Part shown: positions 1 through 64,000 of the stretch, one piece after another
How the letters are laid out: each line of letters starts with the position of its first letter
Numbering within the stretch: the first letter of the stretch is position 1
DNA from: Streptomyces anulatus
GTDB taxonomy: Bacteria > Actinomycetota > Actinomycetes > Streptomycetales > Streptomycetaceae
NCBI RefSeq assembly: GCF_000721175.1
Contig: NZ_JOEZ01000003.1
Span: 186,001-250,000, forward strand
Length of the DNA stretch: 64,000 nt
Direction: 5' to 3'
Notes under the pieces: generated by a model
The model's database searches: none
The model's input: only the letters and a program-made list of their open reading frames with translations
What the model was told of the DNA's origin: nothing
Translations under genes and position numbers: made by a program

Positions 1-519
1 GTCGACCATGCCCACGACCTCCAGCCGCACCATGCTCTTGTCCGCGGTCAGCACATCCCCGACCTCGACACCCAGATCGGCGATCTCCTGTGTGATGACG
101 ATCCCGGCACCGCTCTCCTTCAGACCCTCGCCCTTGGTGGAGACGGGAGCCATGGGTGAGTCCGCCGCCATACCGAAGACGGCGAGGTTGACCTGCTCGC
201 CCTTCTTGGCACCCTGGGTCACCTGGGCGTTGGCCAGAGTGTTCCCGAACGGCTCCGCCCGCTCCACGCCCGGGGCCTCGGACCACGCTTGCCAGTCCTC
301 CTGCTCCACGGTCGAACGGGAGAACTGCTCGCTGGTCGCCTTCCGGTCGAAGGCCATATGGGTCATGGGCAGTGCGCGCAGACCGGATATACCGGCATCC
401 GCCAGGCCTGAGGCGAGTCCGGACAGGAGGACGCCGAGTACGGCGATGAGTGCGACCACCGCACCCATGAGGGCGAAGCGACCGCGGGCGAAGCGCAGAT
501 CGCGTAGGGCAAGGAACAC
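1..519 (-). CDS. FtsX-like ABC transporter permease (N-terminal part, runs off window)
   Basis: Reading the minus strand from a GTG at 519 gives MFLALRDLRFARGRFALMG followed by a hydrophobic helix (about residues 18-40), then a soluble extracytoplasmic region up to the window edge (173 codons seen, no stop). A cytoplasmic LALRDLRFARGR start, one membrane helix and then a large periplasmic-type domain is the layout of MacB/FtsX/DevC permeases, which work with an ATPase to export small molecules or lipids or to signal through the envelope. GGAG lies about 7 nt before the GTG. The substrate cannot be told, and the partner ATPase would lie outside the window. The plus-strand frame over the same bases is an antisense shadow. 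Confidence 0.8.
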   Translation of the reverse strand, partial: MFLALRDLRFARGRFALMGAVVALIAVLGVLLSGLASGLADAGISGLRALPMTHMAFDRKATSEQFSRSTVEQEDWQAWSEAPGVERAEPFGNTLANAQVTQGAKKGEQVNLAVFGMAADSPMAPVSTKGEGLKESGAGIVITQEIADLGVEVGDVLTADKSMVRLEVVGMVD

Positions 520-626
520 GGAATCTCCGAGCGATGAGGGTGGCGGGGGCAGAAGGACCGCGGCGGCAGGCGACAGGACACGCCCAGCCCGGCGCTTTGC
601 GTAAACTTGACGACTTGCGTGTCGGC

Positions 627-660
627 ATCTTATCGGATGTTACCGACGAGGCTGTCGGTA
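627..660 (-). promoter_or_regulatory. Promoter with an operator-like inverted repeat for the FtsX-type permease gene
   Basis: An inverted repeat TACCGAC-N6-GTCGGTA spans 641-660. On the minus strand a -10-like TAAGAT lies at 632-627, and the repeat covers the matching -35 position. That geometry fits a TetR-type repressor site in front of the permease gene. No regulator gene is visible next to it, so the binding protein is inferred only. Confidence 0.4.
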
Positions 661-666
661 CATCGC

Positions 667-728
667 CGGACCCCTGCCACGGCCGCGCACCGCCCCACCC
701 CTGGCTGCGCGGACGTGGCAGGGGTCCG
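667..728. terminator. Long inverted repeat, terminator-like hairpin
   Basis: Arms 667-681 (CGGACCCCTGCCACG) and 714-728 pair perfectly over 15 bp around a 32-nt loop. It sits at the point where the recognisable phosphatase remnant ends. Part of the arm (GGACCCCTGC) recurs just after the SUKH gene stop near 1765. There is no T-run, as is usual in this GC range. Confidence 0.45.
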
Positions 729-734
729 TCGGAT

Positions 735-900
735 CGTCCGGCAGTTCTCGGAGGGGGTTGGTGGGCAGCCGGTCACCCGGCCGCAGGTCGAGCGACTGGA
801 TCCGGTAGGTGTGAGGGGCATCGACGCCGAACGGCAGATCGACCTCGGGCGCGAGCTCCCGCACCTGTCCGTACCGCATCAGCAGGGGCAAGGAACTGCA
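735..900 (-). pseudogene. Remnant of a PP2C/SpoIIE-type serine phosphatase
   Basis: The minus-strand translation over this stretch reads LPLLMRYGQVRELAPEVD, then LPFGVDAPHTYRIQSLDLRP, then GDRL. This resembles the segment before the last metal-binding aspartate of RsbU/SpoIIE PP2C phosphatases, where the usual pattern is PPLLLRDGRV...LPFG...LxPGDRLLLYTDG. The expected TDG continuation is lost and no upstream phosphatase domain is present, so this is a decayed fragment and not a working gene. The identification rests on recall of the family pattern, not on an alignment. Confidence 0.4.
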
Positions 901-952
901 GCTCTGGGTTGGACGACGCCTATTGTCAGTGCGGTGCGCTTCACTGTCCGCC

Positions 953-1762
953 ATGGAGCTCACGCAAGCGACCGTCAACGACCTGCTGGCTCAACTCGGC
1001 TCGGGCGACGGCTACATCCACCTGCCCAGCGACCTGAACCCGCAGGACATGACCGACCTGCTCAACAGCAGGTACGGCGCCCCGCGCACCCTTGTCCTCG
1101 ACGGCTTCACCGATCCGACGGTCGACGAGTCCAGGGGCGCGGCTCTCCTCGTCCCCTTCGAGGACCGGGCCGTGAAGATACGGGCATGGGCGTATGGGGA
1201 TCAGTGGGTCGGCACGGGTACGGCGCGGGACGCCGAGGGGGCCGAGCGTCCGGTGTTGGTGGTCGCTCACAGGGAAGTGCCGGAACTCTTGGTGCTCGCT
1301 CCGGACGAGGACGAGGACGAGGACGTCGACTGGATGGAGCGGCTCAGACGGATCACCGGCTGGACACAGCCCGCTCAGCGGCCGGACGTGGACTGGGCGG
1401 AGGTGGAGTCACGCCTGGGCACCGCGCTGCCGAACGACTACAAGCGCATGGTCGAGACGTTCGGCACGGGGGCCTTCGACGGATATCTGGGCCTGAATCA
1501 GGAGCCGTGGACGGACCTCAGAAGGGACGGTCTGCTCATCTGGGCGGGCACTGAGCACGAAGACCTGTACTGCTGGAAGGCCGACGGCGACGACCCCGAC
1601 CGTTGGCCCGTCGTGGTCCGGTCCATCGACAACAAGGACGTCCCCTTTGACTGCCAGGCCGCGGAGTTCGTCTGCCGCATGCTCACCGACCCGCACCACC
1701 CGTTCACGATGGCCCGCTATTTCGACACCCACTGGTTCATGAACTACCTGGAAAGCGGCTGA
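953..1762 (+). CDS. SMI1/KNR4 (SUKH) family protein
   Basis: A 269-residue protein. The C-terminal half (about residues 130-250) has the SUKH pattern: an acidic entry, RPDVDWAEVESRLGTALPND (the start of the fold), then KRMVETFGTGAFDGYLGL and a closing region with YFDTHWFMNYL. SUKH proteins often act as immunity factors against polymorphic or contact-dependent toxins. No toxin gene lies beside this one, so it looks orphan. A run of alternating Asp and Glu (DEDEDEDVD) just before the domain comes from a GACGAG tandem repeat. ATG 953 is chosen because the in-frame start 30 nt upstream would add a tail without homology. No strong ribosome-binding site is visible. Confidence 0.7.
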   Translation: MELTQATVNDLLAQLGSGDGYIHLPSDLNPQDMTDLLNSRYGAPRTLVLDGFTDPTVDESRGAALLVPFEDRAVKIRAWAYGDQWVGTGTARDAEGAERPVLVVAHREVPELLVLAPDEDEDEDVDWMERLRRITGWTQPAQRPDVDWAEVESRLGTALPNDYKRMVETFGTGAFDGYLGLNQEPWTDLRRDGLLIWAGTEHEDLYCWKADGDDPDRWPVVVRSIDNKDVPFDCQAAEFVCRMLTDPHHPFTMARYFDTHWFMNYLESG

Positions 1763-2392
1763 CCGGACCCCTGCACGGCTTTGCCGGCGGCCTCGGCCAG
1801 GATCTCGACGCCGTCGTCGCCTCCCGCTCGGAGAGGGTGGAGGTGGTGATGATCTGACGCAGGCCGGCCACCGCGGCGGCATGGGTGAGCTCCACCCCCT
1901 CGGGGCCCCTGTGCTGCCGGACGAGAACTGAAGGAACGCCAGGTCGCCGGGTGGGAGGCGTGACGGGCCGGGCCGGCGTGGGGCACTCCCGCAACGTCTC
2001 CAGCCGCAGCACCTCGACCGGCTGCGGCAGTTCGCCGGCCACGCTCGCGCATGCCGCGTCCACCACGACGGGCGGCCCGCCGAGGTGCTACTGCACCGGA
2101 TCGGCCCGCCTGGCGTCGGGTGCGAGCGCCGCTGCTCCGGGCCGGGGCGCCGGTTTCTCTCTCCACGTCAAAGGCGGCGGCGCCACCGCGGGCTGCGTGT
2201 CCGTGCCACGCTCGACGATGGACCGGATCACGGGCTGGGTCGCACCGGCCGGCCTGCCGCCCGCGCAGCGCCATCGGCTGACCATCCGCCCGGCCTCCAG
2301 TGTGACGTTTCAGGAGGGTGCGGCGCTGGGTATAGGGGCACGCCTCTTTTCCGGGGCGAGCCGAAGCAGAACTCTTATAAGGGGTAGGGGAT
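1763..2392. other. Gene-poor stretch with a possible decayed minus-strand reading frame
   Basis: No convincing gene is seen in these 630 bases. On the minus strand, about 2100-1780, the translation looks protein-like (GPPVVVDAACASVAGELPQP, then GVELTHAAAVAGLRQI) and continues sensibly only after a frame change (DDGVEILAEAAGKAVQG). This suggests a frameshifted remnant of an unidentified gene. The last 50 bases (2340-2392) are less GC-rich and hold TATAAG and an AGGGG motif serving the next gene. Confidence 0.3.
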
Positions 2393-5113
2393 TTGAGTTC
2401 GCGTAAGTCGCATGCCTACAGACCGCTGAGCATGAAACGCCGCGCCTGGCTGACCGTCGGGGCCGTCGTGCTCGGTGGTGCGGGGGTCGTCACAGCCGCT
2501 GTGGCCAGTCCCGGCACGGATCCGGTGCGGGAGGGGCTGAAGCCGCGCAAGGCCGAGGTGCACTCGCTCGGCTTCAAGGGGACGGGCAGTGAGAAGCGCG
2601 ATGTGCCGCGCACCAGCACCGAGCCGTTCTCCCTTGTCGGTGTCACCTGGGCGAACCCGGACGCGGAGATCGAAGGCAGAGCGGAGGTGCGCACGCGCAA
2701 CCGCGAGACCGGCGAGTGGGGCGACTGGCTGGAGGTGCACCTCGACCAGCACCTCGCCGAGAAGCGGGACGCCAAGGCCGATCTGCCCGGCATGTCCGAG
2801 CCGCTGTGGGTCGGGCCGTCCGACGCCGTTGAGGGACGCGTGCTGCGCGCGGACGGCACGTCGAGCGCCGGTCTGCCCAAGGGGCTGGAACTGACCCTGG
2901 TGGACCCGGGCGTCACGGCCAAGGAGGCCAAGGCGCCGGGCGCGGACGCGCAGCCGGCGGCGTACGCCCTCGACGAGACCGCGGCGCCTGCGCCGGCCGC
3001 GGCCGCCACGGAGACGGCAACCGCGTCCCCGACGCCAACGGACGCGGCCACGCAGACGGCGAGCACGAGCGCCACGCCGACGGATACGGTCACGCCGACG
3101 GTCACGCCGACCGCCACCCCGACGCCGACCACACCGACCGCGCCACCTTCCACGGTGACGCGGCCGCCCATGACGCTGCGTACCAGTTGGGGCCCGGACA
3201 AGTCGCTGGCCACGAACTACAGCGACCCGGAGTACATCGACAGGATCCAGGCCGTTTTCGTCCACCACACGGCCGACTCGAACAACTACAGCTGCTCCGA
3301 GTCCCCCGCGATGATCCGTGCGATCTACGCGTACCACGTGACGCCGCGCCCGGGTTACGAGGGCTGGAAGGACATCGGCTACAACTTCCTCGTCGACAAG
3401 TGCGGCCAGATCTTCGAGGGCCGTGAGGGCGGCGCCGACCTGCCCGTCCTCGGCGCGCACACGTACGGCTTCAACTCCTACTCCACGAGCGTCGCGCTGC
3501 TCGGCGACTTCGAGACGGGCAAGCCCAGCCGGGCCGCCCTGGACTCGGCCGCGCGTGTCGCCGCCTGGAAGCTCGGCCAGTACGGTGTCAGCCCCAGCGG
3601 CACGGTCACGCTGACCGCGGCCGCCGACACCGGCAAGTACAAGGCCGGCGAGAAGGCCACGCTGAACACCCTCTCCGGTCACCGCGACGGCTTCGCCACT
3701 CTCTGCCCCGGCGTGAACCTCTACGGCAAGCTGCCCGCGATCCGTAAGTTCGCGTCCGGCGCGGGCAGCAACTCCGCGATCCCGACAGCCGACTTCAACC
3801 GTGACGGCATCACCGACCTCGTCGTCGGTACGCCGAAGGTCGCGAGCAGTGACGGCAGCGTCCACATCCTGCCCGGCAGCACGGACGGCCCCGTCGCCGC
3901 GGCGCGCCGCACGCTGAACCAGAGCAGCCCGGGCGTGCCCGGCACCTCCGAGAGCGACGACCGGTTCGGTTCCTCCACGGCGTACGGCGACCTGAACGGT
4001 GACGGTTTCGCCGACCTGATCGTCGGCGCCCCCGGCGAGAACGGGGTTACCGGGCAGGCCAACACCGGTTCCGTCACCGCGCTGTACGGCCCCGCGCTCA
4101 CCACGGGCAAGCTGTACTGGACCAACTCGTCCACCCGGACCGCGGACGAGGGGCTCGGCACGACCGTCACGGCCGGCGACTTCAACGCCGACGGCAAGGC
4201 GGACATCTTCTCCGTCGCACCGGGCGCGCCGGGGCGCTGGTACGCCTGGGACTCCGCGACCGGCGCCGGCACGAGGGGCTATCTGAACACGGCCACGTCG
4301 TACACGGGCCGCGTCTCCTATTCCTCGGCGTCGAGCGGCGACTTCAACGATGACGGTTACGCCGACGTGGCGGTCTCGTTCCGTGACACGGCGGGCAAGG
4401 GCCGCCTGGTGTGGCTGAAGGGCTCACCGACCGGTCTGCAGCGGGTCGGCATGCTGACCGCGTCCGGCGGCCGTTCGCTGGCCTCGGGCGACCTCAACGG
4501 CGACGGCTACACCGACCTCGCCGTCGGACAGCCGTCCGCCACCGAGTCGGGTCACACCGCTGTTGGCGGCGCCGTCACCGCGGTCTTCGGATCGTCGACG
4601 GGCCTGACCTCCACGGGGACCAAGACCGTGCACCAGGACACAACCAGCGTTCCCGGCCTCGGCGAGAGCGGCGACGACATGGGTGCGTCCGTCTCCGTCG
4701 GTGACGTCGACCTCGACGGGTACGCCGACATCCTGGCCGGCCTGCCCGGCGAGAACGTGACCCGCAGCGACGTCTCGTACGTCAACGCCGGCTCGACGCT
4801 GCTGCTGCGCTCCACCTCCACCGGACCGACGGGCACGGGCGCCGTCATCTACTCGCAGGACACCAAGGGTGTGCCGGGCTCGTCCGAGAGGGACGACCGC
4901 TTCGGCTCGGCGGTCTCGCTGACCGACCTGTCCGGGTACGGCCGGGCGGACGTGGCGATCGGCGCCGAGGGCGAGGACGCCGGCAACGGCACCGTCCTCC
5001 AGCTCGACAACAGCAGCACCTCGGGCATCGTCACCACCTCGGGCGTCTTCTACGGCCTCGCCGAGCTGGGCACTCCAGCGGCCGCGCGCATCGGCAAGGT
5101 GCTCCACCCGTAG
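2393..5113 (+). CDS. Secreted PGRP/amidase_2 protein with C-terminal FG-GAP propeller
   Basis: A 906-residue exported protein. A twin-Arg-like KRRAWLTVGAVVLGG signal region is followed by an N-terminal domain, a Thr/Pro linker (about 200-255), a peptidoglycan-recognition/N-acetylmuramoyl-L-alanine amidase type 2 domain (about 260-455), and seven FG-GAP/integrin-alpha-type repeats. In the amidase part HH (291-292), the later SGHRDG histidine and the CPG cysteine match the zinc-ligand pattern. Each repeat has a DxNxDGxxD calcium loop, for example DLNGDGFADLIVGAPGE. It probably acts on or binds peptidoglycan outside the cell. The TTG at 2393 has AGGGG 5 nt before it; ATG 2432 is the alternative start and has no clear ribosome-binding site. 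A strong hairpin follows the gene. Confidence 0.85.
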   Translation: MSSRKSHAYRPLSMKRRAWLTVGAVVLGGAGVVTAAVASPGTDPVREGLKPRKAEVHSLGFKGTGSEKRDVPRTSTEPFSLVGVTWANPDAEIEGRAEVRTRNRETGEWGDWLEVHLDQHLAEKRDAKADLPGMSEPLWVGPSDAVEGRVLRADGTSSAGLPKGLELTLVDPGVTAKEAKAPGADAQPAAYALDETAAPAPAAAATETATASPTPTDAATQTASTSATPTDTVTPTVTPTATPTPTTPTAPPSTVTRPPMTLRTSWGPDKSLATNYSDPEYIDRIQAVFVHHTADSNNYSCSESPAMIRAIYAYHVTPRPGYEGWKDIGYNFLVDKCGQIFEGREGGADLPVLGAHTYGFNSYSTSVALLGDFETGKPSRAALDSAARVAAWKLGQYGVSPSGTVTLTAAADTGKYKAGEKATLNTLSGHRDGFATLCPGVNLYGKLPAIRKFASGAGSNSAIPTADFNRDGITDLVVGTPKVASSDGSVHILPGSTDGPVAAARRTLNQSSPGVPGTSESDDRFGSSTAYGDLNGDGFADLIVGAPGENGVTGQANTGSVTALYGPALTTGKLYWTNSSTRTADEGLGTTVTAGDFNADGKADIFSVAPGAPGRWYAWDSATGAGTRGYLNTATSYTGRVSYSSASSGDFNDDGYADVAVSFRDTAGKGRLVWLKGSPTGLQRVGMLTASGGRSLASGDLNGDGYTDLAVGQPSATESGHTAVGGAVTAVFGSSTGLTSTGTKTVHQDTTSVPGLGESGDDMGASVSVGDVDLDGYADILAGLPGENVTRSDVSYVNAGSTLLLRSTSTGPTGTGAVIYSQDTKGVPGSSERDDRFGSAVSLTDLSGYGRADVAIGAEGEDAGNGTVLQLDNSSTSGIVTTSGVFYGLAELGTPAAARIGKVLHP

Positions 5114-5160
5114 GGCTCCAGCCGTAGCGCAAGCGCCACGCGCGCACGCGTCACGCATGC

Positions 5161-5194
5161 AGCCGGGGCCCTCCCATGAAGGAGGGCCCCGGCT
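5161..5194. terminator. Bidirectional terminator
   Basis: AGCCGGGGCCCTCC (5161-5174) pairs perfectly with 5181-5194 around the loop CATGAA, then CTTCTC follows. It lies between the converging amidase and NlpC/P60 genes and could serve both. Confidence 0.8.
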
Positions 5195-5252
5195 CTTCTC
5201 TGCCGACCGCGCGTGCTGCGGGCCCGGCGTGACGCCGCGGCCCGCAGCACAC

Positions 5253-6332
5253 TCAGAGCCGCTTCGCGCTGCGCAGCGTCTTCGCGTAGTAGCCGTTGCC
5301 GTCCAGGCGGGAGACCCCACCGACGTCGCCGATGGTCGGGCCGTTGACCTCTTCGCGGCTGGAGACGAAGATCAGGTGGCCCTCGGTGTCGTAACCGAGC
5401 ACGATGCCGACGTGGTCGAGCCGGTCCTTGGTGCGGGCGTCCAGCTTGAAGAAGACGAGGTCGCCGGGCTGGAGCTGGTCGATGGCGGACGGCCGGTCGT
5501 CGGGGCCCACTCCGGTCAGCGGGAGTACGTCGGCGCCCTCGTCGGAGCGGGCCATCCCGTTGGCGGTGCGCGGCAGGCCGTCGCCGGAGGTGTCCGAGGA
5601 CATCAGCGGGTAGCGGGTGCGGTAGCCGAGCGTCATCCGGATGAATCCCGAGCAGTCCAGGGACTTGGCGCGCATGGCCTCGGGGGTGCCGGTCCGGCCG
5701 TCGCGGAAGGGGTAGGGCAGGCCGAGGTAGTCGTAGAAGTCGGACTGCTCCAGACGCAGGTCACCGCCCTCCGCGCCGGTGGTGTTCAGGGGGCCGAAGT
5801 TGGCGTCACCTGCGTACGTGATGCCCTCCTCGTCCTTCTTCTGCGGGGCGCCGGCCACGTACTGGAAGGCGATCGCGAAGACGTCGTCCTCCTTGCTGCC
5901 CTCGTACTCGGCGTGCCAGTCCTTGAACCACTTCTCCTTCTCGGCACCCTTCTTCCAGGGCTCGGGCATCAGACGCACCCAGTCCGTGGTGGAGACCTTC
6001 GAGGAGGTCGAGGCCGGTTCGGTGAAGGTGCGGGCCGGGCCGGTGAGTGTGGCCAGGCGCGCCCCGTCGGTGAACACCGCCTTGATCTGTCCGTCGGAGC
6101 CGCGCAGTACCGAGCGCGAGGGGTTCTCCAGCCGGGACCACGTGGACTCGCCCTTGTCGTCCGAGGCGGAGCCGGAGGCCTTGCCGCCGTCCAGGACGCC
6201 GACGTTGCGGACCTCGGTCACCCCGGGCGCCTCCTGCTTGCGCAGCTCGAGCGTGAGGTAGCCGGAGGTCGCGACGAGCGCCAGCACCACCAGGCCCGAG
6301 ACGACGGGCCGCGACTTCTTCTTCCCTGCCAT
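5253..6332 (-). CDS. Membrane-anchored NlpC/P60 family hydrolase of the PGA-type operon
   Basis: A 359-residue protein with a short basic N-terminus and one hydrophobic segment (about residues 10-28), so it is probably tethered outside the membrane. The C-terminal third is an NlpC/P60 papain-like domain: catalytic Cys in LDCSGF (C227) and His in DHVGIVLGY (H307). Family members cut gamma-D-glutamyl bonds in peptidoglycan. As the last gene of an operon with pgsB and pgsC, a role in cutting or releasing a gamma-glutamyl polymer, or in opening the wall for it, is plausible (inference). GAGGAGT precedes the ATG. It starts 32 nt after the end of pgsC. Confidence 0.85.
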   Translation of the reverse strand: MAGKKKSRPVVSGLVVLALVATSGYLTLELRKQEAPGVTEVRNVGVLDGGKASGSASDDKGESTWSRLENPSRSVLRGSDGQIKAVFTDGARLATLTGPARTFTEPASTSSKVSTTDWVRLMPEPWKKGAEKEKWFKDWHAEYEGSKEDDVFAIAFQYVAGAPQKKDEEGITYAGDANFGPLNTTGAEGGDLRLEQSDFYDYLGLPYPFRDGRTGTPEAMRAKSLDCSGFIRMTLGYRTRYPLMSSDTSGDGLPRTANGMARSDEGADVLPLTGVGPDDRPSAIDQLQPGDLVFFKLDARTKDRLDHVGIVLGYDTEGHLIFVSSREEVNGPTIGDVGGVSRLDGNGYYAKTLRSAKRL

Positions 6333-6364
6333 CGGTTACTCCTCGGTTGTTCGTGGGCGGCTTG

Positions 6365-6847
6365 TCAGACAGCGGGCATGATGCCGAGCAGCAGCCCGGC
6401 GGCGATGACGATGTAGGCCATGAGCGAGACCGTGCCGGTGGCCAGCAGGGTGGGGCCCTTGGGCTGACGCACCATCTGGTAGGCGATCAGGCCGGGCACG
6501 ATGAAGCCGAGGGTCTGGTTGCCGTAGAGCAGCGGGAACTCCAGCGAGAGCAGGATCATCACCGTGCTCTGGAGCAGCACGCCGAGCAGGACCACCGACG
6601 CGAACAGCCGCTTGCCGTAGAGGATCACCAGCCGCTGCATGATCTTGGTGCCGCCGTAGGTGAGGGCGGTGACGCCCAGCACCATGGCCGCGCGCTGGAC
6701 GTCCTCGATCAGCGTCAGGGCGAGCCAGCCCGGAGTGATCATGCCGCCGGGCGAGAGGTTGGTGGTGAGATAGCACATCAGCGAGAAGAACAGCCCTATG
6801 GCGATACCCAGGGCGGCCATCTCGGGGGTCAGTGCGGCGGTGGTCAA
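6365..6847 (-). CDS. pgsC: Poly-gamma-glutamate biosynthesis protein PgsC/CapC
   Basis: A 160-residue hydrophobic protein with about five membrane segments. The start MTTAALTPEMAALGIAIGLF and the CYLTTNLSPGGMITPGWLAL stretch are characteristic of CapC/PgsC, the membrane partner of the PGA synthase. It begins with a TTG whose TTGA overlaps the stop of pgsB by 4 nt, so translational coupling is expected. Length fits the family (about 150 residues). Together with PgsB and PgsA it should form a complex that makes and exports poly-gamma-glutamate or a related gamma-amide polymer. The exact polymer in this organism is not known from sequence. Confidence 0.88.
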   Translation of the reverse strand: MTTAALTPEMAALGIAIGLFFSLMCYLTTNLSPGGMITPGWLALTLIEDVQRAAMVLGVTALTYGGTKIMQRLVILYGKRLFASVVLLGVLLQSTVMILLSLEFPLLYGNQTLGFIVPGLIAYQMVRQPKGPTLLATGTVSLMAYIVIAAGLLLGIMPAV

Positions 6848-8427
6848 CGGGATCTCCGGGCGTCGTCGTGCGGCTCGTCGTGGGGCGGCGGCCAGGTCTG
6901 CTGGGCGGGTTCGTGCGGCTGCTGCCTCGGGGCGTCGGTGTGGTGCCCGAAGGGTTCGTACCGCTCCTGCTGTGCGTACTGCTCCTGTTGTCCGTACCGC
7001 TCCCGCTGTGCGTACTGCTCCTGCTGTCCGTACCGGTCGGGCTGTGCGTACTGCTCGTGCGACCCGTGCTGCTGCCGGTGGGACCCCGTCGGCTGGACCG
7101 GGATGCGGACCACCGGGATCTCCTGGGTCTGCGAAGCCTGGTAGCGCTCCTCGTACGCCGGGGGGTACGAGGCGAACGGGTCCAGGCGGGGCGCCTGCGC
7201 CGGAGTCGCCGCGACGGGGCTCGGCGTCTCCTCGTCCACCTCGCTCTCGTCGGCGGGGAGTTCGGCGAGGTACTCCAGCAGCTCCTCGCCCTGGCCGTGG
7301 ATGTTGCCGATGGCCACCAGGGACGCGCCGTCGGACATGCGCCCGAGCAGGGCCGGCATGAACTCCTCGGCGGCTCGCTTCTCACCGCCCAGGTCGACCG
7401 CCCGGTCCTGCCACTCGGCGGGGATGGCGTCGATGGCGCTCTTGGCGGGATGCCCGATGACGAAGACGTTGTCGGGCTGGAGGTCGGGGATGATCTCGCC
7501 CATCTGCCCGTTGCGCTCCACGCGGTCGGGGCGGCAGTTGATCACCACGTTCAGGGGGCGGCGGATGGCGCCGAGGTCGAGGAGCTGGTTGATGTTCATC
7601 AGCGTCGACTCGGGGTCGTTGGCCGCGAAGACGTTGGCGAAGGCGAGCCGGTTGCCGTCGGGCGCCACATAGCGCTCCACGGAGAGCACGCCCGGGTCCG
7701 GCGGCGCGTCGTACATGCCCTGGAGGGCGACCTCGCGCTCCACGCCGAGCAGGTCGGCGACGACCAGGGCGATCGCCACGTTCTCCTTGAAGGTGAACCA
7801 GCTGAAGCCGCGCAGCTCGTCGTCGCTGACGGTCTCCGGGTCGGCGTACACCAACTGGCAGTTCCGGGCGTCCGCCTCCTCCTGGAGGATGTGGAAACGT
7901 TCCTTCTCGGCGGTGACGCAGATGCCGTCCTCGGGCATCGAGCGGCACAGCGAGCGGGCCACGTCGTCGAGGGTGGGGCCCATCTCGGCGAGGTGGTCCT
8001 CGCGTACGTTGCACAGCACGCCGATCGTCGAGCGGATCAGCTTGCTCTGGTTGACCTCCTGGAGCGCCGGCATCACGGCCATGCACTCGATGACGAGCGC
8101 GTCGGGCCGGTAGGTGGCGGCCCGGCGGACGATGCCGATCTGCTCCACCACGTTGGCGATGCCGAACTTCCGGTACACCGGCTCCTCGGTGGCGTCCGGG
8201 TGGATGAAGCGGGCGGCCGTCCCGGTCGTCTTGGCGACGGTGATCAGGTCACCGCCCCGCAGCGCGCCCGCGCAGAGCCGGGTGATGGAGGACTTGCCGC
8301 GGATGCCGTTGACGAGCACCCGCGAGGGGATGGTGTGCAGCGCGGCGTAGTGCCGACGCTGCTCCATGATGCCCGCGACGAGCAGGAACAGACTGCCGGT
8401 CAACAGGACGAAGTAGAGGTAGAGCAC
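6844..8427 (-). CDS. pgsB: Poly-gamma-glutamate synthase subunit PgsB/CapB with repeat-bearing C-terminal tail
   Basis: A 527-residue protein. After an N-terminal membrane helix the core (about residues 30-400) is an ATP-dependent amide ligase related to Mur ligases: phosphate-binding loop NGIRGKSS (40-47), CNVREDHLAEMG and NCRPDRVERNGQM are typical CapB motifs. It activates gamma-carboxyls for polymer elongation. Unlike standard CapB (about 400 residues) it carries about 120 extra residues, rich in Gln, Tyr, Arg and Pro, with imperfect repeats of RYGQQEQYAQ. The tail may be disordered or anchor the complex; its role is unknown. GTG 8427 follows GGAAGG and lies 6 nt after the preceding stop. 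Confidence 0.88.
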   Translation of the reverse strand: MLYLYFVLLTGSLFLLVAGIMEQRRHYAALHTIPSRVLVNGIRGKSSITRLCAGALRGGDLITVAKTTGTAARFIHPDATEEPVYRKFGIANVVEQIGIVRRAATYRPDALVIECMAVMPALQEVNQSKLIRSTIGVLCNVREDHLAEMGPTLDDVARSLCRSMPEDGICVTAEKERFHILQEEADARNCQLVYADPETVSDDELRGFSWFTFKENVAIALVVADLLGVEREVALQGMYDAPPDPGVLSVERYVAPDGNRLAFANVFAANDPESTLMNINQLLDLGAIRRPLNVVINCRPDRVERNGQMGEIIPDLQPDNVFVIGHPAKSAIDAIPAEWQDRAVDLGGEKRAAEEFMPALLGRMSDGASLVAIGNIHGQGEELLEYLAELPADESEVDEETPSPVAATPAQAPRLDPFASYPPAYEERYQASQTQEIPVVRIPVQPTGSHRQQHGSHEQYAQPDRYGQQEQYAQRERYGQQEQYAQQERYEPFGHHTDAPRQQPHEPAQQTWPPPHDEPHDDARRSR

Positions 8428-8433
8428 GCTGGG

Positions 8434-10752
8434 TCACCTTCCTCCGGTGTCGGGCCGGGGCTCGGCGGGCCGGCGCGCCTGGGTCTGCCGGCGGGTCTGC
8501 AACTGCTGGCGGATCAGTTCGAGGCTGCGGACGACGGCGCCGACCTCGTCCTGGTAGCGGGGGTAGTGCACGGTCTTGAGGTCTCCGTCGGCGAGCTTTT
8601 CGGCGCCGGCCGCGAGGGCCCGCAGGGGCCGTACGACGACGAGGTGGATCCAGCCCAGGCAGACCACGATCAGGGCGAGGCCGAGCAGACTGGCGAGCAC
8701 GCTGCGGTCCTCGCGCTCGTAGGCGGTGATCTCGAACTGGGCGGCGTTCTGCCAGCTCACGACGGTCCAGCCGAGGTCGGAGGCGACGCCGCCGCCGGTG
8801 AACGGCGCCGCGGCCGCCACGGTGACGGCGCCACCGTCCCGGACGAGCAGGCCGTTCTCCACGGGTCCGGCGCCCACCTGCACATTGGCGGCGCGCACCA
8901 GGTCGGGCAGCACGTCGTTCGGCAGCCCCTCGAAGGCCAGGAAACCGTCGCTGGCGGCGAGGGTCCGCGCTTCGGTGTTCACGATCCGGACCTCGCCGAG
9001 GCCGGGCCGCTTCAGCAGCGAGTTGAGGAACTCCACCCGCACCTCGCCGACGAGGGTCATGCCCTCGTGCTCCGGCACGGGCGCCCCGGCCTGGACGACG
9101 GGCTTATTCTCCCCCTTGCCGGAGACGCGTACCAGTGACGGGTCCTTCTCCGTGCTCCACGGGTGGGGGTCGCCGCCGGCCCGGGCGACGACCTCGCCGT
9201 CCTTGCCGACGACGTACAGCGCCTGGTAGCGGGTGTGCTCCCGCAGGGCGTTCGTCAGCAGGGTCTCGGTGGCGGCGGGGTCGTCGGTGTCGAGCAGGCG
9301 CGAGGTGGAGACGAGGTCGGCCTGGGCCTCGTTGAGGGCCCGGCGGGCCCGGTCGGCGACCAGGTCGGTGCGGTCGCGCTGGTCGTTGACCATGACGGCG
9401 GGGATGCTGACGGTCCCGTCCGTGCGGTTGAGCAGGAACCCGACGGGGACGCACCACAGCAGCAGGAGAACCGCCGTCAGCGCCAGCGGCCCGCGCGCAC
9501 CGCCCCGGAACCGGCCGGCCGGCCGGGCGTCGGCACCGTCCGCGGAGCTCGCGCCGCTGAGCTGGCCGCGGATGTGCTCCAGCGCGGAGCCGATGCGGGC
9601 GGCCTCGCCCCAGCGGGGCACCGTGACCGGGCGGATCAGGTCGCCGCGGGCGAGCCGGCGGGATTCCAGGAACAGTCCGAGCAGCGGACGTTGCACGGTC
9701 ATCCACAGCACGCCGACCGCGAGCAGTCCGAGCAGGACCAGGGCGCCCGCCGCGAGCAGCCCGAAGAGCTGGCGGTTGTCCTCGGCGAGGGTCTGCTGCT
9801 GGACCACGGGAAGCATGGCGACGACGGTGAGACCGAGGCCGGCGGCGACGCTCTCCCCGTCATCCGGGTCGGAGGCGGCGAGGGAGGCGTACCCCGCGGT
9901 GGCGACACGCCCGTTGTAGTCCCCGCCCAGCAGGGTTCCGCTGACCCCGGGGTAGCCGCGGGAACCGGGCTCCCGGGCGCTGATGGGGTTCTGCTCGGTC
10001 TCCTCGGCGGCCTGGTCGGACAGCCGGGTCATCTGCTTCTGCAGGAAGGTGAGTTCCTTGCGCTCCGCGTCCGAGTTGAGCGCCTCGGACTGCTCGAAGC
10101 CGGCGGTGGCGAGGATCTCGCCGCCCCGCGCGACGACGGCCATGCTGCGGAACGGGCCCAGGTTGATGGGGGGCACGGAGAGGCTGTTGGAGGCGATCAG
10201 CAGCTGCTGCGCCCCTTGATTCCCGTCCAGCACGGCCATCGTCATCAGGCGTACGTCGCCGGTCTCCAGCCGCACCATGCGCGGGGTGAGCGCCCGGTCA
10301 CCGGTGAGGACGTCCTTGTCCAGCCAGGCGAGCGGGATGCGCTCCCCGCGGGCGGCGAGTACTTTGCCGCTCTCCAGGTCCAGCACCGTGGTGCCGGTCC
10401 ATTTCTGGTACGCCTTGCTCAGGTCTGACAGAACGCGCTCGGGGTCCGCCGGACCGTCCGAGTTCAGTGCGGTGGCGGTGCGTTCGAGGTCCGTGACCCG
10501 CTCGTCGATCGAGGCGCGCAGGGCGATGGCGCCGTCCTGGGCGAAGTACTGCTGAGAGGAGAGCACCGCCTTCGGCACGACCGGTTCCGCGTTCGGCCCC
10601 AGGACCTTGGCCGTGAGGCCCGCGAGGGCGAGGATCAGTACGCACAGCAACGCGATCGGCGGCCGGATGCCGCCCAACAGCGGCATGTCCGCGCGTCTGC
10701 GGCTGCGCCGCCGGCCTTTCGGCACGAGGGGCGCGGCAGGAGTCGATGTCAC
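8434..10752 (-). CDS. Membrane protein with two sensor-HAMP units, in the PGA operon
   Basis: A 772-residue protein built from two similar halves. Each half has a membrane helix, an extracytoplasmic region of about 270 or 220 residues, a second helix and a HAMP-like segment (RPLLGLFLESRRLARGDLIR in the first half; RPLRALAAGAEKLADGDLK in the second). No kinase, cyclase, chemotaxis or PP2C output domain follows either HAMP. It may pass an envelope signal straight to the PgsB/PgsC complex, or act as a scaffold. It precedes pgsB by 6 nt, so a role in polymer synthesis is inferred from position. GTG 10752 is preceded by AAGGAAG. The 143 nt upstream could hold its own promoter. Confidence 0.75.
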   Translation of the reverse strand: MTSTPAAPLVPKGRRRSRRRADMPLLGGIRPPIALLCVLILALAGLTAKVLGPNAEPVVPKAVLSSQQYFAQDGAIALRASIDERVTDLERTATALNSDGPADPERVLSDLSKAYQKWTGTTVLDLESGKVLAARGERIPLAWLDKDVLTGDRALTPRMVRLETGDVRLMTMAVLDGNQGAQQLLIASNSLSVPPINLGPFRSMAVVARGGEILATAGFEQSEALNSDAERKELTFLQKQMTRLSDQAAEETEQNPISAREPGSRGYPGVSGTLLGGDYNGRVATAGYASLAASDPDDGESVAAGLGLTVVAMLPVVQQQTLAEDNRQLFGLLAAGALVLLGLLAVGVLWMTVQRPLLGLFLESRRLARGDLIRPVTVPRWGEAARIGSALEHIRGQLSGASSADGADARPAGRFRGGARGPLALTAVLLLLWCVPVGFLLNRTDGTVSIPAVMVNDQRDRTDLVADRARRALNEAQADLVSTSRLLDTDDPAATETLLTNALREHTRYQALYVVGKDGEVVARAGGDPHPWSTEKDPSLVRVSGKGENKPVVQAGAPVPEHEGMTLVGEVRVEFLNSLLKRPGLGEVRIVNTEARTLAASDGFLAFEGLPNDVLPDLVRAANVQVGAGPVENGLLVRDGGAVTVAAAAPFTGGGVASDLGWTVVSWQNAAQFEITAYEREDRSVLASLLGLALIVVCLGWIHLVVVRPLRALAAGAEKLADGDLKTVHYPRYQDEVGAVVRSLELIRQQLQTRRQTQARRPAEPRPDTGGR

Positions 10753-10895
10753 CGGTTTTCTTCCTTGGTCGCTGCGGGTGCATCAGTGCCCGGAGGAAGC
10801 ACCGCTGTCGCGTGGCTGCGAGACGCTGTCACAGAAAAGACTGATAAGCACCTAATAGGTTGTGCCTGTCAGTGCGCAGAAAAGTGTGGGCCTGG

Positions 10896-12098
10896 TCACT
10901 TCTCCAGCGGCAGGCGCTTCAGGCCGTCACCGCCCGGCGTTCCCCGGTTGTAGAGGAAGCCGCGCGTGCGGTCCTCGGCCAGCCGGTAGCGGGCGATCCG
11001 GTCGGCGGACAGCCCGTCGGGGTTCTCCAGCGCCTGCTGTACGTCCACCAGTCGGAGGTCCTCGACCGCGCCCTCGGGGGCCTTCTCCCCGGGCTCGATC
11101 TCGGGCGGGATGTCCACCAGTGTGGTGCGGTAGCGGGCGGAGACGTCCCAGCCGTCGGCGGTCTCGTGGAACTCGAACCAGCCGATGGCCCCCTCCTCGG
11201 TGAGCCCGGTCGGCGAGGAGTGCCTGGCCACCTGGTTGCCGAGGCCGTAGGCGACCCAGGTGCCGTTGACCTTCTGGATCGGCTGCACCACGTGCGCGTG
11301 ATGCCCGATCACCAGGTCGACGTCGGTCTCCTCGGTGAGCCGCTGGGCCATGTCCAACTGCGGGACGCTCGGCTCGTTGTAATGTTCCAGGCCCCAGTGC
11401 AGGGAGAGCAGGACCACCTCGGCGCCCTGGTCGCGGGCCCGCTTCTCGGCCTTCTTGACCTCGTCCGTGCTGGAACGGTTGAAGGCCCAGCTCTGCTTCT
11501 TGGGAGTGGGGTTGAGGAACGACTCCCAGGAGTACGAGAGGTGGGCCACCTTGACGCCGTTGACGTCGAGGATATTGATCTGCTCTGCTTCCTTCGGCGT
11601 CCGCGCCGACCCGCTGTGCCCGAGGCCCACCTTGTCCATGGCGTCCAGCGTGCGCCGCACAGCTTTCAGTCCGTGGTCGAAGGTGTGATTGGAGGCTGTC
11701 GAGCAGGTGTCGTACCCGACGTCCTTCAGGCCGGTCAGGATCTGCGGCGGAACCAGGAATTCCGGGTACCCCTGGAACGGCCCCTTGGGCTTTCCGACGG
11801 GCGTCTCCATGTGACAGATCGCGAGGTCGGCCTTGCTGATCACGGGCTTCACCCCGGCGAGCAGCGGCCCGAAGTCCAGTCCGGCCTCCCCGCGCCCGCT
11901 CTTCCCGGCGTCCTTGGCGGCCTGCTCGACCAGCTCGGGATGGATGAGGACGTCGCCGGCCGCGGCGACGGTGAAGCTGCGGCCGCCGGCCTTGGCCTCG
12001 GGTTGCGCGGGCTCGGAGCCGCACGACACGGTCAGGCCGACGGCTGTCGCCAGGAGAGCCAACGAACGACCCATACCGAGAGAATTACGGAATGTCAC
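10896..12098 (-). CDS. pgsA: CapA/PgsA family lipoprotein (poly-gamma-glutamate export/elongation)
   Basis: About 400 residues. A signal sequence with a lipobox-like LTVSC is followed by a CapA calcineurin-like phosphoesterase fold: AAAGDVLIHPE, the CHMETPVG region, TASNHTFDHG, LHWGLEHYNEPS and IGHHAHVVQP carry the conserved metal-site residues. In Bacillus PgsA/CapA is needed with PgsB and PgsC for making and exporting the polymer. It heads the minus-strand gene set. The start is uncertain: GTG 12098 gives the longest form, but ATG 12074 (MGRSLALLATAVGL) gives a more typical lipoprotein signal and avoids overlap with the divergent gene. Confidence 0.85.
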   Translation of the reverse strand: MTFRNSLGMGRSLALLATAVGLTVSCGSEPAQPEAKAGGRSFTVAAAGDVLIHPELVEQAAKDAGKSGRGEAGLDFGPLLAGVKPVISKADLAICHMETPVGKPKGPFQGYPEFLVPPQILTGLKDVGYDTCSTASNHTFDHGLKAVRRTLDAMDKVGLGHSGSARTPKEAEQINILDVNGVKVAHLSYSWESFLNPTPKKQSWAFNRSSTDEVKKAEKRARDQGAEVVLLSLHWGLEHYNEPSVPQLDMAQRLTEETDVDLVIGHHAHVVQPIQKVNGTWVAYGLGNQVARHSSPTGLTEEGAIGWFEFHETADGWDVSARYRTTLVDIPPEIEPGEKAPEGAVEDLRLVDVQQALENPDGLSADRIARYRLAEDRTRGFLYNRGTPGGDGLKRLPLEK

Positions 12099-12112
12099 TG
12101 AGTCATACTTAC

Positions 12113-13087
12113 ATGAGCCTCACACCCGACCATCGGATTGTCATCACGGGATGGTCACGGTTGCTGCGCATTTTCATCCCGGTAGGTTTGCTCCTGGTGC
12201 TGGTGGGCTGTCAGGCCGATACGCCCCCGAATTCGGAGGATTCCGTTCCGCGCGCCCGGGAACTGGTCGACCTGCGCAGCCGCGTCCTCGGATACACGGC
12301 GGAGTTCCGCGCCGACTCTCCCTACCGTCCGCCCGGCAAGGCGCAGCGCGCGCGGCTGGCGAAGGCCGTCGGAAGCCTGCTGTCGGGTGACGCCCAGGAC
12401 GCGGAACGGCAGCTCGCCCCTCTCGGCCTCGGCCTCACCCGCCTCACCGACACCGACTCGGGCCGCCGTTACGACGAGATCGCCGCCACCGGAGGTGGCG
12501 AGAGCACCCGCTGGGGCCGCCTCTACCTGAACGCCGACTCCACCGTCCGCTGGAACGCCCAGGTTCCGCACCCCGTCTCCGACCGCGACACGGAGGCCCT
12601 CGGCGTCAGGCTCCTGGAGCAGAACCCCGGCGGTGCTCTCGTCCTCGCCGGCGCCCACCGCCGGGCCGGCGAGGACGGCGCGGCCGATGTCGCCCACCGC
12701 GAGGACAGCGCGTTCCAGACGATCGTCGTGGAGCTGCAGAAGCGCGGGGTGCCCGGTGTTCAGCTGCACGGTTTCTCCGACTCCTCCGACCGTCCCTACG
12801 ACGCCGTCGTCTCCACCGGCGCCGTCGAGACGGCGCCCGCCGAGGTGGTTGCCATGGCCGACCGCATGGACGACGACGGGCTGCGGGTCTGCCGGGCCTG
12901 GAACGCGCGCTGCCCGCTGGAGGGCAGGGCCAACGTTCAGGGCCGCTCGGCGGAGCGCGAACACGCCGGCTTCGTCCACGTCGAGCTGGCCCGGCACGCC
13001 CGCGCGGACGACGGCCGCGACGCCGAGGAGGCCGCCGACGCCCTCGCCGGGCTGGTCGTGGCGTGGACATCCGGCAGTTCGTCGTAG
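12113..13087 (+). CDS. Lipoprotein of unknown function divergent from capA
   Basis: About 324 residues. The N-terminus has a hydrophobic stretch ending in LVLVGC, a good lipobox, so it should be a lipoprotein. The rest is soluble. Several histidines lie in conserved-looking settings: QVPHPVSDRDTEA, LVLAGAHRRAGEDG, DVAHREDSAF, QLHGFSD and a late GFVHVELARHA. This resembles the scattered His/Glu metal sites of N-formylglutamate amidohydrolase or PGA-hydrolase-type amidases, but I cannot assign it firmly. Its divergence from the PGA genes suggests an extracytoplasmic role in processing the polymer. An in-frame ATG at 12092 would overlap the longest capA start by 7 nt, so the start is uncertain. 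Confidence 0.65.
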   Translation: MSLTPDHRIVITGWSRLLRIFIPVGLLLVLVGCQADTPPNSEDSVPRARELVDLRSRVLGYTAEFRADSPYRPPGKAQRARLAKAVGSLLSGDAQDAERQLAPLGLGLTRLTDTDSGRRYDEIAATGGGESTRWGRLYLNADSTVRWNAQVPHPVSDRDTEALGVRLLEQNPGGALVLAGAHRRAGEDGAADVAHREDSAFQTIVVELQKRGVPGVQLHGFSDSSDRPYDAVVSTGAVETAPAEVVAMADRMDDDGLRVCRAWNARCPLEGRANVQGRSAEREHAGFVHVELARHARADDGRDAEEAADALAGLVVAWTSGSSS

Positions 13088-13107
13088 GCCCTCGGGCCAG
13101 GTGCCTT

Positions 13108-14784
13108 CTACGCGCCTGCTCCGAGGGTGATGTCCCGTCCCTGCCCCTGCCTCTGTCCCTGTCCTTGTCCCGGCTTCTGTTCCTGCGGGATTCCCCTGGT
13201 CCTGTCGTCGCGGAGTTCGGCGGGCAGGAGGACGTCGGGGAAGGACTGATAGCAGACCGGGCGCAGCCAGCGTTCCACGGCGAGGGTGCCGACGCTCGTC
13301 GTTCCGGGGGAGCTCGTCGCGGGCCACGGCCCTCCGTGCACCATCGTGTGGCAGACCGCGACGCCGGTGGGCCAGCCGCCCCACAGGACGCGGCCCGCCC
13401 GCTCCTCCAGCACCGGCAGCAGCTCCAGGGCCGTCGCGCGGTCGGCGTCCGTTCCGTGCAGGGTCGCCGTCAGCTGCCCCTCCAATTCCTCCAGCAGGCG
13501 CAGGAGTTCTTCCGTACCGGACCAGCGCACGACGAGCCCCGCGGCACCGAACACCTCACCGGTCAGGTCCTCGTGCGCGCCGTAGGTGGCCGCGTCGCAC
13601 TCCAGGACCACGGGGGCCGGTGCGTAGGGGCCGGGCCCGGCCGTGCCACGGGCCACCTCCCGTACACCGGCGACGGTCTCCCACCGGCGTACGCCCTCGG
13701 TGCAGGCCCAGGCGATGTCCGGGGTGAGCATGACCTGCCCCTCCGCGGCCTTCACGGTCCGGGCCACCGCCGAGAGGAAGACGTCGCCCGCCGGCCCGGC
13801 GGGCAGCAGCAGGAGGCCCGGGTTCGTGCAGAACTGCCCCGCGCCGTTGGTCAGTGACGTCACGTACGCCTCCGCCGCCGGCTCCGGTTCGGCGAGGGCC
13901 CCGTCGAGCATGATCACGGGATTGACCGCGGACATCTCGGCGTGGACCGGGATGGGAACCGGCCGCGACCGGCCGGCGGCGACCAGCGCCAGCCCGCCCG
14001 TCCGGGAGCCGGTGAAGCCCACCGCGGTGATCCGTGGATCGCCGACCAGGGCGAGGCCGACAGCGTGGCCCCGGCCCACCAGCAGGGAGAACACCCCGGC
14101 CGGCATGCCGGTGCGCGCGGCGGCGGCCGTGACTGCGCGGGCCACCGCCTCACCGGTGCCCGGGTGTGCGGGGTGCGCCTTGACCACCACAGGGCAGCCG
14201 GCGGCCAGCGCGGACGCGGTGTCGCCGCCCGCGACCGAGAACGCCAGCGGGAAGTTGCTCGCACCGAACACGGCCACCGGGCCGAGGGGGATGCGCCGGA
14301 GCCGCACGTCGGTGCCCGAGGGCCCGGAGTCGATCCGGGCGCCGAGTGCCGTACCGCTCCTGACCAGATCGGCGAAGAGGCGCAACTGGTCGCAGGTGCG
14401 CGCCCGTTCACCGGTCAGCCGGGCCGCCGGGAGCCCGGTCTCCCGGGCCGCGAGCTCCAGCAGGGCGTCGCCGAGCGCCTCGATGCCCTCCGCGCAGGCG
14501 TCGAGGAAGGCCGCCCGGCGCCCGGGCGGCAGTGCGCGGAAGGCGCGGGCGTCCGCCGCGGCGAGCCGGGCCGCCTCGGCGACCTGTTCCGCCGAGGCGT
14601 CCCGGTGCGGAGGGCCGAAGGGTTCACCGGTCGCGGCGGCGATCGCGTGCCAGGCGTCCCCGGTGCCGGGGGCCTCACGGCCGGCCAGGAGTGAGTGCCC
14701 GGTCAGGAGCGAGTGCCCGGGCGGAGACGGGTGCCCCGGGAAGGGCGGGTGTCCGGGCGGAACTGGGTTGTCGGTCGGATTCAC
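13108..14784 (-). CDS. 2-oxoglutarate semialdehyde dehydrogenase (aldehyde dehydrogenase family)
   Basis: A 558-residue aldehyde dehydrogenase-family enzyme. Visible motifs are GASNFPLAFSVAGGDTASAL (the cofactor region typical of the 2-oxoglutarate semialdehyde dehydrogenase group), GFTGSRTGG, HAEMSAVNP (general-base Glu) and GQFCTNPG (nucleophile C319). It would oxidise 2-oxoglutarate semialdehyde, the product of the hydroxyproline route encoded divergently, to 2-oxoglutarate. The first 35 residues are an odd repeat of PGHP and GHSLLTGHSLLAG units and the tail is a GQGQGQRQGQG run, both probably from replication slippage; the native start may be nearer the second GHSLL. GGGAGA precedes GTG 14784. 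A GntR-type element lies upstream. Confidence 0.85.
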   Translation of the reverse strand: MNPTDNPVPPGHPPFPGHPSPPGHSLLTGHSLLAGREAPGTGDAWHAIAAATGEPFGPPHRDASAEQVAEAARLAAADARAFRALPPGRRAAFLDACAEGIEALGDALLELAARETGLPAARLTGERARTCDQLRLFADLVRSGTALGARIDSGPSGTDVRLRRIPLGPVAVFGASNFPLAFSVAGGDTASALAAGCPVVVKAHPAHPGTGEAVARAVTAAAARTGMPAGVFSLLVGRGHAVGLALVGDPRITAVGFTGSRTGGLALVAAGRSRPVPIPVHAEMSAVNPVIMLDGALAEPEPAAEAYVTSLTNGAGQFCTNPGLLLLPAGPAGDVFLSAVARTVKAAEGQVMLTPDIAWACTEGVRRWETVAGVREVARGTAGPGPYAPAPVVLECDAATYGAHEDLTGEVFGAAGLVVRWSGTEELLRLLEELEGQLTATLHGTDADRATALELLPVLEERAGRVLWGGWPTGVAVCHTMVHGGPWPATSSPGTTSVGTLAVERWLRPVCYQSFPDVLLPAELRDDRTRGIPQEQKPGQGQGQRQGQGRDITLGAGA

Positions 14785-14884
14785 GGCGATGCGTCTCCCT
14801 GTGCGCGCCGGTGGGCGGCGCGCCGTCGTCGGGTGCCCGGGTGAAAGTCACCGGGGCGGCGGCGTTGTCCTCGGGTCGTCCGGA

Positions 14885-14918
14885 TGTATAGCCTAAGCAA
14901 TGGCATGTGACATTGCAC
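14885..14918. promoter_or_regulatory. Shared operator between the aldehyde dehydrogenase and hydroxyproline dehydrogenase genes
   Basis: ATGTGACATTGCAC (14905-14918, plus strand) contains the palindromic core ATGT-G-ACAT. The same sequence with one mismatch occurs before the importer operon, and shorter matches occur before the gntR and collagenase genes. A minus-strand -10-like TATACA lies at 14890-14885, so a regulator bound here would cover the -35 region of the dehydrogenase promoter. It lies about 50 nt before the plus-strand start at 14970. Confidence 0.6.
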
Positions 14919-14969
14919 TACCGGTTGCCGTGAAGGCGCCGTGGCCGTGAACGGCACTGAGGGGTGGCC

Positions 14970-16130
14970 ATGAAAGTCGTAGTCGTCGGCGCGGGCATCG
15001 TGGGCGCCGCCTGCGCGTTCCACGCCGCCGCGGCGGGCCTCGACGTCACGGTCCTCGACCGGGGCCCCGTCGGCGCGGGCACGACCAGCCGAGGGGAGGG
15101 CAACATCCTCCTCTCCGACAAGGAGCCGGGACCCGAACTGGAACTGGCCCGGCTCAGCCGTGACCTGTGGGACGAGGCCGGTGAGGAACTCGGAGCGGAG
15201 GCCGTCGAGTTCGAGGCCAAGGGCGGCCTCGTCGTCGCGAGCACGCCCGACGCCCTCACCGCCCTGCACGCGTTCGCCGCACGCCAGGCGGCGGCCGGCG
15301 TCCGCACCGAACCGGTCGAACGCGTCCGCGACCTCGAACCGCATGCCGCGCCCGGCCTCCCCGGTGGCGTCCACTACCCGCAGGACGCCCAGGTGCAGCC
15401 CGTCCTCGCGGCGGCCGGACTGCTGCGCGCCGCGGTCCGGCGCGGCGCCCGGACGCGCACCGGCGAGGCCGCCGCCGCGGTCACCGGAGCCGACGGCCGG
15501 ATCACCGGGGTGCGCACCGCCGACGGCACGGTGCTGCCCGCCGACGCCGTGGTGAACGCCGCGGGCACCTGGGGCGGTGAGGTCGGCCGCCGGCTCGGCG
15601 TCCCCGTCGAGATCCTGCCGCGCCGGGGCTTCGTCCTCGTCACCGAGCCGCTGCCGCCGATGATCCGGCACAAGGTCTACTCCGCCGACTACGTCGCCAA
15701 CGTCGCCTCCAGCGACGAGGGGCTGGAGACCTCGTGCGTCGTCGAGGGCACCCGCGCGGGCACCATCCTGATCGGCGCCAGCCGCGAACGCGTCGGCTTC
15801 GACACCGCGATGAACCCGGCCGTGGTGACCGCGCTCGCCGCCCAGGCGTGCCGCCTCTTCCCGTTCCTGCGCGGCGTCCACCTGATCCGTGCCTACCGGG
15901 GCTTCCGGCCGTACTGCCCGGACCATCTGCCGGTCATCGGGCCGGACCCCCGCGTCCCCGGCGTCGTCCACGCGTGCGGCCACGAGGGCGCCGGCATCGG
16001 CCTCGCCCCCGGAACCGGCGCCCTGGTCACCGCCCATCTGCTCGGCCGACCGTGGCGCGGTGCCGATCCGGCCGCCCACACCGGCCTGCTGCCCGACCGA
16101 TTCCTCACCCCCGGAGGTGTGCCGAAGTGA
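14970..16130 (+). CDS. D-hydroxyproline dehydrogenase, FAD-dependent DAO-family subunit
   Basis: A 386-residue D-amino-acid-oxidase-fold flavoprotein. It has an N-terminal dinucleotide motif VVVGAGIVGAACA, the GTTSRGEGN loop, VNAAGTWGGEVG and a C-terminal HACGHEGAGIGLAPGTG flavin motif. With the ferredoxin-like and pyridine-nucleotide oxidoreductase-like proteins that follow, it matches the three-part D-hydroxyproline dehydrogenases that turn cis-4-hydroxy-D-proline into 1-pyrroline-4-hydroxy-2-carboxylate. ATG 14970 is preferred over GTG 14964 because GAGGGG lies 6 nt before it. Its stop overlaps the next start by 4 nt. Sarcosine- or glycine-oxidase activity would be the alternative reading of the fold alone. 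Confidence 0.85.
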   Translation: MKVVVVGAGIVGAACAFHAAAAGLDVTVLDRGPVGAGTTSRGEGNILLSDKEPGPELELARLSRDLWDEAGEELGAEAVEFEAKGGLVVASTPDALTALHAFAARQAAAGVRTEPVERVRDLEPHAAPGLPGGVHYPQDAQVQPVLAAAGLLRAAVRRGARTRTGEAAAAVTGADGRITGVRTADGTVLPADAVVNAAGTWGGEVGRRLGVPVEILPRRGFVLVTEPLPPMIRHKVYSADYVANVASSDEGLETSCVVEGTRAGTILIGASRERVGFDTAMNPAVVTALAAQACRLFPFLRGVHLIRAYRGFRPYCPDHLPVIGPDPRVPGVVHACGHEGAGIGLAPGTGALVTAHLLGRPWRGADPAAHTGLLPDRFLTPGGVPK

Positions 16131-16390
16131 CCGCAGCGACCGCGTTCACCGTGGACGGCGAGCCATTGCCGTTCATCCCCGGACAGACCCTGGCCGCCGC
16201 GCTCGTCGCCTCGGGCCGGGTCGCCTGGCGGACCACCCGGGGCGGGCAGCGGCCCCGCGGGATCTTCTGCGGGATCGGCGTCTGTCACGACTGCCTGGTG
16301 ACCGTCGACGGCACGGGCGGGCAGCGCGCCTGTCTGGTCCAGGCCCGCGCCGGCATGGCCGTCACGACCGGGGAGACCGACGATGAGTGA
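16127..16390 (+). CDS. [2Fe-2S] ferredoxin-like subunit of D-hydroxyproline dehydrogenase
   Basis: An 87-residue protein with the small-subunit [2Fe-2S] pattern: FTVDGEPLPFIPGQTLAAAL start, then CGIGVCHDC and a fourth Cys in GGQRACL. Such small proteins bridge electrons between the two flavoproteins in heterotrimeric sarcosine- and hydroxyproline-dehydrogenase complexes. GTG 16127 overlaps the stop of the previous gene (GTGA), and its own stop overlaps the next ATG by 8 nt, so the three subunits are probably made in step. Confidence 0.88.
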   Translation: MTAATAFTVDGEPLPFIPGQTLAAALVASGRVAWRTTRGGQRPRGIFCGIGVCHDCLVTVDGTGGQRACLVQARAGMAVTTGETDDE

Positions 16391-17879
16391 GCCCCGTGAC
16401 CCCGTGATGGCGAGCGGACCCCATGGCCCCGTCACGACGAGTGAGCCCCGTGATCTCGTGGTGGTGGGCGCCGGCCCGGCCGGCATGGCCGCGGCCGCCA
16501 CCGCCCTGGACGGCGGGCTGCGGGTCGTCCTCGTCGACTCGGGCGCCGCCCCGGGCGGCCAGTTCTGGCGCCACCCCCCGCTCCACGCCCAGGGGACCCT
16601 CCCGACCGCCGGCCTCCACCACGGCCTGCGCACCTACCGGGCGCTCCGCGCCACCCTCTCCGCCCACCGGCGCACCGGCCGGCTCACGCTGCTGCTGAAC
16701 CACCACGTGTGGACCACGGCCCGCGAGGACGACGGCTTCACCGTCCACGCCGTGGACCGCACCCGGGCGCCCGAGGAGCGGCCCGTCGTGCTGCGCGCCC
16801 CGGCCCTGTTGGTGGCGACCGGCGCCTACGACCGCCAACTCCCCTTCCCCGGCTGGGACCTGCCCGGTGTGCTCACCGCCGGCGGGCTCCAGTCGCTGCT
16901 CAAGGGCGGGGGAGTCGTCACCGGCCGCCGGGTGGTCCTCGGCGGCACGGGCCCCTTCCTGCTGCCCGTCGCCGCGGCCCTCGCCGCACGCGGGGCCGAG
17001 GTCGTCGCCGTGTGCGAGGCGGCTGCTCCCTCGGCGTGGCTGCGCCACCCCGTGCCGCTGCTGCGCAACCCGGCCAAGTGGGCCGAGGCCGCCCGGTACG
17101 GCGGCACGCTCGCCCGGCACCGGGTCCCGGTCCGTACCCGTACCGCGATCGTCGGTGCGGAAGGAGAGCAGGGGCGGGTCGCCGTCGTGCGCACCGCCTC
17201 CCTGGACGTGGACGGGAGCCCGCTCCCGGGCACGGAGCGCCGGATCGAGGCCGACACCGTGGGCGTCGGCTGGGGCTTCGTCCCCCAGCTCGACCTCCTG
17301 CTCCCGCTCGGCTGCGACCTCGCCGACGCGGGCGACGGCACCATGGCCACCGCCGTCGACGACGGCCAGCGCACCACGGTGCCCGGGCTGTACACGGCGG
17401 GGGAGACCTGCGGCGTGGGCGGGGCCGCGCTCGCGGTGAGCGAGGGCCGCGTCGCCGCCGTCTCGGTCCTCACCGACCTCTCCGCGCCGGGCCTGCCGAA
17501 CGCCCGGAGGCTCGCCGCGGAGCGTGCAGCGGTGGCCCGGCACCGTGCCTTCGCCCGGGCGATGGCACAGGCACACCCCCTGCCGCCGGCCTGGCCCGCC
17601 TGGCTGACCGACGACACACCGGTCTGCCGGTGCGAAGAGGTCACCGCGGGGGCGGTCCGGTCCGCCCACGCCGACGACGCGGCATCCGACCACCGGCAGG
17701 TCAAACAGCTGACCCGGGCCGGCATGGGCTGGTGCCAGGGCCGGATGTGCGGGCCCGCCGTGCACTGCCTCGTCTCGGCCCGCGATCAGCCGTACGTCCC
17801 CGCCGAACGGCTGATCGCGACCCCCGTCACCCTCGGTGCCCTCGCCGATTCCGGCGAGACCACTTCCGATCACACCTGA
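16383..17879 (+). CDS. D-hydroxyproline dehydrogenase, NAD(P)/FAD oxidoreductase subunit with BFD-like iron-sulfur domain
   Basis: A 498-residue protein with two Rossmann motifs (VVVGAGPAGMAAAATAL near 27; VVLGGTGPFLLPVAAALAARG near 182), TAGETCGVGGAALAVSEG, and a C-terminal BFD-like cluster-binding part (VCRCEEVTAGAV, then GWCQGRMCGPAVHC). This is the large subunit of the heteromeric dehydrogenase. The first 25 residues hold an imperfect in-frame repeat, SEPRDPV then SEPRDLV, encoded by GTGAGCCCCGTGA units at 16388 and 16441; the true start could be inside it. Confidence 0.85.
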   Translation: MSEPRDPVMASGPHGPVTTSEPRDLVVVGAGPAGMAAAATALDGGLRVVLVDSGAAPGGQFWRHPPLHAQGTLPTAGLHHGLRTYRALRATLSAHRRTGRLTLLLNHHVWTTAREDDGFTVHAVDRTRAPEERPVVLRAPALLVATGAYDRQLPFPGWDLPGVLTAGGLQSLLKGGGVVTGRRVVLGGTGPFLLPVAAALAARGAEVVAVCEAAAPSAWLRHPVPLLRNPAKWAEAARYGGTLARHRVPVRTRTAIVGAEGEQGRVAVVRTASLDVDGSPLPGTERRIEADTVGVGWGFVPQLDLLLPLGCDLADAGDGTMATAVDDGQRTTVPGLYTAGETCGVGGAALAVSEGRVAAVSVLTDLSAPGLPNARRLAAERAAVARHRAFARAMAQAHPLPPAWPAWLTDDTPVCRCEEVTAGAVRSAHADDAASDHRQVKQLTRAGMGWCQGRMCGPAVHCLVSARDQPYVPAERLIATPVTLGALADSGETTSDHT

Positions 17880-17888
17880 GGAGTTCCC

Positions 17889-18797
17889 ATGGACCGCACC
17901 TCCACCCCTGCCCGCATGCCCTGGCACGGCGTCATCGTCGCGACGAGCCTCCCCTTCGACCAGGACCTCGCCGTCGACCACGGCGCCTTCGGGGACAACG
18001 TCGCCCGGCTCGCCGAACAGGGCCTGCACGGCGTCGCCCCGAACGGCTCGCTGGGCGAGTACCAGACCCTGACGTACGAGGAACGCGACCGCGTCGTGGA
18101 GACCGCCGTCGCGAACGCCCCCGAGGGCTTCACCGTGATGCCCGGCGTCGGAGCGTACGGCGCGATCGAGGCGCGGCGGCACGCGCAGTTCGCCAAGGAC
18201 GCCGGCTGCCAGGCCGTCATGTGCCTGCCGCCCAACGCCTACCGGGCCGACGACCGCGCGGTCCTGGAGCACTACGCGATGGTGGCCTCCGCCGGACTCC
18301 CCGTCACCGCCTACAACAACCCCATCGACACCAAGGTCGATCTGCGCCCCGAGCTGCTGGCCAAGCTGCACGCCGAGGGGTTCATCGTGGGCGTCAAGGA
18401 GTTCTCCGGCGACGTCCGCAGGTGCTACGCCATCAACGAGCTCGCGCCCGGGCTCGACCTGATCATCGGCACCGACGACACCCTCCTCGAGGTCGCCGTC
18501 GCCGGCGCCAAGGGCTGGGTCGCCGGCTACCCCCAGGTCTTCCCGCGCGCCTGCCTCGACCTCTACAACGCCTCGCTGGCGGGCGATCTCGACACCGCGC
18601 TCCCGCTCTACCGCCGGCTCCACTCCGTACTGCGCTGGGACAGCAGGACCGAGTTCGTCCAGGCGATCAAGCTCGGCCAGGACATGATCGGCCGGGCCGG
18701 AGGCGTCTGCCGTCCGCCCCGGCAGGCCCTGGACCCGGAGACCGAGGCCGTCGTCCGCTCCGCCACCCAGGCCCTCATCGACGCCGGGGTGAACTGA
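17889..18797 (+). CDS. 1-pyrroline-4-hydroxy-2-carboxylate deaminase (DapA/DHDPS family)
   Basis: A 302-residue class I aldolase-fold protein of the dihydrodipicolinate synthase family. The GLHGVAPNGSLGEYQTLTYEE motif and the Schiff-base lysine in VGVKEFSGD (K170) are intact. In hydroxyproline operons the family member deaminates 1-pyrroline-4-hydroxy-2-carboxylate to 2-oxoglutarate semialdehyde, the substrate of the divergent aldehyde dehydrogenase. GAGGAG precedes ATG 17889 by 5-6 nt. A lysine-biosynthesis DapA role is unlikely in this setting. Confidence 0.85.
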   Translation: MDRTSTPARMPWHGVIVATSLPFDQDLAVDHGAFGDNVARLAEQGLHGVAPNGSLGEYQTLTYEERDRVVETAVANAPEGFTVMPGVGAYGAIEARRHAQFAKDAGCQAVMCLPPNAYRADDRAVLEHYAMVASAGLPVTAYNNPIDTKVDLRPELLAKLHAEGFIVGVKEFSGDVRRCYAINELAPGLDLIIGTDDTLLEVAVAGAKGWVAGYPQVFPRACLDLYNASLAGDLDTALPLYRRLHSVLRWDSRTEFVQAIKLGQDMIGRAGGVCRPPRQALDPETEAVVRSATQALIDAGVN

Positions 18798-18798
18798 C

Positions 18799-19800
18799 AT
18801 GCGCTCCACGGTCTGTTACCACGCGGTCGACTCGCACACCGAGGGAATGCCGACCCGGGTCATCACCGGCGGGGTGGGCGTCCTGCCGGGCGCGACCATG
18901 GCAGAACGGCGGCAGCGGTTCATGGCGGAGCGCGACGGGCTGCGCACCCTGCTCATGTGCGAGCCGCGCGGGCACGCGTCCATGTCCGGAGCCATCCTCC
19001 AGCCCCCGACCCGGCCGGACGCCGACTTCGGCGTGCTGTTCATCGAGGTCTCCGGCTGCCTGCCCATGTGCGGCCACGGCACCATCGGCGTGGCGACGGT
19101 CCTCGTGGAGACGGGCATGGTCGAGGCGGTCGAGCCGGAGACCGTCGTACGCCTCGACACCCCCGCCGGTCTCGTCACGGCACGGGTCGCCGTGCGCGAC
19201 GGCCGCGCGGAGTCCGTCACCCTGGAGAACGTCGCCTCCTACAGCCACGCGCTGGACCAGGTCGTCGATGTGGAGGGACTCGGCACGGTCCGCTACGACA
19301 TGGCGTACGGCGGCAACTTCTACGCAGTCGTGCGCACCGAGGACCTCGGCATCCCCTTCGACCGGTCGGAGAAGCAGCGGCTGCTCGACGCGGGGCTTGG
19401 CGTCATGAAGGCGATCAACGAGCAGAACCCGGTGGTGCATCCGGAGGATCCCGCGATCGACGTCTGCCACCACGTCTATCTGGAAGCCCCCGGCTCGACC
19501 GCCGAGCACTCGCGGCACGCCATGGCGATCCACCCCGGATGGTTCGACCGCTCGCCCTGCGGGACGGGGACCAGCGCCCGGATGGCCCAACTGCACGCGC
19601 GGGGGCTGCTGAAGACCGGGCAGGACTTCGTCAACGAGTCCTTCATCGGCTCCCGCTTCACCGGCCGGATCCTGGCGGAGACCACGGTCGGCGGCCGGCC
19701 CGCCGTCCTGCCCTCCGTCACCGGCCGCGCCTGGATCACCGGGACCGCGCAGTATCTGCTCGACCCCACGGACCCCTATCCGACGGGATTCACCGTATGA
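18799..19800 (+). CDS. 4-hydroxyproline 2-epimerase (proline racemase superfamily)
   Basis: A 333-residue proline-racemase-fold enzyme with both catalytic cysteines: C91 in MCGHGTIG and C254 in DRSPCGTGTSAR. A Cys/Cys pair is known for proline racemases and 4-hydroxyproline epimerases. Its place directly after the deaminase gene and in the same unit as a D-hydroxyproline dehydrogenase favours the epimerase, turning trans-4-hydroxy-L-proline into cis-4-hydroxy-D-proline, the first step of the pathway. One base separates it from the previous stop, and its stop overlaps the next ATG. Confidence 0.85.
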   Translation: MRSTVCYHAVDSHTEGMPTRVITGGVGVLPGATMAERRQRFMAERDGLRTLLMCEPRGHASMSGAILQPPTRPDADFGVLFIEVSGCLPMCGHGTIGVATVLVETGMVEAVEPETVVRLDTPAGLVTARVAVRDGRAESVTLENVASYSHALDQVVDVEGLGTVRYDMAYGGNFYAVVRTEDLGIPFDRSEKQRLLDAGLGVMKAINEQNPVVHPEDPAIDVCHHVYLEAPGSTAEHSRHAMAIHPGWFDRSPCGTGTSARMAQLHARGLLKTGQDFVNESFIGSRFTGRILAETTVGGRPAVLPSVTGRAWITGTAQYLLDPTDPYPTGFTV

Positions 19801-20879
19801 CGGCCGATCCGTACACCGGGCCGGTCGGGACGGCGTACACCGGGCCGATCGGGACCGCCGACTGGCACACCGGGGGCGAACCGTTCCGGATCGTGCCCGC
19901 GTCCCCGCCGGCCGTGACCGGCCCCGGGCTCACCGTCGCCGAGCGCCGCACGGCCGCCATGGCCGACGCCGGGGCGCAGTGGACCCGGGCCCTGCTGTGC
20001 GGCGAACCGCGCGGCCACGCCGACATGTACGGGGCCTTCCTGGTCCCGCCGGACGACGCCGGGGCTCACCTCGGCGCCCTCTTCTGGCACAAGGACGGCT
20101 TCTCCACCGCCTGCGGCCACGGCACGATCGCCCTCGGCGCCTGGGCGGTCGCGACCGGCCTGGTCCCGGCGCCGGCCGACGGCAGGACGGACGTCGTCGT
20201 CGACGTCCCCTCCGGCCGGGTCACGGCGAGCGTGCGCACGGCCGGCGGCCGGATCGCGGACGTGACGTTCGTCAACGTCCCCAGCCATGTCCACGCGCGC
20301 GGCGTCGAGGTGGCGACCTCGCAGGGAACCGTCAGCGTCGACATCGCCTTCGGCGGCGCCATGTACGCCGTGCTTCCGGTGGACCGGCTCGGCCTCGGCC
20401 TGCGGGTCCGGCCGGGGGACGTCACCGCGCTCATCGCGGCCGGCCGTGAGATCCGCGACGCGCTGAACGCCGCCGACGCCGCCGAACACCCCGGGGATCC
20501 CCGGCTGTCGGGCGTGTACGGCACGGTGTTCACCGAGGAGGCCGGCGCTCCGGTGGAACGGGCCGACGGCACCTGGCGGTTGCACCACCGCAACGTCACG
20601 GTGTTCGCGGACGGCCAGGTCGACCGCTCCCCGTGCGGCTCGGGCACCGCGGCCCGGGTGGCGCTCCTCGCCGACGCCGGGGAGCTGCGGCTCGGCGACG
20701 AGCTGCGGCACGAGTCGGTGGTGGGCTCCGCCTTCCGGGCCCGGATCGAGCGGCCGACCACGGTCCACGGCCGCCCCGCGGTCGTCCCGGCCGTGACGGG
20801 CACCGCCTACGCCACCGGAACCAGCCGCTTCACCGTCGATCCCGACGACACCCTCGTACCCGGGTTCGTGCTGCGATGA
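19797..20879 (+). CDS. Second proline racemase superfamily protein
   Basis: A 360-residue paralogue of the preceding epimerase. The two catalytic positions are C106 (ACGHGTIALG) and C280 (DRSPCGSGTAARV). Because trans-3-hydroxyproline dehydratases of this superfamily are known to carry Thr at the second position, the Cys/Cys pair argues for racemase or epimerase chemistry, although the adjacent cyclodeaminase-like reductase is the usual partner of the dehydratase. Substrate could be 3-hydroxyproline or proline. The N-terminus holds an in-frame duplication, YTGPVGTA then YTGPIGTA, before the conserved start of the fold (DWHTGGEPFRIV). Its stop overlaps the next gene by 4 nt. Confidence 0.8.
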   Translation: MTADPYTGPVGTAYTGPIGTADWHTGGEPFRIVPASPPAVTGPGLTVAERRTAAMADAGAQWTRALLCGEPRGHADMYGAFLVPPDDAGAHLGALFWHKDGFSTACGHGTIALGAWAVATGLVPAPADGRTDVVVDVPSGRVTASVRTAGGRIADVTFVNVPSHVHARGVEVATSQGTVSVDIAFGGAMYAVLPVDRLGLGLRVRPGDVTALIAAGREIRDALNAADAAEHPGDPRLSGVYGTVFTEEAGAPVERADGTWRLHHRNVTVFADGQVDRSPCGSGTAARVALLADAGELRLGDELRHESVVGSAFRARIERPTTVHGRPAVVPAVTGTAYATGTSRFTVDPDDTLVPGFVLR

Positions 20880-21826
20880 CGGTGACGCTCGACGAGAAGG
20901 ACGTGCTCGCGCTCGGCCCGGCGGCCGCCGTCGCCGCCGTCCGGGAGGCGCTGGCCGGAGGGCTCGACCCCGACGGTGACGTACCGCGGGCGGTCGTGCC
21001 GCTGGCGCACGGTCAGGGACTGCTCATGCCCTCCGAGTACGGCGGCTGGTTCGGCGTGAAGGTCGCCACCGTCGCGCCCGGCAACGCCGCGCGCGGGCTG
21101 CGGCGGATCAACGCCACGTATCTGCTGCACGACAGCGCGACCCTGAGACCGGTGGCTCTGCTGGACGGGGTGGCGCTGACGACCCTGCGCACCCCCGCCG
21201 TCTCGGTCGCGGCCTGCCTGGAACGGCTGCGCGCGCTCGCCGACGGGGGCGGGGAACCGCGTCTGGTGGTCCACGGCGCGGGCCCCCAGGGAGAGGGGCA
21301 CGTCGCCGCCGTACGGGCCCACGTCCCGGTGGCCGACGTCACGGTCGTCACCCGGCGCGGGGGGCCCGTTCCCCGCTGGGCGGACCGGCACCTGGCGGCG
21401 GCCGACGGGGGAGTGGCGGCCCTGGTGCGGCGCGCGGACGTCGTCGTCACCGCGACGTCCGCGCGCGAACCGGTGGTCGACGGGCGGCTGGTGCGCGACG
21501 GCGCGGTGGTGCTGGCGGTCGGCTCGCACGAGCCGGACGCGCGGGAGCTCGACAGCGAGCTGATGGGGCGCGCCACCGTCCTGGTGGAGAGCCGCGCGAC
21601 CGCCCTCCGCGAGGCGGGCGACGTCGTCATGGCGATGCGCGAGGGCACGCTCGCCCCGGACGCCCTGGTCACCCTGGCGGACCTGACCGGTCCCCGGGCC
21701 GTCGCGGTCCCGGCCGGCCGGCCGCTGGTCGTGAAGACGTGCGGGATGGGCTGGCAGGACCTGGTGGTCGCCATCGCGGCCTACCGGCGGAAGGCGGGGA
21801 ACGACGGTGACGCGGAGGTGAGTTGA
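20876..21826 (+). CDS. Ornithine cyclodeaminase/mu-crystallin family reductase (1-pyrroline-2-carboxylate reductase type)
   Basis: A 316-residue protein of the OCD/mu-crystallin family with LMPSEYGGWFGVKVATVAPGN (substrate part), VHGAGPQGEGHVAAV (nucleotide-binding loop, a variant of GxGxQA) and VTATSAREPVVDG. Family members next to proline-racemase-type genes reduce 1-pyrroline-2-carboxylate to L-proline with NAD(P)H, which would let cells recover 3-hydroxyproline or D-proline products. It is the last gene of the catabolic operon. The next 148 bases before the convergent regulator hold no gene and no clear hairpin. Confidence 0.8.
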   Translation: MTVTLDEKDVLALGPAAAVAAVREALAGGLDPDGDVPRAVVPLAHGQGLLMPSEYGGWFGVKVATVAPGNAARGLRRINATYLLHDSATLRPVALLDGVALTTLRTPAVSVAACLERLRALADGGGEPRLVVHGAGPQGEGHVAAVRAHVPVADVTVVTRRGGPVPRWADRHLAAADGGVAALVRRADVVVTATSAREPVVDGRLVRDGAVVLAVGSHEPDARELDSELMGRATVLVESRATALREAGDVVMAMREGTLAPDALVTLADLTGPRAVAVPAGRPLVVKTCGMGWQDLVVAIAAYRRKAGNDGDAEVS

Positions 21827-21974
21827 GCGGAGGCAAGCGTCAACGCGCGCCACTACCGCCGGAATTCGGTATCACCGCGCACCGCCCCCGCACAACGCGC
21901 TTCACTCCCGCCGGGCTTCGGCTTCACGCACGCGGCCTCCGGCCGACGCGTGTCGCCTCCCCCGGACTTCTGCT

Positions 21975-22685
21975 TCAGCGTGCGCCGAGCTTACGGGCCG
22001 GGGCTGCGCGTTCGGCTTCCCGCCGACGGTCCGCCCACAGGGTCCGCACATGCGCGAGGTGGCGGCGCATGTGCTCCTCGGCCCCCTTCGCGTCCCCCGC
22101 GATCATGATGTCCAGGAGTGCGGTGTGCTCCCGCGCCGAACCCACCAACGACCCTTCCTGGGACAGGTCGGTGAGCCCGTAGAGCCGGGAGCGCTTGCGC
22201 AGGTCGGCCACGGTCTCGACGAGGCGGGCGTTCCCCGCGAGGGCGAGCAGGTCGAGGTGGAAGCGGCGGTCCGACTCCAGGTAGGCGATCAGGTCGCCGG
22301 CCTGCGCGGCGGTCACGATCTCCTCGGCCACCGGGCGTACGGCCTCCAACTGCTCGCGGGAGGCGGTGCGGGTCACGCGGCCGATGGTGGGGATCTCGAT
22401 GAGCGCGCGGATCTCGGTGTACTCGTCCAGGTCGCGCTCGGAGAGTTCGGTGACCCGGAAGCCCTTGTTGCGCACCGCCTCGACCAGGCCCTCGCGGGCC
22501 AGATCCAGCATCGCCTCGCGCACGGGCGTGGCCGAGACGCCGTACTCCGCGGCGAGGGTGGGCGCGGAGTAGATCACGCCGGGCTGGAGCTCTCCAGCTA
22601 TCAGCGCGGCACGCAGCGCGTTGGCCACCTGATCGCGCAGATGCTCCTGCACCGAGATGAGTTTGCGGGACTTCAGCTCACTCAT
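21975..22685 (-). CDS. FadR-type GntR regulator of the collagen/hydroxyproline locus
   Basis: A 236-residue regulator. The N-terminal winged helix (about 10-80) has LRDQVANALRAALIAGELQ, YSAPTLAAEYGVSATPVREA and RNKGFRVTELSERDL, typical of GntR. The C-terminal all-helical FCD domain (about 85-220) has EIRALIEIP, DRRFHLDLLALAGN and EHTALLDIMIAGD, with the Asp/His metal-site residues. Such proteins are usually repressors released by a small acid; hydroxyproline or a pathway intermediate is the likely ligand (inference). AAGGGG precedes ATG 22685. An operator-like element covers its own promoter, so autoregulation is expected. Confidence 0.85.
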   Translation of the reverse strand: MSELKSRKLISVQEHLRDQVANALRAALIAGELQPGVIYSAPTLAAEYGVSATPVREAMLDLAREGLVEAVRNKGFRVTELSERDLDEYTEIRALIEIPTIGRVTRTASREQLEAVRPVAEEIVTAAQAGDLIAYLESDRRFHLDLLALAGNARLVETVADLRKRSRLYGLTDLSQEGSLVGSAREHTALLDIMIAGDAKGAEEHMRRHLAHVRTLWADRRREAERAAPARKLGAR

Positions 22686-22712
22686 GCGTTCCCCTTCACG
22701 ATTTGTCACCGC

Positions 22713-22729
22713 ACTATACAATGTCACGT
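22713..22729 (-). promoter_or_regulatory. gntR promoter with operator-like element
   Basis: On the minus strand ACGTGACATTG (22729-22719) runs directly into TATAGT (22718-22713), a good -10 box about 28 nt before the gntR start. The 9-base core differs from ATGTGACAT by one base. A regulator bound here would block its own promoter. Confidence 0.55.
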
Positions 22730-22832
22730 TGCGCGGCGGCGCGTCATCCCCCGAGGGTGAAGCGGGCGTGGGGATCGGCGGCCGATTCCGGGGATCGAGG
22801 GGACACATTTCGGTAACGGGGCGACGAACTCC

Positions 22833-22861
22833 TTGGCTGTGCAATTTCACATTACTATGTT
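22833..22861 (+). promoter_or_regulatory. Promoter and operator of the peptide importer operon
   Basis: TTGGCT (22833-22838), a 17-nt spacer and TATGTT (22856-22861) form a plausible sigma-70-type promoter. The spacer contains GTGCAATTTCACAT (22839-22852), the reverse complement of the element at 14905-14918 with one mismatch. Transcription would begin near 22868, leaving a leader of about 170 nt before the substrate-binding protein gene, in which I see no gene. Confidence 0.6.
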
Positions 22862-23040
22862 ACGGGTCACACGATGCGGCGCGACGCATCTTCCGGCCCG
22901 CTCCGCCTCGCGTTCTGCAAGCAGTCGTCCTCCGGCCCGCTCGCGGCCGCCCGGATCGCCAAGCCCTTCAGGGCCCTCCCCTTTCCCTCCGGCCTGTTTC
23001 CGCCTTCGCCGTGACCCATCCCCGTACGAGGAGTGCACCC

Positions 23041-24786
23041 ATGTCCCGTCGCACCCGCGCGCTGTCCGCATCCCTGAGCACCTCGCTCGCCCTGGCCCTG
23101 CTGGCCGCCTGCAGCACACAGGGAGGTGACGAACGCGGCCCGGACAAGCGGCAGCCCGGTGTGGCGACCGGCACCGTCATCGGCGGTACCCCGAAGCGGG
23201 GCGGCACCCTGACCGTGCTGTCCAATCAGGACTTCGCCCACCTGGACCCGGCCCGCAACTGGGTCATGCCGACCATGGACTTCGGCACCCGGCTGATCTA
23301 CCGCACCCTGACCACCTTCCGGGCCGCACCCGGGAAGAAGGGCAGCGAGATCGTCCCCGACCTCGCGACCGACCTCGGCAGATCCTCCGACGGCGGCCGC
23401 ACCTGGACCTTCACGCTCAAACCCGGCCTCGTGTACGAGGACGGCACCCCGATCCGGGCCCGCGACATCAAGTACAACGTCGAGCGCTCCTTCGCCCCCG
23501 ACCTCGCCGGCGGCCCCGACTACGCCCAGCGCTATCTGGCCGGCACCGAGGGGTACGCCGGTCCGCTGGACGGCGAGCACCTCGACTCGATCCGGACTCC
23601 TGACGACCGGACCATCGTCTTCTCGCTGCGCAGGCCCGTCGCCGAGTTCTCCTACACGGTCACGCTGCCCACCTTCTCGCCCGTGCCCGAGTCCCGGGAG
23701 AAGGGCGTCCAGTACGACCTGCGGCCCTTCTCCTCCGGGCCGTACCGCATCGAGAGTTACGCCCGCGGCAAGAAGCTGGTGCTGGGACGCAACCCCCACT
23801 GGGACGCGGCGAGCGACCCGGTGCGCAAGGCCTACCCCGACCGCATCGTCGTGATCCAGGGGCTCAAGGGCGGCCAGATCGACGACCGGATCATCGAGAG
23901 CGCGGGCGCCGACGCCTCCGCGGTCGAGTGGTCCGACCTCCAGCCCTCCAGCGTCGCCAAGGTCCTGCCGAAGCCCGAGATCCGTCAGCGGCTCTCCGCC
24001 GAGCGCACCGGCTGTACCGACATGCTCGCGCTGAACACCTCCCGGGCGCCTTTCGACGACCCGAAACTCCGTCAGGCGATGCAGTACGCCGTCGACAAGG
24101 AGGCCCAGGTGACCGCCAACGGCGGCCCGGCCCTGAACGACGTCGCCACCGCCTATCTGCCGCCGTCCCTCACAGGCGGCCGGCCCGCCGACCCGGTCCA
24201 CGACGGACCGGCCACCGGAGATGTGACGAAGGCCGAGAAGCTGCTCGCCGAGGCGGGCAAGGCCGACGGCTTCGACACGACGATCACCGTGTCCACCGGC
24301 GACAAGACCCGAGCCGAGGCGCTCCAGCAGAGCCTGGACCGGGTCGGCATACGGCTGCGGATCGAGACCGTCGACCCCTCGGTCTACTACGACACCATCG
24401 GCGACACCGCCAACGCCCCCGACATGGCCATCAGCGGCTGGTGCCCGGACTACCCGTCCGCCGCCACCTTCCTGCCGTTCGTCTTCGACGGCCGCACCAT
24501 CAAGCCCAAGGGCAACCAGGGCAACGTCTCCCAGTTCCGCGACAAGGCGGTGGAGAAGCGCATGGACGAGATCGCCGCGATGCCCGACGCGACCGCCGCC
24601 AACGAGGCGTGGACCGCGCTCGACCAGGAGATCCAGCGCACGTCCCCGGCCATCCCGCTGCTCTGGGAACGCAAGCCGCTGCTCGTCGGCGACAACATCG
24701 CCGGAGCCTTCGGACACCCCTCCTGGACCGGCCAGTTCGACTTCGCGGTGATCGGCCTGAAGGACCCGTCCCGGACCAGGGGCTGA
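23041..24786 (+). CDS. ABC transporter substrate-binding lipoprotein, peptide family 5
   Basis: A 581-residue lipoprotein: signal peptide ending LALLAACS, then an SBP_bac_5 (OppA/DppA) fold. KRGGTLTVLSNQDFAHLDPAR, the TWTFTLKPGLVYEDGTPI segment and GCTDMLALNTSRAPFDDPKL are family hallmarks. It captures oligopeptides or related solutes for the four transporter genes that follow. Between a hydroxyproline operon and a collagenase, collagen-derived Gly-Pro-Hyp-type peptides are the likely cargo (inference). GAGGAG lies upstream of ATG 23041. Confidence 0.88.
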   Translation: MSRRTRALSASLSTSLALALLAACSTQGGDERGPDKRQPGVATGTVIGGTPKRGGTLTVLSNQDFAHLDPARNWVMPTMDFGTRLIYRTLTTFRAAPGKKGSEIVPDLATDLGRSSDGGRTWTFTLKPGLVYEDGTPIRARDIKYNVERSFAPDLAGGPDYAQRYLAGTEGYAGPLDGEHLDSIRTPDDRTIVFSLRRPVAEFSYTVTLPTFSPVPESREKGVQYDLRPFSSGPYRIESYARGKKLVLGRNPHWDAASDPVRKAYPDRIVVIQGLKGGQIDDRIIESAGADASAVEWSDLQPSSVAKVLPKPEIRQRLSAERTGCTDMLALNTSRAPFDDPKLRQAMQYAVDKEAQVTANGGPALNDVATAYLPPSLTGGRPADPVHDGPATGDVTKAEKLLAEAGKADGFDTTITVSTGDKTRAEALQQSLDRVGIRLRIETVDPSVYYDTIGDTANAPDMAISGWCPDYPSAATFLPFVFDGRTIKPKGNQGNVSQFRDKAVEKRMDEIAAMPDATAANEAWTALDQEIQRTSPAIPLLWERKPLLVGDNIAGAFGHPSWTGQFDFAVIGLKDPSRTRG

Positions 24787-24806
24787 GGGGACGAGGACAC
24801 ATCGCC

Positions 24807-25778
24807 ATGACCACCCTCATTCCGCCGGCCGCCGGACCGGGCGACGCCCCGGCAGCCGGCGGACCCGGCTCACCCGCCCTGCCCGACGCGCTCTGGCGGA
24901 CCACCTGGCGCCGCCTCTGGGGCGACCGGGGCAGCCGGACCGCCCTGATCGCCGCCGCCCTGCTGATCCTGGTCGCCCTCACCGCGCCCCTGCTCAGCCG
25001 GCTGGGCGGCTGGTCGCCCACCGCCTTCGACGCCGACGCCATCGACCCCTACCTCGGCGGACTGCCCCACGGCGCCCTCGGCGGCGTCAGCGCCGAACAC
25101 TGGCTCGGCGTCGAACCGGTCACCGGCCGCGACCTGTTCGCCCGCGTCGTCCACGGCGCCCAGGTCTCCCTGCTGATCGCCTTCGCCGCCACCGCGATCG
25201 TCGTCGTCACCGGCACCGCCGCGGGCATCGCGGCCGGCTACTTCGGCGGCCGCGTCGACACCGTACTGAGCCGGCTGATGGACCTCACCATGTCCTTCCC
25301 CTCGCTCATCTTCATGATCGCGATGATGTCGGTGGCCCAGGACGTCAACCGGGTCGTGCTGATGACCGTCGTCATCGGCGTCTTCGGCTGGCCCGGCATC
25401 GCCCGCGTGGTGCGCGCCGAAGCCCTCTCCCTGCGCCACCGCGAATACGTCGAGGCCGCCCGCGCCTGCGGCAGCGGGCCCTGGCGCATCCTCACCCGGC
25501 AGGTGCTGCCCAACATCTCCGGGCCCGTCATCGCGTACACCACGCTGCTGATCCCCGGAATGATCAGCACCGAGGCGGCGCTCAGCTTCCTCGGGGTGGG
25601 CGTGCGCCCGCCCACCCCCTCCTGGGGCCAGATGATCGCGGAGGCCGTCGCGTACTACGAGACGGACCCCATGTACTTCATCGTCCCCAGCGTCTTCCTC
25701 TTCGTCGCCGTCCTCGCCTTCACGGTCCTCGGCGACGCGCTGCGCGACATCCTCGACCCCCAGGGAGGACGCCCGTGA
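24807..25778 (+). CDS. ABC peptide transporter permease, OppC/DppC type
   Basis: A 323-residue membrane protein with about six helices. It has the N-terminal OppC-type cytoplasmic arm, LGVEPVTGRDLFARVVHGAQ after a long first loop, and the EAA loop YVEAARACGSGPWRILTRQV LP. Start ATG 24807 follows ACGAGGA. It overlaps the next gene by 4 nt (GTGA). The OppC-before-OppB order is less common than the reverse. Confidence 0.88.
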   Translation: MTTLIPPAAGPGDAPAAGGPGSPALPDALWRTTWRRLWGDRGSRTALIAAALLILVALTAPLLSRLGGWSPTAFDADAIDPYLGGLPHGALGGVSAEHWLGVEPVTGRDLFARVVHGAQVSLLIAFAATAIVVVTGTAAGIAAGYFGGRVDTVLSRLMDLTMSFPSLIFMIAMMSVAQDVNRVVLMTVVIGVFGWPGIARVVRAEALSLRHREYVEAARACGSGPWRILTRQVLPNISGPVIAYTTLLIPGMISTEAALSFLGVGVRPPTPSWGQMIAEAVAYYETDPMYFIVPSVFLFVAVLAFTVLGDALRDILDPQGGRP

Positions 25779-26761
25779 TCGCCTACCTGGTCCGCAGACT
25801 CCTCGGCGTGGCCGGCGTCCTGCTCGCCATCTGCGCCGTCACCTTCGTGATCTTCTACCTGCTGCCCGCCGACCCCGCTTCGGCGGCCTGCGGCAAGACG
25901 TGCAGCCCCGAACGCCTCGCGGAAGTACGCCACTTCATGGGCCTCGACCAGCCCGTCTGGCGGCAGTTCGGCGACTACCTCGTCGGGATCTTCGCCGGCC
26001 GCGAGCTGGGCAGCGGCCCCCACGCGCTGCAGTGCGGCTTCCCCTGCCTCGGCTACTCCTACGAGAACGCCCTGCCGGTGTGGGACCTGCTGATGGACCG
26101 CCTGCCCGTCTCCGTCTCCCTGGCCTTCGGCGCCGCGGGCCTGTGGCTGGTGCTCGGGCTGAGCGCCGGGGTGACCGCCGCCCTGCGCAAGGGCGGGCTG
26201 CTCGACCGCACCCTGATGGTCGGCGCGGTGGCCACGGCCTCCCTGCCCGTCTACTTCACCGCGGTGATGCTCCTGTACGGCCTGGTCCGGCTGACCGGGC
26301 TGCTGCCCTACCCCGCCTATGTCCCGCTCACCGACGACCCCGTGGCCTGGGCGGTCAACCTGCTGCTGCCCTGGATCGCCCTGGCCCTCCTCTACGCCGC
26401 CATGTACGCGCGGCAGAGCCGCAGTTCGATGATCGAGACGATGGCGCAGCCGTACATCCGGACGGCCCGCGCCAAGGGCCTGCCCGCCCGGACCGTCGTG
26501 GTCAAACACGGACTGCGGTCAGCGATGATGCCGGTCCTCACGCTCTTCGGCATGGACCTCGGCGCCCTGCTGGCCGGAGCGGTCATCACCGAGTCCATCT
26601 TCGGCATCCCCGGCGTCGGCAGGCTCTTCTACGACGCCCTGCAACGCTCCGACCAGCCCGTCGTGCTCGGCGTCACCCTGCTCGCGGCCTTCTTCATCGT
26701 GGCGGCCAACGTCGTCATCGACCTCCTGTACGCCGCCGTCGACCCGAGGGTGAGGAACTGA
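25775..26761 (+). CDS. ABC peptide transporter permease, OppB/DppB type
   Basis: A 328-residue permease starting MIAYLVRRLLGVAGVLL, the typical OppB opening, with about six helices and the EAA-loop region YIRTARAKGLPARTVVVKHG. It has a Cys pair (CGKTCSPE) in the first external loop and another (CGFPC) further on, an unusual feature that might form disulfides outside the membrane. GTG 25775 overlaps the stop of the preceding permease. Confidence 0.88.
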   Translation: MIAYLVRRLLGVAGVLLAICAVTFVIFYLLPADPASAACGKTCSPERLAEVRHFMGLDQPVWRQFGDYLVGIFAGRELGSGPHALQCGFPCLGYSYENALPVWDLLMDRLPVSVSLAFGAAGLWLVLGLSAGVTAALRKGGLLDRTLMVGAVATASLPVYFTAVMLLYGLVRLTGLLPYPAYVPLTDDPVAWAVNLLLPWIALALLYAAMYARQSRSSMIETMAQPYIRTARAKGLPARTVVVKHGLRSAMMPVLTLFGMDLGALLAGAVITESIFGIPGVGRLFYDALQRSDQPVVLGVTLLAAFFIVAANVVIDLLYAAVDPRVRN

Positions 26762-26762
26762 C

Positions 26763-27836
26763 GTGCCGCCCACCACCGAACCGGACCACCCCCTGCTGCG
26801 CGTCCACGACCTGCGGGTCGCCTTCGACACTCCCACCGGAACCGTCCAGGCGGTCGACGGGGTCTCCTTCACCGTGGCGGCCGGCCGCACCCTCGGGCTG
26901 GTCGGCGAATCCGGCTCCGGCAAGTCGGTCACCTCCCTCGCCGTGATGGGCCTGCACCGCCGGGCCCGGGTGAGCGGATCGATCACCCTCGCCGGACAGG
27001 AGCTCCTCGGCCTGTCCGACCGCCGCTTCGGCCGACTGCGCGGACGCCGGATGGCCATGGTCTTCCAGGACCCGCTGTCCGCACTGCACCCCGCGTACAC
27101 CGTCGGCGAACAGATCGCGGAGGCCCACCGCCACCACTTCGGCAGCAGCCGCCGCGTCGCCCGAAGACGAGCCGTGGAGATGCTCGGCGAGGTCGGCATC
27201 CCCGAACCGGGCCGCCGGGCGGGGGAGTACGCCCACCAGTTCTCCGGCGGAATGCGCCAGCGCGCCATGATCGCCATGGCCCTGTCCTGCGAACCCGAAC
27301 TGCTCGTCGCCGACGAACCGACCACCGCGCTCGACGTCACCGTCCAGGCGCAGATCCTCGAACTGATCGCCCGGCTCCAGCAGGAACGCGGGCTCGGCGT
27401 CCTGATGATCACCCACGACCTGGGCGTGGTGGCCCGCGTCGCCCACGAGGTGCTCGTCATGTACGGCGGGCGCGGCGCCGAACAGGCCCCGGTGGACGAG
27501 CTGTTCCACAGCCCCGCGCACCCCTACACCCGGGGCCTCCTGGACTCCCTGCCCCGACTGGACGACCCGGACGACGCACCACTGCGCGCCATCCCCGGCT
27601 CCCCGCCGTCACCGGCCGAGCCGAGACCCGGCTGCCCCTTCGAACCGCGCTGCCCCCGGGCTGCCGCCGCCACCGCCCCGGAGCGGGCCCGCTGCGCCGA
27701 GGAGAGCCCGCGCCCCAGGGACGTACCCGACGGCGGCCGGCTGGTCGCCTGCCACCTTCCCCTGCCGGCCGCCCCGGCCGCCCCGCACTCCGGCCCGGCC
27801 GGCGGGGTCCCCGTACCGGCCGAGGAGGCCCGATGA
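26763..27836 (+). CDS. ABC peptide transporter ATP-binding protein, OppD type
   Basis: A 357-residue ATPase: Walker A GESGSGKSV, Q-loop MVFQDPLSALHP, signature FSGGMRQRAMIAMAL, Walker B LLVADEPTTALDV, and the oligopeptide C-terminal domain with CPFEPRCPRA. It starts with GTG one base after the preceding stop and its own stop overlaps the next ATG. It pairs with the following ATPase to power the importer. Confidence 0.9.
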   Translation: MPPTTEPDHPLLRVHDLRVAFDTPTGTVQAVDGVSFTVAAGRTLGLVGESGSGKSVTSLAVMGLHRRARVSGSITLAGQELLGLSDRRFGRLRGRRMAMVFQDPLSALHPAYTVGEQIAEAHRHHFGSSRRVARRRAVEMLGEVGIPEPGRRAGEYAHQFSGGMRQRAMIAMALSCEPELLVADEPTTALDVTVQAQILELIARLQQERGLGVLMITHDLGVVARVAHEVLVMYGGRGAEQAPVDELFHSPAHPYTRGLLDSLPRLDDPDDAPLRAIPGSPPSPAEPRPGCPFEPRCPRAAAATAPERARCAEESPRPRDVPDGGRLVACHLPLPAAPAAPHSGPAGGVPVPAEEAR

Positions 27837-28894
27837 AACCCACGTACGCCAAGCCCCGCCGCCCAGAAGCCCGTTCGTCGAGCGTCGGGTCCGCATCGGC
27901 GGCGGCCGGGCCCGCCTCCGCGCGGCCCCTGCTGTCCGTACGCGATCTGGTGAAGACGTTCCCCGGCCGTCGCGTCCTGGGGCGGGCCACCGCGCCGGTC
28001 CGCGCGGTGGACGGGGTCGATCTGGAGCTCGCGGCGGGGGAGACCCTCGGGCTGGTCGGGGAGTCCGGCTGCGGCAAGTCCACCACGGGCCGGATGCTGG
28101 TCCGGCTGCTCGAACCCACCGCGGGCACCGTGGAGTTCGAGGGCCGCGACATCACCCATCTGTCCCCGCGCGAACTGCGGCCCGTCCGGCAGCGCCTCCA
28201 GATCATCTTCCAGGACCCCCACGCCTCCCTGAACCCCCGGCAGACCGTTGCCCGGATCATCGCCGAACCCCTGCTGGTGCAGGGCTCCACGGTCGCGGCG
28301 GCCCGGGACCGGGCCGCCGAACTGCTCGACCTGGTGGGTCTGGGCGCCGAACACCTGGACCGGCATCCGTACCAGTTCTCCGGCGGTCAGGCCCAGCGCA
28401 TCGGCATCGCCCGCGCCCTGGCGACCGGCCCCCGCCTGATCGTCGCCGACGAGCCGGTCTCCGCGCTCGACGTGTCCGTCCAGGCCCAGGTCGTCAACCT
28501 GATGGAGCGTCTGGGCGCGGAGCTGGGGCTGTCGTTCCTCTTCATCGCGCACGACCTGTCCGTCGTGAAGCGGGTGTGCGACCGGGTGGCGGTGATGTAT
28601 CTGGGCCGCATCGTCGAGATCGGTGACAAGCGCGAGCTGTACGACCGGCCGGCGCATCCCTATACCCGGGCGCTGCTCTCGGCGGTGCCGCTGCCCGACC
28701 CGGCGGCGGAGCGGCGCCGGGAGCGGATCATCCTGCTCGGTGACCCGCCGAGCCCCGCCGCGCCGCCCAGCGGCTGCGGATTCCATCCGCGCTGCCCCAA
28801 GGCGCAGGCCGTGTGCCGTACCGAGCGGCCGCTGCTCCAGGTCGTGGGCTCCGGCGCGCGCACGGCGGCCTGCCACTTCCCCGAAACGGGCTGA
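27833..28894 (+). CDS. ABC peptide transporter ATP-binding protein, OppF type
   Basis: A 353-residue ATPase: Walker A GESGCGKST, Q-loop IIFQDPHASLNP, signature FSGGQAQRIGIARAL, Walker B LIVADEPVSALDV, and the C-terminal oligopeptide-transporter domain with CGFHPRCPKAQ. It is the last gene of the importer operon; a 10-bp perfect hairpin follows 8 nt after its stop. The signature has Ala (GGQAQR), a small change from the usual GGQRQR. Confidence 0.9.
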   Translation: MKPTYAKPRRPEARSSSVGSASAAAGPASARPLLSVRDLVKTFPGRRVLGRATAPVRAVDGVDLELAAGETLGLVGESGCGKSTTGRMLVRLLEPTAGTVEFEGRDITHLSPRELRPVRQRLQIIFQDPHASLNPRQTVARIIAEPLLVQGSTVAAARDRAAELLDLVGLGAEHLDRHPYQFSGGQAQRIGIARALATGPRLIVADEPVSALDVSVQAQVVNLMERLGAELGLSFLFIAHDLSVVKRVCDRVAVMYLGRIVEIGDKRELYDRPAHPYTRALLSAVPLPDPAAERRRERIILLGDPPSPAAPPSGCGFHPRCPKAQAVCRTERPLLQVVGSGARTAACHFPETG

Positions 28895-28902
28895 GAGCCC
28901 CC

Positions 28903-28930
28903 GGCGGCCCGGAAATCCCTCCGGGCCGCC
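28903..28930 (+). terminator. Terminator of the importer operon
   Basis: GGCGGCCCGG (28903-28912) pairs perfectly with 28921-28930 around an 8-nt loop, directly after the OppF stop codon. It separates importer transcription from the collagenase gene, which then needs its own promoter. Confidence 0.7.
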
Positions 28931-29020
28931 AACCCCTGACGAGACGTCACTTTCCCGACGGGCCGCGTTCACCCGGAAGTCGCATCGGATTCGGCCCTGG
29001 GTCTTCCCTGTGAAGTGTGA

Positions 29021-29045
29021 CCTGTGCCATTGTACATGTCACAGG
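29021..29045. promoter_or_regulatory. Operator-like palindrome before the collagenase gene
   Basis: The 25-base element has arms CCTGTGCCAT and ATGTCACAGG (imperfect dyad, 9 of 12 pairs) around TGTAC. Its minus-strand reading includes TGTGACAT, the core seen at the three other positions of the locus. It lies about 140 nt before the collagenase start. The base composition around it is less GC-rich than its neighbours, as expected for a promoter, but I cannot place -35 and -10 boxes with certainty. Confidence 0.55.
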
Positions 29046-29184
29046 GCGTGGGCATGTCAACCGCGGCATGGACCCCATTCCGTCCGGCCGGCAGCACGGC
29101 ACGACAACACCCCCTGGCCCACGCCCTGGACATCCCATCGGTCACGCATGCGCGTGCCTCCGATCCCTCATGGGAGGAAACAAC

Positions 29185-31764
29185 GTGAGAACCACACTCG
29201 TCCGCCGAGGTGTGGGTGCCGTTCTGCCCCTGGCTCTCGCCGGGGCGATGAGCGTCGCGCTGCTCGCGCAGCCGGCCCAGGCGCAGCCGAACTCCCCCTC
29301 GGCCGCCACGGCATCGAACGCGTCCCAGCCGTCCCGCCCCGGCGGCTCGGCCGACCCCGCGCCGCAGGCGCAGCAGTCCCCCACCTCGGACACCGGCCAC
29401 CAGGCCAAGGACCGGTTGAAGGCGTCCCAGCTCCCGCCGCTGAGCGCCGACAAGTCCCTCCTCAAGGAGGCCTACGGCGAGCACGACGCCCCGCGGAAGC
29501 AGGACGCGGGCAAGAAGTCCTCGGCGAAGGCGGCCGCCGCGTGCGACCCGGCCGACTTCACCGGCCGCACCGGAAGCGAACTGGTGCGCTTCATCAAGGC
29601 GTCCACCACGGACTGCGTGAACACCTTGTTCAGCCTCACCGGAAGCAACGCCCAACTGGCGTTCCGTGAAGCGCAGATGACGTCCGTGGCCTACGCGCTG
29701 CGCGACAACTCCGCCTACTACCCCGGGGACGCGAGCACCGGCACCCCGCAGCTCGTGCTGTACCTCCGCGCCGGGTACTACGTACAGTGGTACAACCCGG
29801 ACGTCGTCGGACCGTACGGCCCCGCCCTGGGGACCGCCATCCGCTCGGGCCTCGACGCGTTCTTCGCCAGCCCCCGGTCGCGCGACGTCACCGACGCCAA
29901 CGGCGAGACGCTGTCCGAAGCGGTCATCCTGATCGACAGCGCCGCGGAGAACGCCCGGTACATCTCCGTCGTCAAGCGGATGCTGGCGGACTACGACTCC
30001 TCGTGGAACGCGTCCTCGCGGATGCTCGCCGCGGTCAACAACGTGTACACGGTGACCTTCCGGGGCCACCAGGTGCCCGCGTTCGTCAGCGCCGTCGAGT
30101 CGGACCCGAGCCTCATCGACTCGCTGCACCGCTTCGCCGCCGACCACCTCTCCCTGCTGGAGGGCGACCAGGCGTACCTGACCTCCAACGCCGGACGTGA
30201 ACTGGGCCGCTTCCTCCAGCACACGAGCCTGCGGAACAAGGTCCGCCCGCTGGCCACCGCCCTGCTCCGGGACACCTCCATCACCGGCCCCACCGCCCCG
30301 CTCTGGGTGGGCATAGCGGAGATGGCCGACTACTACGACAAGGCGAACTGCGCCACGTACGGCGTCTGCGACCTCCAGGAGCGCCTCAAGCGCGAGGTCC
30401 TGCCGGTCCGTCACACCTGCAGCCCCAGCATCCGCATCCTGGCCCAGCAGATGACGTCCGCCGAACTGAGCGCCAGCTGTACCAGCCTCATCGAGCAGGA
30501 CGCCTACTTCCACCGGATCGCCAAGGACAACGGCCCGGTCGCCGACGACAACAACACGGCCATCGAGGTGATCGCCTACGACTCCAGCGCCGACTACCAG
30601 ACCTACGCCGGCGCGATGTACGGGATCGACACCAACAACGGCGGCATGTACTTGGAGGGCGACCCCGCCGTCGTGGGCAACCAGCCCCGCTTCATCGCCT
30701 ACGAGGCCGAGTGGCTGCGACCGGACTTCCACATCTGGAACCTCAACCACGAGTACACCCACTACCTCGACGGCCGGTTCACCATGTACGGCGACTTCGC
30801 CGCCAACATGACCACCCCCACCATCTGGTGGGTCGAGGGCTTCGCCGAGTACATCTCCTACCACTACCGCCAGGAGCCCTACACCGCGGCGATGACCGAG
30901 GCGGGCAAGGGCACCTACGCCCTGTCCACCCTGTTCAGCACCGACTACAGCCACGACACCACCCGGGTGTACCGCTGGGGCTACCTCGCCGTGCGGTACA
31001 TGCTGGAGAAGCACCCCGCCGACATGGACAAGGTGCTCGCCCACTACCGCGCCGGCGAGTGGAGCGCCGCTCGCACCTACCTCACGAGCACGATCGGCAC
31101 CCGCTACGACAGCGACTGGAAGACCTGGCTGACGGCCTGCGCCGCCGGTGACTGCGGTGGCGGTGGCCAGCCGGGCAACCAGGCCCCCACCGCCGCGTTC
31201 ACCGCCGCGGTCGAGGGCCTGACGGTCGCCCTCACCGACCGCTCGACCGACTCCGACGGCACCGTCGCCTCCCGAGCCTGGGACTTCGGCGACGGCACCA
31301 CCTCCACGCGGACCGACCCCACCAAGACCTACAGCGCCGCGGGCAGCTACACCGTCCGGCTGACCGTGACCGACGACCAGGGCGCCACGGCCACCACCAC
31401 CCGGGCGGTCGCCGTGACCGGCGGCTCCACTGTCGGCGAGTGCGCCGACCCCGACACCCGCGTCCTGGGCAAGGACTGCCGCCGCAGCAACCTCTCCGCC
31501 GCCACCGGCGACTACGCCTACCTCTACCTGTACATCCCGGCCGGCACCAAGCAGCTGAAGATCACCGTCAGCGGCGGTACCGGCGACGCGGACCTCTACT
31601 ACAGCGCTTCCAACTGGGCCACCACCGGCTCGCACACCAACCGGGCCACCGGGCCCGGCAACTCCCACACCCTGACCATCAGCAACCCGCGTTCCGGCGC
31701 CAACTACATCAGCCTCCACGCTGCGTCGGCCTTCGGCGGGGCCACCGTCACCACGAGCTACTGA
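29185..31764 (+). CDS. Secreted M9-family collagenase with PKD and PPC domains
   Basis: An 859-residue exported metalloprotease. Domains in order: signal peptide ending AQPAQA, propeptide (to about 115), activator and peptidase subdomains (about 115-655), a PKD domain (about 670-745) and a pre-peptidase C-terminal (PPC) domain (about 750-859), which in clostridial collagenases helps bind collagen. The zinc motif is HEYTH (522-526), with E551 or E555 (WWVEGFAEY) as third ligand, almost the same spacing as ColG. It should cut native collagen outside the cell. GTG 29185 is chosen because GGGAGG lies 7 nt before it and a signal peptide follows at once; the longer open frame from 29017 covers the operator region. 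Confidence 0.92.
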   Translation: MRTTLVRRGVGAVLPLALAGAMSVALLAQPAQAQPNSPSAATASNASQPSRPGGSADPAPQAQQSPTSDTGHQAKDRLKASQLPPLSADKSLLKEAYGEHDAPRKQDAGKKSSAKAAAACDPADFTGRTGSELVRFIKASTTDCVNTLFSLTGSNAQLAFREAQMTSVAYALRDNSAYYPGDASTGTPQLVLYLRAGYYVQWYNPDVVGPYGPALGTAIRSGLDAFFASPRSRDVTDANGETLSEAVILIDSAAENARYISVVKRMLADYDSSWNASSRMLAAVNNVYTVTFRGHQVPAFVSAVESDPSLIDSLHRFAADHLSLLEGDQAYLTSNAGRELGRFLQHTSLRNKVRPLATALLRDTSITGPTAPLWVGIAEMADYYDKANCATYGVCDLQERLKREVLPVRHTCSPSIRILAQQMTSAELSASCTSLIEQDAYFHRIAKDNGPVADDNNTAIEVIAYDSSADYQTYAGAMYGIDTNNGGMYLEGDPAVVGNQPRFIAYEAEWLRPDFHIWNLNHEYTHYLDGRFTMYGDFAANMTTPTIWWVEGFAEYISYHYRQEPYTAAMTEAGKGTYALSTLFSTDYSHDTTRVYRWGYLAVRYMLEKHPADMDKVLAHYRAGEWSAARTYLTSTIGTRYDSDWKTWLTACAAGDCGGGGQPGNQAPTAAFTAAVEGLTVALTDRSTDSDGTVASRAWDFGDGTTSTRTDPTKTYSAAGSYTVRLTVTDDQGATATTTRAVAVTGGSTVGECADPDTRVLGKDCRRSNLSAATGDYAYLYLYIPAGTKQLKITVSGGTGDADLYYSASNWATTGSHTNRATGPGNSHTLTISNPRSGANYISLHAASAFGGATVTTSY

Positions 31765-31783
31765 CCCTTCGACCGCACCCCCG

Positions 31784-31816
31784 GCCGGGGTCGGCGCTTT
31801 CAGCGCCGGCCCCGGC
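31784..31816 (+). terminator. Terminator after the collagenase gene
   Basis: GCCGGGGTCGGCGCT (31784-31798) pairs with 31802-31816 over 15 bp with one G-T wobble and a 3-nt loop, 20 nt after the collagenase stop codon. Confidence 0.75.
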
Positions 31817-31947
31817 TCGGCCGTATCCACCGTGACCCCGGCGGACGGCATTGCGGAGCTCGGCGAAGGGCGTTGTCAGTGGCGGCCCATAGAGTCGAAG
31901 ACATCGCTCGGGGAGCACCGGGGGAGCACCGGAGAAGGAGTGGGACC

Positions 31948-33006
31948 ATGTCCGCCAACAGGATCCAGCACAAGGTGAATCACGTCGCTCTGGTCGTGGA
32001 CGCCTCGGGTTCCATGTATCAGCACCAGAGTCAGCTCATCCGCGTCGTCGACGAGTTCGTGGCGGGGCTGAAGGCCGAGTCGGACAGTCTCGGCCATGAG
32101 ACGCGGATCAGTCTCTACTCCTTCGACCACCGGGTGGAGAACCTGGTCTGGGACATGGACGTGAAGCACCTTCCGTCCATGCGGGGGCTGTACAAGGTCA
32201 ACAACGGCGCCACTGCTCTCATCGAGGCCTCCCTGAAGTCCCTGGACGACCTGGGGCACATCTGGGAGCAGTACGGCGAGCACAGCTTCCTCCAGATCGT
32301 GGTGACGGACGGCGAGGAGAACGCCTCCGGCGGCGACCGGCGGCACGACGGCGACATGAGCATCCTCGGCCCCTGGCTCGACCGGATCACCGCGAAGATG
32401 AACGGGCTCCCGGGCCACTGGACCTCCGCGATCCTCGTCCCCAACTCCCTGGCGAAGCGCACCGCCCAGAACTACGGCTTCCCGGCCGGCAACATCGCGA
32501 TCTGGGACGCGGACTCCCAGAAGGGCGTCGAGGACGCGATCGGCACCGTGCGCGCCGCCGCCACCAGCTTCCTCCGCGGTCGCGAGCAGGGGGTGCGCGG
32601 CACGAAGAACCTGTTCGCCGTCGGCCAGGACATATCGGTCGACGACGTGCGGGCCAACCTCGAACCGATCGCGGCAGACAAGTACCGGCTGCTGAAGGTC
32701 GACAAGGAGACGGAGATCCGGGCCTTCGTCGACTCGCATCCGGGCGTCACCTACGAACGCGGCTCCTGCTACTACCAGTTGGGCACCCGGGTTCAGGTTC
32801 AGCCCGACAAGGAGGTCATCGTGGTCGAGAAGGACACCGACCGCGCCTACACGGGCGAGGCGGCGCGCAACCTCCTGTTCGGCGCCGGTGTCCGCGGGAC
32901 CGTCTCCGTGAAGGCCGGCAACAACCCGGCGCTGGAGGTGTATGTGCAGAGCCGTTCGGTGAACAGGAAGCTCAAGGCCGATACGCGCCTGCTCATCATG
33001 GTCTGA
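31948..33006 (+). CDS. VWA-domain (von Willebrand factor A) protein
   Basis: A 352-residue cytoplasmic protein. Residues 10-200 form a VWA domain with an intact metal-ion-dependent adhesion motif: DASGSMYQH, a Thr in NNGATALIE and VTDGEEN. The C-terminal 150 residues have no domain I recognise. VWA proteins of this kind bind partners through Mg2+, often in stress or tellurium-resistance-type systems; no AAA+ ATPase partner is adjacent. ATG 31948 follows GAAGGAG. The leader holds two copies of GGGGAGCACC. It converges with lysE, with 15 nt between stops. Confidence 0.8.
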   Translation: MSANRIQHKVNHVALVVDASGSMYQHQSQLIRVVDEFVAGLKAESDSLGHETRISLYSFDHRVENLVWDMDVKHLPSMRGLYKVNNGATALIEASLKSLDDLGHIWEQYGEHSFLQIVVTDGEENASGGDRRHDGDMSILGPWLDRITAKMNGLPGHWTSAILVPNSLAKRTAQNYGFPAGNIAIWDADSQKGVEDAIGTVRAAATSFLRGREQGVRGTKNLFAVGQDISVDDVRANLEPIAADKYRLLKVDKETEIRAFVDSHPGVTYERGSCYYQLGTRVQVQPDKEVIVVEKDTDRAYTGEAARNLLFGAGVRGTVSVKAGNNPALEVYVQSRSVNRKLKADTRLLIMV

Positions 33007-33021
33007 AGCCCGCCCACTGGC

Positions 33022-33669
33022 TCAGCCCGACGTCGCCGGCGCCGAGGAGTCCATGGCCACCGAGACGGCCAGCAGTCCCAGGGCGGTGCCCATCAGATAA
33101 CGCTGGGCGCGGAGCCAGGACGGGCGGCGGGCGAGGAAGACGGCGATGGCTCCCGCCGCCAGGACGATGCTCAGGTTGACGGTGAGGGCGACCGCGATCT
33201 GGACGGCGCCCAGCAGGAAGCCCTGGAGGAGGACGTTTCCCGCCTCCAGGCTGATGAACTGCGGGATGAGGGAGAGGTACATGATGGCGATCTTCGGGTT
33301 GAGCAGATTCGTCATCAGGCCCATGGTGAACAGCTTGCGCGGCGAGTCGTTCGGGAGCTCCTCGGGGGCGAAGACGGAGACGCCCCCGGGCCGCAGGGCG
33401 GTCCAGGCCAGATAGGCCAGGTAGGCGGCGCCGGCCAGCTTCACCGCCACGTACAGCTCGGGCACCGCGAGGAAGACCACCGACAGGCCGAGGTTCGTGG
33501 CCAGCAGATAGACCAGGAAGCCCACGGCCACACCGCCGAGGGAGACCACTCCCGCCCGACGCCCCTGGGTGATGCTCCGGGAGACGAGATAGATCATGTT
33601 CGGGCCCGGGGTGAGCACCATGCCCAGGGCGACCAACGCGACGCCCAGCACCCCGCTCAGCTCAACCAT
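33022..33669 (-). CDS. LysE/RhtB family amino-acid exporter
   Basis: A 215-residue protein with about six membrane helices and family motifs LTPGPNMIYLVSRSITQGRR and AYLAYLAWTALR. LysE/RhtB proteins export amino acids such as lysine, threonine or homoserine. Here it is divergently paired with a MocR-type regulator, with shared repeats in the gap, so it is probably induced when its substrate or pyridoxal phosphate chemistry is disturbed. Substrate unknown. Confidence 0.88.
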   Translation of the reverse strand: MVELSGVLGVALVALGMVLTPGPNMIYLVSRSITQGRRAGVVSLGGVAVGFLVYLLATNLGLSVVFLAVPELYVAVKLAGAAYLAYLAWTALRPGGVSVFAPEELPNDSPRKLFTMGLMTNLLNPKIAIMYLSLIPQFISLEAGNVLLQGFLLGAVQIAVALTVNLSIVLAAGAIAVFLARRPSWLRAQRYLMGTALGLLAVSVAMDSSAPATSG

Positions 33670-33733
33670 GCCTGTCCGCCGCTCTGTTCATGCCGCAGTT
33701 CATGCCCGGGCCTCGTTCCCGCCGGCCGCGTGG

Positions 33734-33802
33734 CTCGGTGCAATCGGAGTCTAGGTTCGCCGCCGGGCTCGGTTCAATAGAAGGCATTGCACTCGGTGCA
33801 AT
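33734..33802. promoter_or_regulatory. MocR-type operator repeats and lysE promoter
   Basis: Three direct repeats of CTCGGTGCAAT occur at 33734-33744, 33768-33778 (one mismatch, CTCGGTTCAAT) and 33792-33802. The third forms a perfect inverted repeat with the bases before it, ATTGCAC-TCG-GTGCAAT (33786-33802). A minus-strand promoter TTGAAC-N18-TAGACT (33777-33772 and 33753-33748) for lysE is flanked by repeats one and two. Direct repeats plus a palindrome are a known mode for MocR/PdxR regulators. Confidence 0.65.
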
Positions 33803-33840
33803 GGTGTGCTTCGATGCCCCTCACCAGGGAGGTGGAGCCC

Positions 33841-35184
33841 GTGAAGGACTTCCGTTCCGTCGCCGACAGCGTGGCGGCACAGATCGCGGCCGGCCGGCTC
33901 AGGGCGGGGGAACGCCTGCCTCCGCAGCGGGAGTTCGCCCGGCGGTACGCCATCGCCAACTCCACCGCCGTCCGCGTCTACCAGGAGCTCGCCCGCCGCG
34001 GCCTCACCGTCGGCCAGGTCGGACGCGGCACCTTCGTCACGGACGCGCCCGGCGCGTCCGCCCCCGCACCCGCGCTCTCCGAGCCCGCCGCCAGCCGGGT
34101 CGACCTGGAGCTCAACCACCCCGTCGTCCCCGAACAGGCCGGGCTGCTCGCCGCCGGCCTGGAGAAGCTGGTGCGCTCCGACCACCTGGAGTCGGTGCTC
34201 CGCCCGGTCGGGCCCGCCGGCACCCCCGTCGCCCGCGAGGCCGCCGCCGCAGTCCTCTCGCGCGGCGGCGGTCGGCCCGACCCGGAACGCGTCCTGTTCG
34301 CCGGGAACGGCCGGCAGGCCATCTCCGCCGCCGTCGCCGCACTGACCCGGCCGGGAGCCCGGCTGGGCGTCGAGGAGTTCACCTACCCGGTGCTGAAGGC
34401 CATCGCGGCCAGGCTCGGCGTCACCCTCGTCCCTCTGGCCATGGACGCGGACGGGTTGATCCCGGAGGCGGTGGAGGAGGCGCACCGCGCCGATCCGCTC
34501 CACGCCGTCTACGTACAGCCGGTCCTTCACAACCCGCTGTCGCTCACCATGCCCGCCCGGCGGCTCGACCACCTGGCCGACGTGCTGCTGACATCGGGGA
34601 TCCACGCGATCGAGGACGCCGTCTGGGCCTTCCTCCGGGACGACCTGCCGTCCCTCGCCTCGCGGGCGGCCGAGCGGACCGTCCTCGTCGACAGCCTCTC
34701 CAAACGGCTGTCCCCGGGGCTGTCCCTCGGGTTCGCCGTGGCCCCCGCCGCGCTGGCGGGACGGGTCGCGGGGGCCCTGCGCTCCGGAGGGTGGACGCCC
34801 ATGCGGTTCCCCCTGGAGGCGATGGTGCAGTGGCAGGCGGACGGCACCGTCGGCACGCTCGTACGGGCCAAACAGCGGGAGATCGGGGCGCGGCAGGAGA
34901 TCGCTCACCGACACCTCGGCGACTTCCGCACACGCGGCGACCCGTTCTCGTGCTACCGCTGGTGGGAACTGCCCGGCCCCTGGCGCACCGACACCTTCGT
35001 CGCCGCGGCGGCCCGGCACGGCATCGCGGTGACCCCGGCCGCCGCGTTCTCCGTGGGCCGCCACCGGGGCCCGCACGCGATCCGCCTCGGCCTGGCGTCC
35101 CCCACCCGGGAGGTCCTCTCCCGGGCCCTCGCGACTCTCGCCGACCTCGCCCGGTCCACGCCGGACGACCTTGCGGGGGACTGA
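33841..35184 (+). CDS. MocR family regulator (GntR HTH fused to aminotransferase-like domain)
   Basis: A 447-residue protein with an N-terminal GntR winged helix (about 1-65: LRAGERLPPQREFARRY) and a class I aminotransferase-like domain (about 90-440). The pyridoxal-phosphate lysine is K288 in DSLSKRLSPGLSLGF. MocR proteins usually sense PLP or an amino acid-PLP adduct. It most likely controls the divergent lysE and itself through the repeats upstream. GTG 33841 is preferred over ATG 33814 because GGGAGGTGGAG lies just before it; the longer form would start within the operator region. Confidence 0.88.
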   Translation: MKDFRSVADSVAAQIAAGRLRAGERLPPQREFARRYAIANSTAVRVYQELARRGLTVGQVGRGTFVTDAPGASAPAPALSEPAASRVDLELNHPVVPEQAGLLAAGLEKLVRSDHLESVLRPVGPAGTPVAREAAAAVLSRGGGRPDPERVLFAGNGRQAISAAVAALTRPGARLGVEEFTYPVLKAIAARLGVTLVPLAMDADGLIPEAVEEAHRADPLHAVYVQPVLHNPLSLTMPARRLDHLADVLLTSGIHAIEDAVWAFLRDDLPSLASRAAERTVLVDSLSKRLSPGLSLGFAVAPAALAGRVAGALRSGGWTPMRFPLEAMVQWQADGTVGTLVRAKQREIGARQEIAHRHLGDFRTRGDPFSCYRWWELPGPWRTDTFVAAAARHGIAVTPAAAFSVGRHRGPHAIRLGLASPTREVLSRALATLADLARSTPDDLAGD

Positions 35185-35188
35185 GAGC

Positions 35189-35635
35189 TCAGGTGGCGAA
35201 GCCGTGGTGGAACCGCACGGCTTCGCCAAGAGCCGCGCGGGCTCCCTCGAAGTCGGCGAGCCGGGCGGCGGCCGTGGCCACCGCGAGCCGCTCGGGCAGG
35301 GCTGCCGAGAACGGGAGACCGTGTACGGCGCGACGGTCCACATCCGGAAGAACGAGGGCAGGACTGCCGTTCGCAGCCTCACGGCTCTCCCGCCACATGT
35401 CGGGCGTCAGGTCTTCACGCAGGCGCACGTAGCAGTCGGTGGGCCGTTGCACGGGATCAGCGACGGACGGCGGCGTCGCCGACAAGGTCGCGTTCGCACG
35501 GTTACCGGCCCAGGTCCACCACCGGAGGTCCGAGCCATGACGGCTCACCAGGGACCGCGTGGGGTGCACGAGTTCACGAGCCTCGTCCTCCCGCCACCCG
35601 GCCAGGCGGACCTCGACCCGACGGGTGAGGGGCAC
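35189..35635 (-). pseudogene. 3' fragment of an Lhr-like DEAD/DEAH-box helicase gene
   Basis: The 148-residue frame reads RWWTWAGNRANATL, then LREDLTPDMWRESREAA, HGLPFSAALPERLAVATAAA and RLADFEGARAALGEAVRF. This matches the C-terminal end of large actinobacterial Lhr-type helicases as I recall them. No ATPase domain lies upstream, because the photolyase-related gene begins 19 nt beyond it. I read this as the relic of a deleted helicase gene. It could still be transcribed from the photolyase side. It converges with mocR, 4 nt apart. Confidence 0.6.
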
Positions 35636-35653
35636 CCACGAACTCCTCTGCCT

Positions 35654-37171
35654 TCAGGGTGCCCGGCCACCGCGCTGCGCGCTCTCGTCGAGGAGCTGGT
35701 CGAGGTCCTTCAGCCGGTCCAGGCCCTTGACCGCCCTCGCCATCCGGTGGTTGGCGCTCAGGGCCGTCCGGTGGCGGTGCAGGAAGGCCCAGTAGCCCGC
35801 CGTGTACGGGCAGGCGCGCTCGCCGGTACGGTCGGTGGGCCGGTAGGCGCAGGGGGCGCACAGGTCGCTCATCTTGTTGATGTAGGCGCCGCCGGAGGTG
35901 TACGGCTTGGTCGTCATCCGGCCGCCGTCCGCGTACTGCGACATGCCGACGACGTTGGGGAGCATCACCCAGTCGTAGCCGTCAACGAAGCAGCGGTGGA
36001 ACCAGTCGGTGACCGCGGCCGGGTTCCAGCCGTCCTGCAGCGCACGGCTCCCCAGCACCATCAGGCGGGGGATGTGGTGGGTCCAGCCGGTGTCCCGGAC
36101 CTGGGCCAGCGTGGTCGACAGGCAGTTCGCGGTGACCGCATCCGCGTCCAGGTCGAGGAACCAGTCGGGCAGCGGAGCGGTGTGGCGCAGCGCGTTGCGG
36201 TTCCGGTAGTCCTCTCCGAAGTGCCAGTACAGCTGCCACACGTACTCCCGCCAGCCGGCGATCTGCCGGACGAAGCCCTCCACGCTGTTCAGCGGCGCCT
36301 CGCCCGCGCGCCACGCCCTCTCGGCCCGCTCGACGCATTCGGCGGGGTCCAGGAGACCCAGGTTGAGCGGCACCGACAACAGGCTGTGGCTCATCACGGG
36401 GTCGGCCGCGAGCATCGCGTCCTCGTAGCGGCCGAAGTCGCCGAGGCGGTGCGAGACGAAGCGCCGGAGCGCGGCCAGCGCCTCCCGCCGGGTGACGGGA
36501 AAGCGGCGCGGACCGTCGCGGCCGACGAACGAGACCTCCCCGTCACGCTCCCAGCGGTCGAGGTCGTGGCGGACCTCGTCGTCGATCTCGTCCTCGGCCG
36601 GGCTGTACGGAGCGGGTGCCTCCAGGGTCGGACGACCCCGGGGCGGAGGCTCGCGGTTGTCGTGGTCGAGGTTCCACGTTCCCCCGGCCGGCTCGTCGCC
36701 GTCCATGAGCAGCTCGTGCCGCCGGCGGACCCACCGGTAGAAGCCCTCCATCCGCAGGCGGTCGCCCTTGTGCTCCCTCGCCCACACCCCGAACTCCGCC
36801 CGCGGCAGCAGGAAGCCCCGGGCCGCCAGGACGTCGACCTCGTCCCGGGCGGTCACGAAGTCCAGCGCGGCGCGGGAGGTCGGGTGGCAGACCGTCAGGC
36901 GATGTCCTCCAACCCCGGCTCCCGCCTCCGCCAGCCCCTCCGCGTACGTCTGGGCCCGTACGTAGTGGACGCGGTCGCCCAGTTCGTCCGCCCGGTGCCG
37001 CATCGCCGAGAGGACGAGATGGGCCTTGGCCCGGTGGAACCGGCGTCGGCGCAGCACGGACCGGGACTCGATCATCAGAACGGGGGAGTGTGCGTCCGGT
37101 CCGCCGTGGCGGGGATCCAGGAAGTGGGGGCCGAGCTGGTCCCCGAAGAGCCAGTGGGTGCGTGGTGCCAT
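35654..37171 (-). CDS. Photolyase-related protein with iron-sulfur cluster (CryB/(6-4)-photolyase type)
   Basis: A 505-residue member of the deoxyribodipyrimidine photolyase-related (FeS-BCP) family. It starts WLFGDQLGPHF, as is typical, and has TNRxx-like substrate-region motifs, WGMSQYADGG-like (VVGMSQYADGGRMTTKPY) FAD-site sequence, and cysteines in DLCAPCAY and ERACPYT that, with an earlier Cys, bind a [4Fe-4S] cluster. It should repair (6-4) photoproducts or act as a light sensor. ATG 37171 is used; the frame stays open far upstream by chance. The 137 nt upstream hold TAGCGT as a possible -10 on the minus strand. Confidence 0.87.
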   Translation of the reverse strand: MAPRTHWLFGDQLGPHFLDPRHGGPDAHSPVLMIESRSVLRRRRFHRAKAHLVLSAMRHRADELGDRVHYVRAQTYAEGLAEAGAGVGGHRLTVCHPTSRAALDFVTARDEVDVLAARGFLLPRAEFGVWAREHKGDRLRMEGFYRWVRRRHELLMDGDEPAGGTWNLDHDNREPPPRGRPTLEAPAPYSPAEDEIDDEVRHDLDRWERDGEVSFVGRDGPRRFPVTRREALAALRRFVSHRLGDFGRYEDAMLAADPVMSHSLLSVPLNLGLLDPAECVERAERAWRAGEAPLNSVEGFVRQIAGWREYVWQLYWHFGEDYRNRNALRHTAPLPDWFLDLDADAVTANCLSTTLAQVRDTGWTHHIPRLMVLGSRALQDGWNPAAVTDWFHRCFVDGYDWVMLPNVVGMSQYADGGRMTTKPYTSGGAYINKMSDLCAPCAYRPTDRTGERACPYTAGYWAFLHRHRTALSANHRMARAVKGLDRLKDLDQLLDESAQRGGRAP

Positions 37172-37308
37172 GAGGTGCGTCTGTCCTGCCGTCGGGTACC
37201 CCCGCACCACGCTAGGGACGGCCGACGAGGCCCCGGCGACGCCACGCCGGGCCCCGGCCGGCGAGGGGCACGCGGGCCGGTGACGGCGAGGCGCCCGGCC
37301 GACGGCGG

Positions 37309-37533
37309 TCAGTGGCGGTGCGGCCCTGGGCCGGAACCCTGCCTCCCGTGCGGGTGGGCCATGAAGTCCCGGCCTTGGCTCCGCATCTGCTGGGCCCGCA
37401 GCCGGGCCTCCTGCTCGATCAGCAACCCGTCCGCGTTCTCGGTGGACCCGCGACGCCCGCGCCGGACCAGCACCACGGCACACCACACGGCTGCCCCGCC
37501 GATCCCTGCCGTCAACGCGACGAACGCCCCCAC
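37309..37533 (-). CDS. Small membrane protein, unknown function
   Basis: A 74-residue frame with one hydrophobic helix (FVALTAGIGGAAVWCAVVLV, residues 4-23), a basic stop-transfer stretch RRGRRG, a charged helical part (LLIEQEARLRAQQMRS) and a His/Gly-rich tail (HPHGRQGSGPGPHRH) that could bind metal. It begins with GTG 37533 and is divergent from the copper-box gene. Codon use looks coding, but evidence is limited to composition and topology. Confidence 0.5.
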   Translation of the reverse strand: MGAFVALTAGIGGAAVWCAVVLVRRGRRGSTENADGLLIEQEARLRAQQMRSQGRDFMAHPHGRQGSGPGPHRH

Positions 37534-37617
37534 GAAGCCCTGCTTCCCTTGGCTTCGGCCAAGCCGGTGACGTCATTCTTCTCGTCCCGGCCCCCTCTCC
37601 GCAAGGTCGCCCTCCGG

Positions 37618-37645
37618 TTGACTTCATACCCCTAGGGGGTATCTT
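37618..37645 (+). promoter_or_regulatory. Copper-responsive promoter with CsoR box
   Basis: TTGACT (37618-37623) and TATCTT (37640-37645) with a 16-nt spacer form a promoter. The spacer carries a perfect inverted repeat ATACCCC-TAG-GGGGTAT (37626-37642), the form of box bound by the copper sensor CsoR. CsoR would block RNA polymerase until Cu(I) arrives. This is the best-defined promoter in the window. Confidence 0.75.
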
Positions 37646-37687
37646 TGGGTGTGGTCGCGACCCGGCGGCCTCGACGAGGAGTGGGTC

Positions 37688-38656
37688 ATGCACACCGGTC
37701 TCAAGATCTCGGCCTTCGCCGTAGGGCTCGCGGCGGCCTTCGGGTCGGCGTACGCGGTGGGTGGCGCCCTGGATCCCGCCATCGCCGCGAAGGACGGGCC
37801 CCAGCAGGACGGTCACGGCGCGAAGGACCATCCGGCAGCGGAGGGGGCGGGGGAGAAGCGTGCGGGGGAGACCCCGGAGCTTCCCGGCGGTCTGCAGGTC
37901 TCCGAGGGGGGCTACGCCCTCGACCTCAGGACCCCGCGCGTCGAGGCGGGCGAACCCGCCGAGCTGCGGTTCGCGGTCGTGGACGAGGACACCTCCCGGA
38001 ACGTGACCGCGTTCCGCACCGACCACGGCAAGGAACTGCACCTGATCGTGGCGTCGAGCGACCTCACCACCTACCGGCACCTGCACCCCGTGCGGGCCGC
38101 CGACGGCACCTGGTCCACCCCCGTCGAGCTCCCCGACGCCGGCGGCTACCGGGTCTTCGCCGACTTCACCCCGGACGTGAAGAACGCCGAGGCCCTCACC
38201 CTGGGCGCGGACCTCGCCGTTTCCGGCGACGCGAGCCCCGAGCCGCTGCCGCGCGAGGAGAGGACCGTGACCGTCGACGGATACGAGGTGACGCTCGACG
38301 GGGCGCTGCGCCCCGGGGCCGGCGGGGAGCTCAAGCTGGAGGTCGAGAAGGACGGCAGGCCGGTCACCGACCTCCAGCCCTACCTCGGCGCGTACGGCCA
38401 CCTCGTCGCACTGCGCGCCGGGGACCTCGCGTACCTCCACGTCCACCCGAACGGCGAACCGGGCGACGGGCGAACGAAGCCGGGCCCGGAGGTCTCCTTC
38501 ACCGCGACGGCTCCCAGCAAGGGGGCCTACCGCCTCTTCCTCGACTTCCGGCACGAGGGGAAGGTCCGTACGGCCGCCTTCACCGTGCACGCCGGGGGAG
38601 CGGCGCCCGAGAAGTCCGCGCCGGAGGAAGGGGAATCCGCCGGTCACGGGCACTGA
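37688..38656 (+). CDS. Secreted, copper-box-controlled protein with YtkA/cupredoxin-like domains
   Basis: A 322-residue protein with an N-terminal export or anchor helix (KISAFAVGLAAAFGSAYAVGG), then a His/Asp-rich linker and two immunoglobulin-like beta domains. Metal-binding-looking residues include GKELHLIVASSDLTTYRHLHP, AYGHLVALRAGDLAYLHVHP and a terminal GHGH. The pattern xLHLHP/LHVHP recurs in both domains. Given the CsoR box just upstream it probably binds copper outside the membrane. ATG 37688 follows GAGGAG; no copper ATPase lies in the window. Confidence 0.75.
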   Translation: MHTGLKISAFAVGLAAAFGSAYAVGGALDPAIAAKDGPQQDGHGAKDHPAAEGAGEKRAGETPELPGGLQVSEGGYALDLRTPRVEAGEPAELRFAVVDEDTSRNVTAFRTDHGKELHLIVASSDLTTYRHLHPVRAADGTWSTPVELPDAGGYRVFADFTPDVKNAEALTLGADLAVSGDASPEPLPREERTVTVDGYEVTLDGALRPGAGGELKLEVEKDGRPVTDLQPYLGAYGHLVALRAGDLAYLHVHPNGEPGDGRTKPGPEVSFTATAPSKGAYRLFLDFRHEGKVRTAAFTVHAGGAAPEKSAPEEGESAGHGH

Positions 38657-38979
38657 ACGGTCCGCCGCGGTGTCGGTTCCCGCGTCGGTTCACGTCGAGG
38701 ATCCTGCCCGCCGGCCGGGTCAGGGCCCGCCGCTCGGCGGCCGTCAGCGCGCCGAAGGCCCGGTCCGGCAGCCGTGGCCCCCGCCCTCCGCCTCCGCAGG
38801 CGCCGCTCCGGCCTCCGGGGTTCGTCGATCGAGCGGACCACCGGCGTCGTCGCCCGGTACATCGCGATGCCGGGGCGTTTCTGCGCCGGCTCGCAGAAGT
38901 GCCGGTCGCGGTCACCGGTCTCCGGCTCGCGGCTGGGCGGGGTGGGCGAGGTGGGCGGGGAAGGCCGGGTGGCGGTCAT
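38644..38979 (-). other. Doubtful minus-strand frame between the copper protein and SGNH hydrolase genes
   Basis: About 430 bases (38657-39084) have no clear gene. The best candidate begins at ATG 38979 after AGGAGCAGCC and reads MTATRPSPPTSPTPPSREPE, then RHFCEPAQKRPGIAMYRATT, before turning into Arg-rich sequence typical of a wrong frame. A neighbouring frame shows ALTAAERRALTRPAGRILDV. This suggests a frameshifted relic of an unknown gene; I do not claim a working protein. Confidence 0.25.
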
Positions 38980-39084
38980 GGCTGCTCCTCCTGCGGTCCA
39001 GCAGATGGTCGCTGCTACGTTCACCAGGAATCATCGGCCGGCGGACCGTTGCCCGCCGGATCGGATCGATGGGCGGAGCGAAGG

Positions 39085-40221
39085 ATGTCGGACCCACAGG
39101 TGACCGTGAGCGGGACCGCCCCGAGCGCCGCCGTGGCGCGGCTCCTTCCCGGGGACCCACGGCTGTCCTTCGACGGGATCGCCGGCTGGGACCGCAGTGA
39201 CGGCGCCGGGTTGCCGCTGCCGCTGCGGATGCCGGTGGACCGGCTCGACACCGCGATGTCGCCCATCCTCTGCCGGCTGGCCCGCACCACCGCCGGGGTC
39301 CGCTTCGCCGTCCGCACGGACGCCTCCGAGCTGGAGCTGGAGGCGGAGCTGGAGGCGGACCCCGGCGGCTCCCCGCTGGACGTCCGGGTCGACGGCGTCC
39401 TGGCCCACCGCTGGACCGGCGGCCCCGGCCGCCACCGCATGGCCTTCCCGCTGCCCGGAACGGACGGCGGCCCCGCCGAGGTGGAGGTCTGGCTCCCGCA
39501 TCTGAGCGTCACCCGGATCGGGGCGGTGACCCTGCGCGGCCACCGGCACCTGCTCGCGGCGCGGCGCACGGGCCGCCGCCTCCTGGTCCACGGAAGCTCG
39601 CTCACCCACTGCGTGTTCGCCGCCGGGCCCTCCGAGACCTGGCCCGCCCTGGTCGCGGCGGAGCGCGGCTGGCGGCTGCGCAACCTCGGGTTCGCCGGAG
39701 AGTCGTACCTCGATCAGGCGGTGGCCCGCACGATCCGGGACACCCCGGCGGACCTGATCACCCTGGAGCTCGGCATCAACGCCTACATCGGGGGCGCGTT
39801 CACCGCACGGAGCTGGGGGCCGGCCGTCTGCGGGTTCCTGGAGACCATCCGCGACGGCCACCCGCACACCCCCGTCGTGGTGCTCACCCCGCTCTCCTCG
39901 CCCGAGCGTGAACGGGCCGTCAACAGCGCCGGACTGACGCTGGAGACCGCCCGGTCCCTGACCGCCGAGGCGGTGCGGGTCCTGCAACGGCTGGGCGACC
40001 GCGCCCTGAGCCTGGTGGACGGGCTCGCCGTCGCGCCCGTCGCGGACGCCCGAAGGCTCTACGCCGACGGCCTCCACCCCACGGCCGAAGGAGAACATGT
40101 GCTCGCGGACCGTATCGGCGCGGAGCTCGCAAGGATCCCCCAGGCCTCGGAGGCAGGACCCGGGGCCGATGAGGGCGACGCGGCGGCCGACATGAACGAC
40201 CCCTCAGCCGGGCCCGGCTGA
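39085..40221 (+). CDS. SGNH/GDSL-type hydrolase
   Basis: A 378-residue protein. The N-terminal half (about 1-165) is a beta-rich domain like those of lipolytic SGNH proteins; the C-terminal half has the catalytic blocks: nucleophile Ser in VHGSSLTHC, Gly in LGFAGESY, Asn in LELGINAYIGG and the Asp-His pair in YADGLHPTAEG. No signal peptide is seen, so it should be cytosolic. It may deacylate small esters; substrate unknown. GGAG lies before ATG 39085. It stands alone in its transcription unit. Confidence 0.8.
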   Translation: MSDPQVTVSGTAPSAAVARLLPGDPRLSFDGIAGWDRSDGAGLPLPLRMPVDRLDTAMSPILCRLARTTAGVRFAVRTDASELELEAELEADPGGSPLDVRVDGVLAHRWTGGPGRHRMAFPLPGTDGGPAEVEVWLPHLSVTRIGAVTLRGHRHLLAARRTGRRLLVHGSSLTHCVFAAGPSETWPALVAAERGWRLRNLGFAGESYLDQAVARTIRDTPADLITLELGINAYIGGAFTARSWGPAVCGFLETIRDGHPHTPVVVLTPLSSPERERAVNSAGLTLETARSLTAEAVRVLQRLGDRALSLVDGLAVAPVADARRLYADGLHPTAEGEHVLADRIGAELARIPQASEAGPGADEGDAAADMNDPSAGPG

Positions 40222-40410
40222 GGAGTCGGCGCCCCGGGCCGGTCGGCCCGCTGCCAGGCGTCCCGGTGTGCGATCCGCTCCGCCGCGACCCGCGGTCCTG
40301 GCCGGCTGTCACCGTCTGCCGTTCAACCACCTCGGGCAGGATCGAATGCTGCGCGCTTGTGTCGCGCGATGCGGAAGGGGGGGCGTGTTGGAGGCGCCGA
40401 ACCCTCTGGC

Positions 40411-40424
40411 TTAGGCTTACCTAA
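40411..40424. promoter_or_regulatory. Iron box (DmdR/IdeR-type operator)
   Basis: TTAGGCTTACCTAA is a palindrome (TTAGG-N4-CCTAA) matching the iron-box consensus of the actinobacterial DmdR/IdeR repressors. It lies 33 nt before the siderophore-binding lipoprotein gene, so the import operon should be off when iron is plentiful. Confidence 0.8.
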
Positions 40425-40456
40425 CCTTCACTGCTCGGCCAACCTGAGGACCCTCC

Positions 40457-41506
40457 ATGCTCGGCTTCACCCGCGTGCGCCGCCACACCCTCGCCGCCAC
40501 GGCCACCACCGTGGCCCTCGCCGTAGCCCTGGTCGGCTGCTCCTCGGACGGCGACAGCGGCAAGGACGGGGCCAAGGGCTCGGCGAAGAGCGACGGCGCC
40601 TTCCCCGTCTCGATCAAAAGCTCGCTCGGCACCGCGAAGATCGAGGAGAAGCCCGAGCGCATCGTCACCCTCGGCCAGGGCTCCGCCGAGACCGCGATAG
40701 CCCTCGGCCAGACCCCGGTCGGCATCGAGAGCTACCCCTGGGGCAGCGACAAGTCCGGCTACCTCCCGTGGATCAACGAGGCGGTCAAGAAGTCCGGCGA
40801 CAAGCTGCCCAAGCAGTTCACCGGCGGCGAGGAGATCGACTTCGAGGCGATCACCGAGCTGGAGCCGGACGTCATCCTCGCCCCCTGGTCGGGCATCACG
40901 CAGAAGCAGTACGACGTCCTCAAGGACATCGCCCCCACGGTCGCCTACCCCGACCAGGCGTGGAGCACCGACTGGGACCAGCAGATCGACATCATCGGCA
41001 AGGCGCTCGGCCGGACCGAGGACACGGACGGTCTCAAGACGAAGATCGAGAAGCAGCTCGCCGACGCCGCGGCCACCCGGCCGAACTACAAGGACGTCAC
41101 CTTCTCGTACATCTACAACTCCGGCCCCGGCACCCTCGGTGTCTTCAAGCCCGAGGAGCAGCGGGTCGCGATGGTCTCCTCGCTCGGCCTGAAGATCGAC
41201 CCGGTCGTCAACGGCTTCAAGGAGACCCCCGGCACCGACTCGGCGCTCATCGGCCTGGAGAACGCCGAGAAGCTCAAGGACAGCGACCTGATCTTCACGT
41301 TCTACACGGACGAGAAGAACCGCGAGGAGATCGAGGGCCAGAAGCTGTACGGCGCGATCCCCGCGATCAAGAAGGGCGCCGTCGTCGCGAGTGACGACAA
41401 CTCCTTCGTCACCGCCTCCTCGATCATCAACCCGCTGACCGTGCCCTGGACGATCGAGCGCTACCTGCCGATCATCGACAAGGCCGTCAAGGCCGCCGGC
41501 AAGTAA
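40457..41506 (+). CDS. Iron-siderophore ABC transporter substrate-binding lipoprotein
   Basis: A 349-residue lipoprotein (lipobox LVGC) of the FepB/FhuD-like periplasmic-binding fold: KPERIVTLGQGSAETAIALG, DFEAITELEPDVILAPWSG and the C-terminal VPWTIERYLPIIDKAVK segment. It should bind ferric siderophore and hand it to the two permeases that follow. A DmdR-type iron box lies just upstream. GAGGA precedes ATG 40457. Ligand identity is not clear. Confidence 0.9.
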   Translation: MLGFTRVRRHTLAATATTVALAVALVGCSSDGDSGKDGAKGSAKSDGAFPVSIKSSLGTAKIEEKPERIVTLGQGSAETAIALGQTPVGIESYPWGSDKSGYLPWINEAVKKSGDKLPKQFTGGEEIDFEAITELEPDVILAPWSGITQKQYDVLKDIAPTVAYPDQAWSTDWDQQIDIIGKALGRTEDTDGLKTKIEKQLADAAATRPNYKDVTFSYIYNSGPGTLGVFKPEEQRVAMVSSLGLKIDPVVNGFKETPGTDSALIGLENAEKLKDSDLIFTFYTDEKNREEIEGQKLYGAIPAIKKGAVVASDDNSFVTASSIINPLTVPWTIERYLPIIDKAVKAAGK

Positions 41507-41555
41507 CCCGGCCGGGTATCCGAAGGACCAGGGCCACCAGGCACACTCCACTCCC

Positions 41556-42593
41556 ATGGCAACCACCACGGTCGCACCGCCGAGCGGCGCCGGTACCTCC
41601 CGTACCGGCGCCGCTCGGACGGCGTTCCTCCTGCTCCTCGGCCTGGCCGCGCTGGCTCTCGCGCTCTGCGCGAGCGTCATGTTCGGCAGTCGCAGCACCT
41701 CGTTCGGTGATGTGGTCGATGTCCTCGGGGGCAACGCCGACCCCAACATCACCGTCATCATCGAGAGCCGCTACCCGCGGACCGTCCTCGGCGTCCTCGC
41801 CGGACTCTGCCTCGCGGTCGCGGGCACCCTCATGCAGGGCGTCTCGCGCAACCCGCTGGCCGAACCGGGCCTCCTCGGCATCAACGCCGGCGCCTCCGCG
41901 ACCGTCGTCGCCGCGACCGCCTGGCTCGGGGCCTCCGGCGCCACCGACACCATGTGGTGGGCGCTGCCCGGAGCGCTGGTCGCCGGCGTCCTCGTCCATG
42001 TCATCGGATCCGCCGGTACGGGGACGAGCGTGGTGCGCCTGGTGCTCGCCGGAGCCGTGCTCACCGCCGTACTGATGGCGTTCATCCAGGCGGTGACCCT
42101 CAGCAGACCGCAGGTGTTCGACAGCTACCGCTACTGGGTCGTCGGAGCGCTCGGCGGCCGGGACCTGGACGTCTTCTGGTCCGTCCTGCCCTTCGCCGCC
42201 GTCGGCTTCCTGCTCGCCCTCGCCCTCGGCCCCGGCCTCAACGCCCTGGCCCTGGGCGACGCGACCGCCGTCGCCCTCGGCTCGCACCCCGGGCGCACCC
42301 GGGGCGGCGGACTGCTCGCCGCCACGCTGCTCAGCGCCGCCGCGACGGCCGCCGTCGGCCCGATCGCCTTCGTCGGCCTCGCCGTCCCGCACGTCGTACG
42401 GGCCCTGGTCGGCGTCGACTTCCGCGTCCAGGTCCTCTTCTCCGCCCTGCTGGGCCCCACCCTCCTGCTCCTCGCGGACGTGGTGGGCCGGGTCATCATG
42501 CGCCCCACCGAACTCATGGTCGGCGTCGTCACCGCCTTCATCGGCGCGCCCGCTTTGCTCATCGCCGTACGCAGGATGCGGGGCACCTCATGA
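41556..42593 (+). CDS. FecCD-type siderophore permease (FepD position)
   Basis: A 345-residue integral membrane protein with about nine or ten helices. Family motifs ESRYPRTVLGVLAGLCLAVA, GVSRNPLAEPGLLGINAGAS and GPIAFVGLAVPHVVRALVG are present. It forms the channel with the next permease. Its stop overlaps the next start by 4 nt (ATGA). Confidence 0.9.
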   Translation: MATTTVAPPSGAGTSRTGAARTAFLLLLGLAALALALCASVMFGSRSTSFGDVVDVLGGNADPNITVIIESRYPRTVLGVLAGLCLAVAGTLMQGVSRNPLAEPGLLGINAGASATVVAATAWLGASGATDTMWWALPGALVAGVLVHVIGSAGTGTSVVRLVLAGAVLTAVLMAFIQAVTLSRPQVFDSYRYWVVGALGGRDLDVFWSVLPFAAVGFLLALALGPGLNALALGDATAVALGSHPGRTRGGGLLAATLLSAAATAAVGPIAFVGLAVPHVVRALVGVDFRVQVLFSALLGPTLLLLADVVGRVIMRPTELMVGVVTAFIGAPALLIAVRRMRGTS

Positions 42594-43663
42594 CCGTCAC
42601 CGACCGAACCGCCCCCGCCCCCGCCCGCAAGGCCCCCCGGGGCTATCTGGTCGTCGGCCGCACCGTGGCGATACCCATGCGCCGGGCCTCCGTGCTCGCG
42701 GGTGCCGGTCTCTTCGTCCTCCTCCTCGCCGCCGCCGTCACGACGCTGACCTGGGGACGCCTCGGCATCGACCTCGCCGACCTCCCCGCCGCGCTGCTCG
42801 GCGACGCCGAGGGCAAGGACCGCTTCGTCTTCAACCGGCTGCGCGGCCCCCGCCTCACCGTCGCCATCGGGGTCGGCGCGGCGCTCGGCCTCTCCGGCGC
42901 GCTGTTCCAGTCGGTCACCCGTAACCCGCTCGGCAGCCCGGACGTCATCGGGCTCTCCGCCGGCGCCGGCGCCGGCGCCGCCATCTGCGCCCTGATGTTC
43001 CCCGACACGGTCCCCGTCCCCGTCGGTGCGCTCATCGGCGCGGTGGTGGCGATGGCCGTCGTGTACGCCTCCACCGGCACCGGCTTCCGCAACCCCGCCC
43101 GGCTCGTCATCGCCGGGATCGGGGTGGCCGCGATGGGCGCTGCCGTCACCCAGTACGTCGTCTACGCCCTGGAGCGCGACAAGGCCTCTGTTCTCACCGC
43201 CTACGTCAACGGCAGCCTGACGGCCCGCTCCTGGACCGACGCCACCACCGTGTGGCTGGTCCTGCTCGCCACCGCGCCGCTGACCGCGCTGATCTCCCGG
43301 CGGCTCGACATCGGCGAGATGGGCGACGACATCGCCGAGGGGCTCGGCTCCGAGCCGAAGAAGGCCAAGACCCTCGCCGTGGTCCTGGCCATCGCCCTCT
43401 CGGCCGCCGCGGTCAGCGTCTCGGGACCCATCGCCTTCATCGCCCTGACCGCTCCCCAGATCGCCAAGCGCCTCACCCGCGTCTCCGGTCCTCACCTGCT
43501 GCTCTCCGCCCTCACCGGCGGTCTGCTGCTGGTGCTCGCGGACCTCTGCTCCCAGCAACTGGCGCTCTTCGACGATCTGCCGGTCGGGATCTACACCATG
43601 GCGATCGGCGGCGCGTACCTCGGCTGTCTGCTGGTACGGGAGTGGCGCAAGGGCGTGCTCTGA
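42590..43663 (+). CDS. FecCD-type siderophore permease (FepG position)
   Basis: A 357-residue permease paralogous to the preceding one: FNRLRGPRLTVAIGVGAALG, TRNPLGSPDVIGLSAGAG and GPIAFIALTAPQIAKRLT. The cytoplasmic loop with GLGSEPKKAK contacts the ATPase. No ATPase gene follows, so the importer must borrow one encoded elsewhere, which is common in Streptomyces. The 205 nt after the stop contain no gene that I can support. Confidence 0.9.
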   Translation: MTVTDRTAPAPARKAPRGYLVVGRTVAIPMRRASVLAGAGLFVLLLAAAVTTLTWGRLGIDLADLPAALLGDAEGKDRFVFNRLRGPRLTVAIGVGAALGLSGALFQSVTRNPLGSPDVIGLSAGAGAGAAICALMFPDTVPVPVGALIGAVVAMAVVYASTGTGFRNPARLVIAGIGVAAMGAAVTQYVVYALERDKASVLTAYVNGSLTARSWTDATTVWLVLLATAPLTALISRRLDIGEMGDDIAEGLGSEPKKAKTLAVVLAIALSAAAVSVSGPIAFIALTAPQIAKRLTRVSGPHLLLSALTGGLLLVLADLCSQQLALFDDLPVGIYTMAIGGAYLGCLLVREWRKGVL

Positions 43664-43868
43664 GACTGGGGCAGGCTCCGGCTGCCCGGATCGTCAGGGA
43701 TCCGCCCGGTCCAGCCCCGGGAACGCCTCAAGGGCCCCACGGGGCGTCCGTGAACCCGGTCAGTGGCCCGCGCCGGGCCGGTTCCGCAGAGGGCCGAACG
43801 GGGGCCGGGAGCGGCGCCGGGGCGGTGACGACTGGTCACGTACAGGTTCGTCGACCATACTGCCCGCC

Positions 43869-44423
43869 GTGGAGCAGAGCATAGATTCGAACAAGAAGCC
43901 CGAGTTCGCCGCAGGCACCGACCCGGCGTTCATCCCCCTGCCCGGACTCGCGGCGCCCGTCGCGACCCGGAAGCCCGAACCGGAATCGGAGGCCGGTCCG
44001 AAGGACGCTGCTCCGGAGTCGGAGCGTGAACGCGACGACGAGCCCGAAGCGGCGACCGGGGAGGCCGGTGCCGGCAAGGAACCGGAATCGGCGAGGGGCG
44101 ACGCCGAGGCGGTGGGCGAGGCCGAGGGCGCGGACGTCGCGGAGGGTCCCGTATTCGAGGTCAGCGACCGGCGTGGTTCGATCCGGGTCGCCCGGGAAGG
44201 CGTCCGGTTCCGGCTGGACGACCAGGAGGCCGAGTTCGGCTGGGACGAGATCGGCGCCGTGGAGACCACCCCGGCCCGCTTCGGCCGCAGGTTCACGGTG
44301 ACCGTTCACCTGTCGACCCGCCGGTGGTTCAACGCCGAGGTCGAGGCGGAGAGCCGCGGACAGCTCAAGGGCTGGCCGGCCGAGCTGGACACCGTCCTGG
44401 ACGCCTACTTCGAGGAGTCCTGA
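43869..44423 (+). CDS. Hypothetical protein with acidic N-terminal half
   Basis: A 184-residue protein. Residues 30-95 are almost all Glu, Asp, Ala, Pro and Gly and are probably disordered. Residues 96-184 look folded, with alternating beta strands (VFEVSDRRGSIRVAREGVRF, FTVTVHLSTRRWFNAEVEA) and a final helix (DTVLDAYFEES), resembling a small PH-like or SHOCT-free beta domain. I do not recognise a family. GTG 43869 lies 12 nt after CATACT, a likely -10, so the message may be nearly leaderless. Confidence 0.7.
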   Translation: MEQSIDSNKKPEFAAGTDPAFIPLPGLAAPVATRKPEPESEAGPKDAAPESERERDDEPEAATGEAGAGKEPESARGDAEAVGEAEGADVAEGPVFEVSDRRGSIRVAREGVRFRLDDQEAEFGWDEIGAVETTPARFGRRFTVTVHLSTRRWFNAEVEAESRGQLKGWPAELDTVLDAYFEES

Positions 44424-44439
44424 ACGGTCGGCCATGAGG

Positions 44440-44459
44440 CACCCCCGGCGGCGGGGGTG
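44440..44459. terminator. Short terminator-like hairpin
   Basis: CACCCCC (44440-44446) pairs with GGGGGTG (44453-44459) around GGCGGC, 16 nt after the acidic protein stop and before the converging DedA gene. The stem is short, so confidence is moderate. Confidence 0.45.
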
Positions 44460-44548
44460 TCGTCCATGGGGCCGAGGGCCGGACGGCGGTTCCGGCCGGG
44501 CCGCGCGGTGCTGAACCGCGCGGTGCCGCCTCGTGCCGTGCCCTGCCG

Positions 44549-45214
44549 TCAGGGCCGCTCGCGGTTGCGGCCCCGCACGCGCATCACGACGTAACCGCCC
44601 AGGGCGACGGCGGCCAGCGCCAGCACGACCTTGGACGCGACGCCGACGTACGTCCCGACCACGTCCCACTGGTCGCCGAGCCAGTATCCGGCCATCACCA
44701 GCACGGTGTTCCACACCAGGCTGCCAGCCGTCGTCAGCGCGACGAACACCGGCAGCGGCATGCGCTCCACGCCCGCGGGCACCGAGATCAGGCTCCGGAA
44801 AACCGGCACCATGCGGCCCAGCAGGACCGCCTTGGTGCCGTGCCGGGCGAACCACTCCTCCGTCCGCACCAGGTCGGAGGTCTTGACCAGCGGCAGCTTC
44901 GCCCACCAGGCGTGCACCCGTTCCCGGCCGAACAGGGCTCCGATGCTGTACAGGGCCACCGCCCCGACGACCGAGCCGAGCGTCGTCCAGAACAGGGCCG
45001 AGGCGATGCTGAGCACGCCTCGCGAGGCGGCGAACCCGGTCAACGGCAGGATGACCTCGCTGGGCAGCGGGGGGAACACGTTCTCCAGTGCGATGGCCGC
45101 ACCCGCGCCGGGACCACCGAGCGTCTCGACCAGCCCGGCGGCCCAGTCGGCGACGCCTCCCTGCGGCTCGGAGGCGGCCGACAGCTCTCGGGGGTCCGAC
45201 AGGGTCAGATGCAT
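44549..45214 (-). CDS. DedA family membrane protein
   Basis: A 221-residue membrane protein with the DedA/SNARE-associated core: ENVFPPLPSEVILPLTGFAA, the FARHGTKAVLLGRMVPVFRS motif with its conserved Arg, and SLVWNTVLVMAGYWLG. DedA proteins move or flip phospholipid and polyprenyl carriers and keep the proton-motive force. It stands alone and converges with the acidic protein gene. Confidence 0.88.
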   Translation of the reverse strand: MHLTLSDPRELSAASEPQGGVADWAAGLVETLGGPGAGAAIALENVFPPLPSEVILPLTGFAASRGVLSIASALFWTTLGSVVGAVALYSIGALFGRERVHAWWAKLPLVKTSDLVRTEEWFARHGTKAVLLGRMVPVFRSLISVPAGVERMPLPVFVALTTAGSLVWNTVLVMAGYWLGDQWDVVGTYVGVASKVVLALAAVALGGYVVMRVRGRNRERP

Positions 45215-45245
45215 GCAGCCATGATCCCTCGGACCCCGTGACCCC

Positions 45246-46133
45246 TCAGGCTGTGTCGAGGACCACCGAGCGGCTCAGGTGGCGCGGCAGGTCCGGGTCG
45301 AGCCCCCGTGCGGCCGCACGGGCGAGGGCGAGGCGTTGTACGCGTACGAGGTCGGCCAGCGGGTCGAGGGCGTCGTCCACCCACTGGGCGCCCGTCGCGC
45401 GCACCTGCTCCGGCAGGCCCTCGGGGGCGTCGCCGAACATCCAGGTCGCGGTGCCCGCGGTGGAGATGCTGATGGGGCCGTGGCGGTACTCCATCGCGGG
45501 GTAGGACTCCGTCCAGGACAGCGACGCCTCCTTCATCTTCAGCGCCGCCTCGTGGGCCAGACCGACCGTCCACCCCCGTCCGAGGAAGGAGAACTGGGTG
45601 CTCCGCAGCAGCCCTTCGGGAAGCGGCTCGGCGAGCGCGGTCTCCGCGTCCGCGACCACGTCCTCCGAGTGCAGGCCGAGGTGGGCCCGCAGCAGGGTGA
45701 GGGCGGTCGTGGCGAAGCGCGTCTGGACGACGGACCGTTCGTCGGCGAAGTCCAGGACGACGAGATCCTCGGCCGCCGCCCTGACCGGAGTCTGCGGGTC
45801 CGCCGTGACGGCCACCGTCCGGGAGGTGCCGCGCAGCCGGTTCAGCAGCTCCAGCACCTCGGTCGTGGTCCCCGACCGGGTCAGCGCGACGACCCGGTCG
45901 TAGCCGCGGCCGAAGGGGAACTCGGAGGCGGCGAAGGCGTCCGACTCGCCCTGGCCGGAACCCTCGCGGAGCCCCGCGTAGGCCTGCGCCATGTAGAAGG
46001 AGGTACCGCAGCCGACGACCGCGATCCGCTCGCCCGCGACGGGCAGGGCGGCGGCCCCGGGGCCGTCGGCCAGGGCGGCGGCGCGCCGCCAGCACGCGGG
46101 CTGACTGGCTGTCTCGGTCTCGGCATACGACAC
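45246..46133 (-). CDS. SIS-domain sugar isomerase (GlmS isomerase-domain type)
   Basis: A 295-residue protein with two SIS domains: VVGCGTSFYMAQAYAGL, ALTRSGTTTEVLELLNRL, FLGRGWTVGLAHEAALKMKE and the SYPAMEYRHGP loop, as in the isomerase half of GlmS and in AgaS/FrlB-type deglycases. It should act on an amino-sugar phosphate or ketosamine phosphate. GTG 46133 is chosen because MSYAETETASQPACWRRAA is the usual family start and GGAG lies upstream; the frame stays open to 46190. It is divergent from a DeoR regulator. Confidence 0.85.
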   Translation of the reverse strand: MSYAETETASQPACWRRAAALADGPGAAALPVAGERIAVVGCGTSFYMAQAYAGLREGSGQGESDAFAASEFPFGRGYDRVVALTRSGTTTEVLELLNRLRGTSRTVAVTADPQTPVRAAAEDLVVLDFADERSVVQTRFATTALTLLRAHLGLHSEDVVADAETALAEPLPEGLLRSTQFSFLGRGWTVGLAHEAALKMKEASLSWTESYPAMEYRHGPISISTAGTATWMFGDAPEGLPEQVRATGAQWVDDALDPLADLVRVQRLALARAAARGLDPDLPRHLSRSVVLDTA

Positions 46134-46186
46134 GTCTGCACTCCACGGGAACGAGGTGGACCACCGGAACGGGGCTGATGAAGCCC

Positions 46187-46213
46187 GCATGTAGAATTCT
46201 GCACATTACATGC
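46187..46213. promoter_or_regulatory. Operator-like inverted repeat between the SIS isomerase and DeoR regulator genes
   Basis: GCATGTA (46187-46193) and TACATGC (46207-46213) form perfect 7-bp arms around 13 AT-rich bases. A run AACAAAAACAAG follows at 46222-46233. This AT-rich island in a GC-rich gap is the expected place for both promoters and for binding of the divergently encoded DeoR protein. Confidence 0.5.
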
Positions 46214-46353
46214 AGTTATCGAACAAAAACAAGCAAGGTGCAGGTGGATGAAGGGCTCCCGGGAGACCCTGTGCGACGCTTGCGGCGGTCCGGCCACCGG
46301 CGACCGCGTTCCCGCGAAACGCGGTGCCCGCGCCGGACGGTGAGGAGACGCTC

Positions 46354-47151
46354 TTGTCCAGGGACGCCCGGTGGGACGCGCTGCTGGAACTGGTCGGCAA
46401 GCACGGCAGGGTGGACGTCGAGGAGGCGGCGACGACGCTCGACGTCTCGGCCGCCACCATCCGCCGCGATCTGGACCAGCTGGCCGAACAGCACCTGCTG
46501 ACCCGCACCAGGGGCGGCGCGGTCGCGCACGGGGTCTCCTACGAACTCGCGCTCCGCTACAAGACGGGCCGTCACGCGCCGGAGAAGCAGGCCATCGGCC
46601 GCGCCGTGTCCGGCCTCGTCGCCGTCGGCGAAGTGGTCGGCCTGACCGGTGGAACGACGGTGACCGAAGTGGCCAGGGCGCTGGCGGTACGCCAGGACAT
46701 CGTGGGCGAGGCGACGGCGGCGGGCGGGCAGCCGACGCTGACCGTGGTGACCAACGCCCTCAACATCGCGAGCGAGCTGGCGATCCGGCCGCAGATCAAG
46801 ATGGTCGTGACGGGCGGCGTCGCGAGGCCCCAGTCGTACGAGCTCACGGGCCCGCTCGCCGTCGGCGTGATGAACGAGATCACCCTGGACGTCGCCGTCC
46901 TCGGGGTGAACGCCATCGACATCGAACGCGGCGCGTACGTCCACCACGAGGGCGAGGCCAGCGTCAACCGGCTGCTCGCGGAACGGGCCCAGCGGGTGGT
47001 GGTGGCGGCCGACTCGTCGAAGATCGGCAGACGGGCCTTCGCCCGGGTCTGCGACCTGGGCCTGGTCGACGTCCTGGTCACCGACTCCAACATCGCCGCG
47101 GAGGCGAGGGACCGGTTCGGCGAGGCGGGGGTCCAGGTCATCACGGTCTGA
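46354..47151 (+). CDS. DeoR/GlpR family regulator
   Basis: A 265-residue regulator: N-terminal DeoR helix-turn-helix (RWDALLELVGKHGRVDVEEA, then VSAATIRRDLDQL) and a C-terminal sugar-phosphate sensor domain with GLTGGTTVTEVARAL and VVVAADSSKIGR. It probably represses the divergent SIS isomerase until its sugar phosphate appears. TTG 46354 is chosen because GAGGAG lies 6 nt before it; the upstream in-frame ATG at 46324 has no such site. Confidence 0.87.
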   Translation: MSRDARWDALLELVGKHGRVDVEEAATTLDVSAATIRRDLDQLAEQHLLTRTRGGAVAHGVSYELALRYKTGRHAPEKQAIGRAVSGLVAVGEVVGLTGGTTVTEVARALAVRQDIVGEATAAGGQPTLTVVTNALNIASELAIRPQIKMVVTGGVARPQSYELTGPLAVGVMNEITLDVAVLGVNAIDIERGAYVHHEGEASVNRLLAERAQRVVVAADSSKIGRRAFARVCDLGLVDVLVTDSNIAAEARDRFGEAGVQVITV

Positions 47152-47243
47152 ACCGGTGTCCGCCGGGTACCGGAAGAGACTCCGACGGAGACTTCGCCGT
47201 GTCGTTGGTACGCCGAACGGGTGAGGGGCGAGAGGATTGCCCG

Positions 47244-47303
47244 ATGAACAGTGAGTGCAGCCGGTGCGAATCCGTCCGGCTCGACGACGGGGTGGCCCTG
47301 TGA
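47244..47303 (+). CDS. Possible 19-residue leader peptide coupled to the SepF-like gene
   Basis: An ATG-started mini-frame, MNSECSRCESVRLDDGVAL, follows GAGAGGATT by 5 nt and its stop overlaps the GTG of the SepF-like gene by 4 nt. It has a CxxC pair, so it could bind metal, but the short length means it may only serve translational coupling or attenuation. Not confirmed by anything but layout. Confidence 0.35.
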   Translation: MNSECSRCESVRLDDGVAL

Positions 47304-47704
47304 GCAGGTACGACAGGTATGACAGATACGACGCCACCGACGAACAGTGGGAGGGGCTCGCGCAGGTCGTACCGCTGCGCGGCCGTGACGAGTGGCCGTC
47401 CCGGATCGACCACCGCACCGTCCCGGACGAGCGCGCGGCCGAGCAGCGACGCCTCGTCGTGCTGCGGGTGCAGGTCTTCGCGGACGCCCGCGAGGTCGCC
47501 GAGTACCTGGTCGCCCAGGTACCGGTGCTGCTCGACCTGACGGCGGCGGAATCGGACGTGGCGAAGCGGATTCTCGACTTCAGCAGTGGTGTGGTCTTCG
47601 GCCTCGGCAGCGGCATGCACCGGGTGGACCGCAATGTCTTCCTGCTCGCGCCGGTCGGCATGGAGGTCGAGGGGGTCACTCCCGCGGGCCTCGACCAGTC
47701 GTAG
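47300..47704 (+). CDS. SepF-like cell division protein (paralogue)
   Basis: A 134-residue protein with the SepF core (about 50-125): RRLVVLRVQVFADAREVAEY, VPVLLDLTAAESDVAKRILDF and GVVFGLGSGMHRVDRNVFLL. SepF anchors FtsZ to the membrane. It is shorter than the main Streptomyces SepF, lacks an obvious amphipathic membrane helix at the N-terminus and instead starts with the slippage-type repeat SRYDRYDRYD. It lies outside the dcw cluster, so it is probably a secondary SepF with a modified job. Confidence 0.8.
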   Translation: MSRYDRYDRYDATDEQWEGLAQVVPLRGRDEWPSRIDHRTVPDERAAEQRRLVVLRVQVFADAREVAEYLVAQVPVLLDLTAAESDVAKRILDFSSGVVFGLGSGMHRVDRNVFLLAPVGMEVEGVTPAGLDQS

Positions 47705-47794
47705 GAAGCGGCAGTCGGGGCGGCAGCCGGCTCGGACCGCCGCCCCCGGCCGCACGTTCCTCCACTGTCGGTGGCCGGTGATAGACCTGAGGCC

Positions 47795-48154
47795 GTGACA
47801 GACATCGATGTGGCAGAACTCCAGCGGCGGCTGGCCGCGTTCGCGGCGGCGCGGGACTGGGGGCGTTACCACACCCCGAAGAACCTGGCGGCCGCGCTCA
47901 GCGTCGAGGCCTCCGAACTGCTGGAGATCTTCCAGTGGCTGACGCCCGAACAGTCGGCGCGGATCATGGAGAACCCCGAATCGGCCCACCGGGTCGCCGA
48001 CGAGGTGGCGGACGTGCTCGCCTATCTCCTGCAGTTCTGCGAGGTGTTGGGCATCGACCCGGCGGTGGCGCTGGCGGCCAAGTTGGAGCGGAACGAGAAG
48101 CGGTTCCCCCTGCCGAGCGCTCCGGAACCCCACGATCGTCACTCTTCGGAGTGA
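47795..48154 (+). CDS. MazG-like nucleotide pyrophosphohydrolase
   Basis: A 119-residue all-alpha NTP pyrophosphatase of the MazG/dCTPase (RS21-C6) type: RDWGRYHTPKNLAAALSVEA, SELLEIFQW and ADEVADVLAYLLQFCE carry the EExxE and ExxD metal ligands. It should hydrolyse dCTP-like or damaged nucleotides to monophosphates. GTG 47795 has a -10-like TAGACC 7 nt before it and no room for a ribosome-binding site, so a leaderless message is likely. Confidence 0.8.
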   Translation: MTDIDVAELQRRLAAFAAARDWGRYHTPKNLAAALSVEASELLEIFQWLTPEQSARIMENPESAHRVADEVADVLAYLLQFCEVLGIDPAVALAAKLERNEKRFPLPSAPEPHDRHSSE

Positions 48155-48159
48155 GCGAG

Positions 48160-48186
48160 GTATCCACAGTCGACTTCGTGTCCACA
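48160..48186 (+). promoter_or_regulatory. Two DnaA-box-like sequences
   Basis: GTATCCACA (48160-48168) and GTGTCCACA (48178-48186) lie 18 bp apart. The Streptomyces DnaA box is TTGTCCACA, so the second differs by one base and the first by two. They lie in the leader of the next gene, just after a nucleotide-pool enzyme. Function is speculative. Confidence 0.3.
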
Positions 48187-48278
48187 GATTTCCGATTTCC
48201 TCTGGCCTTACGGTGCTGTCTACCTCACTGTGGGTAATGAATGAGGTGAGCGGGTTTTCGTACGGACGGGGGAGACAC

Positions 48279-48779
48279 ATGGAAGCGGAGCGAGTCATCG
48301 AGGCGGGGCGGCGGGCTCTGGCGGGCAGCCGGGGCGCTCTGGACGTCATGGCGGAGGCCTGGCAGGCCCAGGCGCTCGCGCGGGCGGTCGGCAGCCGGCT
48401 GGCGTTGTACGGACCGATGGAATTGCGGAGCGAGGCGCGGGCGCTGGGGGAGATCGGCGCCGGATGCTCGGCCCTGGACCACCCGACGGTGCTCTCCGGC
48501 GGCGCCAGGGCGGCCCAGTTGTCCGGGATCGCCGATGTGCGGTCGGCCCTGGCCGGGCTGGCGCTGCTGCTCGGCGAGGCCGGGATCGCGCTGGTCGGGG
48601 TGGCCTGCGACACGGGGGAGGACGGTCTGTACTGGCAGTGCATCGAGGCCATGGACGCGGCCGACGAATCACTGGACCGCGTGCACGGGATGCTGAGACG
48701 ACTGGCGGAGCGCGAGAGGGAGCGCGACGGCCCCTACGGCGGCATACGCGGCCCCGCACCATCGGCGGCGGGTCCCTGA
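48279..48779 (+). CDS. Conserved actinobacterial protein of unknown function (DUF6099-like)
   Basis: A 166-residue, mostly helical protein: ERVIEAGRRALAGSRGALDV, AWQAQALARAVGSRLALYG and GIADVRSALAGLALLLGEAG. It resembles the Streptomyces DUF6099 family as I recall it; function unknown. ATG 48279 is used because GGGGGAGA lies 3-10 nt before it, although the frame is open further upstream. The 60 nt after the stop hold two copies of CGGCCCCTGAG. Confidence 0.65.
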   Translation: MEAERVIEAGRRALAGSRGALDVMAEAWQAQALARAVGSRLALYGPMELRSEARALGEIGAGCSALDHPTVLSGGARAAQLSGIADVRSALAGLALLLGEAGIALVGVACDTGEDGLYWQCIEAMDAADESLDRVHGMLRRLAERERERDGPYGGIRGPAPSAAGP

Positions 48780-48905
48780 GGGGCGGCTGACGGCCCCTGA
48801 GAGGGGGAGCCGACGGCCCCTGAGGGGGAGACGGGGAGGGGGATTGGAGAGGGATCCGGCCTGGCTGGTGAGGAGGACCGGGCGCCGGAGGGGCAGGATG
48901 GAGCC

Positions 48906-49829
48906 ATGGATCTCCGCATCTTCACCGAGCCCCAGCAAGGGGCCGACTACGACACCTTGCTCACCGTCGCCAAGGCCGCCGAGGACCTGGACTTCGACGC
49001 CTTCTACCGCTCCGACCACTATCTCCGCATGGGCTCCGGCGATGGGCTGCCCGGACCGACGGACGCCTGGATCACCCTGGCCGGACTGGCGCGCGAGACC
49101 CGGCGGATCCGGCTCGGCACGCTGATGACCGCCGGCACGTTCCGGCTTCCGGGGGTGCTGGCCATCCAGGTGGCCCAGGTCGACCAGATGTCCGGCGGCC
49201 GGGTCGAACTGGGTCTGGGTGCGGGCTGGTTCGAGGAGGAGCACAAGGCCTACGGCATCCCGTTCCCGAAGGAGAAGTTCGGCCGCCTGGAGGAGCAGCT
49301 CGCGATCGTCACCGGCCTGTGGGCGACGGAGGTCGGCAAGACCTTCAGCTACGACGGGACCTACTACCAGCTCACCGACTCGCCCGCGCTGCCCAAGCCC
49401 GCCCAGGCCAAGGTGCCCGTCCTGATCGGCGGTCACGGCGCGACGCGCACCCCGCGGCTCGCCGCGCAGTACGCCGACGAGTTCAACATCCCGTTCGCCT
49501 CGCTGGAGGACAGCGAGAAGCAGTTCGGCCGGGTCCGGGCCGCCGCGCAGGCGCACGGACGCTCGCCGGACGACCTCGTGTACTCCAACGCGCTGATCGT
49601 CTGCACGGGCAAGGACGACGCCGAGGTCGCCCGACGCGCGGCGGCCATCGGCCGGGACGTGGAAGAGCTCAAGGCGAACGGGCTGGCGGGATCGCCCGCC
49701 GAGGTGGTCGACAAGATCTGCGCCTACGGGGCGATCGGCTCGTCGAGGATCTACCTCCAGATCCTCGACCTGGCGGACCTGGACCATCTGGAACTGATCT
49801 CCTCGCAGATCCAGTCCCAGCTGACCTGA
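48906..49829 (+). CDS. LLM class F420-dependent oxidoreductase
   Basis: A 307-residue luciferase-like TIM-barrel protein: DLRIFTEPQQGADYDTLLTV, the RSDHYLRMG loop, TRRIRLGTLMTAGTFRLPGV and MSGGRVELGLGAGWFEEEHK are standard for actinobacterial F420-linked enzymes. Substrate unknown. Its stop codon lies inside a pentanucleotide tandem repeat that fills the gap to the next gene. Confidence 0.85.
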   Translation: MDLRIFTEPQQGADYDTLLTVAKAAEDLDFDAFYRSDHYLRMGSGDGLPGPTDAWITLAGLARETRRIRLGTLMTAGTFRLPGVLAIQVAQVDQMSGGRVELGLGAGWFEEEHKAYGIPFPKEKFGRLEEQLAIVTGLWATEVGKTFSYDGTYYQLTDSPALPKPAQAKVPVLIGGHGATRTPRLAAQYADEFNIPFASLEDSEKQFGRVRAAAQAHGRSPDDLVYSNALIVCTGKDDAEVARRAAAIGRDVEELKANGLAGSPAEVVDKICAYGAIGSSRIYLQILDLADLDHLELISSQIQSQLT

Positions 49830-49860
49830 CCTGACCTGACCTGACCTGACCTGACCTGAG
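49821..49860 (+). repeat. Tandem repeat of CTGAC, eight units
   Basis: Seven exact CTGAC units and a final CTGAG fill the 40 bases from the last codons of the LLM oxidoreductase gene to the ribosome-binding site of the methyltransferase gene. The repeat provides the LLM stop codon (TGA) and TGA in every frame, and leads straight into GAGGAG. Copy number is likely to vary between strains. Confidence 0.9.
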
Positions 49861-49869
49861 GAGTTGACC

Positions 49870-50787
49870 GTGAGCACCGGCAGCACGCTCGCCGACGCGC
49901 TGGCCACCGGGCCCGTCCTGCTGGACGGCGGGCTCTCCAACCAACTGGAGGCGCAGGGCTGCGACCTGTCCGACGCGCTCTGGTCGGCGCGGCTGCTGGC
50001 CGACGCGCCGGAACAGATCGAGGCCGCCCACCTCGCCTACCTCCGGGCCGGGGCGCAGGTGCTCATCACGGCCAGCTACCAGGCCACCTTCGAAGGGTTC
50101 GGGCGGTACGGGATCGACCGGGCCGGGGCCGACGCCCTGCTCGCCCGCGCAGTGCGGCTGGCCCGGGGCGCCGCCGAAGCGGCGCGCCGGGCCGATCCCG
50201 GGCGGGAGACCTGGGTCGCCGCGTCGGTCGGACCGTACGGGGCGATGCTCGCGGACGGCAGCGAGTACCGGGGGCGCTACGGGCTGAGCGTCCGGGAGCT
50301 GGAGCGCTTCCACCGCCCCCGGGTGGCGGCACTGGCCGCTGCCGGGCCCGACGCCCTGGCGTTGGAGACGGTGCCGGACCTGGACGAGGCCGAGGTCCTG
50401 GTCCGGGTGGCCGAGGAGACCGGACTGCCGTACTGGCTCTCGTACAGCGTGGCGGGCGGCCGGACCCGGGCCGGTCAGCCGCTGGAGGAGGCGTTCGCGG
50501 TGGCGGCGGGGCGGGACTCCGTCCTCGCGGTCGGGGTCAACTGCTGCGATCCGGAGGAGGCGCAGGACGCCGTGGAGCAGGCGGTGGCGGTCACGGGCAG
50601 GCCCGCCGTGGTCTACCCGAACAGCGGGGAGGGCTGGGACGCCGGAGCGCGGGGGTGGACCGGGCGCAGCACCTTCGACACCGGGCGGGTGCGGGCCTGG
50701 ACCGGGGCCGGGGCCCGGCTCGTCGGAGGATGCTGCCGGGTGGGGCCGGACCTCATCACGGAACTGGCCGGGCGGCTGGAGCGGTAG
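49870..50787 (+). CDS. mmuM: Homocysteine S-methyltransferase
   Basis: A 305-residue enzyme of the homocysteine methyltransferase family: LLDGGLSNQLEAQGCDL, VLITASYQATFEGF, LALETVPDLDEAEVLV, and the zinc cysteines in VGVNCCDPEEA and VGGCCRVGPD. It should make methionine from homocysteine with S-methylmethionine or S-adenosylmethionine as donor. GTG 49870 is preferred to TTG 49864 because GAGGAG (49858-49863) then has a 6-nt spacing. Confidence 0.9.
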   Translation: MSTGSTLADALATGPVLLDGGLSNQLEAQGCDLSDALWSARLLADAPEQIEAAHLAYLRAGAQVLITASYQATFEGFGRYGIDRAGADALLARAVRLARGAAEAARRADPGRETWVAASVGPYGAMLADGSEYRGRYGLSVRELERFHRPRVAALAAAGPDALALETVPDLDEAEVLVRVAEETGLPYWLSYSVAGGRTRAGQPLEEAFAVAAGRDSVLAVGVNCCDPEEAQDAVEQAVAVTGRPAVVYPNSGEGWDAGARGWTGRSTFDTGRVRAWTGAGARLVGGCCRVGPDLITELAGRLER

Positions 50788-50867
50788 GGAAGGGGGCAAG
50801 GGCGAGGCGAGAGGGCGGTGGAGAAAATACCTGGTGGGGGCAGGGGGTGAGGATCATACTCGGACAG

Positions 50868-52361
50868 GTGTTCCTGACAATCGGTACGACCGGCACCCCT
50901 GAACGTCCCGCCACGGACCTGGGCTTCCTGCTGCACAAGCATCCGGACAAGGCGCAGACGTATCCCACCTCGCACGGCTCCGCACACGTCTTCTACCCCG
51001 AGGCGTCCGCGGAGCGCTGCACGGCCGCACTCCTGCTGGAGGTGGATCCGGTGGCGCTGGTGCGGCGCGGCAAGGGCAAGGGCCGGGGAGGCGCGCCCGA
51101 CGCGGCGCTCGCACAGTACGTCAACGACCGCCCCTACGCGGCGTCCTCGCTGTTGTCGGTCGCCCTCGCGGCCGTGTTCAAGTCAGCGCTCGGCGGGGTC
51201 TGCCGTGCCATGCCCGAGCGGGCCGAAAGCCCGCTGCCGCTGCGGATCGAGGTGCCCGCCCTGCCCGCCCGGGGTGGTGCCGAGCTGGTGCACAGGCTGT
51301 TCGCGCCGCTCGGCTGGACGCGGGTCGAGGTCACGGCCGTACCGCTGGACGAGGAGTTCCCCGCGTGGGGCGACTCGCGCTACGTACGCCTGCTGCTGGA
51401 GGGCGAGTTGCGGCTCGCCGACGCGCTGCGGCAGCTCTACGTCCTGCTCCCGGTGCTCGACGACGCCAAGCACTACTGGGTCGCGCCCGACGAGGTGGAC
51501 AAGCTGCTGCGGGCCGGGGAGGGCTGGCTGGCCGACCACCCCGAGCGGGCGCTGATCACCCGGCGCTACCTGTCCCACCGCTGGGGGCTCACCCGCCAGG
51601 CCGACCAGGCCCTGGAGCTGGTGCGGCTCGCCGAATCGGACGACCTCGACGTGGAGAGCGTCGACAACGCCGTGGACGAGAGCACCGACACCGAGGAGAA
51701 GCCGGTCCCGCTCGCCGGCCGGCGGCGCACCGCGATCATCGACGCGCTGCGCGCCGCCGGGGCGAGCCGGGTGCTCGACCTCGGCTGCGGCCAGGGCCAG
51801 TTGGTGCAGGCGCTCCTCAAGGACGTGCGCTTCACGGAGATCGTGGGCGTCGACGTCTCGATGCGCGCCCTCACCATCGCCTCGCGGCGGCTGAAGCTGG
51901 AGAGGATGGGAGAGCGCCAGGCGGGCCGGGTCACCCTCCGGCAGGGTTCGCTGACCTACACGGACAAGCGGCTGGCGGGGTATGACGCCGCCGTGCTCAG
52001 CGAGGTCGTCGAGCACCTGGACCTGCCCCGGCTGCCCGCCCTGGAGTATGCGGTGTTCGGTGCCGCGCGACCGGGGACGGTGCTCGTGACCACGCCGAAC
52101 GTCGAGTACAACGTGCGCTGGGAGACCCTCCCGGCCGGACACGTCCGGCACCGGGACCACCGCTTCGAGTGGACCCGGGCCGAGTTCCGGGACTGGGCCG
52201 GGAAGGTCGCCGAACGGCACGGATACACCGTCCGGTTCGAGCCGGTCGGGCCCGACGACCCCGAGGTGGGACCGCCGACCCAGATGGCCGTGTTCACCCG
52301 GACCGACGCCATCACGACCACCGGAACGACCGAGAAGTCGAAGGAGGCGGAGGCCGCATGA
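50868..52361 (+). CDS. RNA 3'-terminal ribose 2'-O-methyltransferase Hen1
   Basis: A 497-residue bacterial Hen1. The N-terminal half (about 1-240) is the Hen1 ligase-activating domain (TDLGFLLHKHPDKAQT, YVNDRPYAASSLLSVALAAV); the C-terminal half is the methyltransferase with SAM motif VLDLGCGQGQLVQALL and the Mg2+-site EVVEHLDLPRL plus HRDHRFEW. It marks the 3' end of broken RNA before Pnkp seals it, so the repaired site cannot be cut again. GTG 50868 lies 7 nt after CATACT, suggesting a leaderless transcript. It overlaps pnkp by 4 nt. Confidence 0.92.
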   Translation: MFLTIGTTGTPERPATDLGFLLHKHPDKAQTYPTSHGSAHVFYPEASAERCTAALLLEVDPVALVRRGKGKGRGGAPDAALAQYVNDRPYAASSLLSVALAAVFKSALGGVCRAMPERAESPLPLRIEVPALPARGGAELVHRLFAPLGWTRVEVTAVPLDEEFPAWGDSRYVRLLLEGELRLADALRQLYVLLPVLDDAKHYWVAPDEVDKLLRAGEGWLADHPERALITRRYLSHRWGLTRQADQALELVRLAESDDLDVESVDNAVDESTDTEEKPVPLAGRRRTAIIDALRAAGASRVLDLGCGQGQLVQALLKDVRFTEIVGVDVSMRALTIASRRLKLERMGERQAGRVTLRQGSLTYTDKRLAGYDAAVLSEVVEHLDLPRLPALEYAVFGAARPGTVLVTTPNVEYNVRWETLPAGHVRHRDHRFEWTRAEFRDWAGKVAERHGYTVRFEPVGPDDPEVGPPTQMAVFTRTDAITTTGTTEKSKEAEAA

Positions 52362-54955
52362 ACAACGACCACAGCGACACCGGTGCCGAAGCCGGTACGG
52401 AATCCGGCACCGCCGCCACCGCCGCGCGCACCCTGCCGGTGACCGACCTCTCCCTCGTCGTCCTCATCGGCGCCAGCGGATCGGGCAAGTCCACCTTCGC
52501 GCGCAAGCACTTCAAGCCGACCGAGGTCCTCTCCTCGGACTTCTGCCGGGGGCTGGTCGCCGACGACGAGAACGACCAGAGCGCCAGCCGCGACGCCTTC
52601 GACGTGCTGCACCACATCGCCGGCAAACGCCTGGAGGCCGGGCGGCTCACCGTCATCGACGCCACCAGCGTCCAGTCCGAGAGCCGCAAGCAGCTCGTCC
52701 AGCTGGCCCGGACGTACGACGTCCTGCCCATCGCCATCGTCCTCGACCTCTCCGAGGAGGTCTGCGCCGCGCGCAACGCGTCCCGCCCCGACCGCGCCGG
52801 AATGCCGCGCCACGTCATCCAGCGGCACCGCCGCGAGCTGCGGCGATCCCTGCGCGGTCTGGAGCGCGAGGGCTTCCGCAAGGTGCACGTCCTGCGCACC
52901 GAGGAGGAGGCTTCGAGCGCCGAAGTGGTGCTGGAGCGCCGCTACAACGACCTGCGCCACCTCACCGGCCCGTTCGACATCATCGGGGACGTCCACGGCT
53001 GCCGCTCCGAGCTGGACACCCTGCTCGGCAAGCTCGGCTACGTGGACGGCGCCCACCCCGAAGGGCGTACGGCCGTGTTCGTCGGCGACCTGGTCGACCG
53101 GGGCCCCGACAGCCCCGGCGTGCTGCGCCGCGTCATGTCCATGGTCGCGGCGGGCAACGCCCTGTGCGTCCCCGGCAACCACGAGAACAAGCTCGGCCGC
53201 TATCTCGCGGGCCGCAAGGTCCAGCTCACCCACGGGCTCGCCGAGACCGTCGAGCAGCTGGAGCGCGAGGACGCCGAGCACCCCGGGTTCCGGGGGCAGG
53301 TGCGGGAGTTCATCGACGGGCTGGTCAGCCACTACGTCCTGGACGACGGCAAGCTGGTGGTCTGTCACGCCGGGCTGCCCGAGAAGTACCACGGCCGCAC
53401 CTCCGGCCGGGTCCGCTCGCACGCGCTGTACGGGGACACGACGGGGGAGACCGACGAGTTCGGGCTGCCCGTGCGCTATCCGTGGGCCGAGGAGTACCGG
53501 GGCCGCGCCACCGTGGTCTACGGCCACACGCCGGTGCCCAGCACCTCCTGGATCAACAACACCATCTGCCTGGACACCGGGGCCGTCTTCGGCGGGAAGA
53601 TGACCGCGCTGCGCTGGCCGGAGCGCGAACTCGTCGACGTACCCGCCGAGAAGGTCTGGTACGAGCCCGTCAAGCCGCTGGTCACCGAGGCGCCCGGGGG
53701 CCGGGAGGGCCGGCCGCTGGACCTCGCCGACGTGCAGGGCCGCCGGGTCGTGGAGACCCGGCACCTGGGCCGTGTCGCGGTGCGCGAGGAGAACGCCGCC
53801 GCCGCGCTCGAAGTCATGAGCCGGTTCGCCGTCGACCCGCAGCTCCTCGCCTACCTCCCACCCACCATGGCCCCCACCGCCACCTCCCGCATGGACGGCT
53901 TCCTGGAGCACCCGGCCGAGGCCTTCGCGCAGTACCGCGCCGACGGCGTCGAGCGGGTCGTGTGCGAGGAGAAGCACATGGGCTCCCGGGCCGTCGCCCT
54001 GGTCTGCAAGGACGCGGATGCCGCGACCGCGCGGTTCGGCACGGCGGGCCCGACCGGTGCGCTGTACACCCGCACCGGCCGGCCGTTCCTGGACGACACG
54101 GCCATGACCGAAGGGGTCCTGGCCCGGCTCCGTACCGCCCTCGCCGCCGCCGGGCTCTGGGAGGAGTGGGACACCGACTGGGTGCTCCTGGACGCCGAAC
54201 TGATGCCGTGGTCGCTCAAGGCCGGCGGGCTGCTGCGCTCGCAGTACGCCGCCGTCGGCGCCGCGTCCGGTGCGGTCTTCCCGCCGGCCGTCGCCGCCCT
54301 GGAGCAGGCGGCCCACCGGGGCATCGAGGTGGCGGACCTCGCCGGACTCCAGCGTGCCCGCGCCCAGGACGCGGCCGCGTTCACGGAGGCGTACCGGCGC
54401 TACTGCTGGTCCACCGAAGGGCTGGACGGGGTGCGTCTCGCCCCGTTCCAGATCCTCGCCGTCCAGGGCCGCTCCCTGGCCGCCGTCCCGCACGACGAGC
54501 AGCTCGCCTGGCTGGACCGGCTCGTGGAGCACGACCCGACCGGGCTGCTCCAGGTCACCCGCCGGCTCCTCGTCGACACCGGGGACGAGGACTCCGTGCG
54601 CGCGGGCGTGGACTGGTGGCTGGAGATGACCGGGCGCGGCGGCGAGGGCATGGTCGTCAAGCCGCTCGGCGCCCTCGTCCGGGACGCCAGGGACCGGCTC
54701 GTCCAGCCCGGCATCAAGGTGCGCGGCCGGGAGTACCTCCGCATCATCTACGGCCCCGAGTACACCCGCCCGGAGAATCTGGAGCGGCTGCGCTCCCGGT
54801 CCCTCGGCCACAAGCGCTCGCTGGCGCTCCGGGAGTACGCGCTCGGCCTGGAGGCCCTGGACCGGCTGGCGGAGGGCGAGCCGCTGTGGCGGGTCCACGA
54901 GGCGGTGTTCGCCGTCCTGGCCCTGGAGTCGGAGCCGGTGGACCCCCGGCTCTGA
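52358..54955 (+). CDS. Polynucleotide kinase-phosphatase-ligase Pnkp
   Basis: An 865-residue three-part RNA repair enzyme. 5'-kinase domain (about 30-200) with P-loop GASGSGKST (38-46); calcineurin-like 2',3'-phosphatase (about 205-480) with GDVHG, GDLVDRGPDS and GNHE; C-terminal ligase (about 510-865) with nucleotidyl lysine K539 in EEKHMGSR and late GGEGMVVKP. It heals both ends of cleaved RNA and seals them with Hen1. Length matches the family (about 850). The first 28 residues are a low-complexity Thr/Ala/Gly extension. The start overlaps the Hen1 stop (ATGA). Confidence 0.93.
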   Translation: MNNDHSDTGAEAGTESGTAATAARTLPVTDLSLVVLIGASGSGKSTFARKHFKPTEVLSSDFCRGLVADDENDQSASRDAFDVLHHIAGKRLEAGRLTVIDATSVQSESRKQLVQLARTYDVLPIAIVLDLSEEVCAARNASRPDRAGMPRHVIQRHRRELRRSLRGLEREGFRKVHVLRTEEEASSAEVVLERRYNDLRHLTGPFDIIGDVHGCRSELDTLLGKLGYVDGAHPEGRTAVFVGDLVDRGPDSPGVLRRVMSMVAAGNALCVPGNHENKLGRYLAGRKVQLTHGLAETVEQLEREDAEHPGFRGQVREFIDGLVSHYVLDDGKLVVCHAGLPEKYHGRTSGRVRSHALYGDTTGETDEFGLPVRYPWAEEYRGRATVVYGHTPVPSTSWINNTICLDTGAVFGGKMTALRWPERELVDVPAEKVWYEPVKPLVTEAPGGREGRPLDLADVQGRRVVETRHLGRVAVREENAAAALEVMSRFAVDPQLLAYLPPTMAPTATSRMDGFLEHPAEAFAQYRADGVERVVCEEKHMGSRAVALVCKDADAATARFGTAGPTGALYTRTGRPFLDDTAMTEGVLARLRTALAAAGLWEEWDTDWVLLDAELMPWSLKAGGLLRSQYAAVGAASGAVFPPAVAALEQAAHRGIEVADLAGLQRARAQDAAAFTEAYRRYCWSTEGLDGVRLAPFQILAVQGRSLAAVPHDEQLAWLDRLVEHDPTGLLQVTRRLLVDTGDEDSVRAGVDWWLEMTGRGGEGMVVKPLGALVRDARDRLVQPGIKVRGREYLRIIYGPEYTRPENLERLRSRSLGHKRSLALREYALGLEALDRLAEGEPLWRVHEAVFAVLALESEPVDPRL

Positions 54956-55042
54956 CCGGCGGCTCACCCGTCACGGACACCTCCGCGGAACCGGTGGGCG
55001 GTTCGCGGGGTGAACGGCGCTCCGCGCGGTGAGGATGAAGGC

Positions 55043-56278
55043 ATGGGATTCCATGTCGACTCCGAAGCCGGGCGGCTGCGCCGCGTCATACTGCACCGCC
55101 CCGATCTGGAGCTGAAGCGGCTCACCCCCAGGAACAAGGACGCGCTCCTGTTCGACGACGTCCTGTGGGTGCGCCGCGCCCGCGAGGAGCACGACGGGTT
55201 CGCCGACGTGCTGCGCGACCGGGGGATCGCCGTGCACCACTTCGGCGATCTCCTGCGCGAGTCCCTCGACATCCCGGTCGCCCGGCGGCTCGTGCTGGAC
55301 CGGGTCTTCGACGAGAAGGAGTACGGCCCGCTCGCCACCGAGCATCTGCGGGCCGCCTTCGAGGAGTTGTCCTCGAAGGAGTTGGCGGAGGCCCTGGTCG
55401 GCGGCATGACCAAGCGGGAGTTCCTGGAGCGGCACAGCGAACCGACCTCCGTCCGCTTCCATGTGATGGACCTGGACGACTTCCTGCTAGGCCCGCTGCC
55501 CAACCACCTCTTCACCCGGGACACCTCGGCCTGGATCTACGACGGGGTCTCCATCAACGCGATGCGCTGGCCCGCCCGGCAGCGCGAGACCGTCCACTTC
55601 GAGGCCATCTACCGGCACCACCCCCTCTTCACCGGCCCGGAGGCGGGCGTCTTCCACCACTGGTCGGAGGGGCAGGCCGACTACCCCTCCACCATCGAGG
55701 GCGGTGACGTCCTGGTCATCGGGCAGGGCGCGGTCCTGATCGGGATGAGCGAGCGCACCACCCCGCAGGCGGTGGAGATGCTGGCCCGCGGCCTCTTCGA
55801 CGCCGGTTCGGCGCGCACGATCGTGGCGCTGGACATGCCCAAGGCCCGCGCGTTCATGCACCTGGACACGGTGATGACGATGGTCGACGGCGACACGTTC
55901 ACCCAGTACGCCGGTCTGGGCATGCTCCGCTCGTACACCATCGAGCCGGGCAACGGCCCCCGCGAGCTGAAGGTCACCGACCATCCGCCCGAGCACATGC
56001 ACCGCGCCATCGCCGCCGCCCTCGGCCTCGACTCCATCCGGGTCCTCACCGCCACCCAGGACGTGCACGCGGCCGAGCGCGAGCAGTGGGACGACGGCTG
56101 CAACGTGCTCGCGGTCGAGCCCGGCGTCGTCGTGGCGTACGAGCGCAATGCCACGACCAACACCCATCTGCGCAAGCAGGGCATCGAGGTCATCGAGATC
56201 CGCGGCAGCGAGCTGGGCCGGGGCCGCGGCGGGCCGCGCTGTATGAGCTGCCCGGTGGAGCGGGACCCGGTGGCGTGA
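55043..56278 (+). CDS. arcA: Arginine deiminase
   Basis: A 411-residue arginine deiminase: [18 protein letters not shown] start, [12 protein letters not shown] with the guanidinium-binding Asp, EGGDVLVIG, a His in [12 protein letters not shown] and catalytic Cys in [12 protein letters not shown]. It turns arginine into citrulline and ammonia. ATG 55043 follows GGATGAAGG. With the carbamoyltransferase downstream it makes the first two steps of the deiminase route; no carbamate kinase gene is in the window. Confidence 0.93.
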
Positions 56279-56427
56279 GAGGCCGCCGGACCGGGACCTC
56301 CGTGGCGCCGTGCACGGCCCGTACATGATCTCGCACACGGCCCTGTATAGGGATGCGGTGAATCGTATAGACTTCCAGTTCATCGCGCGCAGTGCGCCGA
56401 TCCCCGTCCGACCCAGGAGCAGTCATC

Positions 56428-57432
56428 ATGGCCATAGACCTCACCGGCCGCCACTTCCTCAAGGAGCTGGACTTCACCTCCGAGGAGTTCCTCGGCCTGG
56501 TCTCGCTGGCCGCCGAACTCAAGGCGGCGAAGAAGGCCGGGGCCGAGGTCCAGCGGCTGCGCGGGAAGAACATCGCGCTGATCTTCGAGAAGACCTCGAC
56601 CCGCACACGCTGCGCGTTCGAGGTCGCCGCCGTCGATCAGGGCGCCGCCACCACCTACCTGGACCCGGCGGGTTCCCAGATGGGCCACAAGGAGTCCGTG
56701 AAGGACACCGCCCGGGTGCTCGGCCGGATGTTCGACGGGATCGAGTACCGGGGTGACAGCCAGCAGGCCGTCGAGGAGCTGGCCGCGTACGGCGGGGTGC
56801 CGGTCTTCAACGGGCTCACCGACGACTGGCACCCCACCCAGATGCTCGCCGACGTGCTCACCATGACCGAGCACGGCGAGGGACCCGTCACGGAGAGCGC
56901 CTTCGCCTACCTCGGCGACGCCCGCTTCAACATGGGCAACTCCTACCTGATCACCGGCGCCCTGCTCGGCCTGGACGTCAGGATCGTCGCACCGAAGGCC
57001 TACTGGCCGGACGAGGCCGTCGTGGCGCGGGCGGGGGAGCTCGCCGAGGCCAGCGGCGCGACGGTCACCCTCACCGAGGACATCGCCCAGGGCGTCCGGG
57101 GCGCCGACTTCGTCGCCACGGACGTCTGGGTCTCGATGGGGGAGCCCAAGGAGGTGTGGGCCGAGCGCATCGCCGCCCTCGGGCCGTACGCCGTGACGAT
57201 GGACGTCCTGCGGGCCACCGGCAATCCGGACGTGAAGTTCCTGCACTGCCTGCCCGCCTTCCACGACCTCGGCACCCAGGTCGGCCGGGACATCCACGCC
57301 GGGTACGGGCTGACCGAGCTGGAGGTCAGCGACGAGGTCTTCGAGTCCGCGCACTCGGTCGTCTTCGACCAGGCGGAGAACCGGATGCACACGATCAAGG
57401 CCGTGCTGGTGGCGACGCTGGCCGGGAAGTAG
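56428..57432 (+). CDS. arcB: Ornithine carbamoyltransferase
   Basis: A 334-residue carbamoyltransferase: [16 protein letters not shown] (carbamoyl-phosphate loop), [25 protein letters not shown] and HCLPAFHD (ornithine/catalytic Cys). The position after arcA favours the catabolic form, but the family sequence alone does not separate it from anabolic ArgF. AGGAG lies before ATG 56428. The 149 nt upstream hold TATAGAC (about 56367) as a possible -10, so it may also be transcribed apart from arcA. Confidence 0.9.
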
Positions 57433-57711
57433 CCCTCACCGGTACGGAGACGAGGGAGGCCTCCGCCGCGCGGGGCCGGCGAGGCCTCCGCACGGGGACG
57501 GCGAGACCTCCGTACGGATACGGGGCAGGGGTTCGCATGCTCATGCACCCGATTGGGTGAACATGTGCGTCGGTGGCTACGATGTCGCCTCTTGGTGGGG
57601 TTCGGGCTCGCGATGCCCGGACCCCTTCCCATGTCGCCCGGGGCCCCCACGGCCGCCGTGCGTACAGGGAAACGTCCCCCCACTGCACCACCAGAGATGA
57701 GAACGTCCCGC

Positions 57712-59199
57712 ATGAGCCCCGGTCTGCCGCGTACCGGCACCCCGAAGCGCCCCGGCCCCTCGAAGCCGGGCCTGCGCCGCAAGAGCCCCGATCAGCTCAT
57801 CGCCGAGTCCGGCGGAGACCTGGAGGGGCACGGCCTCAAGCGCACGATGGGCCTCTTCCAGCTCGTCTGTTTCGGGGTCGGCGCGATCGTCGGCGCCGGC
57901 ATCTTCGTCGGGCTGTCCGACAGCGTCGCCGAGGCCGGCCCCGCCGTCGTGATCTCGTATCTCCTCGCGGCGATCACCTGCATCTTCACCGCCCTGTCCT
58001 TCGCGGAGCTGGGCAGCGCCATCCCGGTCTCCGGAAGCTCCTACTCCTTCGCGTACGCGGCCCTCGGCGAGCGCACCGCCTTCCTCGTCGGCTGGTGCCT
58101 GCTGCTGGAGTACGGCGTCTCGGTCTCCGCCGTCGCGGTGGGCTGGAGCCAGTACGTCAACGAGCTGCTGAACAGCGTGATCGGCTGGGAACTCCCCGAG
58201 GCCCTGTCCTCCGGGCCCGGCGACGGCGGCGTGGTCAACCTGCCGGCGGTCGTCGTGATCGCCATGGCCGCCACCCTGCTGGTGCGCGGTGTCCGGGAGA
58301 GCGCCACCGCCACCGCCACCATGGCGGTCCTCAAGATCGGCATCCTCGTCGCCTTCTGCGCCGTGGCGTTCAGCGCGTTCCAGGACGACAACCTCATGCC
58401 GTTCGCGACCCACGGGCTCGGCGGGATCACCGCGGGCGCCTCGCTGGCGTTCTTCTCCTACATCGGCTTCGACGCCATCACCACCGCCGGTGAAGAGGTC
58501 GAGAACCCCCGCCGGAACATTCCGATCGCCATCCTGATCTGCATCGGCGTCGTCACCCTGCTCTACTGCGCGGTGGCGCTCTCGGCCATCGGTGCGATCG
58601 GCTCGGACTATGTCGCGAACAAGAGCGCGGCCCTCTCGATCGCGGTCAACCAGGTCACCGACTCCACGGTCGGCGGCGGCATCATCGCCTTCGGCGCGGT
58701 CGTCGCCATCGCCTCGGTGGTGCTCGCCGTGATGTACGGCCAGACCCGCATCCTGATGTCGATGTCCCGCGACGGACTCATCCCGCGCGTCTTCGAGCGG
58801 GTCTCGCCCAAGACCCACACCCCGGTCGCCAACACCTGGATCGTGGCCTGCGTCTTCGCGGTCCCGGCCGCCTTCGTCCCGCTCGACGTCGTCGTGAACC
58901 TGACGACCATCGGCACACTCGCCACGATGGTCGCCGTCAACATCGCGGTCGTGGTGCTCCGCCGCCGCAACCCCGAGCTGAAGCGGACCTTCCGGGTGCC
59001 GCTCTACCCGGTCAGCCCGCTGCTGGGCGTCGCGTTCTGCCTGTATCTGATGTACGGGACCGGCTGGACGACCTGGGTCCAGTTCGCGGTCTTCCTGGCC
59101 GTCGGCTCGCTGCTGTACGCCGGCTACGGCCGCAAGCGCTCCCGGCTGGTCAGCTCCCCGGAGACGGACCCGGCTGCGCCGGTATCGCCGGAAGCGTGA
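57712..59199 (+). CDS. APC-family amino-acid permease
   Basis: A 495-residue permease with about 12 helices: GLFQLVCFGVGAIVGAGIFV (first helix with the GxG loop), SGSSYSFAYAALGERTAFLV, FFSYIGFDAITTAGEEVENP and YGQTRILMSMSRDGLIP are typical of cationic amino-acid APC carriers. Behind arcA and arcB it may import arginine or exchange it for ornithine (inference). ATG 57712 is preferred; ATG 57697 is possible. The 279 nt upstream carry three spaced copies of a GGCGAGGCCTCCG-like unit. Its last 50 bases overlap the end of the opposite-strand gene. Confidence 0.87.
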   Translation: MSPGLPRTGTPKRPGPSKPGLRRKSPDQLIAESGGDLEGHGLKRTMGLFQLVCFGVGAIVGAGIFVGLSDSVAEAGPAVVISYLLAAITCIFTALSFAELGSAIPVSGSSYSFAYAALGERTAFLVGWCLLLEYGVSVSAVAVGWSQYVNELLNSVIGWELPEALSSGPGDGGVVNLPAVVVIAMAATLLVRGVRESATATATMAVLKIGILVAFCAVAFSAFQDDNLMPFATHGLGGITAGASLAFFSYIGFDAITTAGEEVENPRRNIPIAILICIGVVTLLYCAVALSAIGAIGSDYVANKSAALSIAVNQVTDSTVGGGIIAFGAVVAIASVVLAVMYGQTRILMSMSRDGLIPRVFERVSPKTHTPVANTWIVACVFAVPAAFVPLDVVVNLTTIGTLATMVAVNIAVVVLRRRNPELKRTFRVPLYPVSPLLGVAFCLYLMYGTGWTTWVQFAVFLAVGSLLYAGYGRKRSRLVSSPETDPAAPVSPEA

Positions 59200-59599
59200 A
59201 CCAGACGGCCTTGCCGTGCTCCGTGGTGCGGTGACCGCACGCGGAGCTGAGGGTCCGGATCAGCAGCAGGCCGCGGCCGTGCTCCTGCCAGGGATCGACC
59301 TCCCAGCCCGGGTGCGGCCGGGACAGGTCGCCCGGCGGGGCGGGGTCGCGGTCGTGCACCTCGACCTGGCAGCCGGTGGGCAGCAGCTCCACGACCAGCT
59401 CGATGGGCTCACCGCCCAGCGTGTGCTCCACGGCGTTGGCCACCAGCTCGGCGGTCAGCAGCTCTGCGGTGTCGCTGTCGGCCGGGGCGTCGATGTCCGA
59501 CAGTGCCGTACGGATGAGAGCGCGGGCGATCGGCACGGCCGCGGTGGAATGCGGCAGGGCGATGCGCCAGGAAGCGGGGACGGGGACATCGGGCGGCAC
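59150..59599 (-). CDS. Anti-sigma-type ATP-binding protein (HATPase_c, RsbW/SpoIIAB-like)
   Basis: A 149-residue GHKL ATPase-fold protein: LLTAELVANAVEHTLGGEPI (N-box with Glu/Asn), VEVHDRDPAPP (G1), HGRGLLLIRTLSSACGHR (G2) and GKAVWFTLPA. Streptomyces encodes many such small kinases, which bind sigma factors or phosphorylate anti-sigma antagonists. No partner gene lies beside it. Its 3' end overlaps the permease 3' end by 50 nt, so the two messages would be complementary there. Confidence 0.83.
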   Translation of the reverse strand: MPPDVPVPASWRIALPHSTAAVPIARALIRTALSDIDAPADSDTAELLTAELVANAVEHTLGGEPIELVVELLPTGCQVEVHDRDPAPPGDLSRPHPGWEVDPWQEHGRGLLLIRTLSSACGHRTTEHGKAVWFTLPAIPAQPGPSPGS

Positions 59600-59780
59600 G
59601 GCGGGGTTTCCGTTCGGGAGCGGGTCTTCCTCGAAGCGGGAGGTCTCGACTTCTGGGGTTCACGTCGTACTCGTGACGAGACTTCCTGGTTTCAACCTTA
59701 CGAACCGCTCCGGTCCAGTCATAGAGGCGGCCGGCCGGAGCAAAGGGGACTTTCGCCACAACGGTCTCATGGACGCTGTA

Positions 59781-59809
59781 TTGCGACCTCGTGACGGCAG
59801 TCACATAAG
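59781..59809 (+). promoter_or_regulatory. Promoter of the enoyl-CoA hydratase gene
   Basis: TTGCGA (59781-59786), 17 nt, CATAAG (59804-59809): a fair match to a sigma-70-type promoter, with the start of transcription near 59816 and about 67 nt of leader before ATG 59883. Confidence 0.45.
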
Positions 59810-59882
59810 GGTGATAACTTCGAAGGCGGAACGCGACCCGCGCACGGCCGGCACCAGCCCGATCGCTGAAGGGGACCCCTCC

Positions 59883-60710
59883 ATGAGCCCGTTTCCCAGC
59901 TCGGCCCCGAGCACCGAGGAATGGCGTCATCTGCGGCTGACCCGGGACGACGGTGTGGCCACCGTCACACTCGCCCGCCCCGAAAAACTCAACGCGCTCA
60001 CCTTCGGCGCCTACGCGGATCTGCGCGACCTCCTCGCCGAGCTCTCCCGGGAACGCTCCGTCCGCGCCCTCGTCCTCGCCGGCGAGGGGCGCGGCTTCTG
60101 CTCCGGCGGCGACGTGGACGAGATCATCGGCGCCACCCTGGCCATGGACACCGCACAGATCCTCGAATTCAACCGGATGACCGGACAGGTCGTCCGGGCG
60201 CTGCGGGAGTGCCCCTTCCCCGTCGTGGCCGCCATCCACGGCGTCGCCGCCGGAGCCGGAGCCGTGCTGGCCCTGGCGGCGGACTTCCGGGTCGCCGACC
60301 CGTCGGCCCGCTTCGCCTTCCTCTTCACCCGGGTCGGCCTCTCCGGCGGCGACATGGGGGCGGCCTACCTGCTGCCCCGGGTCGTCGGCCTCGGCCACGC
60401 CACCCGGCTCCTGATGCTCGGGGACGCCGTCCGCGCCCCCGAGGCGGAGCGCATCGGTCTGATCAGCGAGCTGGCCGAGGAGGGCGAGGCCGACGAGCGC
60501 GCCGCCGAACTGGCCCGCCGCCTCGCAGACGGCCCCGCCCTCGCCCTCGCCCAGACCAAGGCCCTGCTCACCGCCGAACTCGACATGCCGCTGGCCGCCT
60601 CCGTCGAGCTGGACGCCAACACCCAGGCCCTCCTGATGCACGGCGAGGACTACGCCGAGTTCCACGCCGCCTTCAGCGAGAAGCGGCCGCCGAAGTGGCA
60701 GGGGAGGTAG
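59883..60710 (+). CDS. Enoyl-CoA hydratase/isomerase family protein
   Basis: A 275-residue crotonase-fold protein: VATVTLARPEKLNALTFGAY, the oxyanion-hole residues in GEGRGFCSGGDVDEI and AIHGVAAGAGAVLALAADFR, and FLFTRVGLSGGDMGAAYLLP. It is followed after 2 nt by the fused hydroxylase-oxidoreductase, so it should act in the same aromatic-CoA route, adding water to a ring or ring-opened enoyl-CoA (inference). AAGGGGA precedes ATG 59883. Confidence 0.88.
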   Translation: MSPFPSSAPSTEEWRHLRLTRDDGVATVTLARPEKLNALTFGAYADLRDLLAELSRERSVRALVLAGEGRGFCSGGDVDEIIGATLAMDTAQILEFNRMTGQVVRALRECPFPVVAAIHGVAAGAGAVLALAADFRVADPSARFAFLFTRVGLSGGDMGAAYLLPRVVGLGHATRLLMLGDAVRAPEAERIGLISELAEEGEADERAAELARRLADGPALALAQTKALLTAELDMPLAASVELDANTQALLMHGEDYAEFHAAFSEKRPPKWQGR

Positions 60711-60712
60711 CC

Positions 60713-63034
60713 GTGCCGGCCCCCGCAGCGACGTGGCGTCAGGGCGCCGCCGTGCCGGACCGCGTGCGCCGGATAGCGGTCATCGGCGGCGGCCCCGGCG
60801 GGCTCTACGCCGCGGCCCTCCTCAAGCGGCTCGACCCGGACCGCGAGGTCACCGTCTTCGAGCGGAACGCCCCCGACGACACCTTCGGCTTCGGCGTCGT
60901 CCTCTCCGACGAGACCCTCGGCGGCATCGAGCACGCCGACCCCGAGGTGTACCGGGCGCTCAGCCGCGAATTCGTCCGCTGGGACACCATCGACATCGTC
61001 CACCGGGGCCGGACCCACACCTCCGGCGGCCACGGCTTCGCCGCCCTCGGCCGCCGCCGGCTCCTGGAGATCCTGCACGAGCGCTGCGCCGGCCTCGGCG
61101 CCGACCTCCGCTTCCGCACCGTGGCCCCGCCCGCCGCCGAGCTCGCCGCCCACTACGACCTGGTCGTCGCCGCCGACGGGGTGCACAGCGCCACCCGCCA
61201 GGCGCACCCCGAAGCCTTCGGCCCCTCCCTCACCGAACACCGCAACCGCTACATCTGGCTCGCCGCCGGCTTCGCGCTCGACGCCTTCCGCTTCGAGATC
61301 GCCGAAACTCCGTACGGCGTCATGCAGTTGCACGCCTACCCGTACGCGGCGGACGCCTCCACCGTCATCGTCGAGATGCGCGAGGAGGTCTGGCGCGCCG
61401 CCGGGCTCGACACCTGTGACGCCGCCGAATCCACCACCCGCTGCGGCAAGTTCTTCACCGAAGCCCTCGACGGCCGCCCCCTGCGCGGCAACAGGTCCTC
61501 CTGGCTCGCCTTCCGCACGGTCACCAACTCCCGCTGGTCCCACGGGAACACGGTGCTCATCGGCGACGCGGCCCACACCGCCCACTTCTCCATCGGCTCC
61601 GGCACCAAGCTCGCCGTCGAGGACGCCCTCGCGCTGGCCGCCTGCGTCGAGGAACAGCCGGACCTGCCGGCCGCCCTGGCCGCGTACGAGGCCGAGCGCC
61701 GCCCGGTCGTCGCCTCCACCCAGCGCGCCGCGGCCGCCAGCCTGCGCTGGTTCGAGGAGCTGGCCACCTATGTGGACCAGCCGCCCCGGCGCTTCGCGTT
61801 CAACCTGCTCACCCGCAGCCGCCGGGTCACCCATGACAACCTCCGGCTGCGCGACGCCTCGTTCACCGCCGCCGTCGAGGAGGAGTTCGGCTGCGCGCCG
61901 GGCACTCCGCCGATGTTCACCCCGCTGCGCCTGCGCGGCCTCGAACTGCGCAACCGCGTCGTCGTCTCACCCATGGACATGTACTCCGCCACCGACGGGC
62001 TCCCCGCGGACTTCCACCTCGTCCACCTCGGGGCCCGTGCGCTCGGCGGCGCCGGACTCACCATGACCGAGATGGTCTGCGTCAGCCCCGAGGGCCGCAT
62101 CACTCCCGGCTGCACCGGCCTGTGGAACGCCGAACAGGCCACCGCCTGGCGGCGGATCACCGACTTCGTCCACACCTCCGCCCCCGGCGCCGCCATCGGC
62201 GTCCAGCTCGGCCACTCCGGCCGCAAGGGCTCCACCAAGCTGATGTGGGAGGGCATCGACCAGCCCCTGGAGACCGGCAACTGGCCACTGACGGCCGCCT
62301 CCCCGCTCCCCTACGTGCCCGGAGTCAACCAGGTTCCGGCGGAGCTGGACCGGGCCGGACTGGACGCCGTGCGCGAGCAGTTCGCGGCGGCCGCCCGGCG
62401 CGCCGCGAGCAGCGGCTTCGACCTCCTCGAACTCCACTGCGCCCACGGCTATCTGCTCTCCGGATTCCTCTCCCCGCTCACCAACCACCGCACCGACGCC
62501 TACGGCGGATCACTTCAGGCGCGGCTCCGCTTCCCCCTCGAAGTCTTCGACGCCGTACGCGAAGTCTGGCCGCGGGAACGGCCGATGACCGTGCGGATCT
62601 CCGCCACCGACTGGGCCGAGGGCGGCACGGAAGCGGCGGACGCGGTGGAGATCGCCCGCGCCTTCGCCGCCCACGGTGCCGACGCCATCGACGTCTCCAC
62701 CGGCCAGGTCGTGCCCGAGGAGCGCCCCGAGTACGGCCGCTCCTACCAGACCCCGTACGCCGACCGGATCCGCAACACCGTCGACGTCCCCGTGATCGCG
62801 GTCGGCGCGATCTCCTCCTGGGACGACGTCAACTCCCTGCTCCTGGCGGGCCGCGCCGACCTCTGCGCCCTGGCCCGCCCCCATCTGTACGACCCGCACT
62901 GGACCCTGCACGCGGCGGCCGAACAGGGCTACCGCGGACCCGGTGCGCCCTGGCCGCTCCCGTACGGCGCGGGCAGCCGCCCCCCGCCCACCGGCCGCAC
63001 CGACGGACCGAAGCCCCGGCTCACCCTGGGGTGA
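60713..63034 (+). CDS. Bifunctional salicylyl/anthraniloyl-CoA 5-hydroxylase and flavin oxidoreductase
   Basis: A 773-residue fusion. N-terminal part (about 1-380): FAD monooxygenase with IAVIGGGPGGLYAAALLKRL, LVVAADGVHSATR and TVLIGDAAHTAHFSIGSGTK. C-terminal part (about 395-760): Old Yellow Enzyme fold with LRNRVVVSPMDMYSA, GVQLGHSGRKGS and the HCAHGYLLSGFLSP catalytic block. The same fusion is known in 2-aminobenzoyl-CoA monooxygenase/reductase and salicylyl-CoA 5-hydroxylase, which hydroxylate and then dearomatise the ring. GTG 60713 follows GGGGAGG. No CoA ligase gene is in view, so the choice between anthranilate and salicylate is open. Confidence 0.9.
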   Translation: MPAPAATWRQGAAVPDRVRRIAVIGGGPGGLYAAALLKRLDPDREVTVFERNAPDDTFGFGVVLSDETLGGIEHADPEVYRALSREFVRWDTIDIVHRGRTHTSGGHGFAALGRRRLLEILHERCAGLGADLRFRTVAPPAAELAAHYDLVVAADGVHSATRQAHPEAFGPSLTEHRNRYIWLAAGFALDAFRFEIAETPYGVMQLHAYPYAADASTVIVEMREEVWRAAGLDTCDAAESTTRCGKFFTEALDGRPLRGNRSSWLAFRTVTNSRWSHGNTVLIGDAAHTAHFSIGSGTKLAVEDALALAACVEEQPDLPAALAAYEAERRPVVASTQRAAAASLRWFEELATYVDQPPRRFAFNLLTRSRRVTHDNLRLRDASFTAAVEEEFGCAPGTPPMFTPLRLRGLELRNRVVVSPMDMYSATDGLPADFHLVHLGARALGGAGLTMTEMVCVSPEGRITPGCTGLWNAEQATAWRRITDFVHTSAPGAAIGVQLGHSGRKGSTKLMWEGIDQPLETGNWPLTAASPLPYVPGVNQVPAELDRAGLDAVREQFAAAARRAASSGFDLLELHCAHGYLLSGFLSPLTNHRTDAYGGSLQARLRFPLEVFDAVREVWPRERPMTVRISATDWAEGGTEAADAVEIARAFAAHGADAIDVSTGQVVPEERPEYGRSYQTPYADRIRNTVDVPVIAVGAISSWDDVNSLLLAGRADLCALARPHLYDPHWTLHAAAEQGYRGPGAPWPLPYGAGSRPPPTGRTDGPKPRLTLG

Positions 63035-63461
63035 CGACGCAGGTGTGGCAGAGGCACGGAGCGGGGTGGGGCGCGCCGTGGTGGGTCTCGCGGTACCCGG
63101 CGGCGAGCCGCTCCAGCAGGCCGGCCAGCTCCTCGGCCTCCTCCCGGGACCGCGTGCGCACCGCGATCGCTTCCGCCCGGCGCAGCACGGCCGGCGCGTA
63201 CACCTGCGCGGCCCGGAAGGTGTGCAGATGGCGCGAGCCCGTGTCGACGGTGATCCAGCGGCCGGTGCGGGCCCGCCCGATGGTGGTCACCTGCTCGTGC
63301 CCCATGCCCGGGTAGGTGTCGACGACGTACACCTTCGCGCCGCCCCGGTACGACCTGGTTCCCGGCCGCAGCTCCTGCCCGCCGTCCCCGTACCGCCGCC
63401 ACCGCACCACGTTCGCCGCGACCAGCCAGAGCGGGTCCGGTGTCACGGGCTCCGCCGTCAC
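63021..63461 (-). CDS. Conserved hypothetical protein
   Basis: A 146-residue protein that I cannot place in a family. It has a beta-rich N-terminal half (WLVAANVVRWRRYGDGGQEL, GAKVYVVDTYPGMGHEQVTT) and a helical part (REEAEELAGLLERLAAGYRE), ending in a CxxC (CLCHTC) that could bind metal. GTG 63461 overlaps the stop of the preceding GNAT gene by 4 nt, so the two are probably one operon. Its end overlaps the end of the opposite-strand fusion gene by 14 nt. Confidence 0.7.
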   Translation of the reverse strand: MTAEPVTPDPLWLVAANVVRWRRYGDGGQELRPGTRSYRGGAKVYVVDTYPGMGHEQVTTIGRARTGRWITVDTGSRHLHTFRAAQVYAPAVLRRAEAIAVRTRSREEAEELAGLLERLAAGYRETHHGAPHPAPCLCHTCVVTPG

Positions 63462-64000
63462 GCGTCCCTCCTCATCTGCATCCGGTCCGCCACCGGCTCG
63501 TAACCGATGCGCCGGTACACGCCGTTGCTCGTCGGGTTGCCGAGGTCGGTGAAGAGCAGGACCTCGGCCGCGCCCGCCGCCAGGGCGGCCCGGGAGGCCT
63601 CGGCCGTCACGGCGGCCGCGTACCCCCGGCCGCGATGCTCCGGCGGGGTGTACACCGACGTCACCCGCACCGTGCCCGCCAGCATCCGGGAGCGCCCCGC
63701 CAGCGCCACCGGCGCCCCGCCGCTCTCCCAGAGGGTGAGCGCCCCACGTTCCGTACCCTCGTCCACCAGCCACTCCGCCGAGGTCTTGGACTGCCCGGTC
63801 GTGTCGGCGAACCCGTGCATCCACTCCACGAGCAGCGCCCGGTCCGCCCGTCTCGCCGCCCTGGCCCGGCCCTCCGGCGCAGGGGAGGGCGGCCGGAGCG
63901 CGCCCAGTCGGTACAGCCGCTGCTCCTGCTCGGTCCGGTAGCCCGGCAGCACGGCGGCCAGCAGCGCCGCGGTGTCCCGGTCCGCGTTGACCGCGGCCAG
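63458..64000 (-). CDS. GNAT family N-acetyltransferase (partial, runs off window)
   Basis: The visible 180 residues include the acetyl-CoA motif VYTPPEHRGRGYAAAVTAEA and the C-terminal LLFTDLGNPTSNGVYRRIGY block of GNAT enzymes, in the arrangement seen in Streptomyces proteins annotated as GNAT with an N-terminal accessory part. The N-terminus lies beyond position 64000; upstream of a possible internal start at 63952 the frame continues with LAAVNADRDTAALLAAVLPG, which looks coding. Substrate unknown. Confidence 0.85.
   Translation of the reverse strand: MAAVNADRDTAALLAAVLPGYRTEQEQRLYRLGALRPPSPAPEGRARAARRADRALLVEWMHGFADTTGQSKTSAEWLVDEGTERGALTLWESGGAPVALAGRSRMLAGTVRVTSVYTPPEHRGRGYAAAVTAEASRAALAAGAAEVLLFTDLGNPTSNGVYRRIGYEPVADRMQMRRDA

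Follow-up and report, generated by a model that had tools for sequence, protein, structure and literature searches.

A predicted HypR-controlled locus for collagen use in Streptomyces anulatus and its modular relatives across the genus

In Streptomyces anulatus, a locus at positions 13108-31764 brings together the gene of a secreted M9 collagenase, the five genes of an Opp-type importer, a GntR regulator gene and eight genes for enzymes. It is probably a version of the Streptomyces HypR regulon, serving collagen use, with its parts gathered at one site. The window, i.e., the whole stretch of DNA analysed, comprises 64,000 nt (GCF_000721175.1, NZ_JOEZ01000003.1 positions 186,001-250,000, forward strand). 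The assignment is based on observed gene content, placement and conservation of the HypR boxes, linkage and co-occurrence; given the conserved linkage and the shared operator, the grouping goes beyond chance, and there is support for treating the genes of the collagenase, the importer and hydroxyproline breakdown as a single predicted regulatory unit.

Gene content and layout of the locus

All these elements had been listed in an earlier sequence-only reading of this DNA, and gene models and domain searches placed each of them where that reading had put it, including the collagenase with its HEYTH motif and PPC domain, the complete importer and the regulator located between the enzyme genes and the importer:

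13108..14784, minus strand: aldehyde dehydrogenase (ALDH), probable alpha-ketoglutaric semialdehyde dehydrogenase (Pfam Aldedh)
14964..16130, plus strand: D-hydroxyproline dehydrogenase, DAO subunit, like SCO6289 (Pfam DAO)
16127..16390, plus strand: D-hydroxyproline dehydrogenase, 2Fe-2S subunit, like SCO6290 (Pfam Fer2_4)
16383..17879, plus strand: D-hydroxyproline dehydrogenase, FAD/NAD subunit with Fer2_BFD, like SCO6291 (Pfam; soxA-like NCBIfam match below cut-off)
17889..18797, plus strand: DapA-like enzyme (NCBIfam dapA family, below cut-off)
18799..19800, plus strand: 4-hydroxyproline 2-epimerase, Cys/Cys, like SCO6293 (NCBIfam PRK13971, 377.4 bits, cut-off 376)
19797..20879, plus strand: second proline-racemase-family enzyme, Cys/Cys (Pfam Pro_racemase)
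20876..21826, plus strand: OCD/mu-crystallin family protein, probable Delta1-pyrroline-2-carboxylate reductase (Pfam OCD_Mu_crystall; 4-nt overlap with the preceding gene)
21975..22685, minus strand: GntR/FCD regulator, HypR orthologue as judged from sequence (Pfam GntR and FCD)
23041..24786, plus strand: solute-binding lipoprotein (SBP), SBP_bac_5 (Pfam; lipobox-like LLAAC, by eye)
24807..25778, plus strand: Opp-type permease C (Pfam BPD_transp_1, OppC_N)
25775..26761, plus strand: Opp-type permease B (NCBIfam Opp/Dpp/Nik B families, below cut-offs)
26763..27836, plus strand: Opp-type ATPase D (NCBIfam OppD-like, below cut-off)
27833..28894, plus strand: Opp-type ATPase F (NCBIfam DppF/OppF-like, below cut-off)
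28903..28930, plus strand: terminator-like hairpin at the end of the importer operon (11-bp perfect stem, fold z-score -5.3)
29185..31764, plus strand: secreted M9 collagenase, M9_N, M9, PKD and PPC (Pfam; 859 aa)

The hydroxyproline (Hyp) operon runs in the order DAO, Fer2_4, FAD/NAD subunit, DapA-like, epimerase, second racemase-family gene, OCD, with spacings of -8 to +9 nt, and the ALDH gene is divergent from it, with a HypR box common to both between them. The importer genes (SBP, C, B, D, F; spacings of -4 to +20 nt) likewise form one operon. The collagenase starts 290 nt past the importer and has its own HypR box upstream, hence it is probably a separate transcription unit. Upstream of the locus, a protein of the PGA_cap (capsule synthesis) type is encoded at 10896-12098 on the minus strand and is not a member.

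The likely start of the collagenase is the GTG at 29185, behind GGGAGG, and the stop is at 31764. The N-terminus appears signal-peptide-like by eye, HEYTH is found at residue 522 with a further Glu downstream in EGFAEY, and the protein aligns with solved microbial collagenases across residues 102-651 (PDB relatives 7esi, 7wss and 9l5o). We infer that this protein is collagenolytic.

The sequence-only reading had assigned all eight enzymes to the conversion of trans-4-hydroxyproline to 2-oxoglutarate. Six suffice for this conversion; the second racemase-family gene and the OCD gene belong to a side branch, probably for 3-hydroxyproline or a proline isomer, and their presence rules out a single pathway of all eight. 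The nearest solved relatives of ALDH are 3v4c and 1eyy, and its probable place in the pathway is taken from its position and operator, given that no NCBIfam model matched it above cut-off. The Cys/Cys dyad of the epimerase is found in 66 of 67 relatives, the remaining one being unreadable. In the second racemase-family protein, both Cys are readable in 43 of 46 relatives, and one of the two in the other three. Characterized trans-3-hydroxyproline dehydratases (t3HypD) have Thr in place of the second catalytic Cys (PMC4113996), and in the alignment Thr is indeed present in 7qpo and 6r76 at the position where the window protein has Cys; the score against the NCBIfam dehydratase model is 277 bits (cut-off 540). 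Because Cys stands where the trans-3-hydroxyproline dehydratase 7qpo has Thr, the name "dehydratase" is unsafe for this protein, and we consider a 3-hydroxyproline dehydratase/epimerase or a proline racemase as possible activities.

HypR and its boxes

HypR has been described in Streptomyces coelicolor as a GntR-type repressor of an M9 collagenase gene and of the hydroxyproline operon; HypR binding, repression and induction by L-hydroxyproline have been demonstrated there, a figure documents the induction for the promoters of hypR and of the Hyp operon, and a mutant without the epimerase gene no longer grows on L-hydroxyproline (PMC6608401; this and the other two papers discussed here are cited from excerpts). 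By its residues, the window GntR protein is the HypR orthologue: all 14 positions named in PMC6608401 for DNA contact, zinc and ligand are kept, with a constant +1 offset. It is 75% identical to its S. coelicoflavus relative, S. coelicolor itself not being among the fetched loci. Scanning with the pattern TRCMATGTCAC, built from the sites bound in PMC6608401, identifies the following candidate operators:

14907..14917, minus strand: HypR box TGCAATGTCAC, exact, between ALDH and the Hyp operon
22717..22727, plus strand: HypR box TACAATGTCAC, exact, in the hypR promoter
22840..22863, plus strand: composite operator TGCAATTTCACATTACTATGTTAC preceding the importer, made of two box-like units (1 and 2 mismatches) at a distance of 13 bp
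29024..29034, minus strand: HypR box TACAATGGCAC, one mismatch, upstream of the collagenase, inside an inverted repeat

The boxes expected in the hypR and Hyp-operon promoters (TACAATGTCAC or TGC(A/C)ATGTCAC) are thus present and exact, at 22717 and 14907, and the former is identical to the sequence footprinted in S. coelicolor (PMC6608401). The importer operator TGCAATTTCACATTA occurs only once in the genome, and the composite operator is kept upstream of SBP in relatives. Within the 64 kb there are four sites with at most one mismatch, each before one of the four transcription units of the locus. Whole-window shuffles contain 1.31 such sites on average and reach four in 3 of 100 cases, so the count by itself is a weak argument and position is the stronger one; shuffled stretches of promoter length (hypR, DAO, SBP and the collagenase) contain such a site in 14 of 990 cases. 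Two of the three exact boxes in the 8.4-Mb genome sit at the locus. The third (C16:426546) lies across the start of a short-chain dehydrogenase gene whose neighbours are of lipid type, and was taken as chance. From these data, we infer HypR regulation in this strain.

Two other genes of the strain were considered. A box has been reported before kgd (SCO5281) in S. coelicolor (PMC6608401) but, in the window strain, the kgd stretch has none at one mismatch or less; regulation of kgd by HypR was accordingly rejected for this genome, and kgd is a peripheral, non-defining HypR target. The second M9 collagenase gene (region C43:30669-36403, L087) groups in the tree with collagenases that adjoin hypR in other species. 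No good HypR box was found in its promoter, a one-mismatch site lying as far as 0.7 kb upstream, with two-mismatch sites closer.

The same arrangement of boxes was sought in relatives, namely the best 80 of 268 HypR loci, a sample biased towards near kin and including some loci truncated by contig ends; a box was counted at one mismatch or less within 300 bp upstream. Among these best 80 of 268 loci, boxes precede hypR in 79 of 80, SBP in 28 of 32, ALDH in 14 of 14 (all exact), DAO in 28 of 52 and the collagenase in 22 of 35 (in one of these, merely the neighbouring hypR box), i.e., at this threshold the box is missing from 24 DAO and 13 collagenase promoters. Inside the operons of the same 80 loci, no box precedes HYPE (0/67), PRS2 (0/46), PERMC (0/22), PERMB (0/19), ATPD (0/15) or ATPF (0/13). 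This internal control is not uniformly empty because box-like sites also occur before HYPD (34/68), FER2 (3/59), OXR (4/60) and OCD (2/48); the frequency for HYPD implies that this gene may have its own promoter in some relatives.

Linkage and co-occurrence across Streptomyces

A survey of 81 Streptomyces genomes (cut-offs: HypR, E <= 1e-60; epimerase, E <= 1e-120; SBP, E <= 1e-150) identified M9 in 52, HypR in 66 and the epimerase in 66; one M9 row (G007, 23.5 bits, below cut-off) was dropped, leaving 69 M9 genes. In 33 of the 52 M9-bearing genomes (33 of 69 genes), no more than 25 kb separate an M9 gene from HypR or the epimerase, and in the other 19 M9 is linked to neither. By M9 score class, 11 of 40 higher-scoring and 22 of 29 lower-scoring genes are linked, and so are 20 of the 23 importer SBP genes. 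A lack of linkage in related genomes would have spoken against the sequence-only reading; the gene-neighbourhood survey that it named does not show such a lack. M9 and the epimerase co-occur in 50 genomes, with M9 only in 2, the epimerase only in 16 and neither in 13 (Fisher p 1.2e-5), and M9 is present in all 22 genomes with the importer SBP compared to 30 of 59 importer-free ones (p 1.1e-5); these p-values take no account of shared ancestry.

The association extends to the promoters. Upstream stretches were obtained for 60 of the 69 M9 genes (the nine omitted include both of the window strain), of which 59 were counted, one being truncated at a contig end. In a fixed 700 bp window relative to the M9 domain, 44 of 59 promoters contain a box, compared to 0 of 59 coding windows of equal length and 1 of 59 shuffled ones, with 22 of 29 among linked and 22 of 30 among unlinked genes. 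A scan anchored on the first in-frame stop was dropped: reading frames in GC-rich DNA remain open for long, and this anchor moved some promoters into the coding control, where 6 of 60 windows had a site.

Among the best 80 of 268 HypR loci, an M9 gene of at least 500 residues is present in 36 and the importer SBP in 32, in at least four arrangements: the collagenase after the importer, divergent from hypR, behind hypR, or before the Hyp operon. In a tree of 37 collagenase segments (single-frame matched and stop-free; L035 and L074 left out), S. griseus-like collagenases with and without the importer are intermingled, which suggests repeated loss or gain. In 18 of the 32 importer loci of this sample, mostly from Kitasatospora or close relatives, no M9 gene is found in the fetched stretch. 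In the 17 of these 18 genomes that were searched (all except L011), M9 is encoded elsewhere in every case, the Kitasatospora of this set all being importer-bearing. These 17 genomes, of Kitasatospora and related organisms (L032-L070), have 2-6 M9 matches each, above most of the sampled Streptomyces.

In eight genomes, a hypR gene sits beside a collagenase and far from the epimerase, as the only hypR found (G019, G036, G047 and G055) or as one of two (G030, G057, G058 and G064). In five fetched loci of this kind (L161-L165, from G055, G036, G064, G058 and G030), a lower-scoring M9 gene adjoins the hypR copy, which is additional in G064, G058 and G030 and the only one found in G055 and G036; aminopeptidase P is present in four of the five, and there is no Hyp operon within the 20 kb fetched. 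A further locus (L178, G025:C1:6331000-6350999) carries the second racemase-family gene, OCD, the importer and the collagenase in an unbroken row, accompanied by box-like sites; it lies 5.8 Mb away from the sole hypR identified in G025, as though the cassette had moved whole. Among 246 genomes of the class, M9 scores above cut-off in 12, ten of Streptomyces itself and two of one other genus. Within 20 kb of the M9 gene, the two non-Streptomyces loci have neither Hyp genes nor boxes, and their only Opp-like genes are permeases with 32-37% identity.

Of the 32 importer loci in this sample of HypR loci (the best 80 of 268), 28 encode an aminopeptidase P relative, whose AMP_N and M24 domains were checked in L061 and L032; where S. 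griseus-like loci possess the gene, it is located between SBP and hypR. The gene is absent from the window locus, as well as from L004 and the short contig L011. When the window is compared with L003, L006, L007, L008 and L042, both flanks align and ~1.5 kb with aminopeptidase P is missing, which would most simply be explained by a deletion. Elsewhere in the window genome there are five homologues at 54-58% identity and two weak ones, and two of the five lie in tandem beyond the second collagenase on C43; such copies probably replace the missing gene. A tandem pair at C3:298682-301558 (L179), ~80 kb from the locus, has a one-mismatch HypR-like box ~0.1 kb upstream of the matched region, which is suggestive only.

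Alternative readings, known systems and proposed mechanism

Peptides are the presumed cargo of the importer, given its family, its nearest solved relative and its co-occurrence with M9. Alternatively, the importer might carry free hydroxyproline, nickel or another small solute and be co-regulated for that purpose. Binding proteins of family 5 also carry nickel and other solutes, and NikA-like models are among the importer matches. Furthermore, genes of a Liv-type (branched-chain amino acid family) ABC importer are present in four HypR loci, all without the Opp importer:

L024:14475-17699, minus strand: Liv-type importer (domains tested)
L020 ~4.7-8.1 kb and L022 ~4.2-7.4 kb, minus strand: Liv-type importer (tblastn)
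L071, at the edge: Liv-type importer (tblastn)

Two exact HypR boxes stand in front of these genes in L020, L022 and L024, so HypR-controlled import of hydroxyproline may exist, with the Liv-type system as an alternative importer of the free amino acid. Against a non-peptide cargo for the Opp-type system, the closest solved relative of SBP is an oligopeptide-binding protein (2wok, "clavulanic acid biosynthesis oligopeptide binding protein 2", 297 bits compared to 137 for the next), the importer never occurs without M9 in the searched genomes (22/22 and 17/17), and it usually adjoins aminopeptidase P. We therefore regard a different cargo as unlikely, albeit deserving some weight.

A somewhat fainter prospect is that the true diet is plant hydroxyproline-rich protein or free soil hydroxyproline, with M9 acting as a general gelatinase or peptidase, in line with the 16 of 81 genomes that have the epimerase but no M9. 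This reading is countered by the match of M9 to solved microbial collagenases over residues 102-651 and by the co-occurrence and shared operators that bind M9 to the hydroxyproline pathway. Finally, an accidental placement of the collagenase and importer beside the Hyp operon, which could be argued from the distance between the collagenase and the Hyp operon of S. coelicolor by gene number (PMC6608401) and from the 19 of 52 genomes with unlinked M9, is extremely improbable, considering that a gene would fall within 25 kb of one locus in 8.4 Mb with a chance of ~0.6% compared to the 33 of 69 M9 genes observed, that linkage is found in relatives, in at least four arrangements and in two M9 score classes, and that 22 of 30 unlinked M9 genes still have the box.

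The sequence-only reading knew of no named system that joins these parts in one actinobacterial locus, while allowing that individual links had been described. Its novelty is not supported: two systems precede it, the HypR regulon of S. coelicolor (PMC6608401) and a collagen utilization cluster of the Colwellia MAG BB5, which has relatives in C. piezophila and C. psychrerythraea (PMC7883544). The window shares with the former the named regulator residues, the box and an M9 gene under (here, predicted) HypR control, and the Hyp operon has the five domain types of SCO6289-93 in identical order. Unlike in the window, the collagenase SCO5912 and the proposed ALDH SCO1871 lie elsewhere in the S. 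coelicolor chromosome, and neither a peptide importer nor aminopeptidase P nor a second racemase/OCD pair is named in Table 2 of that paper. The Colwellia cluster likewise combines in one locus a secreted M9 collagenase, a transporter, a hydroxyproline epimerase and D-hydroxyproline dehydrogenase, along with a deaminase (BB5), KGSA dehydrogenase, an OCD-type reductase and proline peptidases. However, it is gammaproteobacterial, employs an MFS transporter and a TonB receptor rather than an Opp ABC importer, and has a PutR regulator, with no shared operator mentioned in the excerpts. Work on the proline racemase superfamily described the pathway of 4HypE, D-amino-acid oxidase, DHDPS and ALDH, as well as the pairing of t3HypD with an OCD-type Pyr2C reductase, and reported that S. 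lividans can use trans-4-hydroxyproline as sole carbon source (PMC4113996); the window contains a pathway of this type and a racemase/OCD pair, and neither a collagenase nor the HypR operator is mentioned in the excerpts of that paper. Among the matches listed from the open-licence PMC literature, we found no importer or aminopeptidase P under HypR, no single Streptomyces locus of collagenase, importer and Hyp genes, and no description of the operator before M9 genes throughout the genus, in the higher- and lower-scoring class alike. As far as these searches show, it is new to predict the importer and the peptidase as members of the regulon, and so is its modular arrangement across the genus. 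The single collagen system proposed in the sequence-only reading stands as a predicted joint regulatory unit, on the strength of linkage and boxes, whereas its peptide uptake step is still a prediction.

Under the one-locus regulon reading, in the absence of substrate, HypR would occupy the boxes of the Hyp operon, hypR, the importer operon and the collagenase and keep expression low; the arrival of hydroxyproline, or of one of its metabolites, would relieve this repression. The secreted collagenase would then cut collagen, the Opp-type importer would take up the resulting peptides, and cytoplasmic peptidases, including the linked aminopeptidase P in most fetched importer-bearing relatives, would release hydroxyproline. 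The epimerase, the three-subunit D-hydroxyproline dehydrogenase, the deaminase and the aldehyde dehydrogenase are predicted to convert trans-4-hydroxyproline to 2-oxoglutarate, and the second racemase-family enzyme together with the OCD reductase would probably convert 3-hydroxyproline or a proline isomer to L-proline.

More broadly, it appears likely that Streptomyces possess a genus-wide HypR-controlled collagen regulon of interchangeable cassettes, mostly with their own operators, that have been re-assembled in several orders. The cassettes would include the two-class M9 collagenases, the Opp importer with aminopeptidase P, the Hyp operon, the racemase/OCD pair (usually without an operator of its own) and, in some species, the Liv-type importer; some collagenases would travel with hypR, away from the epimerase. 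A regulon known from one model strain would thereby become a testable genus-wide system, in which the importer and the X-Pro aminopeptidase are the predicted missing links between the secreted collagenase and hydroxyproline catabolism. The operator could serve as a simple filter for candidate collagen-responsive collagenases and importers in Streptomyces genomes, with relevance for the turnover of animal collagen in soil and for the discovery of collagenase enzymes.
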